Of a DNA stretch of 64,000 bases, positions 1 to 64,000 are shown piece after piece. Below the pieces are notes generated by a model. That model was not told the origin of the DNA. It saw only the letters and a list, made by a program, of their open reading frames with translations, and searched no databases. This DNA is from Diplonema papillatum (Eukaryota; Euglenozoa; Diplonemea; Diplonemida; Diplonemidae): assembly GCA_030068145.1 (NCBI GenBank), contig JAPJBO010001061.1, forward strand, positions 1-64,000, in the 5' to 3' direction. The position numbers and the translations under genes are program-made. How positions within the stretch are numbered: position 1 is the stretch's first letter; each line of letters begins with the position of its first letter.

Positions 1-94
1 ACTTTGGTTTATTCTGCTGTTTCGGTTGTCGACGGCGCTGTTGAGCGTTTAGATCGCCTGAGGACTGCGCAGAAATAAAGAAGTCGATGCATAC

Positions 95-2019
95 CTGCGT
101 GCCATCCTTCACGCTACCGCCCTCGTCTTCGGACCAGAGGGTCAGGTTGTCACGGATGAGTTGCATGATCAGAGTCGCCTCTTTGTACTCCGCCTCGGGG
201 AGGTTCTCAAGCTCTTGGACGGCTTCGTCGAAGTTGGTTTTCGCGAGGTTGATGCCTTCGTCAAGGTTTCTCAGAATCTCGTAGTAGAAAACGGAAAGGT
301 TGAGCACAAGGCCCAGTCGGGTAGGGTTGGCCACCTGCGTGTGTGGATGGGTGTGTGCTGGCCCCGTTTTAACGTCCCCCTTCACGGAAGTGCAACACAG
401 TTATGTGTGCGTGTGGGTGTACGTAAGTGCATGGCGTAAAAGGGTCGTGATCGCAGATGGCAGTAGAATGGGATGTGAACCCGAGAGTAGCAAGCGTTCT
501 GTGTGCAATAAGCTTAGCCTGGCGACCTGTTCAGAGCAGGCATCCGCCATGGTCGGCAGTCGCCGTCTGGGTCACGCCGGGGAACGCTTTTCTCGCCTGT
601 ATTTGAGTATTGCAGTGCCCTGTGCTGGCAGGGCGACAGGTCCAATCGCCGGCTGAAAGAAAAGCCACGGTCAGCGATTTGCCGTCTATCGCTTTCGTGG
701 TGCGTGTTGCACGAGTCTCTGTGAAGTTCCGTTTGAGTAATTGCATACCGGCAGATTGCTCTTCGCGGTCTCGAGTGCGTCGGTGTAGGCGGCAAGTGCT
801 GCCTGCTTGTGCTTCGAGTCCATCGTCGCCTCGACGTGGTACCGGTGGTAGTCGCCCTGCATCTTCTTGAAGAACACTCTGTGAGATGCGTTTATAGTCA
901 TGGCTTTCAACATCACGGGTTGATCCGACACGGACTAGCAAGAAGCAGCCGCGGCGACAGCGGGTAAGTCTTGTTGCATGTTGCTGTCCTCGTGGCCGAC
1001 GTTCCTGTGTCCAATCTCTGTCGCAAGGCATGGTCATCACGCGAGGCCACGACCAGATCTCTAAGCCGTTTTACGCACAGCACCTTGATGCGGTTAGCCA
1101 TCACAGGGCGTAACCTGGCACAATTGCCAGCCAGCAACCTTTGCAACGAGCCCACGAAAGTACATGCGCGCTTCCATGCAGTGCCTACGACGAAGTGAAG
1201 GACAAAAGAAGCGTACCTGTCGTCGCTGCCTCCGTGCACCAGCACGTCGTGCTCGAGGAGGTTGATGATTTCTTCGCAGATTTCGGAAAGTTCTTGCTCG
1301 ACCATCTCACGATACTCCTTTACCTGCGCGTTTGTGTTGCCGTTCGATCCCCCGTAAGCTCGGCCACATCCCGCTCTGTAGAAAGCACACTTCTTACAGC
1401 TGCTGGTGAACGTACGGGGCATTTGTTCAGGCGAAAACATTTTTTTTGGAAAGTGGCTACTGCGCGGGGCTTCCAGAAACGAGGGTTTTCTATGAAGCAC
1501 GATTTCTGCAAACCTGTACGTAGGGTCTGGAGGAGACCAGGAGGAGCCGAGGCTCTTTCCTGAGCAGGATACTTATTCCTGGGAGCGTTTCCCAAGAAGG
1601 TTACGAACGGTTAACAACTTAGTTCAGTGGTAGCCTGAAGGGGGTAATCTCAGGGCCCGTGAAGTAGGCTTCCAGATCTCTCTGACCAACGCAATGACAA
1701 GGGGGAGGGCACGTTTATCGAATCATCCTTTTCGCCGGTAATCACACACCTTTGCCGCGTTGCCTGTTTGCTTTTGGTCTTCTCTTTGTTCGATGGAGCT
1801 GAGAATTCTCCACGACGCTCTGCGGATGCCGACGCTGTTCTTGTACGCGACAGAGAGGAGGTTTCTCTCGTCCTGCGACAGCTTGGCGTTGTCTTTCACG
1901 ACGGCTTTCATGCAGAGGACCATCTCGTCGTACCTCTCGGCCTGTTCGGCGAGCTTGGCGGCGAAGATGAGGTCATCGCGGGAAGACGGGAGGCGGAATT
2001 TAGGCGACGCTGCCACCAT
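95..2019 (-). CDS. 14-3-3 protein gene 1 (four exons seen, 3' end off window)
   Basis: This encodes a 14-3-3 protein, a dimeric cytosolic adaptor that binds phosphoserine/phosphothreonine partners. Exons on the minus strand are 2019-1750 (270 nt), 1323-1217 (107 nt), 878-749 (130 nt) and 334-95 (240 nt), giving 249 codons, the usual family length. Introns are 426, 338 and 414 nt with GT-AG borders (donors GTGTGT, GTACGC, GTATGC). Family ligand-binding residues are visible: Lys and Arg of [12 protein letters not shown] in exon 1, Arg-Tyr of [11 protein letters not shown] in exon 3 and Asn of LNLSVFYYE in exon 4. The helix-I signature DNLTLW closes exon 4. The start ATG at 2019 gives MVAASPKF. 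After KDGTQ a donor-like GTATGC is followed only 30 nt later by a possible acceptor; the short acidic tail expected there is not resolved and may lie beyond position 1. Gene 2 in this window is its paralogue with the same exon lengths. Confidence 0.93.
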
Positions 2020-2819
2020 TTTTGGGGTGAGGAAGGAGAGAAGTTCGGTATTTAATGGAGACGGCGGAGGCGGGGAGGAAAGGTCAGGACTCTAGTGTCT
2101 AGCGAGGGAGGAGAGAGGGGGAGGGGAACAGAGGGGAAAGGGGGGTGCCACCTGCAGTTGCGGGAGTTCGACCGTCTTGTTTCGACTGCTTCATGTACTG
2201 AAAAAAGCCGGATTTTTCGAGTTTCTGGTTGACCATTGAGGGAAGGTCAGGTATAGGAGGACGAGTTGAAGTGGTTGCAGTGGTCACTCTGCAGTGCTTT
2301 TCTTTTCTGTCATTTACCCGTTTTTGTATGTACGTTTTGTGCTGCCGACGTTTTCTGTGACCGACACCAGGGTCAAATTCGCAACAAATGAACCCCTGTT
2401 TTTTAGAGTGAAAGTTCGCTGACGAAAGTTTCCGGGTAAGTTTCGGAGGAGACGGGTCGGTTGCAGTCCACGGCTGGCCGCATAAGGCACTTGTGGGTGC
2501 TGCTCGTTCATCACTTGGGTTGGGCAGCTGAACTCAATTGTTTTTAGAGGCTGACAAAAAAGAATAGGGTGCCATGTTGAGGGATTCCTCACTCGGGAAC
2601 TCGACACGGGTTCCCGTGGTTTGCTATCTCCGAGGGGGTCGGTCGCATCGCCGGGCCGTAACCGCCTAAACAAGACGCTGTCATTCCTGCCGGTATGCGC
2701 AAGCCGACGAAAGAAAGGTTTGGATCCGTGGGCTAACCACAATCGTTTCCTTCGATCAGTGAGAGGACGGATGTAGCACTTCATCCACTGTGTGTGTTGC
2801 ACAGAAGGGGCGCCGTAGG
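2020..2819. other. Intergenic stretch
   Basis: This 800-base gap holds the 5' flank of 14-3-3 gene 1 and the 3' flank of the glycosyltransferase gene. I see no coding exon, RNA gene or repeat that I can support. Short reading frames here have no recognisable domains. Confidence 0.5.
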
Positions 2820-4595
2820 TCAGACCGGGAGAACGACAACGGGCAATTCCAACTCACTCGACGAGTTGCACTCCCTGAGAACGGTGTTCTCGAGACCGTG
2901 CCCATTGCGCAGGCATCTGACGCAGAGCCCGCCAGACGTTGCGTACTGATGAACAGAGACCTTCGATGCGGAAACAAGGTGGTCACGCACATGGAACAAC
3001 TGAGGCTCGAGCCAGTGCTGAGAACAGGGTACGAACCCGACCAAAGCACCCCGTCTCACCTCGTTCCCTTGCGCTGTGAGACACAGAGTTGGATCAGCAA
3101 CAGGACGGATGCGACACGAAGGCGGCACTTCATTGGGAAAAGTGCTGCAGTCGGTGAGCAGGAACTGGAAGCTCGGAACAGCACCGGCAGCGGCCCGGTC
3201 AACGAGCGGCCTCCACTGCCACTGCAGCAGCTTCTGCACGTCGACCGCGCCCGCAGGCGGCGGAAACTGCCTGAAATCGAAGACGAAGCTCGGTTGCTCC
3301 CCCCGTGGCGAGGGGCACGAGTCGCCGTCGCCGTCGCCGCGGGCCGCGGCCGACGCGACGACGGCGTGCGGCCGCGAGTGGTTGGCGAACTGCGGGCGGG
3401 ACGCAGGGTCGGCGACCCACTCGTCGACGGCCGCCTTCAACTCTTTCGACGCGACCTTCCGCACGAAGAGCGACGGCACCCTCGCCACGCGCGCCAAGTC
3501 GGCTGGCAGCTCGAGAGAGAAGGGCCGTTTCGGGCAGTACCACTGCACCGGCGAGTTGACGATGCGCGCCGGGCACACCCGCGCCTCGTCGTCGGCGGGC
3601 CAGTAAAAGGTGAAGAAGTCGCGGGGGTGGATCGCGGCGACCTGCGGGGAGTGCGGGCTGTTCCGGTGGAGCGTCGCCCAGAACACCTCGTCCACCGACG
3701 GCGTCAGCGCCAGCAGTCGCAGCAGGGGCTCGAACAGCGCGTCCGGATCCGCCGCAACGTACTCGACGAACGACCGGCTCCAGAACTTCCACGTGTTGGA
3801 CATCACAAAGTACGAGCTCGGCGGCACCTCAGCCCGGAAGCCGAGGTGGAAGAGTACCCCCGCGCAGACAGACGTGAGCTGCGTAAGGGTCGTCGCCTTG
3901 ACGGCAGGCGGCATCTCGTTCTCGTAGAAGAAGCTGCGCCCCCGCACGCCGGGTGCCGCGAAGAAGTCGAAGACCGCTTCCGCGGCGACGAGCGGGTAGT
4001 CGCTGCCGCTGAGGACGACGAAGTGCGACCAGGCGGGGGCGCTGCGGAGGGCGAGGAGCATGGCCCGGTGCTCCGCTTCGACCATCTCCCAGGACCCCCA
4101 CTCGGTGTCGACGGGCGGGTCGAGCAGCGCCGCCGACAGCCGGCCGCCGAAGTCGGCGGCCGCCGCCCTCGCCGCGCAGCGCGCCGCGGCTGCCGGACTG
4201 CTCGCGTCGACGTTGACGACGACGAACGCCGTGTCGCCGGAACCTGGGGGGGGTGCCAGCCGCCGAAGGAGCCTTCCCAGCCCGCGGCACGAGTGCACCA
4301 TCACGAAAAAGGCGAGCGAGCGCCCCCCGGTGGCGGGGCCCCCTCCGTACACCCCGCCACCGCCGCCGCCGCCCGCGGGGGGAGGCACCGTGAACAGCTC
4401 GAACCCGTTCATGGGTATTCTGTACACGGCGCCGGCGACCCGCCAGTCGCGCATCACCTTAGCCAAGCAGCGCCCGTCGCCGGGCAGCGTCGCCCGCACC
4501 GTCGCGGCGAGCTCGTCCCGCGGGACGATGCTGTCCAACACCTCGGCTCCAGGGCCGCTCAGCGCGGCCCACGCAACCAGAATGGACACCCACAT
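2820..4595 (-). CDS. Secreted GT14-type (core-2/I-branching, xylosyltransferase-like) glycosyltransferase with lectin-like tail
   Basis: This intronless GC-rich gene encodes 591 aa. Residues 1-18 resemble a signal peptide, so the protein probably acts in the secretory pathway. Residues about 90-380 match the core-2/I-branching family: VVLSGSDYPL at 193-202 is the family signature, and PSVDEVFWATL at 299-309 corresponds to the segment holding the catalytic glutamate (E303 here). Family members transfer GlcNAc or xylose to glycan or core-protein acceptors; the acceptor cannot be told from sequence. Residues about 480-580 have a Cys-rich pattern with DPTLCLTAQG and LFHVRDHLVS, reminiscent of a ricin-B beta-trefoil carbohydrate-binding domain; this part is inference. 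A glycine-rich linker sits at 74-90. The long plus-strand frame across the same DNA is a GC-driven shadow. Confidence 0.85.
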   Translation of the reverse strand: MWVSILVAWAALSGPGAEVLDSIVPRDELAATVRATLPGDGRCLAKVMRDWRVAGAVYRIPMNGFELFTVPPPAGGGGGGGVYGGGPATGGRSLAFFVMVHSCRGLGRLLRRLAPPPGSGDTAFVVVNVDASSPAAAARCAARAAAADFGGRLSAALLDPPVDTEWGSWEMVEAEHRAMLLALRSAPAWSHFVVLSGSDYPLVAAEAVFDFFAAPGVRGRSFFYENEMPPAVKATTLTQLTSVCAGVLFHLGFRAEVPPSSYFVMSNTWKFWSRSFVEYVAADPDALFEPLLRLLALTPSVDEVFWATLHRNSPHSPQVAAIHPRDFFTFYWPADDEARVCPARIVNSPVQWYCPKRPFSLELPADLARVARVPSLFVRKVASKELKAAVDEWVADPASRPQFANHSRPHAVVASAAARGDGDGDSCPSPRGEQPSFVFDFRQFPPPAGAVDVQKLLQWQWRPLVDRAAAGAVPSFQFLLTDCSTFPNEVPPSCRIRPVADPTLCLTAQGNEVRRGALVGFVPCSQHWLEPQLFHVRDHLVSASKVSVHQYATSGGLCVRCLRNGHGLENTVLRECNSSSELELPVVVLPV

Positions 4596-6210
4596 TCTGC
4601 CCGACGCATCTCCCTGGGAGGGGGAAATCTGAGTTAAATGCTTAGACAGGACACTGCCTTTCGTGCATGATTGATGCTAGCATCAAGTCTTAGGACTACT
4701 AAGACAATGATGAAGAAATACTGCTAAGAAATGCAAAAAGAAATGGGAGTATAGGACTCCCTAGGCTACTACGTAGGGTACTCGTCGCCTATCGTGGGGG
4801 ATGCGCGCGAAGACGGCTCAACCCAGCCGAGGAATCAACTCGCGCCCCAGAATTAGGGGGTTACATCTAGTATAGGTGCAGTAGCGGGCAAATGAGCCCC
4901 CCAGCATGCTACTGCCTGCTGAAGGCACGGGGTATAACCCGCCATGCCACTATGATACGTACGTGGCGTTTTCCGATGCAAGGGTTGGTTTTGAAAAGAA
5001 GAGACTTGTGTGACTGTTTACTTGTCGCTGAGCTCCCTATGTTGTGCTGGTCCTTGGATCTCACCTTTTTGCTCTGAGCTCAGACTCATGCTTACCGATA
5101 TTGTTGCCGATGGGTCTGTTGGGAGTTGTCGCCGCGTAGCGCCCTTTGATGGTGATCGTTAAGAGAGCACCTGGTTCTCCTCTGATGAGCGATCACTCGG
5201 ACACCTTAAGACAGCTCTCGGTTCATCCCGCGTCGCCAGTCCTGCTTACCAGAAGTGGCCCACTTCGAACCAGGATTCTACGTCAGGGTTAAGTACCCCC
5301 GAGCTCACGCCCATTTAAAGTTTGAGAATAGGTCGAGGAAGCGATTTCCCCAATGCCTCCAATCATTCGCTTTACCTGTCACTGGAAGAGAGGAGCGGTC
5401 ATTTTCTCACCACCTGCGCTTTTTCTCAGCCGGCTGCGAGGATCGAGAAGACCTCGCTTAAGCATGAGCCTGCAGCAGCACCCCCGTGTGGACTGCGACA
5501 CTTGCAATACGTCGTACCTCGTTCCACGAGCACTGCGACTGTTGTAGACGGGAGAGCACGCGGGTTTGCCTCTACATTCTGGGCACAAGCCCGTACTCGT
5601 GTTCTCCGGTCGTGTCCGGGGCATCGTCAGGGTTGGACACCGCAGACTATAGGTATCGGCGCGTAACGGAAAGGAAAGAAAACACGGCCATGCCAGGGCA
5701 TGTTGGGAGGCCAGATCAATACTTCAACGACTGGAACGGGGGCGGGGAGGGGGCGTGGGTGCTGGCTCGCTTTCGGTTTCAAACGGTAGGACGCGCAGGA
5801 GCTGCAGCGCAGCAACAAGCGTATGTGTCTCCGGTGGTTGCGAAATGGGTGTGCAACGACAGGGGTGAAGACGCTTGATACGCACGCAGAGAATGCAGAC
5901 ACCGGGTCATAGGCCCACCCGTAATATGTTGCTGCTTTGTCTTCAGCGTAAGAGGGGGGAAGTTGTGTGAATGGAATCGACACGTGCAGCTGGATGAGTC
6001 CGTAGACCGCCAGCCCACGTGGATAAAGCGGGAGCGGCCCAGGGTTGTATGAGACTGAATACCCTTCCGCAACTTAATGCGATTTTTATAAAGGGCAGAA
6101 CGGGGAAGAGTTCACAAGTGAACGTGAAACGCGCAACAAACGGGGCCCTTCGGGGCGTATTCTCCGGCTAAAAGTCGGAGCGGAAACCGTGCCCTTCAAA
6201 GCTTACCGAA
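4596..6210. other. Intergenic stretch with a dispersed-repeat copy
   Basis: No gene is supported here. Positions 4637-4690 carry a copy of a roughly 55-bp dispersed repeat, described separately. Overlapping short frames around 5255-6070 on both strands show no domain, signal or splice logic that would favour one of them. Confidence 0.45.
4637..4690 (+). repeat. Dispersed repeat copy containing a 16-bp palindrome
   Basis: This segment resembles 54341-54394, sharing CACTGCCT and the identical stretch TTGATGCTAGCATCAA, a perfect palindrome at 4671-4686 and 54375-54390. The second copy lies directly outside the 10.8-kb element's right target duplication, so that element landed at the edge of this repeat. 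Confidence 0.7.
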
Positions 6211-7110
6211 TCATCCGCCTTCAGTGGTTTCCCCGTCAGCGCAGGTGAAGGCTTCCTCGGCGGCTGCGAAGCATCGACCGCATCCGGAGAACGCCCTGTC
6301 CTTTGGGCAACCATCAGTACCGCAGAAAAGAGCGGTGCTCTGATCCGCGAAGCAGGAGCTACAGCCCCCAAAGGGTGCCGCCGGCGGGCATATGCACGCA
6401 TCGGCATCCGCCTGCGTAGCGTGGCAGGTCCCGCAGGCAGTGAACTGCAGCCCAAGCGCTTGGCAAGTGCCAAGAGGCGGCATGTTTGCCTGTCCGACGC
6501 ACGTCGAAGCTTCGGTGTCGGAAGCCCAGCAGCGACCGCAGCCCGCGAAAGATCTCCAAGGCGGGCATGTCCCTCCCGTAGAGGGCGGCGGGGTCGGCAC
6601 TGTGCTTGGAGGAGGTGAAGTGACGGTGCCCGGCGGTGAAGTGACGGGTGGTGTGACGCCGTCTGGCGATGGGGTGACTGGAGGCGAAGGTGCAACTGGG
6701 CACAAGAAAGGCAACCACAAGCACAACGGGTTCTCAGGCACAGGGGCACCCGGTACGGGGGTTCCAACGGGCGACGGCGGATAAGTAACTGCAGGCGGGG
6801 CACCTGGGCACCCAGGCCACAAAGGAAACCACGAGCACCATGGGACCTCGGGCACAGGGGCTCCCGGTATGGGGGTTGCAGCGGGCGGCGACACAGGCCA
6901 CGACGGCCAAATTGGCCACGACGGCGGGTTGGGCGGCGTATCGGTGACCGGGGGGCTGTTGCTCTTGCTGTTGCCTTTGGAGTCACTCTTCGAGTTACTC
7001 TTCGAGTTACTCTTCGAGTTACTCTTCGAGCTGTCTGTCAAGAAGACGCCGCTCCTCGCAGATGCGCCAGCAGCGCACAATAAAAGCGCGACGCAAGTTG
7101 CTGTTCTCAT
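6211..7110 (-). CDS. Secreted Pro-rich protein with four Cys-rich repeats
   Basis: I do not recognise the family. The ATG at 7110 gives MRTATCVALLLCAAGASARS, a clear signal peptide, and 299 aa in all; the upstream 57 codons of the open frame lack support. After the leader come a low-complexity SNSK tract (encoded by a 12-bp tandem repeat), about 100 residues rich in Pro, Ser and Thr with repeated PIPGAPVPE-like and SPPVT units, then four similar Cys units: GCGRCWASDTEASTC, ACGTCHATQADADAC, GCSSCFADQSTALFC and GCGRCFAAAEEAFTC. Each has CxxC, an Ala-rich middle and a third Cys. The layout suggests an extracellular or surface protein with an O-glycosylatable stalk and a disulfide-rich head, as inference. 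A TATA-like ATATTTAT lies shortly upstream of the ATG on the coding strand. No intron is needed. Confidence 0.72.
   Translation of the reverse strand: MRTATCVALLLCAAGASARSGVFLTDSSKSNSKSNSKSNSKSDSKGNSKSNSPPVTDTPPNPPSWPIWPSWPVSPPAATPIPGAPVPEVPWCSWFPLWPGCPGAPPAVTYPPSPVGTPVPGAPVPENPLCLWLPFLCPVAPSPPVTPSPDGVTPPVTSPPGTVTSPPPSTVPTPPPSTGGTCPPWRSFAGCGRCWASDTEASTCVGQANMPPLGTCQALGLQFTACGTCHATQADADACICPPAAPFGGCSSCFADQSTALFCGTDGCPKDRAFSGCGRCFAAAEEAFTCADGETTEGG
6985..7032 (-). repeat. 12-bp coding tandem repeat (SNSK)
   Basis: Four adjoining copies of ACTCTTCGAGTT (plus strand) encode the SNSK tract just after the signal peptide of the Cys-rich secreted protein. The period is a multiple of three, so copy-number change would not break the frame. 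Confidence 0.85.
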
Positions 7111-7257
7111 TGTTTTGAGTGGATAAATATAGAGGATGGATACCTGGTGGTATTTGTTTAACCATGAGTCAAAGCTACACGAGAATGTACGATGGAAAGG
7201 AGCTATCCCACGATTCGTTTTCTGGTACTCTCGGTATTGGAGGAACGCATTGCACTC

Positions 7258-7385
7258 TGTTTCGCGTGGGCGACAGCACATTTACCTCCTTTGAGGTCGG
7301 GATGTTGTTGCGATAGTGGGGCCTTGAGGTCTCGCAACTGGCAGCCGGTCGAGTACTTCCTGCAAAGCAGGTGCTTATACAAAAA
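7258..7385 (+). repeat. Dispersed repeat (partner at 43205-43305)
   Basis: Blocks such as ACATTTACCTCCTTTGAG and GCAAAGCAGGTGCTTATA occur here and, in the same order and orientation, at about 43205-43305, with indels between them. It is an interspersed repeat of unknown type. Confidence 0.65.
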
Positions 7386-8269
7386 AGCAAACGAACCAAC
7401 TGTGGTTCCGACGTTCCGGTATTTCGACCTTCAATCAGTTTTCTCCTCTTGCGTTGACGCACAGGTTGTACCTCTTCGATGAAAGGAGACGGGGCCAATC
7501 TTTTCGGTTCCGGCAGTGGCGCATAGGTAGGTCGTCGCAATGCAGAGGTAGTCAACAACGAGGCTTGAGTGCCTGGGTCTCTGTTCGTTGATGTGTCTAC
7601 GGATCGCTTGCTGACGGGGCACAAAGTGTGTGCTGTGCACCGGCGTGGGGGAGGGCAAGCCGGGGGTGTAATTCTTCCCTACACACCAGGACAACAACGC
7701 ACACACTCCCGAGGAACGGCCACGTTCAGGTAAAGAGGCGATACACACACTCGGGCCGGTAGCTCGGCCAGCCGCACAGCCATTGCCCTCGACCTTGGAG
7801 TATCCCGTCCGTAGTTCCAACTCCGACCAAGCACCTACAGGTTAATTTCCACTTTTTCCCCCTTTCCTATGAGTGCCTTCGCTCTCTTTGGCATTCTGGG
7901 GCTGGAATTTTGCGATTTCGAAGCATATCTTTCCGTTGCCGTCCTTGGAAGACGATAACAGACTAGTGCCGCATCATGTTTCTTACCTATGACCGTCCCT
8001 ATCTGTTCGATTTGTTGTTAAATGGAGTGTTGACAACATGCGGACTTCACGTTTGTCAACACTCGAAGAATGTGATCGGAGAACTTTGGCGATACTGGCA
8101 ATGACCGCGTTTCGGGGCCGCAGCTCGGATGGGCGGCCGCGCTTCTCTCTCTCTCTGGGATTTGCTAAAAAGTGGGATCTCGTTCCGATTTCTGCGGACA
8201 GTTCGGCCGCATGGAATCCCTAGGTGTATAATTTAGCATGATGTTATTTCCACCTGATCCTGACCCAAG

Positions 8270-8310
8270 TTTCGGGGTGTTTCGGGGAGTTTCGGGGAGT
8301 TTCGGGGAGT
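8270..8310 (+). repeat. 10-bp tandem repeat
   Basis: Four near-identical copies of TTTCGGGGAG stand in tandem. Nothing nearby suggests a coding role. Confidence 0.85.
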
Positions 8311-10481
8311 TTCCCTGTTTGGGACTGGGGGTCCCCATGCGGCTACCTCGCTGGCACTTGCGACCTGTGCTGCCGGTGCTTGCCTGGCACGTGCGCAAGT
8401 AATCTCCTGCACGCCTGGCCAAATGTGCTTGTCTTTGCCAGGGTGTGGCACGCTCACGACAGACTGGTGCCGATACCCCGCGGGCTTCGTTACTTCAATA
8501 CCCCCGGTTCTCCTGCCTTCTTCTTCTTCTCCGTGGTTCGGAAGGTTTCGTGTTCATCCCACCGGGCGGTGGTTGACTTCGCTGCTGCTGCGGATGCGCC
8601 GCCGTCAACCACCCAATAACTGGATTGGAACCGTGTTCGTCGCAGCCGTAGCGTACAGACCCCACTGTCCCTTCCACTTGGTTACGTCGGGGCTCGTGCC
8701 CTCGGCCCGTTTCTTTGCGAATACGTCTCTTCCCTTAGGAGCCGTGGCTCCTTTTGTTTATGCGCGCAGGGCGCCTGCAGTTCGGGCTTTGGGTGCTTTC
8801 TCGATCGGACACCCGACAATACACCATTGGCTGTGCCGAGTGTGCCACGTTCAAACATTTGTCATTGCGCGTCATCCAGTTTACGGTCCATTCTGCGGAG
8901 TCCGCATCGCCTCACTTTGACCTTCACGAACGGCATTTTCCTTTTTTGCCATGGTGGTTTGATTCGGGCGCTTACGGTGTGGATCTTGGGGTTTTGTTGA
9001 TTCGGGGGGTTGTGATGTGTGTTGTATTTGCGAAGTGGCGGCGCCTCGCTTCCCCGCCGCACCTCCAAGCCTAAATGTTTCTTCAACCATTCGTGCATAG
9101 ACGTTCTGCCATTGGAGAGACACAAGCGTATGAGATTCTCCCTTTCCCTGCAGCCTACACGCATGCCCAATGATCTGGGTGATCATCAGGTCGGTGAACA
9201 TGCAGCTGAAGATGCCAGTGGGGGAGGAAACCTCGTCAAGGTCGTAGGACGAATTCGGTCCGGTCTTCTTTGCGGTGAACGGGAATTCGGGGTTGAGCTC
9301 GACCTTGCTGCTTCACGACAAGAACTGATCGCTGCACCTGCTGCCTTCAGCACCGCGCTCTGAGTATTCGGTGGGCGGCCTCGCGGTGCCGGGTTTGCGG
9401 GGGGTGCCTGTGCCTGTCCTGTTGGCGGTCGGCCGGGGCGCAGGCTTTCGGTGCAGGGAAGACGGCAGCTGCTCCCTTGTGGGGTTAGGGTCTTCGGATC
9501 CGTAGCTTATCCGTTTCCAGCGACAAACGGGCTTCGGCTCGCGAATCCTCGTTTAGAGACGTTTGGGGCGGCACATCTGTCACACATTAACGCAGGTGTC
9601 CTAAGGCAAGCTCAGCGGGAACAGAAATCTCGCGTAGAGCATAAGGGTAAAAGCTTGCTCGATACACGATCTTCAGTACCGAGTTTGACGCCTGTTCTGT
9701 TGGTGGCTCGCCAAAAAAGTGTTCATAAAGTGGCCGAGAATCCGCGGGTTGGCCAGGACGACGTTGGACGGGTGGGTAGGTCTTCGTCTCGCTCGACTGA
9801 GCCGGTTCCTCTCAGCGCGGCCCAGTTGTACAGCACTGTGCACACTGTCTCCGGATTGGGCTGGAATCCGATACCGTGTTGGAGGCAGAAGCTTGACACC
9901 TGATAAGGGTCCACAGTAAGCGTGCCGCACGCATGTTGAAATGTTCGCGGGCGAAGCTGAGAGTGTTCACTACCGATGGCATCGCAAACCCTTCATCGCT
10001 CGCACAGTGCGATATACTCGCACTCCATCTCTGCTCGCCACGAAGCTGCAGCGTCGCACCCTGGATACCGCCGAACTCACGTCGCGAACGGTGTCTGTCC
10101 CAGCTCCCGCAAGAGTCGACCACCGCTACCTGACCAAGCGTGGCGACGTCGAGATGAAGCACTTGCTCGCGCACTGTCATTTCCTGTTACTGTCTTAAGA
10201 TGTGGCTTAAACAGACTGTTGCCTTTTTTCAAGCTTTGGCTGACCAAGCCAGTGTTTGTGCTCTGCAAGGGTTTCGATGCACTCCGAAATGCGAGTACCA
10301 ACAACCCCGGCAGCTGCGGAGGACTGGCAGCTGTGTGCAAACAAGCGTCACGCAATTAGAAGACGAGACAGGTCGCAACTCGTTATGCAGTGGTCGTCGG
10401 TTAGACTTTTAGTTCAATCTGTCGGGAGCAGTCGTTGTCATGTTCAGAAAGTAAGCACGCACCCGTGCTCGGTACGCGGCG

Positions 10482-10603
10482 GACTGAAAGCGCAGACAGG
10501 CCCGATGGAAGCATGGGTGAAGCAGAGACGAGCGCGGGCGGAGACTGAAAGCGCAGACAGGCCCGATGGAAGCATGGGTGAAGCAGAGACGAGCGCGGGC
10601 GGA
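10482..10603 (+). repeat. 61-bp tandem duplication
   Basis: A 61-bp unit starting GACTGAAAGCGCAGACAGG is present twice, head to tail, and the copies look identical. The period is not a multiple of three, which argues against a translated repeat. It looks recent. Confidence 0.9.
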
Positions 10604-13600
10604 GAAACGGGAAGTTGGGGCTACACCAACTCAAAGAGGAAACATCGACTCGGATATACCAGCCAAGAACAGCCAACCGGGGAACTCAGGGCACAGTGCC
10701 GCAAAAGGTTCGACGCCGCTTCAGAGTGCCCGTCTTTCGGTTCTGGACCAGTTTGCCCTCTGCAATCGAGCAGAGCTCGCTACTGCGGACTCTGTGCAGT
10801 AGCGAGCGTGTATGTCGCATACTACTGCGACCTTCGACAATTAAACGCAATGCAGGGTCTTTTAGCTGCTGGTCACGACTGCGGGTCGCGTTGTCGGTGA
10901 GGTCGAAGGTCGGGTTGTTGCCATCAAAGAAGTCAGTTGCGAGGTTGAAGCTTTTTATCCCGACTGTATCGCGACTGCGAGGAGGTCGTCCGCGAATAGC
11001 GACGAAGAAGGGTCCCTGACACGGCAAGGGTCGGTCGGAATCTCGTTGAATTCAGCAGTGAAATGAACTTCTTGTTGGTACATCTCTCTCGGCAGGCTCA
11101 GCCTGAACTGTTCCGTCAATGCGAGGATTGCGCACATAACAAAAGATTGAGTCGATTCACGTTGTATTTTTTTTTTTTTTTTTCGCGAACTGGTCGGTAA
11201 CCTATGTAAAAAGCCATAGAGAAATGCAAAGATAGGGTTCAAAGGGGGTATGCTGGCAGAAGAAAAAAAGACCGAGAAAAGAAAGACAGGGCAAAAAAAA
11301 AAAAGGAATTAAAAAAAAGGAAAAGGCTTCCAAAAGGAGGGTGGGAAGGGGGACTTGCTGGAAAGGGAGAGGCGGGAGGGTGTCGGCTTCTGAAGAAAAA
11401 GGTCAGTTTCCGGGTAGCGATTCTCAAAAATAAAGAATTTTGTAAAATTAACGGAGCCACCGCTTTCACCGACAGCAGTATGCTGTGAAGGGGTCAAACG
11501 ACGGGACGACGACAAAACCTCTTCGCGCTGCAACGTGCAGTTGAAGCGATAAAGCATGCAGTCCAGTTTCAAAAATGTTAGCCCCTTGTCTGGTTGCCTG
11601 CTAGCTGCCGTTATAATGATACTGTGGCTCGGCTTCAACTCGGACTTGAGTTTTCCTGATCCGCGCCGGCTGTCATTCCCCCTCGTAGTCTTTGGCCATA
11701 CTGGCTTCATGAACAGAACGATGGTACTGCCGTCCGGGTTTCCCTAAGTTCTGTTGTCACGCGCGGCTTGGATCTCCGACTTGCTTACGGAAACTCTCCT
11801 GCCTGCATTCATTTCCTCAAAAAAAACTGTTTTATCCGGGGACTCGGCCGCATCATGCTTACTACGCGCTGGATGCGTCGCAGTCAGCACGTCTGTGTCA
11901 TCTCGGAGGTAGTAGCTGCGTCACCCCAGAGTCGATGGCGGCGGATGAAAAGAATGCGCGAAGTGCCTCGGGTTGCGAGCGCTGGCTGCAGGACGGCTGC
12001 AGCATCAACACAGACCCTGCCTGCTCGAAAAGCACGAGTATAGGGGGTGGGTGGGGTGGGGGTTCGTGTGTGTGTGCGTATGTGCGGGGAAGACGGGAAA
12101 GAAAAAGAAAAACAAGGATTGTTCAGGTGTACTTCATTTAACTTTACTCTACAAAACCCATCCTCTGGAGGTGGGCAGGATCAGCGTCTCCTAAAAGCAT
12201 GCGGAGTAGCGAAGTCTGTAGCTACGACCTACACATGGCGGCAATCTTGTTTACTACTCATTCATTTGCGTGCGCAGGGTAGTACCACGTTCCAGAAGAA
12301 CACTAGGAGTATGCGCAAAGCACTTCCCTCCACAGGAGCCCGGCTTCGTGGCACCTCTTCTCGCGCCACACTCATCAGCAACAGGGGTCTAAGGCGGGGG
12401 ATTTTAGAGTTAAGTGGTGCAGTGAAATCCCCGCACACGAAAACCCGTTTATAGCTGCCACTTTGAGAACTTTAAGGGGAGAGAACCCCCCCTGGGTCTA
12501 AGCACAAAAAAAATTCTAGAAAAGATATGGGAGGAGGGGATGGGTGTGCACGCGGGTGTGAGTGTTTAGGTTAGGATGCAAAAACATGCATCGTGAACGA
12601 GAGTGGTGATGGCGGGGGTGGTTCAGTGCTCACGCTGTGCTACCAGAAACGTTACTGGCCACCAAGTTGACAGAGGACAGCGGCTTCAAAGCAAGAAACA
12701 GCCCAAAAAAGCTACTCCGAGGGGCGGCCCATTCCGCCAATTTCAACAAAAGACTTCTTTTTTGCGGCCGGTCTGTCGGCGCGAGCACTGTGGGTGGATC
12801 CCAATGCCGAAAAAGTACTGAACGGGGAAGGCGGAGCATCGAAGAAGGAAGGGGGATCTTAGTTTCATGTTTGGCAGTGCTGTCGTTCAGCATGTTGGAT
12901 GCTAAGATGAGGGGGTGTCGGGCTGCTCCTATCGTGCACCGCGGCACATCCTTTTTCTTGGTTGGTCTTCCTTCTTTCGCAGAAGTCGGAAGCAAGCAAA
13001 AACAGCAGCAAACGATTCGCGCCCGCTTTTACTTTGGCCTGGCCGCGCTGAGGAGACACGCCGGGTTGAAGCCAACGATCGGAGGGAAAATCGCGTCCTT
13101 GACATCCCAACCCCAATCCCAAGGGCTGCTTCATCGAAACCCCCCCCCCCCCCCTGCTGAAGGAAACCTCAGAAGTATTCGGGTAGCGGGGCTAGCGACG
13201 CAGGGAGAGCTGGCTGCGAAGGACGCCGTGTCCGAGGTGTTCCCCGCCACTGTGACGCGCCCCGCAGTCAGCACAGTGCGCAGGCTGCCCACGGCACGCA
13301 CCCAGGGCACGGAAGAAGGTGAAAAGGTGGCACCCCTGCACTCCACCACAGCTCCAGCTCGCGAATAAACGAGTTCTTCTCGTCTGTTTGTTTGTTTTTT
13401 TTTTTTTTTTTGCCCCCCCCCCTCCTGCCGCTCTTCCTTTCTACACTCGGAACCGGTCCGAGTTGACGGATTTCTTTCTGGTCACGCGCAAATTTTGACT
13501 GCCGCGCTGCCGCGCTCGGCCAGCGTTTCAAACAGTTAAAAAGATGGGTTCTGGCCGATCTTGCAGCCCAGGATCTAGGCGGTGGTGCAAGTTTCACAGA

Positions 13601-14921
13601 CCTAGTCCAGAGAGACCCGGCGTGCGGAACCAACCGGAAGTCCAGCTCCATAGAAACCCATGGAGAATGATTCGCGTGTTGGTACTTGTTCCGCACAATG
13701 CCATCGCTCTTTGCGGGATTTTCTTTTTTTGTCGGTTGTACAGTTGCACTGAAGGAGACACATGCGGAGTAACGTTGCACATGAGAAAGTCTAACGAAAC
13801 CTACCAAAAAGCGTTGATCAGGAACATGCCAACGACTCCCTCGGGAGAGATCTATTCATTCCCGTCCGAGTCTGTTACTCCCTAGTTGCGTCATGATGTT
13901 CACTGATCGCATTGTTTCGGTTTTCAGTGCACGACTCGAACTCCGGACATGTTCAGGATGGGAACGGAAACTGTTGGGTACAAAAAGAACAAAGGAAGGA
14001 GAAAGAGTGCCAGAATACAATCCCTCACTTTCGTAAGAAAATGTGTTGCCGAAGGAATTGTAGAAGAGGGACATGGACGTATCGAAGGCAGAAAAAGCAA
14101 AAAAAAAAGAGGAAGAAAGAAGCGGACAAATGGCAAGGACCGAAAAGGCAGGACTAGGAAGCAAGAATTAAGAAGGGCAGGGCAAGCGAAGCTGTCGTTT
14201 CTTGTCCTGCGTACGTGCGACACAACCCCAGAAACATGGTCCAGGCGTCCGCGCCACGGCGGGCACACAAGTCGCCGTGGCTTTCGGCACACGGATTGCT
14301 TTCTGCACCGATTTGCTACGCGAGCAGAGAGTGTTTCCCGAGCACACCTTTGTAGCTGATTGTTTGTGGTGCCGGCCCACCATCAGCGCGGAGCACCACT
14401 GGGTACTTCTAGTAGCACCACTGGGTAATTAACTAGGACCAACCACGCGCCTCTTTTTTTGTTTTTCTTTTGTTTTTTGTGCGTGACGAGAAACGAAAAA
14501 CTGCACGGTTGACCCGTCCTAAGAACATCCTATTGGCTTTGGAGGATTGTCTAATTTCGTTAGCAGGGGTGAAGTATTGGAATCCCCGGTCGTGTCCTTC
14601 GTTTGGAAGGCAGCCTTGCGGAGTGCTCAGCTTCGGAGCTCTAGGCGTCTTCGACCTGTGGTTGTTGAACAGTTTATCCCATGGCTCCACCACACACAAC
14701 TGCAGTACAGGTCAGAGATTGGAAAGCATCTCCAACACTTACCTGGTTACGCACATTGGAGGGTAGCGAGGTCAAGACCGGTGGTTCTTCCGAAGGAGTG
14801 CGTAGTCTTGTTGTTTCCCAGATCAGCTTTCTAGGAACTCTGGGTTGCTCTGTTGAGTAACACGGTAGTTTTTTATCTGATGATGATCTGATTTTGCATT
14901 GTGAGAAAGGTGAGTGCATGC

Positions 14922-15155
14922 CTGGGTGCCGTCCTTGGCCTGCTCATCCTCGGACCAGAGGGTCAGGTTGTCACGGATGAGCTGCATGATGAGAGTTGCT
15001 TCCTTGTACTCAGCCTCAGGCAGGTCCTCCAGCTCCTGGACGGCTTCGTCGAAGTTTGTCTTCGCCAGCTCGATACCCTTCTCAGTGTTCTTCAGGATCT
15101 CGTAGTAGAAGACAGAAAGGTTGAGCACGAGGCCCAATCGCGTCGGGTTTGCGAC
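14922..15155 (-). CDS. 14-3-3 gene 2, exon 4
   Basis: This exon begins after a CAG acceptor with [19 protein letters not shown] and ends in [17 protein letters not shown], two codons shorter than the same exon of gene 1. At the place where gene 1 has CAG|GTATGC, this copy reads CAG|GCATGC, a possible GC donor. Reading straight through also stays open to a stop near 14829, so an unspliced C-terminal tail is equally possible. The exon keeps the family asparagine and the helix-I signature and shows no disabling change. Confidence 0.9.
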
Positions 15156-15638
15156 CTGTTGTTGCGTGTTGCTTTGCAGCGGAATTGCGTGAATGCAAAT
15201 ACAGGCGCTTTGTCTGCCCGTAGGCGACCCTTGAGTGCACAACTGGACTTTGCCCCCACACACGAAGCCTGAAAACATTGCATAAGGCACAAACGTGAGT
15301 AGCTTCCTTGTGCACCCGCTTCGATAATATGGTGCGTTTGAACCTCTGTTTTTGACAGTAACTGCCAGGTAACTGACAGTAACTGGTAAACCTTTGGGGA
15401 GGCAGAATTTTTTGGCACTTTTGTACTTAGCAAATTTCACGTCCTGGGGTCGCCAAAAAGATTTCACCCATTTGTCGCCGAATACGCCCTCGCGGAACCT
15501 GGATACCCAATTGTGGGCTGCACTAGCTGTCACGCTGCGGGATATGGGAGCATGAAAGCGAAGCGTGAGACCCAGATGGGGACACGAATAGACAGGGGGT
15601 ACTAAAGGGGCGTCGCGTCCGTTGAATAGCATCGCTTC

Positions 15639-15709
15639 CCGCAGGAAGTGGCAAGAGAACTAGCTTGCTTCCAGGCCCTTTCGGGTGTCTTTAAATCAAC
15701 ACGGAGAAT
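15639..15709 (+). repeat. 70-bp direct repeat, copy 1 (copy 2 at 16480-16550)
   Basis: A block starting CGCAGGAAGTGGCAAGAGAA and running through CAGGCCCTTTCGGGTGTCTT occurs here and again near 16480-16550 in the same orientation. The two copies bracket about 770 bp that contains the poly-C foldback and the hairpin element. Confidence 0.8.
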
Positions 15710-15817
15710 GTGCACTTCATCGGGAAAGCATCGAAGATTCAGATGAGTGGAGGAAGGGGGGTAGGTCTCAGCGCTCTTGTTAAGGATCAGCCACTTTGGC
15801 CGGATGGCCGGATAAAC

Positions 15818-16071
15818 CAGACCCCCCCCCCCCCCCCCTACAGTGCAGTTGCCTTGGAGGCTGGGTGGTCAAATTCTCTAAGGTGAAATGGTCAAAATTC
15901 CCTGCCAAAAGTGGGCCCACAAAAATTTTCCAAAGTGTGGTATTTGGGGTATTTGGGGCAAAAAAAAATTTTTTTTTTCTGACCGCCCACCGTGGTGACC
16001 ACCTTAGAGTGTGACAGGTAGCGTCTCCCCCCTCCACAGTGAAAATAGCCTGAGGGGGGGGGGGGGGGGTC
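15818..16071. repeat. Foldback candidate with poly-C/poly-G ends
   Basis: The segment starts with GAC followed by a long C run and ends with a long G run followed by TC, an inverted arrangement. CTCTAAGGTG near the left is mirrored by CACCTTAGAG near the right. It may be a small inverted-repeat element. Homopolymer lengths may be unreliable in the assembly. Confidence 0.45.
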
Positions 16072-16356
16072 AGCCGGCTGATGGATGGATGGATGGTTCT
16101 TAACAAGATGCCTGGTAGGTCTGGCACGCAAAACGGTCGGGAGCAGATTCCAGTAGTTTCCAGGTATTTCTCGGTCGGTTCGGAGTGGCTCTGTGTCCTG
16201 AACTTTGCCCCCAAAAGGTCCCTTTTAAACAAATTGAACCCCCATCTGTCTGTAAGTGGTTTAGGTGCCCCTCTTTTGCTCGCCACTCCACTGCTCTATT
16301 TCGTGACGCGATTCGCCATGTGAGTGAAATGGAAGCCTTCGGCATTTGTGGGCGCT

Positions 16357-16475
16357 CCGGGCCACAGACCGCTGCGCTGCTACACTGCCGCATGCCCATC
16401 TCGTTTTGACGTCAAAACGAGATGGACAGCGGAAGTGTAGCGCTAGTGGCAACAGCGCAGCGGTCTGTGGCCCGG
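16357..16475. repeat. 119-bp hairpin-forming inverted repeat
   Basis: The outer arms are a perfect 23-bp inverted pair (CCGGGCCACAGACCGCTGCG plus three bases at 16357-16379, complement at 16453-16475). The centre CCATCTCGTTTTGAC is directly followed by its complement (16397-16425). The right arm carries an extra insert of about 11 bp. It has the form of a small foldback element. Confidence 0.85.
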
Positions 16476-17479
16476 CTACGCAGGAAGTGGCAAGAGAACT
16501 AGATTGCTTCCAGGCCCTTTCGGGTGTCTTCAACTCAACACGGAAAGCAGTGGGCGCATGACATGCAGAATTCGTGTATTCCTACATCCATGAAAGCTAC
16601 ACCCTCCGTTTGTCTTCGCTGTTTGGGCTTCTACTTTCGCCCACCTTCTTTGTTTCTGGAGAGAGATCTTCCGCTACGGCTGCAGGGCCAGCCTTGGACG
16701 ACGCCAAAGTAGTGACTCTGGCGACGGACTCACTGAAGGCGAGGGCGGTGGTGTTGTCCGCGGTCATCACCTTGAACTGGCAGCCCGCGAATTCCTTTGT
16801 TCTTCTATGATCCTCGTTCACTTGATGGTATTGGGAGACACCGGAAAAAGGCCACGCTTCATGTGCCGCTAGGCATAGGTGGCGGGCGAGTCGCGACCTG
16901 CCCCAGACTCGCCCTGAGGCCCTCGAGCCCCCTTTTTTGACGCCGAGACTCGTCCAACTCACCCTTTGACTCGCCTCACTCGCCCCAGACTCGCCCTCCA
17001 AGGTGGCACACGTCGAAGAACACACTCCGCCTTTTCCGACGTGTTAGCCGCTGCCACGGTGCTCAAGAAGCCCGAGGGGCTGCCAATCTTGTTACACAAG
17101 TGCAGGAGAAGGGGTAGCCATACATGTAACCCCCCGACGGGGAAAGCAAAAACGACAGGGGCTTCCGGCTCAGCCCTCGACGGGGGTGCAACGGGGGGCG
17201 CGACGGGGGGAGGGGGGAAACGGGGGACACGGGGGTTCGAGGTTGCAGCGCTTTAGATGCCTGATGTGTTCATTCTTTGCGCGGCAACGTTGTCAGACGG
17301 CTGTAGAAGAGAGCTGTGCAAGCATGTGCGTATGCATAGGCAAAATAATTGCGTGTCCACGGTGATGTTGGCCCGTTCTAAGATACTCAGCTGTTCCCTG
17401 ATGGCCGAAGGTGCGCCTCCCATCTCGGTATCGTCGACAAAGTCCTCCCCACGTGCCCCAAGTCCCAAGTTCGGTTCAA

Positions 17480-17562
17480 GGGAGCGTCACATGCGAAGAG
17501 GTAACCGCGAACCGGCGATGCAGATGCTTGCCACAGATTCCGTGCATTCTAGCTCAAACAAT
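17480..17562 (+). mobile_element. Solo 3' end of the window's LINE family
   Basis: The stretch with GCGAAGAGGTAACCGCG, GGCGATGCAGAT and GCCACAGATTC matches the last codons and 3' UTR of the full LINE at about 52235-52308, in the same order. It looks like an extreme 5' truncation or decay remnant lying inside E1. Confidence 0.7.
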
Positions 17563-17904
17563 AACTGTCGAAAACAGTCGTAGATTGCATCGTGTGGATG
17601 GACCGGTTTCCGACTTCTGTGCCTGTCTGTCCTGCGGACTCCTTGCTCATTCTGATGCCACCTCCCGTCTAATTTGCACGTTTCTGTTCTCTCTGCCCAG
17701 GTTCGTTTGCTGAGTTGAGGGTACCAGGAGTCGGGGGTTCCACTTCGTCCGCTGAGTTGGGGATTCCACTTCGGTGCACATAGACTAAGGATGATTTCCA
17801 CGCCTCGACGCGCCAACAGCGCTACAGGTCTCAGCAGGAGGAGCTTGCCAAGACCCTCGCTCTGGTTCTAGCTATCTTCCACCCAAAGGGTACCAGAAAA
17901 CGAG

Positions 17905-17940
17905 GTGAAACCCCCGACGGGGGTGTCTCGGGGGTTTCAC
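17905..17940. repeat. 13-bp hairpin in E1
   Basis: GTGAAACCCCCGA (17905-17917) is mirrored exactly by TCGGGGGTTTCAC (17928-17940). Similar CCCCGTCGGGG motifs follow at about 17970. The function is unknown. Confidence 0.7.
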
Positions 17941-18804
17941 GGTGGGCCACGGGAGTGAAAATCCCCCGTCGGGGAATACATGTATGGATAGGAGTGAGAA
18001 TCGTAGTTTGATGTCTTGGGCAGAATACTGCCTGGTGAAGGTCTGCACATGTGCGGAGCTTCCAGGTAGTCACCGTCGTGTGTCGTTGTCGTCGTCGTCA
18101 GCGGCAAAAGAGTCACCACCATGCATCCGCAGAAACAGTCGGCTGTCGAATGTCTGCGATCCATGGTGGCGCGGTGTATCTTCTCGATGGCGTTCGTCAT
18201 CGAGAAGACGCTGTCGACTCCCGTCACGCTTAGCGGTGCGGCTCTCTGCTGCCTTTCCCCCCCAACACGTGTTTCTCCACCAAAATGGGGTTTTCATTGG
18301 CGGCAGGGTATTTGCCCTGATTTTTTTGTGGGTAAACCCCGCACCTGAGTGGGTCGGAAAAGGCACAAAACCTTGACCCTGCATGGCACTGAGGGCGAGT
18401 GAGGGCGGGTGAAGACGAGTCGGGGCGAGCCGCGACCGCCACTTGTGGCCAGGATGGCAGTAGACGACGCACACACCGGTATTCTCTGTTTGGCGCACCG
18501 CTTTTTCCCTCTGTTCTCACTTTTTGTTTTTCTCCACTCTTTGAGCGACTTCCAAAAGGTGCACGACTTCAGTACACCACGTGAAAGCAGGCCATGGCAC
18601 CCAGAAAAAAGTTGACCAGGACCGACCGACAGCAAAACTCTCGAAGTACAAAGTGTCCCAACAATAATTTTTGACATCCCCCCCCTGTTTTTGACAGTAA
18701 CTGCCAGGTAATTGACAGTAACAGGCATGTAACCTTCTGGGAAAACCAAACGCACCATAATAGTATGGCTGTCGGTTTGCTTTCTTTCTACCGCAAACGC
18801 ATAC

Positions 18805-18934
18805 CGGCAAGTTCGATTTTGCGGTTTCGAGAGCGTCGGTGTAAGCCTCCAGTGCGGCCTGGGTGTGTGCATCGTCGTTGGTAGCCTCGACGTGGTACCG
18901 GTGGTAGTCGCCCTGCATCTTCTTGAAGAAGACT
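18805..18934 (-). CDS. 14-3-3 gene 2, exon 3
   Basis: The exon is 130 nt, identical in length and phase to gene 1 exon 3. It runs from [18 protein letters not shown] to LETAKSNLP and contains the Arg-Tyr pair of the phosphopeptide pocket. The acceptor is CACAG and the donor GTATGC. Only 48 nt separate it from the right edge of element E1. Confidence 0.92.
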
Positions 18935-19280
18935 CTGTGGTGTTTGTGAGGTTGGGTCAAGGTTGTTTACAGTGCTTTGAGGCCTGAAGGGTCGATTTAG
19001 GTCATTACGGATGCTGTGTTCTTCCAAACATCGCAGTTCGCACCGTCGAGTTGCCGCAACGACGTTCCCAGTATATACAGAAAAGCCCCACTTTAAGTAG
19101 TGAACCGTCAAGTGTGCACTACAGCTGGAAACTTCACTAATTCGACCCGTTGAGTATAAAAACCTTCGCTGATAAAGCCCTCCACGAATGACCCATTTGC
19201 GGTACGCTCACTGTCGCTCTTCCCCATTTAGACTGTTTCGAGTTGCAAGCTCTTGTTCGTCGGGTTGCAAGAAAGGGTAC

Positions 19281-19387
19281 CTGTCGTCGCTTCCGCCGTG
19301 CTTGAGCACGTCTTGGGAAAGAAGGTTGATGATGTCTTCGCAAATATCCGACAATTCTTGCTCGACGAGTTGGCGGTAGGCGGCGAC
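19281..19387 (-). CDS. 14-3-3 gene 2, exon 2
   Basis: The exon is 107 nt, as in gene 1. It encodes VAAYRQLVEQELSDICEDI and continues to KHGGSDD, completing an Arg codon across the junction with exon 3. Borders are CAG acceptor and GTACCC donor. It is separated from exon 1 by a 9.4-kb intron. Confidence 0.92.
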
Positions 19388-20717
19388 CTGTTTTGTGGTG
19401 TTTTACGTGGTGTTTTGTTGTCATGTCTTGCGTTGGGCCGGGGCTGTTTCCTGGCCGGGTGGCACAACAAAAGCAGGAGATTGTTTGACGTACACCGATT
19501 GGCAGCACTGGTTTGCAACACTGCTGGCGTGTTGGGACTGCAACTGGTGTGCATTGTTTTTTGACTGACTGTCACACTCTGTGGGCAGGGTTGGGGAGTC
19601 TGATCAGATCTGATGCTGATTTTTCTGATTTTTCAGAAAATCAGAAAAATCAGAAAAATCAGATTTTTTCAGATTCTGTGCATAGTACCACATCCCGGTG
19701 CAAGTTTTGCAAAAAAAAATCAGTTTTCCACAAAGTTTCGTAAAGATTCCGTCTGGGAATGGGCGGCAAGGGTCAGCACCTGGAGAAAGAAAAGCGGATT
19801 CCGCTCCGGGTGACCATGTGCGCACCAAATTAGCCTCGGAGACTCTTGTTTTTACGTGCAGATTCCTCATTGCCAGCTCCCAAGACTCCTGCCTGTTCAC
19901 CACACCAGACACTGTCTGTCCGGTGTGATAATAAGGGGGTTTGAGACACATTTAGGGGCTTGCCCACTTGGGCCACCTTGGGGGTTAACAATGGAGGAAA
20001 TTTGGCAAAAACGTTGCGGGACGGAAAGAGCTATCCCTGGCATGTATCGGCACCTTTTCTACACTCGATATAGCCTAAAATCTGACCCCCAGGTGGCACT
20101 TCAGACTTTGGAAAAACCACTCCGCCAGGAATCGAACCAGCACCCTCAGCACCACATGTGGGTGTGGGAACCGCTGGACCACGTGCTAAAAGAAAGCGGG
20201 CCATTTCTATTCGGGTTCGGGTGGTTCTCAGAAATTATTGAATCCGAGGAAAATGCCATCGACAGCGAAATCAAGCTGTAAGATTGGACTCCCGGCTTCA
20301 GGAGCGTTCCACATTGAACTTCTCTCGAAAAAGAAGCTGCTCTCGAGTGGGGAAGCCCGTGGAAACCCCCAAACCCCCACTGAGGACAAATAATATTGTA
20401 TTCCAAGACTATGCTCACCAAAACCCCCTTTTCAGCGTACCTATTGTATTTGCCAATAATGTTTGTATTTGACTACCTACAGTATTTGACCCCCCCAGTA
20501 GAATACGGAAGACAGTAGGGAGTGTGCCCGACTTCTCGGCTGTCCGAGAAGCGTGCGAGTGCTCAGAGACTCCGGACCGAGCGAGAAACAGTCCCAAAAA
20601 CGACAACTCAGTGCATCGAACCAGCGCACCGGTGCGCTGCACCGCACCGGTCCGCCGTCCACACTGACTCTTGCATACAAGTTGAACGAGTGCGTGTGGA
20701 GTAAGATGGATTGTGTC

Positions 20718-20890
20718 TGGCGCTCTCTCTCCCTTAGGGTTGCCGCCCGAGGGAACCGGCTGTGAGCCGAAACTCGACGCCGGTCTCTCCGGACTGCACC
20801 AGGAGAGAACTTCGCGGCGGATCACAAAACACCCGCCCTGCACGAGGCACACGCCCAAGACCCGGCACGGCTACCGTAGCACCCTCCATG
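20718..20890 (+). repeat. Dispersed repeat (partner at 31262-31430)
   Basis: The segment from CTCTCCCTTAGGGTTGC through ACCGTAGCAC resembles 31262-31430 over about 170 bp in the same orientation, with frequent substitutions. Both copies carry similar minus-strand peptides, so it may be a piece of a once-coding element. Confidence 0.7.
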
Positions 20891-21079
20891 TTTGCACCTC
20901 CTCGGATGCTACGGTCGGGAAGGGGCTTCAATGTAGTTGGGAAAACACGTTCCGCGTTGTCTGCGTGTGGGGTTAGTGCCGCAGCAGCCGCAGATACGTC
21001 CTTCGCCCTTGTGTGTTCCTGGTTGGTGGTAGCGGTGTTTTGGTTCGCTTTTCCACGGTTGGACTGCAGATAGCCTGGT

Positions 21080-21250
21080 GCACTGCATCTTGTGAAGGAC
21101 CCACGAACGTACTGGTCCCCGGGGCTATCTTTCACGGATCTCCTCATCGGAGCTGAAGGAGAGCAAAATTTTGTCGAAAAAGTGCTGTGTCTCGGACCAG
21201 CGAAGAAATTTCACCACCCAGGGAGTCGATTCCCGCCCTTCCCAATGAAA
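21080..21250 (+). repeat. 200-bp-family repeat, left of the recombinase module
   Basis: CTCATCGGAGCTGAAGGAGA, CGGACCAGCGAAGAAA and TCGATTCCC occur in the order seen in the tandem units at 25290-25790. This single copy and those units flank the recombinase module in direct orientation. Confidence 0.7.
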
Positions 21251-21390
21251 ACCCACTACTGGGGTGGCCGGCTACATTGGAGACACACCAAATTTCACAA
21301 AAAATCCCATGTCTTTCACATGATATCACCAGTCGCTCTTGGGAACGTTTATGTAAGAAAGTGGAACCACGTGAGACACTGTGAAACACT

Positions 21391-21807
21391 GTGAAAAAGC
21401 GACCCGCGCCCTGCACCCCCACGGCCTCTCCCGCAGCCGCGCTGCGCGCACGACGACGACGACGCGCCGATCTCGGCGACGACGGCACTGGCCTCGCCGG
21501 CCCGAACACACCGCGCCCACCCGGCCCCGCCCGGCCCTCTTCGATGGCAGGCCCTGACACGGGCCCTTTTACTGATTCTGGTTCCGACCCTCCACGGGTC
21601 ACACAACGATCGCGCCCTCCCGCCGGCTCTTCCCGGCTACTCGCGTCCTCCGCATCGCGGCGTGCCTATCGGCGCAAGCGAGAAAGCGAAGACTCCGATT
21701 CCTTTTCGGATTATGAGATCGTGAGCAACTGCCAACAACAGTTGCAGCCGACTAGAGTTGCGCCGCGCCGAAAGCGCGGAAAAAGTGACCCTTCTGGAGT
21801 CACGTAG
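21391..21807 (+). CDS. Possible small protein, unknown
   Basis: An open frame of 138 codons starts with GTG; the first ATG in frame is near 21544. It is Pro/Ala/Arg-rich at the start and ends in SDSFSDYEIVSNCQQQ followed by a basic tail. It lies next to, and opposite in strand to, the recombinase module. No family is recognisable and GC-rich composition alone could keep it open. Confidence 0.25.
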   Translation: MKKRPAPCTPTASPAAALRARRRRRADLGDDGTGLAGPNTPRPPGPARPSSMAGPDTGPFTDSGSDPPRVTQRSRPPAGSSRLLASSASRRAYRRKRESEDSDSFSDYEIVSNCQQQLQPTRVAPRRKRGKSDPSGVT

Positions 21808-22135
21808 CGAAAAGCTGGCATAGTGTGGTACTCATTTGCTTGCAAATGACTCCCCACTAACGCAACAAGACGACGAAAAAGCGTGAAAGGGACCGAAATT
21901 CTGGGAAGTCTTGGGAAATTCTTGGGAAGATTTTGGAAGTTTTTTGAATACTTTTCCAGTTTTTTGGGGGCTATAGACTCCCTACCAACGTGAACACCAG
22001 CCCGAAACTGGGGAAATGGGAAGAAGAGCGAAGGAGAACAAAATTTTGGAGAAACTGTGAAACAGTGGGAAACTGAGCGAAGGAACAGGGGTTCTTTTTT
22101 TATGGTAACAAGCTTGCTTGTCCGCACCGCAGGCG

Positions 22136-22567
22136 TCACTTGGCATCGACGACCATCCGGCATCGCCTTGTCCGACCGCACGACACCCCCTGACATACCC
22201 CCCTGACATACGATCGCATAGCCAACGCGCCCAGTACGGATTCGGATGATCGCACCTTGGCTACGACGTCAGGTCGTGCTTCGACGATGAGGCTCTCGAC
22301 GCGCTCCTCTCTACCGTACTCTTCCAATTTCTCGCCGAGGTCGCCCTGCATCGCAGCATCTGCCCATTCAAACGCTCTTATCGTTGCTGTTGGAGCCCCA
22401 GGGTGAAACCTCTCAACCCACTCCTTCAAAGGATGGAACGCGCTCAGGTCTTCAGCATAAGCAGGGCAGAATGAACTAACTTTTGGTGACCCTTTCATTT
22501 TCAGTGCAGAGTCGTCCCGCGAACTCTCCAAGCGAGACATCTCTGTGTAGGGACGGCTATTTGTGCC
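22136..22567 (-). CDS. Unknown C-terminal-like domain following the 51-bp repeats
   Basis: This 143-codon segment is in the frame that reads the minisatellite as PPPQRHPLPEG units and follows it directly. It includes CPAYAEDLSAFHPLKEWVER and later EEYGREERVESLIVEARPDV, which look like ordinary globular protein, not low complexity. The frame differs from that of the recombinase, whose stop is at 23299. It could be a separate small ORF of the element or be joined by frameshift or splicing. No family is recognised. Confidence 0.4.
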   Translation of the reverse strand, partial: GTNSRPYTEMSRLESSRDDSALKMKGSPKVSSFCPAYAEDLSAFHPLKEWVERFHPGAPTATIRAFEWADAAMQGDLGEKLEEYGREERVESLIVEARPDVVAKVRSSESVLGALAMRSYVRGVCQGVSCGRTRRCRMVVDAK

Positions 22568-23281
22568 TCGCTCTGCGGAGCGGATTCCATTCGGTAACGG
22601 CTGCCTCTGCGGAGGCGGTGGCTCAGCGGAGCAGGTTTCCTCTCGAAAAGGGTGCCTCTGCGGAGGCGGGTGCTTTGTGGCACGCATTCCCTCTCGCAAG
22701 GGGTGCCTCTGCGGAGGCGGGCGCTCTGTGGCACGTTTTCCCTCTGACAAGGGGTACCTCTGCGGAGGCGGTTGCTCTGCGGAGCAGGTTTCCTCTGGCA
22801 AGGGCTGCCTCTGCGGAAGCGGGTGCTTTGTGGCACGCATTCCCTCTGGCAAGGGGTGCCTCTGCGGAGGCGGGCGCTCTGTGGCGCGTTTTCCCTCTGG
22901 CAAGGGGTACCTCTGCGGAGGCGGTCGCTCTGCGGAGCTGGTTCCCTCTGGTAAGGGGTGCCTCTGCGGAGGCGGGCGCTCTGTGGCGCGTATTCCCTCT
23001 GACAAGGGGTACCTCTGCGGAGGCGGTTGCTCTGCGGAGCTGCTTCCCTCTGGCAAGGGGTGCCTCTGCGGAGGCGGGCGCTCTGTGGCGCGTATTCCCT
23101 CTGACAAGCGGTACCTCTGCGGATGCGGGCGCTCTGTGGCGCGTTTTCCCTCTGGCAAGGGGTGCCTCTGCGGAGGCGGGTGCTCTCTGGCGCGTTTTCC
23201 CTCTGGTAAGGGGTACCTCAGCGGAGGCGGTTGCTCTGCGGAGCACGTTCCCTCTGACAAAGGGTGCCTCTGCGGAGGCGG
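22568..23281 (-). repeat. 51-bp minisatellite, 14 units
   Basis: Fourteen units of 51 bp (17 codons) lie directly after the recombinase. Read on the minus strand in one frame they give PPPQRHPLPEGKRATER-type units. The array is also stop-free in other frames on both strands, which creates several long shadow frames. Units differ by scattered substitutions, including synonymous and conservative ones. Confidence 0.93.
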
Positions 23282-23298
23282 TAGTTCTGCAGAACAAG

Positions 23299-24222
23299 CT
23301 AGAACACTGGCGCATGCAGATGCGCGGACAGTCCTTCTGTCCGTCGGTGGTCTGGGGTCACGCAACCCCAAAGATAACGCCTCAGCGTTGTCACCGATGC
23401 GTGTCTCGCAAGGAGCAGAAGCTCCTCCCAATCGGCACCGCCCCTCGCCAGGTGCTGTAGAGCACCCCTCTTCCAGCTGTGACCGGAGCAAGCCGGAACA
23501 ACGCTTTTTGCCGCCCGCAGCAAAGTCGGTGCGGTTGCCTTGCCAAACGTCCCGCGGTGCGCCAACCACCTCCTCACCTTCGCCGCCAGGTTCAGAGGGA
23601 GCTTGTACGTTACCTCCGACTCGTGTAGCCGAAGACTCGCCTCTTTCGACGTCCACCAGGTGATTCGGATTACACCCGGGGCCTGCATCGAAACGTCCCC
23701 CGGCCTCAGCGCAGTGAGGTCCGCCATCCTCAGCGCACAACTCCAAAGGAGTATCGCCGCGGCCGCGAGTTCCTCGTCTCCCGAGACGACGTCGAGGATG
23801 CTCCGTGCTTCTTCCAAACGCAGTGGGTGTGCGTGACTCGGCGTCTCTCTCCTTTCCAAGCGGCGTTTCAGGATGGCCCTCTTCGTCGTCGCCAGATCCG
23901 CCGGTGGGACACCCCATCTCGATCCGAGTACGCTTACGTACTGTTCCACCGACACAGTGCGCATCTTCCCGGTCCTTGGGCGGCCCCGCTTGCCTGCCTC
24001 TCGCGTCGTGTAGCGAGCAAGCTGGGCCTCGCCCATTCCGTCTAGCATAGCCGCCGCGAACGCTCTGATCCGCAGGGAAGCGGGTGCCGCTCGAAGCCCT
24101 GCCACTTGTGAGAACTTTTCTAGGGTTCCCTCCATTGACAGCTTCTGCCTCCTCGTCGAAGCTGCGATTGCAACGGATTCGAACTTCTCTATCCTTCCCT
24201 CCCACGACGCCTGGGAGGGGAG
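23299..24222 (-). CDS. Tyrosine recombinase of a mobile element
   Basis: Downstream of an in-frame TGA, 307 codons read a tyrosine recombinase; the first internal Met is at 24135. A SAM-like core-binding part (STRRQKLSMEGTLEKFSQV) comes first. Numbering from that Met, the catalytic part shows R136 in CALRMADL, K164 in WWTSK, H219 in HSWKRG, H245 in ARHASV and the nucleophile Y254 in LRRYL. The second arginine of the HxxR box is shifted: position four is Lys and the next residue Arg. This fold catalyses strand exchange in Crypton- and DIRS-type elements. No reverse transcriptase is visible nearby, which favours a Crypton-like DNA element, but the gag-like zinc-finger region upstream is unusual for that. 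The stop is at 23299-23301. Confidence 0.82.
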   Translation of the reverse strand, partial: LPSQASWEGRIEKFESVAIAASTRRQKLSMEGTLEKFSQVAGLRAAPASLRIRAFAAAMLDGMGEAQLARYTTREAGKRGRPRTGKMRTVSVEQYVSVLGSRWGVPPADLATTKRAILKRRLERRETPSHAHPLRLEEARSILDVVSGDEELAAAAILLWSCALRMADLTALRPGDVSMQAPGVIRITWWTSKEASLRLHESEVTYKLPLNLAAKVRRWLAHRGTFGKATAPTLLRAAKSVVPACSGHSWKRGALQHLARGGADWEELLLLARHASVTTLRRYLWGCVTPDHRRTEGLSAHLHAPVF

Positions 24223-24730
24223 TCAATCGTTTTTTGGGCTCCGCTTTGCCGACGCTGGCCCGGAGGTCCTTTGCGGAGCGGACACGTGCCTGAACCTACA
24301 ACGCTCACGAACGCAACGCCCATTGCGGAAATTGTGGCAGATCCCCGCCGGCCCCCTCGCGTTCGCAACCCGGTCGTTCCCGCGCTGCTTGACAACGGCC
24401 TTCAGTCGTCTACGGGCCTCCGCAACGTGTTTCGGGAGTCGCGCCGTCTCCTGGATGCCGCGCATCTCATGGCCCGCCGCCGGGTTCCTCGTGTCGTATA
24501 TTGCTTGTAGTTGTTCATATTCGTTGAACAGACGCGTCAACTTCAGCATCCACATCGGCGCGGCCGACGTCGGACCCCGCATTCTCAAATGCTCTCGGAC
24601 TTTGGCCGTGACGTCGTCTCGTCTTTCCTGCAGCTCTCGATTGCTGCGAAAACGGTATAGGCGACACCGCACCTTCGAGGAGAAGAAACCCTCTGACCCC
24701 AACCGGGGCGTCCTTCCAAAACGCCGCGTC
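24223..24730 (-). CDS. Gag-like region with CCCH zinc finger
   Basis: The frame is open from a stop at about 24731 to TGA at 24223-24225 and is the same frame as the recombinase beyond that TGA. It encodes an Arg-rich helical stretch (RELQERRDDVTAKVREHLRM) and near its end a CCCH finger, CHNFRNGRCVRERCRFRH (C-x7-C-x4-C-x3-H), typical of RNA-binding proteins. It overlaps the 3' part of the upstream coiled-coil frame, from which it is reached by a +1 shift. The TGA is followed by CTC. Confidence 0.65.
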
Positions 24731-25174
24731 TAGCGTCCGGAAGTCGTCATCGTCTTCGTCCTCGTCTTCGTCCTCGCCGGGCATTCCATTATTTCTGCGA
24801 GGCACCTGTTGGTCCAGCAAATCCAACGCCTCATTCTCGTCGCTCACTAGGGCCAGCTCCTGCAGCGTATCCGGATCCAGCTTCGACCAGAAACCCGGAT
24901 ACTCGTCTTCAAACGCGTCGAAAATGGTGCCCGCTCGATCAGCGCCCAGCCCCGGCAGCAACGCTTCGGGACGCAGGGGTGCTGGCCTGCTTCGTTTCGC
25001 TCGCGGTTCCTCTGGGTCCTCCAGCGCTCTTCCCCGCTGCTGCTGCTCCCTCAGCCGCTCTTCAGCTTCCCTCAGCTTATCCTCGCGCTCTTTAAGAGAC
25101 CGCTCCAGCTCCTCCATCTTCTTCTCCCGTTCCAGAAGCTCATCCCCGTTTCTCGCCTGCGCCTTCGGGGGCAT
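24515..25174 (-). CDS. Coiled-coil N-terminal ORF of the recombinase element
   Basis: The ATG at 25174 opens MPPKAQARNGDELL, followed by a strongly helical heptad-rich segment (EREKKMEELERSLKEREDKL, residues 15-34) and later an acidic run (EDEDEDEDDDD) before DAAFWKDAPVG. After that point the frame loses protein-like character, while the +1 frame continues into the zinc-finger region. The product is therefore likely a multimerising gag-like protein extended by frameshift, or it is broken by one indel. Confidence 0.6.
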   Translation of the reverse strand: MPPKAQARNGDELLEREKKMEELERSLKEREDKLREAEERLREQQQRGRALEDPEEPRAKRSRPAPLRPEALLPGLGADRAGTIFDAFEDEYPGFWSKLDPDTLQELALVSDENEALDLLDQQVPRRNNGMPGEDEDEDEDDDDFRTLDAAFWKDAPVGVRGFLLLEGAVSPIPFSQQSRAAGKTRRRHGQSPRAFENAGSDVGRADVDAEVDASVQRI

Positions 25175-25289
25175 TTTGAAGTTTTTTCCCCTGACCTGCG
25201 GGTCAGTGGCGCCAAAAAACCGGAAAGGGAGAAGGTGTGTGTTTGGGTGTTCACCTATATTGTTGGGAGAATAAGACTAAGCGTAAAAA

Positions 25290-25790
25290 GACTGCGTGTT
25301 TTTTTTCACCGAGCAAAAATTCATCGAATAGCTCTGTCACGTAGACCAGCGAAGAAATGTCACCAACCAGGGATATATTCCCGTCCTCCCCAGTGTAAAC
25401 CTGGTTATCTCCTCGCCCGGTGCCCTGCACCTCGTCGGGACCCACGAACCACGCACATGATTTCTGATCTCCGAGTCTACTTTTCACGATCTCTTCATCG
25501 GAGCTGAAAGCGAGCAAAAAATCGTCGAAAAAGGTGTGCTACATGGACCAGCGAAGAAAAACCACCAACCAGAGGATCGATTCCCACCTCGCCAGCGTTT
25601 ACCTGGTAGTTTCCACACCCGGTGCCCTGCAACTTGGAAGGGTCCACGAACCACACACACCTTTTTCCCCAAGTCGATTCTTCACGGATCTCTTCATCGG
25701 AGCTGAAAGCGAGCAAAAAGTCTCGTAAAAGGTCTGCCACGTGAACCAGCGGGAAAATGCCACCAACCAGGGTATTCACTACTATGTGAG
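25290..25790 (+). repeat. Degenerate tandem repeat of about 200 bp
   Basis: Two and a half to three units are marked by GGTGCCCTGC at 25419 and 25621 (202-bp spacing). Each unit contains TCTTCATCGGAGCTGAAAGC, GACCAGCG and ACCACCAACCAG variants. Related copies are at 21080-21250 (same strand) and about 26490-26690 (opposite strand). Confidence 0.8.
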
Positions 25791-26371
25791 CGCACCAGCA
25801 AACCAGAAAAGCCAGAGACAGGCCCGATTCTGGGAGGGGGGTCGCTAAAAAATCGCTAAAAAACGGAAATGAGGCGAAACCCATGGGTGGCCCCTACCCC
25901 AGGTTTTTCACCAAGCAAAACTTTTCGAAATCTCAGCCATTCTGAGCCATCGAGCCACCAATGGCTGGCCAGCCAGTGGCTGCCACTGGCTGCCAGTGGC
26001 TGTGGTGCACGGTACTACGCAGAATGGCGACCGTGCCACACTAGATTCGTAGAATTTCGTGGGTCATTGTCGCGGAATCTTTACGAAATTTTGTGGAAAA
26101 TGGTGCGTTTGACAGGTCTGCGCTGCCAGTAACTGCCAGTAACCATCGGGTAGACTGCCATGGTACAGTGGGATTTCAGAAAAAAAAACATTTTGTGTAC
26201 TAAGCAACTTTTTGGCCCAGAACCCGAAAATTTTGCCCACACTCAAACACCACCACATGATACTTTGAAGTTTTATTTGAGGTGCCAAACCCATTTTTGC
26301 GTTTATTTTTGACTCAAATGTCAAAGGTTTCCCGTAACAGGTGGACTACGAATCGCCTCCCTTCCCCCGCA

Positions 26372-27052
26372 CAGTGTGGTGGCGCGTTTGGCGTGGCGCG
26401 GCGCGGCGCGTTTGGCGCACCCTGTAGCCCCAAAGAAATTTAGGTTCCCACGTGGGCAAAAGTGTGCCTCGGCGGAATTGATACCCAGCCTGGGTCATTT
26501 TTCAATGGGCACAAACAGTGGACTCTGGTTTTGGCAAAGTGTGGTGATATTTTCCCGCTGGTCTACGTGGCAAATTTTTTCCGACGACTTTTTGCTCGCT
26601 CGTTTCTCGGGTGAAGAGATCGGTGCCAAATCGACCCGGAAACGTAGGCGGATTATTGTGGTTCGTCGGCATTTCATTGCTGCAGCGTACATTACACCCG
26701 CATTGCACCCGTCAAAACCGGTCCAAAAAGGCTGCTTGCAGGGATCGATCCCCTGGAAAAAGCGTTGGTTTTCACTGGCCCTGGAAGGACAGGGGGTGTG
26801 GGAGGGCACCAGAATAGGTTGACACCCTCTGAGAACAGGTTTTCTGGAAGATTTCGTCATCTTTCTTCTCACGGGATCAAAAATTTGTCGGAACGCACGC
26901 CGGGATCGCCGAGAAAATGGACGAATGATGATCCCAAAGTGAAGAAGTAGCCAATTCCTGGTGAAAACACTGAGGGCGCGCCAATCGCGCCAAACGCGCC
27001 ATACAGGGTTTTCTGGCGCGGCCGTGGTGCGGCTGGCGCAGGAGCCACACTG
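26372..27052. mobile_element. 681-bp CAGTG-type TIR element
   Basis: The left end CAGTGTGGTGGCGCG and the right end, complement CAGTGTGGCTCCTGCGCC, abut a perfect 7-bp duplication, CCCCGCA (26365-26371 and 27053-27059). Subterminal GGCGCGTTTGGCG motifs are inverted near 26385-26420 and 26975-26995. Inside lies one inverted copy of the 200-bp-family repeat. There is no coding capacity. Confidence 0.75.
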
Positions 27053-27169
27053 CCCCGCACGCGTTTCTACGGGGGGAAGGGAGTGAACCGTTCTAATACC
27101 CGACATCTCCACGGCGTCAGATGTTGACTGTCTCCGGAGTGTCGTTCATCGGGTTGCCGCTGGAAGTTA

Positions 27170-28115
27170 CTACGAGCCTGTGCAGTACTGCCCGCCCGAT
27201 GAGGAGGTAGCAAGTGTGACGAGAAATCTGGCACTTGGACCGTCTGTTTTGGAAGGGATGCGCGGGAAGATGAAGAAGGTCCTCCAAATCATCCAACGCG
27301 GGACGAGCTCATTCGACAAAGGTCTGCTGCAAAGAACGAGAGTTGCCTTCGGTTCCACTCAGTGCGTCTAGGTCGAGAAAGACTGTTGTGGAACAAGTCC
27401 AAGCAGGAGGACCTGGTGGCTGGCAGAAAGAGGAAACGAGAAGGCCTGCTCGCATCGATTCGCTCCGATTCGACTGCACGAAGGAGTGGCCTGCGCTGCC
27501 GTGGGCCCGATCGCACCATTCACGCGGTACCATAGGATTGTCCCAATGACTCAATGGTTCTTTGCCAGCAGAGAAGAAGGCTGTACTGGCGCGCGGAAGC
27601 GCAGCTGGTGAAACAACGTCCTCCTTCAACCAGCTTGCGAGCTCCTTTTCCACCACACCTTGCTCAAGGACACGCCTCCGCGAGCCGCCGCGAATCCCAG
27701 CGTCGTTTAGACGCTGTGGGACCTTTTCCGGAAGCTGCTGGGAAGATTCACTGGGAGTGCCACCGCTTGCTGCTTCGTCAGGTACCTTTTTAAACCTTCC
27801 TCTGTTCCATTATGCAGCAAGAATTGCGGAATACATCACACTCGCCACGGTCATCTTTTCTGGCAACTCGGTGTCCATAGGGCTGAAGCAAGCCGGCTGA
27901 TCGCGCTACGAACTTGGCTGACATTCAGCTTGTCGGATGATCCAACGCCCAACTTCACAAAGATACACGAAAAGCGGGTACATGACGGTCTGGAAGGTTG
28001 CCCCGAGGAGGCATGAACTTCCCAAGCCATTGCAACTCTGAAAGAGGTTGTCGAGAACTTCGTCAAGATGGTGACGAAGACTGGTGGATGAGGATGAGTG
28101 CAAGACAGATGGCAC
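27170..28115 (-). pseudogene. Decayed coding region in E2
   Basis: Several minus-strand frames show protein-like pieces separated by stops and shifts: LDEVLDNLFQSCNG with LGATFQTVMYPLFVYL near 27.95-28.1 kb, EKELASWLKEDVV near 27.65 kb, and LVPRWMIWRTFFIFPR near 27.3 kb. The family is not recognised. LGATFQTVMYPLFVYL loosely matches LGLGFALVVYPFFRAL in the decayed region of element E3. Confidence 0.35.
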
Positions 28116-28804
28116 GTTCAGCGAAATGTGCGCCTGTTTTTCGAGGAGCGCTTTTTTAAGAGCCTTTCGCGCGGGCAGATGCTACCACGAGGGAAAAAAA
28201 CGAGAGTATTTGTTGCCCCTCCTCCCTTCCAAACTCAGAAAACCCGAAACCTGGAGAAAACATTGCCGAACAAAAATGAAAAAAAATCTGGGTGGAGGTC
28301 AAATTTTGCTAAGTACACCCAGCGTTTAAATCACGTACACCCCTGCTCTGCGCTGCCAGTAACTGCCAGTAACAGCCAGTAACCGCCAGGTAGACTGCCA
28401 TGGGACATAACCTAAAATCAAACGCACCAGAAAACTGATTTTTTTGCAAAACCTGCACCGGGATGTGGTAGTATGCACAGAATCTGAAGAAATCTGATTT
28501 TTCTGATTTTTCTGATTTTCTGAAAAATCAGAAAAATCAGATCAGAAAAATCAGCATCAGATCTGATCAGACTCCCCAACCCTGCTGTGGGTGTGAGATG
28601 TCCACTGTTTTTATCAAGACACCACTGCTGGTGCCCCCCTGGCAACACCTGCGTGCAAACACGTTGCCAGTCGTGCGATGCGTGGTGCGTCGGAGAGTGG
28701 GGCACCAGACGTGCAGACGCACATCTGGCTTGCATGGGCCTTGTCGAAATCACCCGCCGCGGAATGTTCCCCCAGTGGGCTTCTCACAAACGAAAGAGAC
28801 ATAC

Positions 28805-29074
28805 CTTCTGGGTGTTGCCGGTCGCCTTCTGGTGCTCTCTCTGCTCGATGGAGATGAGGATCCGCCACGATGTTCTGCGGATGCCGACGCTGTTCTTGTA
28901 CGCGACGGAGAGCAGGTTTCTTTCTTCTTGCGAGAGCTTCGGGTTTTCTTTGACGACAGCCTTCATGCACACAACCATCTCGTCATATCTCTCGGCCTGC
29001 TCCGCGAGCTTGGCTGCGAAGATGAGGTCTTCGCGGTTTGTGGGAAGCTTGAACTTGGGCGACGGCGTCGTCAT
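28805..29074 (-). CDS. 14-3-3 gene 2, exon 1
   Basis: The ATG at 29074 gives [20 protein letters not shown]; a second in-frame ATG nine bases upstream is possible. The exon is 270 nt, as in gene 1, with the dimer-interface helices ([16 protein letters not shown]) and the Lys/Arg pocket residues of [13 protein letters not shown]. It ends at AAG|GTATGT in phase 0. Together, exons 1-4 (28805-29074, 19281-19387, 18805-18934, 14922-15155) make 247 codons of intact 14-3-3, an adaptor that binds phosphorylated partners. The gene spans about 14.2 kb because of two large intronic insertions. Splicing of a 9.4-kb intron would be needed for expression. Confidence 0.92.
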
Positions 29075-30553
29075 TGTTATCACTCCTCTCTTGTTGTGTC
29101 CCGCTAGGGTCGGGCTGGTCCGCTGCTTCCTTCTTCCGTACCCTTTCTGTTCTTCCTTCCTTTCGTTCGGATAACCCCCTCGCCGCCCTTTTCTTCCTTC
29201 GGGCTCTGGTGGTGTGTCACAATGCCAAGAGAGTTGAAGTATGGTTAAAGTAAATTGGTGGTGTCGCCTGAGGGGGTGATCTCAGGGTCGTCTGCGTGAG
29301 TAAAGCCACTGAGAAGCGGCTGTAGTAGTTTTTGTCCGAAGCAGCCGGAGACAGCAGACGCACGGACGGGCCTTGCTGGTTTGAACTTGATGACGATGAG
29401 GAGGTTGACCAGGGCTTCCAACCCGCCTTCTGCACAACACAGTTACAGCGCGAGGGTTACAACCTCGGGCTCCAGATTCCGCCACTTATGACAGCTTCTT
29501 GTGAGGGACAACGGTGTGACACGTCACGGGGGAACGTAATTGATAACCAAACTGCTTTTATTTTCCCCCGAGGGGGTGAGAGATGCTTTTTCCTTCTTTT
29601 ATTCATGGAGCAAATTCTCGGAAGAAAAAGGTAGCTGCTAGACTGCTGGACAAACAATGCCCCGAAGTGGTGGTAAGGCCACAAAACGCGAGTTGCGCTT
29701 CATCGCATTGAATACACCGGGACCACGAACCGGAAGTTCCAAAGGCAGTTTGAAACGGATTGCTTCTCATGTCGAAATATGGAGGAAAGCAGGGGGGCTG
29801 GGGGTTGCAAGGGAGAAACACCGCGACGTAGCCAGCCGAAAAAAGAAAAAAGGAGAGCACATGACTGGTCCTTTACGACTTGCTGTCGTAGATCTGGCGA
29901 GTCCTGTGAATACTATGGACGTAACCAGAGCCGTATTCATGAAGTCGCGAACTGGCGAGCTTGCGACTTCATGAAAAGATACGCCCATTTGCAAAGGAGT
30001 CCTCGTTGTGACTCTGGCGACGTCCCATGACTTGGACTATTTGTGACTGGAAAGAACCCACGACGCATGGCTTGAGCGGGTTTTCTCTCATTCCTCGCGG
30101 TGATGGTACGGAAAATGCGAAGGGAGGAAGTGTTGGCGGAGCGCAAACAGGAGCAGTCCATCCAGTGGGGGGGCAACGCCCCTCGTCGAAAGCTGCAGGG
30201 CAAACTCAGACCCGCGCTGCCCTCGTTTTGGGGGGACTGGATAAGACGAAGCCGGGGGGGAACCCTCGGTGGAGCGGGAGAGGATCTGCAGCCGTCGAAA
30301 TGTCGTCCAAAGCTGAAAAAAGAAGGGCCAAGCCCATCAATAGACACCCCCTCCAAGTTTCTTTCAGGGTAGCTAGAGCCAAAAGGAAGGGTGGTGCTCG
30401 GTAAATCCAACGAAGAGCAGGTCAAGAGGCTGACGCGAAATAAGTTGCTGGTGTCCCACAAAGGTCGGGCATCCCCACCCAGAAGGCACGTTTTCAGAAT
30501 GAAAAGTTCGCTTGGAACAATGTGCAGCCGCCGGGTGACCCTTCGAATGAACG
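29075..30553. other. Intergenic stretch 5' of 14-3-3 gene 2
   Basis: The 5' flank of gene 2 lies here. I see no supported gene. A 105-codon plus frame at 29657-29974 is basic and without recognisable domain. A perfect hairpin (29936-29975) is listed separately. Confidence 0.4.
29936..29975. repeat. 13-bp perfect hairpin
   Basis: TTCATGAAGTCGC (29936-29948) is mirrored exactly by GCGACTTCATGAA (29963-29975) around a 14-base loop. No U-tract follows. The role is unknown. Confidence 0.75.
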
Positions 30554-30822
30554 TAAACAGCTAGTATCGGGGTGGGTACCTGTGCGGCTTGTACGATTGG
30601 GCATCGATTGCGGATACGGCTGCCTTCTGATGCGACTATACAGGGGAACTCGTCGGAGCCAATTGCGCGAAAAGGTCGACCCTTTGGATAGGCGGGGTGG
30701 AATAGAATCCGGCGGGTTTTAAGTGTCTCGGTTAAGGCGTCTCCATGGTCTCCATGCGGTGTGTGAGCAGCAATCCTTATGCTCGAACTTCAGCAACCTT
30801 CAGCAGGAGGTCCGTTGCACGC
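30554..30822 (+). repeat. 260-bp direct duplication, copy 1
   Basis: The block from AAACAGCTAGTATCGGGGTG to GGAGGTCCGTTGCACGC recurs at 35374-35629 with few differences apart from a short deletion. It may be an element end or a segmental duplicate; the intervening 4.5 kb holds SINE-like and LINE insertions. Confidence 0.9.
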
Positions 30823-30884
30823 GAGGTAGCAAGTTTAGCGCCAGTACCCGGGGGGAGACCCCCAATCCGTTTCCCGTGTGCACA

Positions 30885-31056
30885 AAAACCGCGAGATACT
30901 GAAACTCCGCAAAAACGTAAATTTCGGGCGCATTAGACCCCGAAACCCAACAAACCTCGAAAACAATCTTCGACCGGAAAAGTGTAAGAGGCGGGGTTCG
31001 AACCCGGGCCGACCGGCCTGAAGGCCGGCGCCCCGCTCACTCTGCCACCCCTATGC
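30885..31056 (-). mobile_element. tRNA-derived SINE-like element
   Basis: On the minus strand the head has an A-box-like TGGCAGAGTGA and a B-box-like GGTTCGAACCC, spaced as in a tRNA, but the acceptor and anticodon arms do not fold as a functional tRNA. The body continues through CACTTTTCCGGTCGA to CGAAATTTACG. A second head with the same tail motif is at 32120-32210. Confidence 0.7.
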
Positions 31057-31261
31057 ATTTTGCCAGGAGGGAAAAAAATCTTGCTCTGCACTATTATCTA
31101 CATGGATTTACAAAGATCTTTGCATTTTTCCACATGTTTTTCAAAAGTAACTACTTCTTTTGTACATCTTTGTGTAAAAAAGAAAAGAGAAAGATCTTGA
31201 AAATTTTGTAAAAATGTCCTTGTGAGTTGAGTGGGGGTGTGTGGTCCTTTTTGAGGTGAAT

Positions 31262-31430
31262 TGCGCGCTGTCGTTGCCTCTCCCTTAAGGTTGCAGCCCA
31301 AGGAAACCAGCTGTGAGACAAAACTCGGCGCCAGTCTCGTCGGATTGCACCAGAAAAGAACTTCACGGGTTACAAAACACCCGCCCAACACGAGGCACGC
31401 GCCTAAGAATGCACGGCCACCGTAGCACTG
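31262..31430 (+). repeat. Dispersed repeat (partner at 20718-20890)
   Basis: This is the counterpart of the repeat inside the 9-kb element. Shared landmarks are CTCTCCCTTAAGGTTGC, AACTTCACGG and ACCGTAGCAC. Confidence 0.7.
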
Positions 31431-31804
31431 GTAGACTATAACCTATGCCTGTTTCACATGTACATGCGATGGGTTTTGCCATAGAAGAGCTTTGCGGCCT
31501 CCGGCATCTCATCGAGGTTACGGTCCTCAAGATTCATCGGGCCTTCACGAGCCTCAGGCTCTCCGGGTCCGCGACGAAATCTGTTGTTGCCACGGAGCCA
31601 GCGGATTTCGAATCAGTGAGTCGGAATCAGTGGAATCGGACACTGTTTACTTGGTCCGAGACGAGAGATATGCTAATAGCTCGGGGGCGAAGCCCGGGGC
31701 ACTTTTTTAGCCTACCGTCGTACGCGTTTTTCTCGTAGTCTATGCTCGGGGGTTTCCGCCGGGTTTTTCTCGATCCGTGACTCGGCACCGGGTATTTGCC
31801 GCAC

Positions 31805-31935
31805 AATTCAGGCCTGCAGGCCCTCGGCCGAGGACACTTTTCCGGTCGAAAATGATTTTCGGGGGTTGTTGGTTTTCGGGGTCTATCATGCCCGAAATTT
31901 GCGTTTTTTGCAGAGTTTCTTAATAACTCGCGGTA
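31805..31935 (+). mobile_element. SINE body fragment, plus strand
   Basis: TTTTCCGGTCGA followed by GCCCGAAATTTGCGTTTTTT and a CTCGCGG motif matches the body of the 30885-31056 element in the opposite orientation. The B box is missing. A similar body without head occurs at about 32300-32370. Confidence 0.6.
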
Positions 31936-31977
31936 GTTGGGTCCCCTTGGGTAACGTGAGTCAGTCTACCAGAACTG

Positions 31978-32105
31978 AGCATCGCCCGAACGTTGCTTCA
32001 CCCAAACTTTGCTCCACCAGAAGTTAGCTTCGCCCGAACTTTGCTTTTGCATCACCACAACTTAGCAACTTAGTTTCGCCCGAACTTTGCTGTTTTCCGA
32101 ACTTT
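31978..32105 (+). repeat. Degenerate array of CCGAACTTTGCTTC units
   Basis: Units of about 14-18 bp (TCGCCCGAACTTTGCTT) repeat imperfectly here and again at about 32390-32535. Both arrays follow a SINE-body fragment, so they may be the 3' tails of that family. Confidence 0.75.
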
Positions 32106-32119
32106 ACAACCCCGTAAAT

Positions 32120-32210
32120 CATTGTCGACCGGAAAAGTGCCTCGCCCGGGTTCGAACCCGGGACCTCCAGCCCTGAAGGCTTGCGCTGTTCACTCTGCCA
32201 TCACGGTGTC
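32120..32210 (-). mobile_element. tRNA-derived SINE-like head, second copy
   Basis: The minus strand shows TGGCAGAGTGA (A box) and GGTTCGAACCCG with a perfect five-pair T stem, followed by GGCACTTTTCCGGTCGAC. The anticodon arm is degenerate, so I do not call a tRNA gene. Confidence 0.65.
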
Positions 32211-32285
32211 ATTTCCAGGGGGAAAACTTCCTATGGAGACCCTTGAAGTTGAAATGACACTATAAAAAGTGCTGGGCTTCGCGCG

Positions 32286-32550
32286 TAGAGGCAGCAGTTT
32301 GGGTTTAATGTGCCTGACATTTGCGTTTTTTGCCGAGTTTCTCAATATCTCGCGGCTTTTGGGCCCTTGGGTGATTTGAGTCAGTCAACCAGATTCTTCC
32401 CGAACTTTACGGTTTCCCGAACTTTGCTTCGCCCGAACTTTGCTTCGCCCGAACTTTGCTTCTCCCGAACTTAGCTTCGTCCGAACTTCATCGCCCGAAC
32501 ATAGCTGCTCCCGAACTTTACGGTTTCCCGAACTTTAACTGCTGCCTCTA
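32286..32550. mobile_element. 265-bp element with 14-bp TIRs
   Basis: TAGAGGCAGCAGTT (32286-32299) is mirrored exactly by AACTGCTGCCTCTA (32537-32550). Inside are a SINE-body fragment and the CCGAACTTTGC array. No clear target duplication is seen. Confidence 0.6.
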
Positions 32551-33790
32551 GTCTCGCTGGGCGCCGGTCTTTACCGGCGCACATGTACTTTTTCTCATGT
32601 GGAGTTTACGCACTTGCATCATTCCATCCGAGCGTTCCGTCTGTTCATTACAGGATCTGTCGACAGGCATCTGAGCATAGCAGGCAACTGTTCATTGCAG
32701 GAATCTGCTCGCTATAGGCCTCGCTCAGTAGTGACTACAGGCAATCGTTCTCCCAGACATTTGTCCCTCACAGGCATCTGACATTTACATCTGATCTTTA
32801 CAGGCACCTCATGATCAGGCTCATCTGATTGTCACAGGGTGGGCGTTTGTTGCAGTAGAGTGATTGTCAGGCCTTCGACTACCCTGAGCAACGCACTGTG
32901 CACACAGTCGGTGTCTACGTAACAGCAGACGGTTCACGGGTGAACGTCGTTGTGGCCGCAGAAGGGGGTCGTGGGGTGTCAGCGGGTGTCCGCCGCTTCT
33001 TCTCGCCGCGTTTGCAGAGCCCTCGCCGAGCTTTATTGGCCGTGTGAGCAACCATTAAAGCACAGAAACTGCAGCAACTACCTTGACGTTTTTGCACAAA
33101 ACTTCGTCTTCTTGCTGCGTTAGTTAGTGGGGAAACAAAATTTCAAGATCCTTTTTTTCTTCAAGATGTGAAAAAAAAAAAATGGGCAAATCCAACAACT
33201 TCTGAAAAGGAGTTTGTCAATCCATGTATCTAGTCCAAAAACAATACAGTTTCATAATTGTTGCAAGAAGCCGGGTTGGCTCGAATAGAACCTCCAGTCT
33301 CGAAACATATACTGGACTCAAGAAGCAAAGCTGTGCACGAACGCAGACGTTACCGCAAGATCCGCAAGATCTCGATATACTAGCAATTCGGAACACAGTT
33401 ACATAAGACGCCAGTGGAAGAAGCTGCGTACCATAGCTCGAGAGGCTGGTCTTCCGAACTCAGAAGAAAAAGTTGGAAGAAAAAACCCTCGTCAAGTTGC
33501 TCAATCTTTCCTAAGGTGGCCTCGTTAGCCGCCATCTGTACTTTGCAGAAGGCACTTCTGACCAAATACTTCTCTTTCATCATTCCAGGGTTAAATTTTT
33601 GCAATGTGGGTTTCTGACCCTTTCATGGTTCAATGGTTTCGTAAGAGTCAGTTTCTCGTTTTTCGTTGACTTCTGTCTGTTTCCCCGCCTTGAGATGCCC
33701 AGAGCGAGATGCCCTGAGGCCGATTGGTGGTACCATATGTGGTTACACATAGGAACAGTACCACCATGTAGGACACTTTTGACCCCATTT

Positions 33791-33814
33791 TTTACCCACA
33801 TCATACGGGGGTGA
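33791..33814. repeat. 24-bp target-site duplication of the truncated LINE, copy 1
   Basis: The 24 bases starting TTTACCCACATCATACGGGG are identical to 35213-35236 and bracket the LINE fragment exactly. Confidence 0.9.
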
Positions 33815-33838
33815 GTAGTAGTAGTAGTGTGTGTCATC

Positions 33839-34252
33839 CTACTCCGGGAACAAGTCAGGGAGAACGGAGCAATCTTTACAAACGAATGAGTGACATAAGG
33901 TGGCCGCTTGAGCGGCGCCAATCCGAGCGCACACAGCAGCAGCGACGCGTCGGCAGTATTTGCACTTCAGGATGGGGCTGCCGTCATAAGCGTCGACGGC
34001 TAGCGAGTGTCGGCAGAGGGTGCAGTGGTCGGAGCAAGCTTGAACGTGGCAGGTCGGTGCCGCAATGAGTTGGTCGATGTACTTCAGCGCATTAACCTTG
34101 CGCATGCGCCGCGCAGCCTGCGAGATCACGCGCTTCCGGGGGTCGTCCGGATCCGGTCCCACGTGCCTTCATGCCTTTCCGCGTCTTCCGCGGCGGCCGC
34201 ACGGTTCTCTGCCTGGTGGCCTCCACCACCCGCTGGACCTTCGCGTCCCTTG
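33839..34252 (-). pseudogene. Shifted C-terminus of the truncated LINE
   Basis: The RT frame stops at 34253. Protein-like sequence resumes in other frames, including DDPRKRVISQAARRMRKVN and a Cys-rich stretch (CHVQACSDHCTLCRH, CKYCRR, CKDC) typical of LINE C-terminal zinc-binding tails. At least one frameshift separates it from the RT part. Confidence 0.6.
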
Positions 34253-35212
34253 CTACCCTGTCTGGATCTCCTCAGTGTTCGACATGCCGAGGTCGCGTTG
34301 GAGCACATCGAGATAAGAAAGCGGAGGTCGACCGATTTTCTTCTTTCGACGTGTCGTTGCAAGAAGCACGCTCGATGCTGGCTGGTCCGCCCTCAGGCAG
34401 TGCCCAGCGAAGCGGAGCCGCTTTCTCTGCAACTCAACTTCGATCCTCGGGAACTGATCCGCAAAAAGGTCATTATTGCTACAGCGCGTTTCGCGACTGT
34501 AGACCTTAATGCCTCGAACAAACCGAACTAGACAAGTGTATGCTCCCGTGATCTCAGGAAGCAGGGAAGTGCCAACGATCCAAGTTTCGGCGCCTGACAG
34601 AAAGACGGGAACCACGAGCGTCTTGAAAAACAAAACCTTTAGGTCGAGCCTAATCGTGGACCGCCAAACAGACTTCAGTCTGTGTACTGCTACCCAGGCC
34701 AAAGACTTGTTCCGTAGGAAATCCGCTCTGCTGTCCACGAGCATGGAGCCGAGGTATTTGTAGTCCGGAACCTCACGGAGGGAGGCCCCATCTGGACGCG
34801 TTACGGTACGTACAACTGGCGAACCCAGGACGACTACCTCTGTCTTGCCTACGCCGTAGTTGACCTTCAGGCCATACTTCGCGGCTGCCGCAGTGAGCTT
34901 GTGCAGGAGCACTCTGGCTGCTGCTGCGGATCGGGCTATTAGAACAATGTCATCGACAAATTCAAGGTGCTTTAGGCGGATATGCCATCGTTCACACGTA
35001 GGACCAAAGCACACGCCCGCGTTCGGAATGTCCACCCCCTCAACTTCTCTCATGATCGCATCGATCACGAGGTTGAACAGCGTTGGGCCCAATGTGTCCC
35101 CTTGGAGGACGCCCGAGCAAAGCTCGATGGCCTCAGTTAGGCCATGTGGCGTGCGAACTTGTGGTGTCGCCCCACGGTATGTACTAATGATAGCACTCCG
35201 GAGCGAATCCGG
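34253..35212 (-). pseudogene. LINE reverse transcriptase fragment
   Basis: About 320 codons of a non-LTR reverse transcriptase are open: SGVLQGDTLGPTLFNLVIDA is RT motif B (with the preceding segment) and LEFVDDIVLIA is motif C, here FVDD in place of the common FADD. VPDYKYLGS and the thumb-side segment RFAGHCLRADQ with PLSYLDVLQRDLG follow in the usual order. The fingers domain, motif A and any endonuclease are missing because of 5' truncation. It cannot be functional on its own. Confidence 0.88.
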
Positions 35213-35236
35213 TTTACCCACATCATACGGGGGTGA
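35213..35236. repeat. 24-bp target-site duplication, copy 2
   Basis: This is the exact repeat of 33791-33814 at the 5' side of the truncated LINE. Confidence 0.9.
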
Positions 35237-35373
35237 AAAATATCCAAAACCGTAAAAGGTCGGTCAAAATCCTCGCGCAATGTGTCGTGTTTTTGGGTGG
35301 TTTCCTGGCTAAACTGCCACAAATTGAACACGTAAAAATGGCCTCCGGTGACAGCTTCTGACCCCCCCTACAT

Positions 35374-35629
35374 AAAACAGCTAGTATCGGGGTGGGTACA
35401 TGTGCGGCTTGTACGATTGGGCATCGATTGCTGATATGGCTGCCTTCTGATGCGACTATACAGGGGAGCTCGTTAGAGCCAATTGCGCGAAAAGGTCGAC
35501 CCTTTGGATTGGCGGCCGGCGGGCTTTAAGTGTCTCAGATAAGGCGTCTCCATGGTCTCCATGCGGTATGTTAGGAGCAATCCTTATGCCCGAACTTCAG
35601 CAACCTTCAGCAGGAGGTCCGTTGCACGC
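35374..35629 (+). repeat. 260-bp direct duplication, copy 2
   Basis: This is the counterpart of 30554-30822 in the same orientation, including ATGGTCTCCATGCGGT and ACTTCAGCAACCTTCAGCAG. Confidence 0.9.
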
Positions 35630-37581
35630 AGAGAACTGTGCGTGGCATCAGCAGCGGTCCAGAAGGCCGGCTGGCCACTGGTGCACAAGGGAGACTGCAG
35701 ACTGCTGTGCCGCCTGTGTGGCATCCCTAAGCGCCCGGGTGTTTTGGGTTTTCTTTTTCCGGCGCAGATTCGACAGGATAGAGCGAACACGCCATGAAAA
35801 AGCCGAAGCGAGCGGGGTATGGCATTGCGGCAACCACCGGATACTGGTGTGCACACAAACTGTAAGCCGAAGGCGTCACCAAGCGCACGCGGTGACCGGA
35901 CGGGGTCAATTGCAGGCCAGGATTCGACGCTGACAAGGTGCGGTGGTGGACGTGGTAACGGTGGTGAGTGACAGTTGCAGGTGTACCACTGATATCGGAT
36001 TGGATGTGTTCTGCTGCCGCCGCGCGCAAATCGTTTGAATGCAAACGCTGCTCTGTCTTCCTCTACACGCAGTGTCCGCGGTCGCGGTCGCGGCAGCCAC
36101 GCTTCTTGTTATTTCTGGCTTGCTTGAAGTGGACGAAGGCCCGTTGGCCGTCGTCGCCGTCGAGCACAGGAGTGTCTCGAGGACGAAGAGGAGCCAAGGA
36201 TCGCTTGAAAAAAAAAGTGGTAGCAACAATAATTAGCAGATAACGTGTCGGTCTGAGTTCCCTCGGGTGGGCACGTCGGGAAGATGAAGAAATGGGTGGG
36301 GCCAATCCAAAGCGCAAAACAGACGCATCGACAGTTCGTCGGGGGGAACCGGTGCGCGTTTCCTTCTCTAAGCAGGCTTGTTTTTTTTTGTGTTTCCGAC
36401 ACTCCCGAAATGACGTACAGATTGGTGTCTTTCGACCTTTTGTATGCTTGTGAAGTTCAGTTTTTTTTTTTTTTTTGCTTTTCTCCGTTCTGCTTTGGAC
36501 TCGAAGGTGGCATCATTCGTGAACGGCCTGCCTTGCGAGCCAGGACACAGAATTGTGAATAACGTTTTGCTAGTCAAACAGGAACCCCCGAGGTATTCCT
36601 GAGAGTCTTCCGGCACACTTGCCTCAAAAAGAGGCCTGGTGCCCTAAGTATCCCCACCTTACAAAGAAACTCGTCTATGACGTTAAGCCGAGAGCGAAAA
36701 TACGACTCGTACACGAGAATGCGACTCGCATGCACTGTCAACTTATCAAGCCGGTCCACTGCTGGACGGACCGGCTTATTTATCCTTGCAGGATTTTGCC
36801 TGCTTTCAAAACAAACAAAAATGCTTCTTTATTTTGCACATTCGTGGGTAGAGGGGGTGTACAGATGAAGAATAGTAGGTTCCAGCGACCGTTGCGGGGA
36901 TGAAGTGGCGAATATTCGCGGTACGCCATTTCCTGGACTGGAACGCTGGAGCATTTGCTTGCATTTTTTTTTCTCCAGGAAAAAGAGAATTGTTTGGATT
37001 CTGTGTTTCCGACGACAGCGTCCGAGTTTTTGTGTGACGACTCCTTTCTTTCTCTGTGGCGCCTGATTGCATTAGAATTCACGTTTCCCCAGATGCTCCC
37101 ACCGTGGGCCCGTTCAGTAGGTGATGTCTTGAACAGCAGTTCGCGCACCCGATGCCGGGTGTAGGGTGGTTCAGAGCATCGAAAGCCTGTCAAAACGGGC
37201 AACCTCAAATCCAGAAGAAAATACTTGACGGAACTGCCGATGTTCATGTCCTGCTTATTTCGACACAGGCTAGAGGAGGGGAATGTGGTCTTTGCTGAAC
37301 GCTCCCGCTCCGACACGTTCGTTGTTGTTGCGATAGTTGGAAATGGGTGTTCTCCTGCGTCTCACCCCTCAGACACAGCCATGGTGGCACTTTGCCAATT
37401 GCTCAGCAATGCGCAATGCGTGCCATAGCCTCTTAGTGGTGTCGACGAGAGGGTTCATCCGGCTCTCTAGCAAGGTTCGTTGCTTCACCGAAGGTTTCCT
37501 TGGTATGCAAAGAGAGAGTCGCATCTGGCGGCCACCTCGAGTACATACCTACAAAACAGGAGCTTCTCAGAAATAAAATAA
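35630..37581. other. Intergenic stretch
   Basis: No supported gene. Several short frames on both strands lack domains. A T run sits at about 36462-36476. A TGTTGTTGCGATAGT motif near 37325 also occurs near 7305 next to the 7258 repeat. Confidence 0.4.
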
Positions 37582-37928
37582 AGAGCGGAATTCGGTTCAG
37601 TACACGCATAAAGCCGTAAATTCAGTTCTACCGCTTCAGGCGAAGTTGGCAGCGATCGTTCGAGTTTTTCTGACGGTTAGACTGACACCGCTGCGAGTCA
37701 GTCTGTCGCTCGTCTGGCCCTCTGACTCTGGGTCAGACGCCTCAGACGAGTGTCAGCCTGATAGTCACGTCGGAAAACACAACGGTTGCCTCAAATTCGC
37801 CGCTGCCAACTTCGTCTGAAGTGGTAGAACTGAATTTGGGTAAAAAGTGGTAGAACTGAATTTACGGCTATAAACGTGGTAGAACTGAATTTACGGCTTC
37901 ATGAGTGTACTGAACTGAATTCCTCTCT
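37582..37928. mobile_element. 347-bp MITE-like TIR element
   Basis: The left arm AGAGCGGAATTCGGTTCAGT and the right arm, complement AGAGAGGAATTCAGTTCAGT, continue as inverted repeats through GCCGTAAATTCAGTTCTACC to GAAGTTGGCAGCG. AAAATAA abuts both ends (37575-37581 and 37929-37935), a plausible 7-bp duplication in low-complexity DNA. In the right arm the AATTCAGTTCTACC unit is tripled. Confidence 0.85.
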
Positions 37929-38412
37929 AAAATAAAATAAAAGCGAATCCGGACCAGGAATGGCCGCGGAAAATTTGGGCACGTTTCGACAATCTGGCCC
38001 ACTGTAAATGATGGAAGCACCGACAGGAATGTACAAGACGGATATTAAGGCGTTCTCCCTGACGAGAAGCCGTGGTGGGAACGCTTTCCTCGGACGATTG
38101 CAAGCACTCACAGATTGGGTGCGGTAATATTCTCGATGAATTGTGTGTTGGTGGATGGCCGCTCCTGGACGAAAGAGGTCTGAGGGGATTGCCTTATCTG
38201 GACCGTGTTTCGGTCCTTTTAATCGGCAGCGCAGAGTCTAAAAGTCTGCAGACAGGACAGTGGTGGGACAGAGCACACTCAAATCCGTCGTAGGGGGTTG
38301 CGGCGCTGGAAGCTTTGCCGCTTACCGGAGACCTCGCACAGCCCTGGACGGGCGAGACCTGTCCGCAACCCTCGGGCATGCTTGCCTCTTCTGTTTGGCT
38401 GGCAGGGGTGGC
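37929..38412. other. Intergenic stretch 3' of the MFS gene
   Basis: Nothing supportable is seen; it is the 3' flank of the transporter gene. Confidence 0.4.
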
Positions 38413-40500
38413 TTATTCGTCGAGGGTCGGCCGCTCCCTCTCGTGCTTGGGCTGCTTCAGCGCGCCGATTGTGAAGGGAGCGAGGCCCCGCTTCTTGTTG
38501 GTGAGGACGGTCAGCTTTTTGTCCGCCACCGGGCGGTCCGAGCGCAGCGGGTTCAAGTGGATAAGCAGCGGGATGGCGACAGCGATGTACGCCGCGTGCC
38601 AGATTGAAAAACTGGTCATGGCCCATCGGTAGCCCCACCCCGCCTGCACAAGCGCCCCCCAGACGGGCCCGACCGCGAGGCCCAGGTTGAGAGAGAAGCA
38701 GAATACTGCAGAGGCAATGGACGTCTCCGTCGAAAGCGTTAGCAGGCCCATGCCGCAAATGAGCGAGAACGCGGCGGCGATGTTGCACCCGAGGATGCCC
38801 ACGATGATCGCGATCTGGTTCCCGACGTTGTAAAAGTCGATGCCGGGCACAGGACCACACAGCAGGTTAAAGAGGCACAGCAGCGTGGGGCCGACCAGAA
38901 ACGGTCTCGTGTCCGGGTATGCAGTCTCGCCCCTCGTCACGCTCCGTGCAATGCGGTCGGTAATCCGGCCGCAGTACGACGCAACGAGCCAATACACCAG
39001 CCCGTTCCCAGAGAAGATGAGGCCGGTCACGAGGTTGCTGTAGCCGAAGTTGTCTGCTAAGTAGACTGTCTGCAGGGGGCCCTGCGCCCCGATCGCGGAA
39101 TACACAGAGAACATGCCAACGCCTGCCGTAACAAGGGTTGCGCGCTTACTCAGCGTCGAGCGCTCTTCGTCGGGCGCGTCGCTTTCGTCGGACATCGAAG
39201 TGTTGATGGCGCTCGGCATTTTGAGCACCTCGCAGGACGGGGTCCTTTCCGCGAAGGTGACGCTCGAAGGCGATGAAAACGGGCGCGGGTGGGGCAGCGG
39301 CAGCGGCTGCGACTGCGGTGGCGGAGCCGGAGGCTTGGTGTTCGGCGACTGGCCGTGGGGCTGGGGGCGCACGTCCGGCGACGGGGCAGGGGCGTGGGCA
39401 GGCGTGCCGTGCGGGTGGTCGCTCAGTGAGGACGGGTGCAGACCGCAGCCGAGGTTGCTGGCGGTGTCCGGCGATATGCCACACACCGTCGTCGGCGTGG
39501 CGTGCTTAGTCCTCAGGTGATCCGGGTCTCGCCCACTTGACCCTACAAACAGTTCGGTCGGCGCATGCGAGAGCTGGAGGCTAGTGGATCCCGGCGTAGC
39601 GATCGGCACCGGCACTGGGATGGATGCGGGTAGCGGCTGCTGCTGAGGCGTCCTGATGTCGCTCACAGAGTCGGTACACCCATCCGTTTCGACGCCGTCG
39701 CCGTCGCACGAACGGTCACGGCAAGACCGTGTTGATCGCACGGACTTGACCGAACGAACCAACGACCTCTCTGCTTCATCGAACAAGCAGTCTTCGTCGT
39801 CCGCGGCTTCCTCTTCTCCCGTCTCATGCGTCTGCCCCCTGAGCCACGCATCTTCGCTGACATCCCGGAGGAAGTAATACAGCAGCACCGGAAACAGTGC
39901 CAACGGAAGCGTCACCAACAGCACGGGAGTCTCGAACCCGGCCAACTCGTAGAACAACCCACCGATCAGCGGACCGAATATGTACCCCAGCCCGACCATG
40001 CCTTCCGACAGCCCCAAAATTTGCCCGTACACGTGGGGGAAGATGTAGTGGTAGAAGTTGAGCACCGGCGCCTCCGCCAGCCCTTGCCCGAAGCCGCCGA
40101 CGAGGCGGGTCACAATGATTGTGAGCACCAGGTCGTTGTTCGACGAGGCGACGCGCTCGGAAAAGGCGTAGACCGAGTTGGCGATCACGGACACAATGGT
40201 CCCGAACGCGTACACGAGCTTGTTGCCGTAGCGTCGGGTGGACCAGTGCGTGAAGAATTGGGCGATCACCATGCCCGTGGGCTGCGCCGAAAACGTGACG
40301 CTGCGCCACGTTTCTGAAACGCCGCGCTTTTCCAGCACCGTCGCCAAAAACGGGATTGAAGCGCTCACATTGACGTAGACCATGAAGAACGTCAGCAGCA
40401 ACACGCCCAGTGTGCCGAGCTGCCCCTTTCTCTTCAGGTACGCCCACGTCAGCTTCACATCGTCTTCGTGAATCTCACAACTCACCACGCTCGACGGCAT
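38413..40500 (-). CDS. MFS transporter with long cytosolic loop
   Basis: This intronless gene encodes 695 aa from the ATG at 40500 (MPSSVVSCEIHEDDVK). Six hydrophobic segments lie before residue about 212, beginning with LGTLGVLLLTFFMVYVNVSA; WSTRRYGNK after the second segment corresponds to the MFS loop 2-3 motif. A hydrophilic Pro/Ser/Asp-rich loop of about 240 residues follows, then six more segments from ATLVTAGVGMFSVYSAIGAQ to WHAAYIAVAIPLLIHL. The central loop is much longer than the usual 30-60 residues. The overall pattern resembles drug:proton antiporter or vesicular-amine-transporter-like MFS proteins (SLC18-type); the substrate cannot be inferred. It probably resides in the plasma or an endomembrane. 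Confidence 0.88.
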   Translation of the reverse strand: MPSSVVSCEIHEDDVKLTWAYLKRKGQLGTLGVLLLTFFMVYVNVSASIPFLATVLEKRGVSETWRSVTFSAQPTGMVIAQFFTHWSTRRYGNKLVYAFGTIVSVIANSVYAFSERVASSNNDLVLTIIVTRLVGGFGQGLAEAPVLNFYHYIFPHVYGQILGLSEGMVGLGYIFGPLIGGLFYELAGFETPVLLVTLPLALFPVLLYYFLRDVSEDAWLRGQTHETGEEEAADDEDCLFDEAERSLVRSVKSVRSTRSCRDRSCDGDGVETDGCTDSVSDIRTPQQQPLPASIPVPVPIATPGSTSLQLSHAPTELFVGSSGRDPDHLRTKHATPTTVCGISPDTASNLGCGLHPSSLSDHPHGTPAHAPAPSPDVRPQPHGQSPNTKPPAPPPQSQPLPLPHPRPFSSPSSVTFAERTPSCEVLKMPSAINTSMSDESDAPDEERSTLSKRATLVTAGVGMFSVYSAIGAQGPLQTVYLADNFGYSNLVTGLIFSGNGLVYWLVASYCGRITDRIARSVTRGETAYPDTRPFLVGPTLLCLFNLLCGPVPGIDFYNVGNQIAIIVGILGCNIAAAFSLICGMGLLTLSTETSIASAVFCFSLNLGLAVGPVWGALVQAGWGYRWAMTSFSIWHAAYIAVAIPLLIHLNPLRSDRPVADKKLTVLTNKKRGLAPFTIGALKQPKHERERPTLDE

Positions 40501-43446
40501 CCTCACACCTTTTCCTTATTATCTGCAGCCCTCCCTATTCGGGCTGGCAGGGGGAGGGGGGGGTGGCTTTCCTGCGTTTTGTGGGGTCTGATTGTGCACC
40601 ACGCCGACCTGGGCTACGCAACAATGAAGACACTTTTTGGGTGCCCTTTTCGCGTGTTTCGCTGACTTGAACTCGTTGCATTGGGGCAAGATTGTGGCAG
40701 CGACGGTGATGATTGCAACCCTTGGCGGCACGTTGACTGACACTGGGCAGTGAGAGGGTAAGATTGTCATATTGCACCTGTTGAAGCAGACTTTCGTGCA
40801 AGGATAGAGAGAAGATGGGACTGGTGATTTGGGGATGCGCCAAACCCACAAAAGGTGCTGTAGCGTGATTGCCCAACTAGGCAAATGCGCGCCTATTTTG
40901 TTAGTAGTGTCCGCTTGTGGTACACAGGCCTCCTAATGGCTCGCTTTTCCGCACGCTATAAGTCGCAGCCCTCAAGAAGTGGCGCGTCTCAGCAAGCAGC
41001 AAGCCGAGGACGTCAGGGTCGAACTCGCTCGTACAGGAGCGTGCACCATCATGCAATCAGTGGAGAGAGTTCTCAGTGCTGTCAATCCTCGAGTTCAACC
41101 CCGGAGTCAAATGAAGCCGCGTACTTCACGCCTTGTGGTGCCATTCGTTGCCACAGTTGGCGGGCAGTGAACTTGGCACGCGGCGCTCAGGAACTTGGGG
41201 CAGATCGATGCCACCTGCAGCAAACAATGCTCGGAGCTCCCCGTCAGGAACCGCGGCCACAATGGAACAGTTGCATCACTCAGCTGTATGGTCCTTTATC
41301 GGCACAGTGGACCGGCTTGTTCGCGCCTGAATTCGATGGCAACGCCTGCGGTCCTGGTTAGGAATGGTAGCCGCGATTTAGTATTGCACATTGAATAATC
41401 ATCAGACAAGAAGAACCGCGGCTGGTCAGTACCCGTCTTGTGGCACGGAGCTCTCCGGCTCGTTTGCAACTTGGAGCAGATCGATGTCAACCGTGGCAAC
41501 GACACCCATTACGACGCCGTCGGCATTGCTGTGCACGGGGTGCACCGTCGAGGCTCCTGTCAGAGCCGTCACAAGCTGCGACGAGATTTCTATCATGCGG
41601 TGCGTGCGGCGCGGAGCAGGGGGACACGCTCGCAAAACGGCCAGTGCTGCTGAAGGTTCGATCGCGCGCGGCGTTCCCATGAACAGGCTCGATGACGGTT
41701 CCGGCAAGCCCTGAGGCGGTATCAACCGTGCATTGAAGTTGATGCTCCAATCGGTGTCTTCTTCTTCCATGTCTTCATCGGCGGGGAGCGCCATGTAATT
41801 CGAGGACTGCGTGTTCGAAAAGTGTACGTGGTGGCAATAGGCTTGGACAATTCGCCGCTGGTTGGGTCGGCCCTTTGAGTTGGATGTGCCGTTCTGGAAC
41901 CGACCTGGAACGGGAACAAGACTGGAGAACGGAGCAATCTTTCCCTGAATGATTCGCATGGAGCGGCGACGAAAACACGGGTTTGGGGGCCCAACCGCAA
42001 AACGTGGTATTGCGTGGAACCTGGAACCGCTATGGTCGTTTTTGTTACTGGCAGCGGGTCTTCGGTGCTCTCATTTTGAACTTCGTGCTCTTAGTAGCGG
42101 TAGATACTTGCGTCTTTTTTGCTGCTATCCAGAACCAGCAGAACTCGTTTTTACCTCGAACATAGTTGAGGCACGCACATTCTGAATTCAAAGTTGCTGC
42201 TGCATGCCATCCAGCCCGATTCTGCAAACGTCACTAGAAGACAGTCTGGGTTTGGCAGAGTGCTGACAGTTAGCTCCTCTCTCCGGTTCCAAGGAAGACA
42301 CCAAGACGTTCACTTGCGCTTGCACTTGAACAACTGCTTGAGTCAGTGCTTGCCTGCCTTCATGGCACTTGCACTTTATATCATCCAATGCTGGTAGGCA
42401 CCGTCGTACGCCGTGCTTCCAGTGTTGCAAAGCGGTGGTTTCCCAGGTCCATCCTCGCCTTCTCCTTAACAGAACACACGACGTTCAGCTGGAGTCCGTA
42501 CTGGATACGTTGACTCGCCGTCTGTTGAGAGAGGGCACCATCCCGACAGCTGCATATGCCATCGCGACACAGAGGTTCCTCAAGTATTCTGGTTGGCAAT
42601 GTCGAATCCGAATTGTATCGACCCCACAATTGCCAGTGTTTACGCAAGGGTGGGCCCTGGGCCATTCTGGTCTTGAGTCAGCCAAGCCACAGCAGCAACC
42701 TTCGCAAATGAGATGCGCGCCAACCATCGTAGGCGTTAGCAGAGGCGCGGTTGATCCACTTGGGGGCAGGCTCGCCATAATGAGAGGAGTAAGTCAGAAA
42801 GCATACCGCGTCGACAATGAAGTACTTCCATCCAGCGGCTACGATCTTGTCAAGCGCGTCGTCAACCGTCAGTTGCTGTGTGAGGCGGGTTTCATGCTGG
42901 TATTGCTTGTATTTGGAGTCGGTGTCCTCAAGTTTCCGGTTCATGCCTGATGCTCCGGAACGCGGGTGGATCTCTCCCTTTTGGTGCGTTCATCGTCCGG
43001 CTCACAGCTTGTGCCGGATCGTGTCGCATCAGAAGTATCACTCATGTCTGCCATAACGCTGGAATGTCAGCAATCAGTTCTGCCTTGTGCTCATTTCGAC
43101 GGAGGCTAGAGGGGAGAAAACAATACAACTACAGAGTGAGTCTTTTTGTTGAACGATTACGCTTTTGTTGAACGCTTACGCCCGCCACTAAACCCAGATT
43201 TATTTACCTGTGTTTCGTGTGGGCTACTGCACATTTACCTCCTTTGAGATTTCGCACTGGCAGTCTCCTCAAGTATTTCCTACAAAGCAGGTGCTTATAA
43301 ATAAACTCAGGGTCCCCGCCCTGATTGTGACTGCGTCTCGCTAGGCAGCACCGACTTGTCTGTTTGCGGTGGCAATCTGCGAAGTAACCTCCGCAGAGCA
43401 CAGTGGACACGGGGTTGCCGTGTGCAGCACCAAGTTTCCGTGAGTC
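40501..43446. other. Stretch with weak coding signals, minus strand
   Basis: I cannot define a gene. Protein-like minus-strand pieces include 42678-42944 (LTQQLTVDDALDKIVAAGWK, with a GTATGC donor-like site after FIVDA) and 41426-41959 (ALPADEDMEEEDTDWSINF, TGASTVHPVHSNADGVVMGV). They could be exons of one gene or decayed coding DNA. The repeat partner of 7258-7385 lies at 43205-43305. Confidence 0.35.
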
Positions 43447-43469
43447 GTATAAGATCTGCGATCTTATAC
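43447..43469. repeat. 10-bp hairpin next to element E3
   Basis: GTATAAGATC, three bases, then GATCTTATAC form a perfect hairpin about 20 bp outside the left target duplication of E3. Confidence 0.7.
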
Positions 43470-44157
43470 TAGGGGAGAAAATCTTGGTTTAATGGTGTGC
43501 TCCGCCCTCCAGTTTTCCGTAGTTCTTCCGTACTTCTTCCGTAGTCTTGCCGCACTAAGGGGTGTCCAAAAATTATTTTTACAGTGAAAGTTCGCTTTTT
43601 ACCCAACTACTTGCGCAGGGCTGTCAGTTTGGTCTCTGCATGCCTGGAGCACCAAAAATCTGCCTCTTCTGCAACCAAAAAAGAAAGGGTAATATACAGA
43701 TATATTGGTGTGGTCGGTGGGCCAGTTCCCCCGCAGTTCAACATGGCGGGGGGGTGTCTTTTTTTTTCCCGACGACAACTAGTGTCAGACTAGCCTACCC
43801 GAAGGCAGTTGATTTCTTTAGGCGAGGTTTCTCTACCGGCGGAAGTTGTTTGGGTTAGCGTTTTTTTTTTTTTTTTTTTTTTTTTTTTTCTCCTTCCGTT
43901 GATATCGTTAGTCATTCACTCTCCCTTTTCCCTACCGCTCCGATCCCTTCTCTTTCCACTTCTTCCTCTTCCGTTGCCCCCCACACAAGACGCAGTGCTG
44001 ATTTACTCGAGATATCTCAAAACTAGCGAGGACCACCGTGCCGCTAACGGGTCGTCGCACAGGACCTTCACGCGTTTCGCCACGTGCCGGATCGTGTCTC
44101 TTCGTTTCTTTGCAAAGTCCGCGAGCAGTCCCTTCAGTTGTGGCGGGTCGGTGGGGT

Positions 44158-45282
44158 ATGCGTGACGGATGCGGCAGGAAAACCCAAAACGTCGTCCAAA
44201 GGCTCTTCGAGCACATGGACACACACCTCGGCGACGGAGAACAACACGACCTAGAAGAAGCCTTACTTCAACTACTCGCTGCGATAGCGAACGAAAACGA
44301 AGAACACCGCACGTGCCAACCAAACTGCAGCGACGCCTTCAACGAATTATTACACCTACAGACGACAACAATCCATTGCAACAACTGCGGCTACATCAAA
44401 ACAGAAGATCAACCCTACAGCATGACAATCCTCGCAATACAGGCCAGCACCGCTCAAGGATGTCTGGACAGTTTCTGCAAGAAAAGCACCCCCAAAGATT
44501 ACAGATGTGACAAGTGCAAAAAGACAAAGACAGCAGAAACGCAAACCAGTATCCGAGCAGCACAAGACACATTACTACTGTGTCTTAGACGGAACGAGTT
44601 CGCAAACGAAAATCGAACCCCGGTGGCAGCTGATCCCACCCTCAACATTCCGGACCACGAACACAAATACGAACTCCAAGCCGTTATAACACACACAGGA
44701 AGAGAGAACGCCGGCCACTACACCATCCACAAACGTAACCGCACCCCTTTCACAGACCAAAACTGGACACATTACAACAACGAAACCACCTCACACTCCC
44801 GGGAACCTACGTACACAGACAACGCCACGTACATGTTCCTGTACACGAAAGAAGACACCACCGACACAGACCCTACACAAACACTCGAACTGCTCGAAGA
44901 ATTGCGAGGGGACACCCCTACCTCAGACGACGAGACCTCATCCGAAGAAACAACACAGCATGAAGGAACGCTGATTTGGGCATGCCCAGCCTGCAAAGCA
45001 ACTACCACGGACGCAGGCAACAAGTTCAAAGGCGCCAAAGGCCTCCGTACACACATGCTTCACTGCAAAGAGATGACTCTAGCAACAAGCCCAGTACGAA
45101 AGGCGGCACAGAAAGCCCTCGGAAAACGCAAATGCCCATACTGCAACAACGACGGACGGACCGCAGGGAAAGCGCGCTTCAAAAGTCTACGCCACCATAT
45201 CTCAAAATGCAAGAGAAACCCAGCGGTATCGCACACGCTCAAGGCTACGAAAAAGAATAAGCAAAGTAAGCGAGGAACTTAA
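44158..45282 (+). CDS. Ubiquitin-specific-protease-like protein with two C-terminal C2HC fingers
   Basis: The ATG at 44158 opens 374 codons; the frame extends about 40 codons upstream without ATG. A USP fold is recognisable: GEQHDLEEALLQLL (28-41) matches the QQDAHEF box, C74/C77 and C117/C120 the zinc ribbon, ELQAVITHTGRENAGHYTIH (172-191) the His box with H187, and WTHYNNET the following segment in which the usual Asp is Asn. The N-terminal Cys box is absent, so the visible protein lacks the nucleophile. After an acidic linker come CPACK...GLRTHMLHC (276-303) and CPYC...LRHHISKC (326-351), finger types found at the N terminus of LINE proteins of the CRE/NeSL type. The coding strand is rich in A and C, unlike its neighbours. 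It sits inside transposon E4. Confidence 0.75.
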   Translation: MRDGCGRKTQNVVQRLFEHMDTHLGDGEQHDLEEALLQLLAAIANENEEHRTCQPNCSDAFNELLHLQTTTIHCNNCGYIKTEDQPYSMTILAIQASTAQGCLDSFCKKSTPKDYRCDKCKKTKTAETQTSIRAAQDTLLLCLRRNEFANENRTPVAADPTLNIPDHEHKYELQAVITHTGRENAGHYTIHKRNRTPFTDQNWTHYNNETTSHSREPTYTDNATYMFLYTKEDTTDTDPTQTLELLEELRGDTPTSDDETSSEETTQHEGTLIWACPACKATTTDAGNKFKGAKGLRTHMLHCKEMTLATSPVRKAAQKALGKRKCPYCNNDGRTAGKARFKSLRHHISKCKRNPAVSHTLKATKKNKQSKRGT

Positions 45283-45353
45283 TTTCATCATCCACGGCTG
45301 CCTCGTGCAGCTAGAGAACCCCGACTGTGGAGGACAACAAACAGTCAAATAAT

Positions 45354-45428
45354 GGTGTGGTCGGTGGGCCAGTTCCCCGTAGTTCCCCCGTAGTTCAACA
45401 TGGCGGGGGGGTGTCTTTTTTTTTTTTC
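45354..45428 (+). repeat. Extra left-end copy of the E4 terminal module
   Basis: GGTGTGGTCGGTGGGCC, the CCCCGTAGTTC tract and GGCGGGGGGGTGTC plus T-run repeat the 43707 end in the same orientation. The two copies bracket the USP gene as direct repeats about 1.65 kb apart. Confidence 0.85.
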
Positions 45429-45828
45429 GTTTCTTGTTTTTGCTGAGTGCTTCAGGGATGCAGCCTTGGGTCCTGGAGAGCGTTTCTAAGCTACTTTGCA
45501 CTTTTTCGTCACAAAATATGGACAGTTTCGGGTTATTCGAGCGTATCACGATCAAAGACCCCAGGAGACAAGCCACCTGGTCCGGGCCAAAATCGGTGAA
45601 TTTCGGGGGGTAATTCCTTTGTGGCGACCACTTTCTGCAGTCGGCCCTGGCGAAGGTGGGGCGGAAGAGCTACAAAGGTGCAGTATTACGGCCCCAACTT
45701 GCGCAGAGCGCCATGTGCTATGCGTGCCCCGAAGAGGAAGGAATAGGATGAGAAGGAAGGACAGACTGGGAGTCACGGTTTGACAGGATCAGCTGCGGTA
45801 AGGAGAGCGGGAAATGTTCTATCAGAGG

Positions 45829-46570
45829 CCCCGCACCGGCCGGGTTTCGAAGCGATCGCGGGACCGGAGACCTTCGCGGCGGTCGGAGGAGAGAGGTGGT
45901 TCCGGGCGCTGCAGTATTGGCTGGATGGGATGTGCTGGTCGGTGGTGGGTGACGTCTCGATGGTGGAGCTCGCCGTCGACTTTGAAGTGTGCACCAAACT
46001 GGATCTTCCGGGCAGTGTCGTAGCGACGACGGACGGGACACCGTTGAGCATGTGCGAGGGTACTCGCAAAACTTTTAAAACCCGTCGGGGATGCGCTGGA
46101 GCGAAATCTCCGCTTCTGCCAGACAGGAAACTGGAGAAGATAGGTCGCTGAGCACGGTGGGAGCCCCGCCGTGCCTCACGGGGTACGAGATGAGGCCGAT
46201 CTTCCGTGGTGGTACGGAGACAGCTGACGACGGCACGAGTTCAGCGGCGAGGCGTGAGCGGCGAGGCGTGAGGATGGATCTTTTCCCGACGTACGGAGGT
46301 GGAAGGGAAGAGCGTGCGGCGAGATGGGCGGTGTTCAAGCTACGGAACACGAAAAGTGGAGTGAGACACGAGCACCAGGAAGTGAAGTGCGGCGTATGAA
46401 AGCGCCGGGGCAGCAACCGATAAACCTGGACGAGCAATCGAAGAAGAAGCGAGGCGCCAAACGCGTGCCTGAGCGCGACGATCAAGTCGAGCTAAAGAGG
46501 CGAAAGCATGACACATCACGTACAAAGAGATAACCGCGACACCGCAAATTGCCACAGAACATTTGCATTC
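45829..46570 (+). pseudogene. Decayed 3' copy of the LINE
   Basis: From FEAIAGPETFAAVGGERWFR onward this matches the C-terminal part of the LINE ORF (50915-52253), with an internal deletion, stops and shifts. It ends with the same 3' sequence (CGCGACGATCAAG, GAGATAACCGCG, TTTGCATTCTAA). The Cys/His-rich tail is deleted. Confidence 0.85.
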
Positions 46571-47640
46571 TAACCCAAAATATCAGAGGTGGTCGCGGTC
46601 GAAGACGGCAACTCGAGCGAGGAGTAAGTTTGATAACCAGAATGACAGGCAGAATGGCCATGCTGAAGGCAAGGTTGCGTTGCAGGAAGAGAAACTGGTG
46701 CTTGGCCGAGGATAAGACGGCTGGCAGAACAGAGAGACAGCGAGTCCTTCTTGTGGGTAGTCAAGCCTTCGCAGTCCCAGGACCTCCGCCCGCTTGCATA
46801 CAGCCGTCGACTGGCCTTTCCGACGAGTTGGAATGCAGGTACCATCTCCGGAGAGCTTCCGGTTTCTCCCAGAGTAGAGGAGCTGATGCAAACGCCACCT
46901 GGGCTTCTGAACGTGATTGCGGATCACCTTCTTGCCCAAACCCAGAGGGATTAGAGTGTCGGAATGGCGCCAAGGAGAGGCTCTGGCTTGTTTGCTTCTT
47001 TCGCTGGCGAGGGGGACTTCGGACACGTCAAAGCCTTGGGCTCTTCAGGCTCTGCATCCTTCTGTTCCAGCGATCGTAGAGCAGTTTGCCCACAACAACA
47101 TTAACCTTGAATGGCATGCTTCGGGTGAGGGCATGCATTTTATCAAGAAGTAACTTCTTATCAGCTTCCCTTCCATGCAGACATGCAGACACAAGTTGGA
47201 CTCAAGCACATCCTTTCGTCTATCACCGGACTCTTGATTGCGTGGTGCCAATTTTATCTGTGGGCTGTCCAAAACATCCTGCAGATCTCGATCAGGCCTC
47301 TGCCACCCGTCACGATAACGCGATTATTTTCAAGGACCAGTACAAGCACGCAATGGTAGCAACTGAGCTTTTCCTTCAGTCCTCTGGGGAACGTTGAAGG
47401 GGGTCCGGTAGCGAGCTGTACTTAGGTTCCTGCAAGCGTGAGCCAACCGACTTCTGCGAGTCCCGCGATAGCGTTCGAGTCTACTTTCCAACGAATCCTT
47501 CATGCCACGGCGCCACGAAAGCACCACCCCCGACACCCCGAAGGCTCCATTTTTCAAAAGGCTTGGCCCTTCTGTGGAAAGCCCAAGCAAGAGGAACCGT
47601 TTTGCTCACTCCAAAGTTCCCGGTTTGGCGCCAGTGCGTG
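46571..47640. other. Unassigned part of E4
   Basis: I see no gene. Frames on both strands here are short and unlike known proteins. Confidence 0.4.
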
Positions 47641-47746
47641 GCGTTTGAAAAATCCACTACAAAAAAAAAAGACACCCCAAGGTCAGTTCCCCGTAGTTCC
47701 CCCGTAGTTCCCCTGGCTATACCGACCACACCATATATGCGCACTT

Positions 47747-47873
47747 GTTTTTTTGCAAATATATGCATGTTCGTACAAACATGCATATATTTGCAAAAAA
47801 ACTTAAGTTTTTTTGCAAATATATGCATGTTTTTTTGCAAATATATGCATATGCATATATTTGCAAAAAATAT
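47747..47873. repeat. Array of inverted TTTTTGCAAATATATGCAT motifs with a 56-bp perfect palindrome
   Basis: The motif TTTTTTTGCAAATATATGCA occurs four times or more in alternating orientation. Positions 47777-47832 form a perfect 56-bp palindrome centred on CTTAAG. It lies between the right end of E4 and the 5' end of the LINE. Confidence 0.93.
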
Positions 47874-47986
47874 GTCAAAATTTTGGAGGATCAAATTTTT
47901 AGTGTTTTTTGGTCCAAAGATTGGGTCCAAAATTTGGGTCCAATTCACCTAGCCCCCCTGAAAGTGACTTTAGCTCGATTACGCGT

Positions 47987-48003
47987 CGATTACACTCGAT
48001 TAC
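47987..48003. repeat. 17-bp target-site duplication of the LINE, copy 1
   Basis: CGATTACACTCGATTAC occurs here and at 52309-52325. Both flanks contain further TCGATTACAC units, so the target itself was a short tandem repeat. Confidence 0.75.
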
Positions 48004-51000
48004 ACTGTACTTTATTGGTGTCTTGCCGTGGACACTCTCGAAGGAGAGCGGCACCGGGATCCGTCCCGGTAAAAGGAAGCACCAAGAAAGTATTAAGAGG
48101 ACGAAGACAAAGAGAGAAGACCGACGACACACACACACACACACATACACATCAAGCTGTACAACCCCGAGAGCGCGCAATGACGGATCCGGGGTTCAAG
48201 GAACTTGCCGCCCAGGTGCAGGCTCAAGGTAAGCAGATGGCTGATCTGATGGCCGCAGTCAGCGGGCTGGTAAAGCAGGCTCAGACGGATGGCGCGAAGA
48301 AGCAGAGTACAACAAACGCTCCCAGCTGGGCGGATGACGAGGTGCCCAAAAGGGCGCGGATTGCATCTGCGACGGACACCGGGACGGGCGCAGACACATA
48401 TGCCTCGAGCAGAGTCCGGAAGGCGATGAACGGCCTCGACGCGTATATCCGAGGGTTGCAAGCTCTAAATGGGGAAGGACCTGGGTGCATGCCGAGGTCG
48501 CTGGAGAAGACGTGGCAGAACGTGGTGTCTGGTCTGGATTCTATGGCCGGACAATTACCGAAGGTGCGCAATCTCCCGCGGCGTCCACCGGACTTGAGCG
48601 TCGCCCAGACCGTCAGGCAGAAGCTGGAAGCGAGAAGCCGTTCACTGACGGCACAAGCGCGTAAAGGAAGGATTGCACAGCTGGAGAACAAGATGCAAAA
48701 CCTCCACTGCGCGAACAAAGGGCAGTTGCTACCGTGGTGCAGGAAGAAGAGGGCGGATGGCCTGGTGGCGCTGAAGGTGGAGGGGCAGTACACGGCGAAT
48801 GCGCGGCAGATCGATGCGGCGTTGCAGAAGGAGTGGGCGCCGGTTAACCGGATGTACGAGTGCAAACAGGAGCCAAGCTATGAAGCGTTCCGGACGGAGT
48901 ATGCGGAGTACATCGAACATCGTCCGATGGAATGCCGAGATTTGACGGGCGAGGATCTGAGAAGCATTCTTGGAAAGAAGAGGGATGGCGGTGTCCCAGG
49001 TGTGGACGGATGGAACACAGCGGAGCTGAAGAAGCTGCCATTGCCGCTCCTGGCAGCGGTGTTCAACGCGATAGAAGCGACCGGGACGTGGCCGAACGCG
49101 TTGTTGGAAGCCGCGGTCACACTGATCCCGAAGGACGAAACTCTTGACCCGCTGGCGTTGCGGCCGATCACCGTCACAAGTGCGATCTATCGCTTGTGGG
49201 CGAGTACGCGGCTCAGGGACGTCGTCCAGTGGCAGGAGAAATGGATAGCGAATAGCCAGCACGGGTTCAGGCCCAAACACGGAACCGTGGACGTGGTATT
49301 CGAAATCGCCTCGCAAATCGAAGAAGCGCTCTTGACGGGAAGGGAGCTATACGGCGTGGCCCTAGACTTTGCCAAGTGTTTTGACAAGGTGCCGCGAGAC
49401 ATCGTGTTGAAGCTGGTGGGGGAGCTGGGCCTCCATGAGAGAATCCTCGGGCCGCTGCGCGACATTTACGCGCGACTACGAAGGCGGTACAAGCTGCACA
49501 TGGGAGTGGGAGGTGTCTTCTTCACCACCAATGGGATACTGCAGGGCTGCCCCCTGAGCGTGATCCTCATCAACGCGCTGCTGTCCATCGTGGTGCGCAG
49601 AGTGGACGACGTGGGGGGGGTGACGAGCGAATCCTTCGCGGACGACCTCACCCTCCTGTCGCGTCTCAAGGAAGCCTGCTTGCAGAACGCCTTGGTGGAA
49701 GTCGACAGATTTTGTTCGAACACCGGCATGTCGATCGGGATACCGAAGACGTTTGCTTTTGGGACGCCGAAGGCGTATGAAGCGAAGTTGAGGGTAGGCG
49801 GCGCACTTATCGCGACGAAGGAGGAGCTCACCATCGTTGGGTGTCTAGTCGGCACGAAGCGAACACGCAGGACAACGGACCTGCGCTACGACCAGCGTGC
49901 AGAGGAGGCCGAACGGTTGGGAGCTCTGCCGATCTCGATGACGCAGAGGTCGGGACTAGCGGCGATGGCAGTTTTACCGGCGGCGACATACGGCTCGGAG
50001 TTCGCGCTTCCGACGGTGCGGGGGCTGGGGAAGTTCACCGCAGCGTTACTCAGAGGCGTCTGGGACCCGGTGAGGCTGCATCGGGCACAGGAGGCCGTGT
50101 TGGGCATTCTAAACAAGGCCCACGTGCTCGACCCCTACTCAGTGCTGCCGTATCGGTCGCTCGGTATGATTGCAGAAGTGTGCCGAAAGAGGCCGGTATG
50201 GAGGGCCCGCGTCGCAACAGTTCGAAGGGCGTATGGCAGCAGAATCCGCGCATGGGGACCGATCGGTATTGCGGCCGAGCATGCAAAAAAGCTCGGTATA
50301 CGATGGACGGAAGATCTCGACGACGCCGAGGACGAGGCAGGGAATGTGCTGAGGCTGGTGCGACAGAGTAAGGGGGAGCGAGGGCACACCCTGAGAAAGG
50401 CGATTCACGGCTGGCGACTAGGGGAGCTCGAGAAGAGGCGCACAAACTTCGGAGGGGTACGGGCGGGTGTCGACTACACCGCGACGAATGCCTACGGGCT
50501 GAAGGCGTCGACAACGCTGACGGCCGCGCGGGACGTTGCCGAGGTCGTAGCAGGGTCGGTGATGACGGAATCACATGCTGCCAAGCTGTGGGGAGGTGAC
50601 GGGCTGTGCAGACGCTGTGACGAGGCGACGGAAGAAACTCTGGGCCACATTTGGTGGCAGTGCCGGGCGTATGAACGAATCCGAATGCAACAGCAGTATG
50701 CCGAAATTGTTGACGCAGATCGCTCGACTTGGCCTCCGTGCCTGCAAGAACACGGGATTCTGCCGAAGGGAAGTCGAATCAACATCGAAGTGCTGCACAC
50801 ATTCATGGCGGAAGTCATGCAAGAGAGACGACGGCTGGAGAGAGAAGGAAGAGACCGGGCAGTCGGCCACCCCTGGAGACAACTGCACCCTGACGACTGC
50901 CCCCCGCGCCGGCTGAATTTCGAAGCGATCGCTGGACCGGGGACCTTCACGGCGGTCGCAGGAGAGAGGTGGTTCCGGGCGCTGCAGTATTGGCTGGATG

Positions 51001-52308
51001 GGATGTGCTGGTCGGTAGCGGGTGACGTCTCGACGGCAGAGCTCGCAGTAGACTTCGAAGTGTACACCGGGCTCGATCTACCGGGCAGTTTAGTGGCGAC
51101 GACAGGTGGGACGCCGCTGTGTATCCGTGCGAGAATGTTGGCGCGGATGCTGAAAACGATCGGGGAAGCGCTTGAGCGGAAAGGGGTGGGGCCGCTTCTG
51201 CCGGGTAGAAAGCTGGAGAAGATAGGTTCATTGAGAACGGTAGGGGCCCCCCCATGCCTCACGGGCTACGAGATGAGGCCAATTTTCCGCGGCGGCGAGG
51301 AGACGATGGGAATCTTGGAGACGCAGCTGAAGGCGAGCCGGCATGCGTTCACCGGCGAGGCGTGGGGGATGGACCTTTTCCCGACGTACGGAAGAGAAAG
51401 GGCGGAGCGTGCGGCGAGATGGGCGGCCTTCGATGACGCTACGGAGAAGAAGAGAGGCAAGAAGTCGGCTGTCGTCGGAGGGGATCCGTGGCTCGTGCCG
51501 GAAGGGATTCCCCGACACGAAAAGTGGGGTGAGCGGGTGTGCCCCGGGCACCAAAAGGTGAAGTGCGACGTGTGCAAGCGCCGGGGCAAGTCGGTGGCGT
51601 GGTGCTGCCAGGCCCATCACAGGGAGGGTGATGGCCTAGCCGTAAAAATGTGTGCCGAGCACCGGATGACGCAGTGCGCCACGTGTAAGACGACAGCGGA
51701 GTGCTGTCGCAACCATCACCACCGATGCCTCGACCATGGCATGCCGACGTGCGACGGCTGTAAGAAACACGCCGACCTGAGGAGTAGGAGACCCGGGCAC
51801 TGCTGCAGGAAAGGGCACCACCGGGCGGCCGTGGCGAGAGGTGAAGAAACAACAACGGAGAAGAGGAAGGCGGAGCCGGAGGGTCCCGCGCCAGCGCCGA
51901 GACAGGCGAAACGTGAGAACGTGGTGCTCGTTCTGCCGGAAGCAGAGGAAGACGAGCGAGAACCCGCAACATCAACGCCGACATCAGCAGCGAAGGTCGG
52001 GAAGACGGCGCCAACGCCAGCGAAGAAGCGGCAATCAGACTCCGCGGCGGAGCCGGTACCGAAAAGACGCAAAGGACGCGTCGATGCGCCACGACCATCG
52101 CCCAGGCGCCGAGAAGAAGCAGATATCGACGCGCAACCGATGAACCTCGACGAGCAATCGAAGAAGAAGCGAAGCACCAAACGCGCGCCTGAGCGCGACG
52201 ATCAAGACGAGCTAAAGAGGCGAAAGCATGACACTTCACGTGCGAAGAGATAACCGCGCAGTCGGCGATGCAGATTATCGCCACAGATTCTTTGCATTCT
52301 AATCCAAA
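48004..52308 (+). mobile_element. Full-length-looking LINE, 4.3 kb
   Basis: The insert lies between 17-bp duplications and carries one long intact ORF. It starts about 176 bp upstream of the ATG, includes a (CA)n tract at 48127-48152 and ends after TTTGCATTCTAATCCAAA without a poly-A tail. Two partial copies of the same family are in the window (45829-46570 and 17480-17562). Confidence 0.85.
48180..52253 (+). CDS. LINE polyprotein: reverse transcriptase and zinc-binding tail
   Basis: One uninterrupted ORF encodes 1357 aa from ATG 48180 (MTDPGFKELAAQVQAQGKQM). No AP-type endonuclease precedes the RT. RT motifs are in order: LRPITVTSAIYRLWAS, HGFRPKHGTVDV, motif A GVALDFAKCFDKVP (Asp about residue 396), motif B LQGCPLSVILINALL (about 455), motif C SFADDLTLLS (about 486). 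LCRRCDEATEETLGHIWWQC near 808 is the CCHC knuckle common after LINE RTs. A conserved-looking segment (FEAIAGPGTFTAVAGERWFR, ELAVDFEVYTGLDLP) follows, then a dense Cys/His array at about 1120-1217 and a basic tail. An endonuclease may lie in the C-terminal part, but no PD-DxK pattern is obvious to me. It copies element RNA at the insertion site. Confidence 0.92.
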   Translation: MTDPGFKELAAQVQAQGKQMADLMAAVSGLVKQAQTDGAKKQSTTNAPSWADDEVPKRARIASATDTGTGADTYASSRVRKAMNGLDAYIRGLQALNGEGPGCMPRSLEKTWQNVVSGLDSMAGQLPKVRNLPRRPPDLSVAQTVRQKLEARSRSLTAQARKGRIAQLENKMQNLHCANKGQLLPWCRKKRADGLVALKVEGQYTANARQIDAALQKEWAPVNRMYECKQEPSYEAFRTEYAEYIEHRPMECRDLTGEDLRSILGKKRDGGVPGVDGWNTAELKKLPLPLLAAVFNAIEATGTWPNALLEAAVTLIPKDETLDPLALRPITVTSAIYRLWASTRLRDVVQWQEKWIANSQHGFRPKHGTVDVVFEIASQIEEALLTGRELYGVALDFAKCFDKVPRDIVLKLVGELGLHERILGPLRDIYARLRRRYKLHMGVGGVFFTTNGILQGCPLSVILINALLSIVVRRVDDVGGVTSESFADDLTLLSRLKEACLQNALVEVDRFCSNTGMSIGIPKTFAFGTPKAYEAKLRVGGALIATKEELTIVGCLVGTKRTRRTTDLRYDQRAEEAERLGALPISMTQRSGLAAMAVLPAATYGSEFALPTVRGLGKFTAALLRGVWDPVRLHRAQEAVLGILNKAHVLDPYSVLPYRSLGMIAEVCRKRPVWRARVATVRRAYGSRIRAWGPIGIAAEHAKKLGIRWTEDLDDAEDEAGNVLRLVRQSKGERGHTLRKAIHGWRLGELEKRRTNFGGVRAGVDYTATNAYGLKASTTLTAARDVAEVVAGSVMTESHAAKLWGGDGLCRRCDEATEETLGHIWWQCRAYERIRMQQQYAEIVDADRSTWPPCLQEHGILPKGSRINIEVLHTFMAEVMQERRRLEREGRDRAVGHPWRQLHPDDCPPRRLNFEAIAGPGTFTAVAGERWFRALQYWLDGMCWSVAGDVSTAELAVDFEVYTGLDLPGSLVATTGGTPLCIRARMLARMLKTIGEALERKGVGPLLPGRKLEKIGSLRTVGAPPCLTGYEMRPIFRGGEETMGILETQLKASRHAFTGEAWGMDLFPTYGRERAERAARWAAFDDATEKKRGKKSAVVGGDPWLVPEGIPRHEKWGERVCPGHQKVKCDVCKRRGKSVAWCCQAHHREGDGLAVKMCAEHRMTQCATCKTTAECCRNHHHRCLDHGMPTCDGCKKHADLRSRRPGHCCRKGHHRAAVARGEETTTEKRKAEPEGPAPAPRQAKRENVVLVLPEAEEDEREPATSTPTSAAKVGKTAPTPAKKRQSDSAAEPVPKRRKGRVDAPRPSPRRREEADIDAQPMNLDEQSKKKRSTKRAPERDDQDELKRRKHDTSRAKR

Positions 52309-54248
52309 CGATTACACTCGATTACGCTCGATCAACATTTGGGTGAATTTTGGGGGGGTACTGCAGTAAGGACCAACTCTACTGATGCCGCGCTTCTTTG
52401 CCAAAGCAAGAAGCGCCGCGTTCGTACTTTCTGCATCGCATCCTTGAATGCGGGAGACCAAGTCCTTCTTGTTCAACTTCTGTGTCGCGGTGAAGCGACG
52501 AGCGTCAGCTTGCTCCATGAGGAGCTCCTTCGGTCAGTTGGTGTCAGAATCGAACCGCAGTTCCACGTTCTGGCGGTACGCCTCCCGCCGTTGCTTTCTC
52601 CTGCGAGCTTTACCAGCTATCTTCTCTTTCTTGGCGAGGTAGTCCAACTTCAAGCGCCCCAGGCGTACTTTGCGATCATGGATGCTTTCGATGATTGCTG
52701 ACGCCACCGTATTTTCAAGGCATCTTTGCACCCGAAGTGGTAGACGGGGAGGTGCCGCGGTGCAGCAGGCCTTTCAGTCGCGGTGCGCGACAGCAAATGT
52801 CAAATCCGCCGGTTTCCCTGATCCGCTATTTCTTGCTTGAGCTTTCCGACCGTCAGGGATGGGCCAAGCGTTACAGGACGCGGAACGAGAGGGGTCTTCC
52901 TGAGTGCAAAACCTTTGTACTTCCAAGATGAACCCGCAGGCTGCGTGGTGCAGCAGGCCTTTCACTTGTGTTGCAGTCGGAAAGTGGGGTGATCGCCCGA
53001 GACGAAGTGCCTTTGCTCCATAGTACTTTCAAATTCCGTGACGTACAACACCGTCGGGAAGGTTGGCGTTCACTTGTGTCACTGCTTCGGGATCGGGGTA
53101 CGGTTGTCTTCCACGACAGCGTCTCAGGTGTGACCCGACATTCCTGAGGAACACCCAGCACAGTTTCCCTACGTCGCACCATTCTCGCGATGTCTGCTTT
53201 CATTGCAACGATGGACAAACTTAAGGACAGCGATTTCACGATGCCAACCGTGAATGTGAGGTTTGTGTGATTACCATCAGCAAACCCCCACAGAGCTCTG
53301 AAGAAAGGGTACACAACAAGAGCGAAGCCTAGACCCAGCCTGCGATCTGTAGTCTGAGCATCTTGCTTCCCTAAGCGGTGCAGGACGTTCGTCTTTGCAG
53401 ATGACTGCGATACCATCTCAGGGAACTTACCGAAGAACACGAGTAGCAACTCAAGTACCGACTTTCCCGAGTTTCCAACATGGGCACTCATGCAGAACGC
53501 AGCATGGGCACTCATGCAGAACGCAGCAGCCCATGCAGGGCCAAACCTGCCGAGTGTGGCGCGCTGCCACACAAAAACGGTCTTGCCCAAATGGGGCTTC
53601 CTCGTCCAGTACATTCAACGCAATCAGTTCGCCTGTCAACTTCGCCAAGTACTGAATCATCTTCTGGATGATACCATTGACGGCATGTGATGTGAACGTC
53701 GAGGTGGTGCCACAGGATTCTCCCTTCATCGTTTTTCCATGTCGCTGTAAAGTGGCCACCGGCCCGTTGCGAAGCCGGGTCTGGTGGCCCAGTTTCGAAC
53801 TGCAGGGCGACATTGCAGGTTTGGGTTTCCTTCAGGAACTCCATATCGCGAGACTAGGTTCAAGGCCCAGATCTCTTCGACGCGCCGACGAGACACCTTT
53901 GCTTACCCACTCGTGCATGAGAATACCTACGACGGTGCGCAACCGTGTCGTCTGCTTCCTGGCTGCCAGCGACATAACGTCTCTCGCACTCAACCAGAAC
54001 AGTTACGTCTAGGATGCGTGGGATGCCAAAGGAAAACAAAAGTGACAATGCACTCGAGTCTGGTCGAACAACATCGTCAGCCTCCATCACTTCTCCTTTC
54101 CTCTTGGCAAATCCCTGTTTTCACATTTCTTTCGCTCCCAGTGCTCAAATGTCATCAAAAGGCTGCATGAAAAGGTGTGGAAACCCCGTCTGAAATGCAT
54201 TACCCCCCTAGCCGAAACCCGGGTTCCTGGAAAAATCCCGAGCGCCGG
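52309..54248 (-). pseudogene. Decayed coding DNA of E3
   Basis: Minus-strand protein-like pieces are broken by stops and shifts: ASAIIESIHDRKVRLGRLKL with a basic AGKARRRKQRREAYRQNVEL (52534-52731), NKKDLVSRIQGCDAESTNAA (52312-52518), and LGLGFALVVYPFFRAL with SIVAMKADIARMVRRRETV (52871-53614). The family is not recognised; this may be the relic of the E3 transposase gene. A duplicated 21-bp tract lies at about 53480-53522. Confidence 0.4.
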
Positions 54249-54340
54249 AAAAATAATTTTTGGACACCCCTTTCGAGTTTTCCGTAGTTCTTCCGTAGTT
54301 CTACCATGGTTTCACCGTACTAGATGGATCACACCATTTA

Positions 54341-54394
54341 ATGTTTAGGCAGAGCACTGCCTCTCATGCATGGTTGATGCTAGCATCAAGTCTT
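54341..54394 (+). repeat. Dispersed repeat copy with 16-bp palindrome
   Basis: This is the counterpart of 4637-4690, overlapping the right target duplication of E3. Confidence 0.7.
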
Positions 54395-54669
54395 CTTCGA
54401 GGAAGATTTTGTAGGAAAGGGATGCAAAATAGAAAGGGCAGACTATTTTTTGATCCCGACCCCTGAAAATTTTCCGCGCGTGCGCGCAAAAAATAGTTTT
54501 AAAAAAAAAAAAAAAGTTTGGCAAGTCACCTGGCCTGTGGGTTCCTGTGTGGAGGGGGGTGGTCTTGGTGGCAAGCGGTCGGGGGGGGGGGGCCCGGAGG
54601 GGTACGCGCTCCTCACTTTGATTCTTCGGCGATTTTTTGCACTGGGAAATAACCGTCGTCTGCACGTGC

Positions 54670-55600
54670 TCAGGCTTTTTGTTGTACGGAGGGACCAGGT
54701 GAGCCTTCAGCGTAGAGCTGCTGCCACCGACAGTAGTAGGCGTCTAGTCGTGGGCCTTGCGACGGCCTGGGAGCAACCGTGTTGTTCGGCGTACTCGGCC
54801 AGAATTGGTATCGTACCCACGTTTCGGACGGGACGTGGGCATCGGCCGGAAGCCGCTTCTGCACTTCTTCCATGAGAAGCCGGATGCTTGCGGGGGCCTC
54901 AAACGTGAGGCGTGAAACTTCTCCATGACGCCTCTCGTCCACGACAGTACCGCACTTCTCAAGAACGCGGCCCATGGCGTCCCAGTAGCCGTCGTGTTTG
55001 GACTCTTTTGACGAGCTTCGGAATGCAACCTCACTGGGGTGAAATCAGTTGTGAGGAGTTCAGCCAGGTGGCTTTCGGTTGGTGTGCGCAGGGGGTTCAC
55101 ATCTCCAGTCACGAACATGTACATCGTCTTGAGGATGGTACGCGGAACCCCAGATGACTTCCAGACCTCGACGAATTTCATCCTCATGGCCCGGGTGTGG
55201 AACCTTTTCCCCGTCCCGATGCACGACTTGAACGCCTTGACGACATCCTCCTGTAGGCGGCGGTCGCTCGGTGGCAGCTTGAATACCAAGCGCTTGCCCC
55301 CCAGCGTTGTATTTGTGGACACCGAAGGGGAAGCTCGTCTTTACCCCTTGGATCTGCTTGAACCGAGCACGGCGATCGTCAGAGAGGCCGGGCACGGTGT
55401 CCAGTGAAAACGGCTCGAATTGCCTCGGCGAATTGCCCTTCCAGCTCTCCCCAAGAAGAAGACCCCTCCGCTTTCACGATGGACTGCTCCCAGTCGCAAA
55501 CAGGGTTTCTGGATGGAACTCCCGCACTGCGTTGCTCAGTGCGCTGTTGGTTTTGCGCTTGCTGCGTGACGATACGGGTACACACCACATCTCTCACTTC
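54670..55600 (-). pseudogene. Broken gene of unknown function
   Basis: The minus strand reads protein-like sequence in successive frames: CDWEQSIVKAEGSSSWGELE (55379-55597), then KRLVFKLPPSDRRLQEDVVK to TPTESHLAELLTTDFTPVRL (55322 downward), then VLEKCGTVVDERRHGEVSRL to ETWVRYQFWPSTPNNTV (54975-54670). At least two frameshifts separate the pieces. No domain is recognised. Confidence 0.45.
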
Positions 55601-55861
55601 CTGCAGTTTCGTGCAGTGGATGCTGAGAATACCTCAGCTGCGACCCACGGCAAGGCCAACACATTTCTCAGGCTACTTTCTTGTTCTTGCAGGTACTGAA
55701 GGGTGCCCCGGGGGATGTCGGTGGTACGGCGCTGGGCAATCACCTTGTTGGTGCCCTCATACTACTGCAACAGCTGCACAGAAAGTGGGAGCCCATCAAG
55801 TTTGAGAAGGGTCTTGGCCACTTCCTGATAGAACGGGTGCCCTTTTTCATCGACCAGGAGG

Positions 55862-56205
55862 CCACAGCCAGCCGGCCAGGACAACACCCTTGTGAGCTGG
55901 TGGCAGGGAAAGGCCGAGGCGAGCCATCCAGTGCATCAGCCCAAGAAACGCAAGGTCGCTTGCACATTGGTCTCTTGCCAAGATGAGCATCACAGGTGGT
56001 CAGAAAGTACTGGAGGTGTTGACAAGGCCAGTGTCTTTACCACACCCGAAATGGGTCCAAAGGGCCCCGTGCAGCGCGAACCACAACCGCAGTTGGGCTT
56101 GCGCGCAGAAAACGGGAGTTTGGCTCAAGAAAACGTCAGCGTTGTGCACCTTCATTATAACAATAAAAAGTGACACCCTCTACTATTCAGCATTGTGGGT
56201 AACAC

Positions 56206-56211
<6 letters not shown>
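55862..56211 (+). repeat. Inverted dispersed repeat, copy 1 (copy 2 at 61626-61960, minus)
   Basis: The stretch encoding ELVAGKGRGEPSS in one frame and GLRAENGSLAQENVSVVH in another recurs in opposite orientation at 61626-61960, including the terminal CAGCATTGTGGGTAACACCA. The copies face each other across 5.4 kb. The dinucleotide run at 56213 directly abuts the end of this copy. Confidence 0.88.

Positions 56212-56212
<1 letters not shown>

Positions 56213-56301
<89 letters not shown>
56213..56301 (+). repeat. (AG)n microsatellite, about 44 units
   Basis: This is an uninterrupted AG run. Length is approximate because such runs are prone to assembly error. Confidence 0.95.
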
Positions 56302-56302
<1 letters not shown>

Positions 56303-56906
56303 GAGTTAGAGTGCAGGGACCATCTCTCCGAGGAGTATCCGGTCACCCCACTACTACAAATAATGTCTCATTCAAACATTTCTCGACCAACTACTGGGTT
56401 TGGAGTATAGTGACACAAATTGTCAACGCCGCGGGATATTGTGACGCTACGTGTTCTGAAGCTGAGTGGGGGGCCCTTATCTCTTCTTCTGAGCATAGAA
56501 CCCCGTTTCGCTTCAGAGGTCGCACGCCCCACACGCACAGCATCGTACTTGAGAATATTTCTGCCCCAACCCCTCCCCCTTCTGGCATCGTATAATCGGA
56601 AGTCCTGAAGTCCCACCTTTTGCATTGGGCCCGGAGAGAGGGGAGCAAATACTGCGCAGTATACAACCCACCCTAAAAATGGACCCCACCCTGAGTTCTG
56701 CCGGGTTTCTGCCGGGTTCTTGGCGACTTCTTACCGACTTTCTACCGGGGTCTGGATCACAGCACCAAAGAGACAAAACTGAACTGTCGCTTACTCCACG
56801 ATTGCTCAATCGACATGGGAGACAACACCCACCGCGCGACGAGATGACTGAAGTAATTCACGCGAGGACATGACTGCGAACCTCACACATATAACTCACA
56901 ACATAC

Positions 56907-57113
56907 CTTGTCTTGAGCAGGTTTCTGCTCTGCCACCGATTCGTTTAGCCCGTGATTGCTCTCATCGTCACCGGGCGAGTCGTTTATGTTGACAGCAGCT
57001 GGTACAGACAGATCATCGCGCTTCCGCTCACTAGGCTCCCTTTCTTTGGGTGCGTTGCGTCCCCTCGCCGGAACCTCCTCTTCCGGCGTGCTGCCGCTCT
57101 GGCAGCAGCCCAT
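56907..57113 (-). CDS. First exon encoding MGCC lipidation motif
   Basis: The ATG at 57113 in good context (ACCATGG) gives MGCCQSGSTPEEEVPARGRN, with Gly2 for N-myristoylation and Cys3/Cys4 for palmitoylation, as in membrane-anchored kinases and regulators. The 69 codons are hydrophilic and charged and end at AAG|GTATGTTG, a good donor in phase 0. I cannot find the next exon downstream; the DNA below 56.5 kb is repeat-rich. The gene may be long-intron, truncated, or a single short protein reading through to CCELYV. Confidence 0.5.
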
Positions 57114-57849
57114 GGTTTCCTCTCGCTGCGAATATCAGCGCAGAGGTACGTTTCTCCCTCCCCACCCGCCTGCGAGCGCCTAGTGCCAGTATATTTGTAG
57201 ATTGACTGAGCGAGGAAACCAGGTCGATATCAAGACCTTCGCTCTGATGGCCTGCACGATTATGCAGTTTAAACCGATGCACTTCACGACTCTACCATAG
57301 TTGGCAAGCAAAGACGACTTTGCGTAAATTTGCTTAGGAACGTACGAGCAAATAAAAGCAAATTTGAGCAAGAAAAGCAGATTTAAGCAAATTTAAGCAA
57401 AGTAGGCATCATGCACTAGGGATTGACAACAGAGGAAGCATACAACGAAGGCAGGAAAAGGCGAACCTGCGGAAACGGAAAGCCGGGACTGCGGTCGTTG
57501 CACGATAGCCGTGCAGGGTGACAAAAATGGCTGTTGCAGAAGTTAAAGAGCCCCTGATGATGATGGCACCCCCCTGTTGAAGAAAAGCCTCGCAAGGCTC
57601 AACCATTCGTACCGTGTTCCCGAAACAGAAGGAGACGGACAATCAAAACCGCAATCATGACACCAGAAACGCGGAAGAACGACTCGATGTAATCAAGGTT
57701 CTGACTCTGGCAGATCTTGGGTCTATGAGGGCAGGGGGCGCTAGACATGAACAAGGGCACTCGTTCTTCTACTGTCCGGTGGATCATGTTCACGCAATGC
57801 TACATCCCACTTGATGACTGACACTCACACAAAGAACAAGGGGCAGTAG

Positions 57850-58020
57850 ATGCATATCAACGTCCTGGAAGACATGTCGAACCAGCAGGCGTTCGAAATC
57901 GTGATGTGCGACCACGAGGCCGCCACACAAGAGCAGACGGCGAGTAAGGCCGGCGACAACGAGCCGTACCGCAGGCAGGACTTCGAGATTATCGAGGCGA
58001 GGTCATGCCAGAATAGTTAG
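57850..58020 (+). CDS. Short ORF or terminal exon, unknown
   Basis: Fifty-six codons run from ATG to TAG with GC-rich third positions and protein-like composition (QQAFEIVMCDHEAATQEQTA, YRRQDFEIIEA). It follows GGGCAG, which could be an acceptor. No family is recognised. Confidence 0.3.
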   Translation: MHINVLEDMSNQQAFEIVMCDHEAATQEQTASKAGDNEPYRRQDFEIIEARSCQNS

Positions 58021-59219
58021 CTATGTCACTAGAGCGGAGTGCTGCTCCGATTCAGAATGTGATCGACTCACTCTAGTGATTAGCGTTCTTGCCTTACAAA
58101 GCTGCGACACTGAACGGCAGGTTTCCCGTCGGGATGGGGATGCAAGGAGGCCTGGTGGAAGCAAGGAGTCAGGCAAGAGAGAAGAACCGCGGAATGAGCG
58201 CAGGGAAGCTGGGACCGTGCTGTTGAAGAAAGAGTTCAATACCGACACGGGCAACCCGAGGACAGCCAAACAGACCTCCAGGCAGGGAGGAGCCCACGGC
58301 GGGTAACGAACCTCATCCGAGTTTCGGATGAAACCCCTTGCTACAACGACTGTAACACACATGCACAATGCCGGACGCGAGCGTCTGTCAAGAGCACGCG
58401 TGACACAGCCGTGTCTTCACAAAGCGACCAAGGGAAAGTTGAAATACCGACTTTCTAATCCACGAATAGTGTTGGAAAGAGCAGAACGCGCAACCAGAGA
58501 CTGCGGCGACCCGGGAGGTAAGACAAACGGTTCGAAAAACGATGCTGGGGAAGAAACAGCATAGATGACTCATTGGCGGTTGTTCGTGGTTTGCGCGACA
58601 ACATGACTCTACTCAAGGGACTCAAGGTGAAGAGGGGATGGGATCGTGGTCCACGATATCGGCCACGCGCTGAACATTGGACTTCCCTGCAGAATGTCCC
58701 ATTCGCTATGAAGAACAGTGCCCGCATGCAACGCTGGATTCACCGGAATGAAAGGTGTGAGCACGAGTGTAGTGGACATCAGTCTCGATCACGGCCGAGT
58801 GATTGGACGGAATGGTGCAGGGTGCTGTTCACCCCCGGGTTAGAAGACCAACATTGTAGGCTCTGCATCAGCCGCTTAAGGCGAGCACAGTGCTGGTGTG
58901 TCTCAGCTAGAATGTTTGGAGCAGGCAGAGTGACGAACATTCCAATTCTTCGAAAGGAGTTGTTCTGAGGGCTCACTGGTTGCGTGTTGGATCCAATCAT
59001 TGAAACCCTAACCGCTTGAGGCGTAGAGAGCTGTTAAGATATGACAAGTCGCAGTCCAACACTTTACCAAACTTCTATAGTTGGCACACAGTGGGAGATT
59101 ATCTGCGCCCCCTGAAATGAGGGGTTCTCTGCGCCGCCTGAAAAGGCTCTACCATGCTCTCTGGATTGTTGCAATCATCGCGAGCGGCTCCAAGTCGAAC
59201 CCGTTTTCGTCGAGCATTC
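58021..59219. other. Intergenic stretch
   Basis: No supported gene or repeat is seen. A 131-codon plus frame at 58573-58968 has no recognisable feature. Confidence 0.4.
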
Positions 59220-59876
59220 TCACTCACGTACAGCGTCCAGCGGGTCTTCGTGGATATCGGCGTCGAGGACTTTGCCGTGTTTGCGTGTCGACTGGTGAGG
59301 ATGAGCTGGGTGAACTCTCTGCATCTGGTTTGAACTGTGAATCGAAGCGTATGTCAGGGCGATTACTGCAACAATCCCCATCAGGACAGCGCGAGTGACC
59401 GCTTCGTCAACAGCTTCCCTCTCTGCTTTCTGCTTATTGTCCTGTTCAATCCGCAGTGATTTGCGCAGAGCACCCGTCTCGTGCAGAACAACCATAATTT
59501 CATGCATCTGCGCATTGTCGCCGTCCACGACGATGATTCTCTTTTTCGTCTCGCTGGGGACATAAGCCCAGGCTGCTACAATCGACTCGAACTCGTGTTC
59601 CTTCAACGGCAAAGCGCCATCAGTTTCGTCTGTCGCTTCTTTTTTCAGCATACGGTTGCGCTGCCTACGGAAGGCTTGTTCAAGGCTCATGCTGACTTTC
59701 GATGTGCTGGCCAGATTCTCCATCCGTTTCACTGTCGACATCCGTTCGGGGCCCTTTGTTACAAACGGCCGCTTCTGCCTTCGTGCAGACCCCTGGCATA
59801 ACGAGCTGGCGGTGCGCTGATATCGTGACGGCGCTCTTCGAAGCACCGGCGAAAGCGCACTCGCAGCGACGGCCAT
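59220..59876 (-). CDS. Small single-pass membrane protein with organelle-like leader
   Basis: The ATG at 59876 (context AAAAATGGCC) opens 218 codons. Residues 1-45 are rich in Ala, Ser and Arg with almost no acidic residues (MAVAASALSPVLRRAPSRYQ), like a mitochondrial presequence. The middle is charged and helical, with KKRIIVVDGDNAQMHEIMVV at 111-130, followed by a basic/acidic helix. RAVLMGIVAVIALTYASI (162-179) is a single transmembrane segment, and a His-rich tail ends at residue 218. The family is not recognised; an inner-membrane-anchored protein is an inference from layout. No intron is needed. Confidence 0.55.
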   Translation of the reverse strand: MAVAASALSPVLRRAPSRYQRTASSLCQGSARRQKRPFVTKGPERMSTVKRMENLASTSKVSMSLEQAFRRQRNRMLKKEATDETDGALPLKEHEFESIVAAWAYVPSETKKRIIVVDGDNAQMHEIMVVLHETGALRKSLRIEQDNKQKAEREAVDEAVTRAVLMGIVAVIALTYASIHSSNQMQRVHPAHPHQSTRKHGKVLDADIHEDPLDAVRE

Positions 59877-60358
59877 TTTTTGCCCCGCAGAAGCGGGGTT
59901 CTGCAGCCTTCTCTCTCTTTCCTGCTCCCCGAAGGGGCGGAGAAAAGCTGATGATTTAGTTGATCGTTTAGTTGATCGTTACCAGCCTTCAGGTGAAGGC
60001 CGCGTGGCGTCCAAATCGCACATTCTTTTGAGTACGTGCGCCATATGTGCGAGTCTTTTTATTACCTGATAATCTAGGCTTTTCTTGAAAATATCACCAA
60101 CCAGTCCCCGCCCACTGGATCAACTAGCCAGAACCCCCCCACAAACCATGTTCTAGAGGTAGTTGCTTGCCCCAGACACCTGTGAGTGCAGCTAGAATGA
60201 TGTGGTAGCAGATAAAACCCGGTTTTTCGAGTCAACCTGCCTGGCCTGCATGTGTCAATCTCGTGCAGATGTATGCTTCACTGCTGGAGATGTGCAGAAA
60301 CTGCCAGAGGCCGCCAGAATGAGGCTGAAAATGGAGCCCTCTACGTCTTGAGGGGCAA
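59877..60358. other. Intergenic stretch
   Basis: Short direct repeats GTTTAGTTGATCGTT occur near 59955-59985. Nothing else is supportable. Confidence 0.4.
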
Positions 60359-60712
60359 GCGGGCCCTAGAACGGGCCAATATGCACGGAATGGATGCTAA
60401 AACGCAAACGGCAAGGTTCTGAAAGACCCGCAACGCTGCCGAGGAGGCCCCAAGCCACCCACAACTGCAGTTTCGAGAACCAAACAGCTGGGAGTAAGAC
60501 TAACAATGGGCACGCAATCACGCAACAGCCATCCAGGCCCGACCACTCCCCACCTTCACACCATCCAGAAAATGAGAATGCTGGCCACCTTGTTGGACGA
60601 GCTCCGGGAGCAAAAGCCGTTTGGCTCGCGAGGCACACAGAACGGTTCGGTCAAGCTAACTGCGGAAAGTTCTAGATGTGTTGAGTGGGGGTGACGCATC
60701 TGATGCTGAGGG
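60359..60712 (+). repeat. Left arm of a 350-bp inverted repeat
   Basis: This arm is mirrored by 60955-61333. Shared stretches include CCTAGAACGGGC, GACCCGCAACGCTGCCGAGG and TGGCCACCTTGTTGGACGAG. The spacer is about 240 bp. The arms differ by small indels. Confidence 0.9.
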
Positions 60713-60778
60713 CTGCAAGCACTCCCTGTTTCACCCCTTCTCAGACTCTGGTGGCCCACCCACAGGGGCAGCACTTAC

Positions 60779-61120
60779 CTAGTTGTTGTGGCTATCCCAC
60801 TGCCATCGAGTTACCCCAAACCCACCGTTATCTAGATCCTTCCGAATCCATCCAGCCTCCGCAAGGGTGCTGCACACTCCCTTCTTCAAAGCAGTTTCCT
60901 GTACTGCAAGAAATGGAGCCAGGTCACTTCCTGCAGCAGTTTCCCACAGTTCCTTGCGGGTAAATGCCTGCCTCAGCATCTCAGATGTGTCACCCCCACT
61001 CAACACATAGAACTTTCCGCAGTTCCTTCATCATCAGCTTGACGGAACCGTTCTGTGTGCTTCGCGAGCCGAACGGCTGTTGCTCCCGGAGCTCGTCCAA
61101 CAAGGTGGCCAGCACTCTCA
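60779..61120 (-). pseudogene. Possible broken gene spanning the spacer and right arm
   Basis: The minus strand reads VLATLLDELREQQPFGSR and LMMKELRKVLCVEWG in the right arm. After a one-base slip in a G run it reads GGDTSEMLRQAFTRKELWET to LDNGGFGVTRWQWDSHNN with a stop near 60779. The left arm holds a partial, frame-broken copy of the same start. The family is not recognised. Confidence 0.4.
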
Positions 61121-61333
61121 TTTTCTGGATGGTGTGAGGGTGGGGAGTGGTCGGGGAGGGGCCTGGATGGTTATTGCGTGATTGCGTGAGGGTTTCTTGC
61201 CTATTGTCGCTTGTTAGTTCTCTAAACTGCAGTTGTGGGAGGCTTGGGGCTTCCTCGGCAGCGTTGCGGGTCCTTCAGAGACCTGCCGATTACGTTTTAG
61301 CATCCATTCCATGCTTTTTTGCCCGTTCTAGGC
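60955..61333 (-). repeat. Right arm of the 350-bp inverted repeat
   Basis: This is the partner of 60359-60712 in opposite orientation. The arms plus spacer could form a long hairpin. Confidence 0.9.
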
Positions 61334-61625
61334 CCGCTTGCCCAACCTAACCCATTCTGAAGCTGATCTGGCAGACCGTGGTAAAAGAGTTGGCGCTGCT
61401 TGTTGTCGGCCCCGTCGTGACCCTCCCTGGAAGTGGAAGGACCCTCAAAATGTCAGAATTGGGCTGCCGAGGTGTCTCCGAGGAGACCCCAGGGCCCTAC
61501 TGTCGTGGATACGAACCCACAAAACAGTTTCTGGGGTGCCTTGGCCCCGTTCTGCCCCCAGTCTGGACCAGCTGGTCATATTCTGAAAAAAGCCGAAATT
61601 ATCAGGTAATAAAAAGACGCTCACA

Positions 61626-61960
61626 TATTGGTGTTACCCACAATGCTGAATATAGAAGTTTGATAGAAGTTGAATGGAGTAGGGGGTGTCACTTTTTATT
61701 GTTATAATGATGGTGCACAACGCTGACGTTTTCTTGAGCCGAACTCCCGTTTTCTGCGCGCAAGCCCAACTGCGGTACCCATTTCGGGCGAGGTAAAGAC
61801 ACAACACCTCCAGTACTTTCTGGCCACCTGTGATGTTCATCTTGGCAAGGGGCCAATGAGCAAGCGACCTTGCGTTTCTCGTGCTGATGCACTGGATGGC
61901 TCGCCTCGGCCTTTCCCTGCCACCAGCTCACAAGGGTGTTGTCCTGGCGGCTGGTTGGGC
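61626..61960 (-). repeat. Inverted dispersed repeat, copy 2
   Basis: This is the counterpart of 55862-56211. It carries an extra insert near 61650 (AAGTTTGATAGAAGTTGAAT). On the minus strand the frame 61689-62330 stays open through it and ends HHYNNKK, like copy 1. Confidence 0.88.
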
Positions 61961-62082
61961 AGCTGGCTGGGCGACTGGCTCTGGGCGACTGGCTGGGCGA
62001 CTGGCTGGGCGACTGGCTGGGCAGCTGGCTGGGCGACTGGCTGGGCGACTGGCTGGTGGGCGACTGGCTGGGCGACTGGCTC
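61948..62082 (+). repeat. 12-bp tandem repeat
   Basis: CTGGCTGGGCGA units are repeated about eleven times with minor variants, on the minus strand reading SQSPSQSP. It joins directly to the inverted dispersed repeat. Confidence 0.9.
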
Positions 62083-62330
62083 CGTTTTGCATCACAGCCG
62101 CGCCAAAACGACGGGCCACCGGCGTTGCTGACGTGGTCACCGTATTTCAAAACAGCCGCGGCAATCCCGCCATGCACTGCTGTGCTATCTGGGAGAGGAC
62201 TGGTGCGGCTTCTGCTGCCATCTTTCATTGTTTCAGCATAACTTTGTTCGCGATCATCCTGAACGTACATGACATTGTTATGTGCAGATTTGTTCCTTCC
62301 CTGGTTCATCCATTTAACCAGAAACCACAA

Positions 62331-63000
62331 AAGGCTCTCATCTTTTCCCTAGTTATTTGGTCGAAATCCAAGCATAAAAGTTCGGCCCCCTCCTTAGCGG
62401 TCTCGAGGCCCTTCGAGGGTGCATTTGAAGCTTGTGTGATATTTTTGCAACTGAGCTCTTCGCATTTGAGAGTTTTCCGTCTGGCATACACACGGTGGCC
62501 CTCAGGACAGGATGTCTGTCGAGCGTCGAGCCTGTCCTGAGCTTCTGGATTGGTAGGGCCTTTTGCCTACCCGGTATTCCAAAAACGTCGTCCCAATGGG
62601 ACACTTTTTTGCCTTAGTTTGACCCCCTAACCAAAAGGGGGGGTGCAACGTGCAATGGGGCCAACGTCCCGTAGTGCGCACCCTGGTCTCAGACCCCCAA
62701 TTCCACGCCGTGTATCGTTATATTGCAATTGAGTTCAATTGCAATATAATTGAAACAAAACAATTGCAATTGGCCTCCCCCAGTAACAAAGGTAGAGGAA
62801 AGCTGCAGATTTGAGTGTTGGAAGCTAGTGGATTGAAAGTTCTGAAGAGCTGAATGGATTGTGCGCTTTCGTTTACGGGCGCGTCAACAAGAAATGCTTA
62901 GGTTGTTCGCCTGCGTGGATCGTGCAACAAAGACGCGGACCGCACACATGAGCCGCAACGTAGTCGTGTTGATTGTCGTGAAAGTCAGAGATGTCACTCG
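62331..63000. other. Stretch 3' of the spinster-like gene
   Basis: It holds a perfect A/T-rich palindrome (62718-62749), listed separately, and no gene I can support. Confidence 0.4.
62718..62749. repeat. 32-bp palindrome with 15-bp arms
   Basis: TTATATTGCAATTGA, GT, then TCAATTGCAATATAA. Further CAATTGCAATT pieces follow within 25 bp. Confidence 0.85.
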
Positions 63001-64000
63001 TCAAATGACTTGGCATTTCGGTACTTCGTGAGCAGCCAGGTAGGCGGCCACAATGTACGCAATCGCAGCGGGGAACAGTAGTGGAAAGAAGATGGACATC
63101 GTCCAACGCCAGTCGTTCAAAACATCTTGCAAGGCTCCAGTGTAGTACGGGGAGGGAACATCGCCGAACACGTGCATCAACAGCATCGCGAGACCTACAG
63201 CTTGTGCACGAAGATGCGGCTCGCACGACCACAAGATCGCATTCACAGCGGGGGCGTAGAAACATGACAGGAAAAAATATCCGACAGCCAATAGAGTGAA
63301 AAACCCCACTGCCGAATCCGGCCACACAGCAGCCACGAGGAAGCAGCCTGACACGGTAAGCACACCCGAGCAAATGCGGCACGCCGTGATGAAATTGGCG
63401 CCCAGCCGATCAAGTGCGGCTCCGCTGCCGAGCGTGCCAAGCACCCCACAGAAGCAGGCTATGGCCCCAAAGTAAAGGTCGGCTTCATCGAGACTGAACA
63501 GTTGCTGGGCAGCCTTCGGGATCCAGTACAGTGTCCCACCGGCTACCGCCATCATGCAGCTGAAACCCACTACTAAGGCTACGTATTTCGGGTTGCGAAC
63601 AAGCTGCTTTATATCTGAACAAAGGGTTCTGTACGACGGCCGCCCAGATACATGAGCTTCCTTGCTGTTGGAGTACTCCGGGTTCGCTTCGCTCTTCATC
63701 TCCAACAGAGTCCTCTCTGTCGGGTCGGGTGAAACCTTGTCCTGCAGAGCCTCCCACGCTGTCCCGTTGGGACGCGACACGAGAAATAAACTCGCTAGCG
63801 GAAAGTTCAACATCGCTTGTATTCGGAAAGACCACCTCCAATCGATGTCCTGCACCGCAAAGCCAAGCACGAGGCCAAAACCAGAGCCGAGTGAGACACA
63901 AACGTAAAAGACGGCAAGCCACAGTGCCCGCGAGCCCGACGGCGCGATAGCATCGATCATTGCAGGTGCTACAACAATGAAGCTTGGTTCGGAAAAGCCC
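63001..64000 (-). CDS. Spinster-like MFS transporter, 5' part off window
   Basis: The frame is open from the right edge to a stop at 63001, giving about 332 aa of the C-terminal two thirds. At the edge, GFSEPSFIVVAPAMID matches the GxGExS...AP segment of spinster (SPNS)-type transporters, followed by SRALWLAVFYVCVSLGSGFG and DIDWRWSFRIQAM. Six or more membrane segments follow, including YFGAIACFCGVLGTLGSGAA with the second-half MFS motif ALDRLGAN, and the gene ends AYLAAHEVPKCQVI. SPNS proteins move lysophospholipids or sphingosine-1-phosphate across lysosomal or plasma membranes; the substrate here is unproven. The visible part is intact. Confidence 0.85.
   Translation of the reverse strand, partial: GFSEPSFIVVAPAMIDAIAPSGSRALWLAVFYVCVSLGSGFGLVLGFAVQDIDWRWSFRIQAMLNFPLASLFLVSRPNGTAWEALQDKVSPDPTERTLLEMKSEANPEYSNSKEAHVSGRPSYRTLCSDIKQLVRNPKYVALVVGFSCMMAVAGGTLYWIPKAAQQLFSLDEADLYFGAIACFCGVLGTLGSGAALDRLGANFITACRICSGVLTVSGCFLVAAVWPDSAVGFFTLLAVGYFFLSCFYAPAVNAILWSCEPHLRAQAVGLAMLLMHVFGDVPSPYYTGALQDVLNDWRWTMSIFFPLLFPAAIAYIVAAYLAAHEVPKCQVI

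Follow-up and report, generated by a model that had tools for sequence, protein, structure and literature searches.

Repeat arrays of one direction between inverted terminal segments in transposable elements of Diplonema papillatum

How a transposase chooses one left and one right end of its element has been worked out for few systems. The housefly hAT element Hermes makes an 8-bp target duplication and, in the parts of the source used here, its left-end repeats STR2-7 are antisense and its right-end repeats STR1-5 sense, symmetrised versions show little or no movement, and an element with two left ends is not rescued when repeat asymmetry is put back into the first 50 bp of one of them (PMC10368747). 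As far as those passages go, the difference between ends thus need not lie in the polarity of the repeats alone. The same passages do not state whether sense is given per end or along the element, which bears on any likeness drawn to Hermes. Many hAT elements have subterminal repeats, and the hAT-derived Kat1 element of Kluyveromyces is a further example of asymmetric ends, according to the sections consulted (PMC4763223). In the P element, which makes an 8-bp target duplication, 9 versus 21 bp lie between terminal repeat and binding site, a difference likened to the 12/23 signals in the excerpts drawn on (PMC7776569). Likewise, the available part of a study of piggyBat reports asymmetric ends and inactive symmetrised donors (PMC11707139).

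Here we describe elements whose ends carry an inverted tip, then a direct block of 10-11-bp repeats, then a deeper inverted segment. Their two end types, told apart by array direction, are called A and B. Ends that must differ are already known from Hermes and piggyBat, and the compact layout seen here is a new variation; an inverted-direct-inverted arrangement of this kind was not found in searches of the open-licence literature, and the portion seen of a survey of Ectocarpus transposons names no such element (PMC12477816). The statement in a preliminary description of this DNA that no transposon family had been described this way was, however, too strong, given that the end repeats of Hermes differ in sense in the passages cited (PMC10368747). 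Within the limits of those sources, the likeness to Hermes, i.e., inverted tips with subterminal repeats that differ in sense between the ends, is close, not proven identical. The AAG(T/C) motif of Hermes is spread over long ends, whereas here a compact array with 10-11-bp spacing lies between inverted segments, the duplication is 5 bp rather than 8 bp, and no hAT-family sequence similarity was detected. Kat1, from what its source offers, is domesticated and has hexamer repeats without a compact phased array. As in the P element and the RAG signal sequences, the ends differ in an inner feature, but those differ by spacing and these by a flipped block. Asymmetric ends are also shared with piggyBac and piggyBat, although piggyBac, so far as described in the material used, has palindromic inner sites at different distances.

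The window, i.e., the whole stretch of 64,000 nucleotides that was analysed, belongs to contig C1061 (JAPJBO010001061.1) of the D. papillatum assembly (271 Mb, 2910 contigs), and the gene pieces within it are split as by introns. It contains the elements E1 to E4, with the following features.

15330-18757, + strand: E1 TIR element, tips TGGTGCGTTTG, duplication TAATA at 15325-15329 and 18758-18762
15343-15398, + strand: E1 left repeat block of CAGTAACTG units, direct partner of 18682-18741
18682-18741, + strand: E1 right repeat block, direction as the left block
26101-28429, + strand: E2 TIR element, tips TGGTGCGTTTGA, duplication GAAAA on both sides
26123-26167, + strand: E2 left repeat block
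27096-27305, + strand: E2 relic of the shared large protein, around its conserved A.G...E / LGPS..EG region (E 8.7e-6 and 1.5e-6)
28363-28407, + strand: E2 right repeat block, direction as the left block
43493-54336, - strand (that of the gene relic): E3, B end left and A end right, duplication TTTAA on both sides
43508-43557, + strand: E3 B-end repeat block of CCGTAGTTC units
43557-43580, + strand: E3 deeper inverted segment, left arm, 24 bp
52390-54003, - strand: E3 broken relic of a 738-aa-type protein
54249-54272, - strand: E3 deeper inverted segment, right arm, 24/24 bp complementary
54273-54322, + strand: E3 A-end repeat block, direction as the B-end block
43706-47733, - strand: E4 as bounded in the preliminary description, a composite inserted in E3, duplication TATAT on both sides
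45353-47733, - strand: standard E4-family element, B end at 45353 and A end at 47733, flanks unmatched (AATAA / TATAT)
45367-45396, + strand: E4 B-end repeat block of CCCCGTAGTTC units
46992-47484, - strand: E4 relic of a 796-aa-type protein in two pieces, 46992-47198 and 47287-47484
47681-47710, + strand: E4 A-end repeat block, direct, 97% identical to 45367-45396

Comparison with relatives showed that E4 and a LINE-like element interrupt E3, whose own sequence is 43493-43686 plus 52368-54336 (2,163 bp), and we therefore rejected E3 as a 10.8-kb autonomous element. E4 directly adjoins the LINE-like ORF (1502 aa with RVT_1, 47745-52253), of which truncated pieces are also present in E4-family copies, and the reverse transcriptase was accordingly discarded as a part of the element. 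A separate E3 copy, L050, has an insertion at 345-5782 that contains a 330-aa zf-CCCH ORF and a 960-aa ORF with a weak RVT_1 match (E 0.028), possibly another retroelement. E4 consists, in order, of a decayed extra B end at 43706, a UCH-like ORF (44038-45282) and the standard element. The flanks of the outer E4 pair match (TATAT) whereas those of the inner pair differ (AATAA, TATAT), and on the simplest reading the upstream solo B end would have been used with the shared A end, with the UCH-like gene piece carried along.

The outermost bases of E1 to E4, read directly, are inverted as had been claimed (TGGTGYG...CRCACCA), with exact inverted tips of 11 bp in E1 and 12 bp in E2 by alignment. 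The element bounds given at first were one base short on each side (T on the left, A on the right). Perfect 5-bp target duplications flank E1 (TAATA), E2 (GAAAA), E3 (TTTAA) and the outer pair of E4 (TATAT), and so these are insertions. Across 36 flank pairs, a set that includes the L034/L044 and L047/L048 doubles, the inner E4 pair and the first F5 copy, 25 were identical at length 5 and none at length 6, compared with 1.7% agreement between flanks of different elements. A 7-bp duplication was considered and rejected, as there was always a mismatch beside the tip and the length is 5 bp once the T/A is assigned to the tip. Inverted tips with a constant short duplication, here of exactly 5 bp, are what is expected of cut-and-paste TIR elements.

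To score the middle block, the best local score in direct orientation was compared with the inverted orientation and with the maximum of 1000 shuffles. The scores were 60 direct, 21 inverted and 26 for the shuffle maximum in E1, 61, 14 and 24 in E2, and 55, 8 and 18 in the window copy of E3, and thus the claim of a direct middle block holds far beyond chance for these three. The E4 pair as bounded in the preliminary description (27, 22 and 27; maximum 26 over 500 shuffles) equals the shuffle maximum, because its outer left end is the decayed B end; with the standard B end at 45353 the values are 55, 22 and 23. Direct blocks were also found in an autonomous E4 copy (56 direct vs 16 inverted, shuffle maximum 26), in the E3 copies L033 and L049 (60 and 65 vs 8, maximum 18 and 17), in a second E1 copy with an imperfect duplication GTCAT (L089), and in a further family, F5 (62 vs 8, maximum 21). 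For the deeper segment, scored against the maximum of 500 shuffles, the claimed inversion is clear in E3 (48 vs 22), where the inner TIR is indeed a perfect match (24/24 bp), and in E4 (30 vs 28), but marginal in E1 (22 vs 24) and E2 (21 vs 22). The repeat units are spaced 10-11 bp apart, about one helical turn; their sequence varies between families, yet is common to both ends within each family, and both how many there are and where they lie differ from end to end and from family to family. Since the E1/E2 unit CAGTAACTG is nearly palindromic and antisense matches occur, polarity in these two elements rests on the whole block.

Of 20 regions fetched, L038 and L040 were dropped, as a strict end pattern showed a single end in each. 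All 18 complete pairs joined one A and one B end; because the two regions in each of L034/L044 and L047/L048 are for the most part the same sequence, each was counted as one locus, leaving 16 distinct loci. A looser pattern gave 1243 matches in the assembly, compared with 326 for a reversed-pattern control. The 100 of these 1243 that were listed comprised 66 ends in pairs, 20 single A or B ends, three F5 ends and 11 other sequences, and all 33 inward-facing pairs among the matches listed, counted by eye, were A-B, with no A-A and no B-B; one pair (C30:392992) is present in both sets. For these pairs, the comparison of ends across the genome that had been proposed as a check agrees with the design, and no pair with inverted blocks was seen among the complete pairs read. 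The inner segment occurs 94 times in the assembly as an exact match, and, by eye, the outer tip was still present at 28 of 30 loci cut out around it. As common descent explains the constancy of A-B pairs within a family, the weight of the argument lies on comparison between families.

F5, with CCGGGTTC units, is represented by two copies with the direct-block design, one with the duplication TCCTC on both sides (L087) and one with unmatched flanks, CCATA and CCAAG (L085). For a further F5 end, L086, and for L088 of the E2 family, no partner end was found within the 3.2-3.5 kb read. Near the F5 end on C18 (L086, around 1768) we recognised an SSU-like stretch by eye. Ends were aligned from the tip inward, and same-type ends matched directly between E3 and E4 (E4A-E3A 44 vs 15 flipped; E4B-E3B 36 vs 10) and between E3 and F5 (E3A-F5A 22 vs 8; E3B-F5B 32 vs 8), whereas unlike ends of E3 and F5 matched only when flipped (E3A-F5B 23 vs 10; E3B-F5A 26 vs 9). 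Between E4 and F5 the alignment is uninformative, with 12 vs 14 flipped (A-A) and 14 vs 14 (B-B) for same-type ends, and E4A-F5B leans the opposite way (20 vs 12). E1 and E2 agree with each other at their B ends (34 vs 18) and weakly at their A ends (36 vs 30), and do not align clearly with E3, E4 or F5. A B-type end was also found at C14:399211 (L004), on the 3' side of an open 801-aa gene as in E3 and E4; it matches F5B from the tip (56 vs 10) and F5A and E3A only when flipped (42 vs 8 and 22 vs 8), while its alignment with E4 is uninformative. No end was found in the 601 bases beside a relative of the gene on C2.

Because A matches A and B matches B for E3-E4 and E3-F5, the polarity of the ends appears, on balance, to be old and conserved rather than the product of recurrent inversion. 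Of the two explanations first offered for the design, an orientation-fixed site is supported by these matches and by the same polarity in every complete pair, and the recurrent block inversion is not.

The E3 and E4 families carry two ORFs, both read in the direction from A to B. Three E4-type copies (L081-L083; 4,656-4,657 bp, 99.98-100% identical) encode proteins of 796 and 325 aa and have perfect, different duplications (GAGTA, GCCAT and TACAT). All 57 gene copies scored, out of 1562 first-look candidates, were open and identical over 796 aa, so the E4-type burst is very recent, and judging by sequence identity the autonomous E4-type element is recently mobile. A relative of E3, L049, contains a 738-aa and a 377-aa frame; comparison of the two families gave identities of 37% over 706 aa for the large protein and 28% over 224 aa for the small one. 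A search of the genome with the 738-aa protein, in which 61 of 659 candidates were scored and gave 73 matches, found 793-aa open frames 99% identical to the query on C1400 and C169; open frames that are divergent lie on C14 (46%, 801 aa), C419 (44%, 780 aa) and C2 (44%, 768 aa, matching over residues 2-632); the numerous 38% matches are mostly E4-type copies. Relics of the large-protein gene are present in the window copies of E2, E3 and E4, and none was found in E1. Four residues of the 796-aa protein, D190, D272, E551 and E574, are the same in the 738-aa-type protein, and the positions of E551 and E574 are both kept in the E2 relic; these four are candidates for a catalytic set, offered as guesses, such as a DDE (RNase H-like) transposase would have.

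No family reached the cut-off in Pfam scans of the 796-, 325-, 738- and 377-aa frames, a PDB sequence search of both large proteins returned only weak, unrelated-looking matches, a protein-database search with 8000 candidates scored per search gave none below the cut-off, and scans of viral contigs found no relative. Across the libraries searched, the putative transposase hence has no recognisable relative. A duplication of 5 bp argues against plain membership of hAT or of the P elements, both with 8 bp, and hAT transposase homology was found neither in the Pfam scans of the four frames nor in the PDB searches of the two large ones. Transposases of the hAT superfamily have an N-terminal BED zinc finger; here a CxCG...H..C stretch without a Pfam match lies in the separate small ORF, common to both small proteins (325 and 377 aa). 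A very remote hAT kinship may exist. The target of piggyBac is TTAA, and here the 5-bp duplications vary in sequence. Transib and RAG-like elements combine a 5-bp duplication, CAC-type tips and a RAG1-like transposase; the duplication length agrees, but the tips are TGGTGYG and neither Pfam nor PDB gave a match.

We lean slightly towards reading these elements as cut-and-paste transposons of one lineage in which the oriented repeat arrays make the A and B ends non-equivalent. The large protein would be the transposase, acting at the tips, and a DNA-binding part of the large or small protein would read the array, whose repeats recur about once per helical turn. The direct arrays face inwards at the A end and outwards at the B end, and their polarity would therefore make the two ends different in the synapse. 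With the tips paired side by side, the arrays would be antiparallel only in an A-B pair, and for this reason a bridge formed by a two-fold symmetric protein could join A to B, but neither A to A nor B to B. The suggestion that the block tells left end from right fits what is seen; its functional role, i.e., that polarity governs end pairing, is something we infer from sequence. If correct, movement should stop when one block is reversed. The fuller proposal, that this is a superfamily-unplaced and very recently active lineage in which the polarity of an array with about one repeat per turn of DNA codes end identity and antiparallel arrays zip only in the A-B synapse, is a tentative one that we would not yet back; if it were true, the 12/23 rule would have a counterpart based on polarity. 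Several families with the flipped array and dozens of identical open copies of one family occur in this one genome.

The strongest alternative is that the arrays serve as ordinary subterminal binding sites and increase affinity, with orientation of little importance and the direct polarity a frozen accident from one ancestor. Such repeats are common in hAT elements in the sections of the source used (PMC4763223), here they differ in number and position from one end or family to another, and all of the E3-E4-F5 polarity could trace to a single ancestor. Polarity has nevertheless been retained through changes of repeat sequence at both ends and through protein divergence to 37% identity, and we consider an accident possible but on the unlikely side. 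Much less probable is that the middle block was inverted repeatedly and independently in each family. The same design with several block sequences, and E1 and E2 not clearly aligning with the other families, would suit such a history; the like-with-like matches of E3-E4 and E3-F5 and the lack of any inverted-block pair among the pairs read speak against it.

Scarcely more credible, and if anything a little less so, is an inner element with GGGGTGTC ends that jumped into a small outer repeat, with the direct blocks as its long target duplication. It could draw on the deeper segment being a good inverted repeat in itself in E3 and E4, but the 5-bp duplication is located at the outer tips, the outer tip was kept at the 28 of 30 loci noted by eye, and the block sequence changes with the family. 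That the elements are retroelements, with the direct blocks as remains of terminal repeats, is highly improbable. RVT_1 is present in the ORF within E3 (47745-52253), and TG...CA tips with a 5-bp duplication would suit an LTR element; however, this ORF is absent from the other E3 copies compared, its pieces in E4-family copies come from a truncated insertion, and there are no long direct terminal repeats. Finally, the chance pairing of unrelated solo ends, named at the outset as a possible refutation, has next to no likelihood, for although E4 as first bounded takes in a second B end and solo ends do exist (the 20 single ends among the 100 matches listed of 1243), the perfect 5-bp duplications at E1 to E4 refute it.

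Some further observations concern the surroundings of E1 and E2. The window holds paralogous gene copies, which we take to be 14-3-3-like, at 122-2023 and 14943-29078, and E1 lies in an intron of the second copy, as does a TIR element of about 9 kb (19585-28585) with near-identical arms (45 bp at 100%, 102 bp at 97%). Its tip, (G)CAGGGTTGGGGAGTC, is presumably of a kind resembling hAT elements, it holds a 696-aa ORF (22136-24226) over 51-bp tandem repeats, and E2 sits close inside its right arm. A clean empty site for E1 or the 9-kb element was sought in the paralogous gene and none could be shown, because the exons of the paralogues align but the introns have diverged. An isolated LSU rRNA fragment of eukaryotic type, passing its threshold, is located at 9561-9703.
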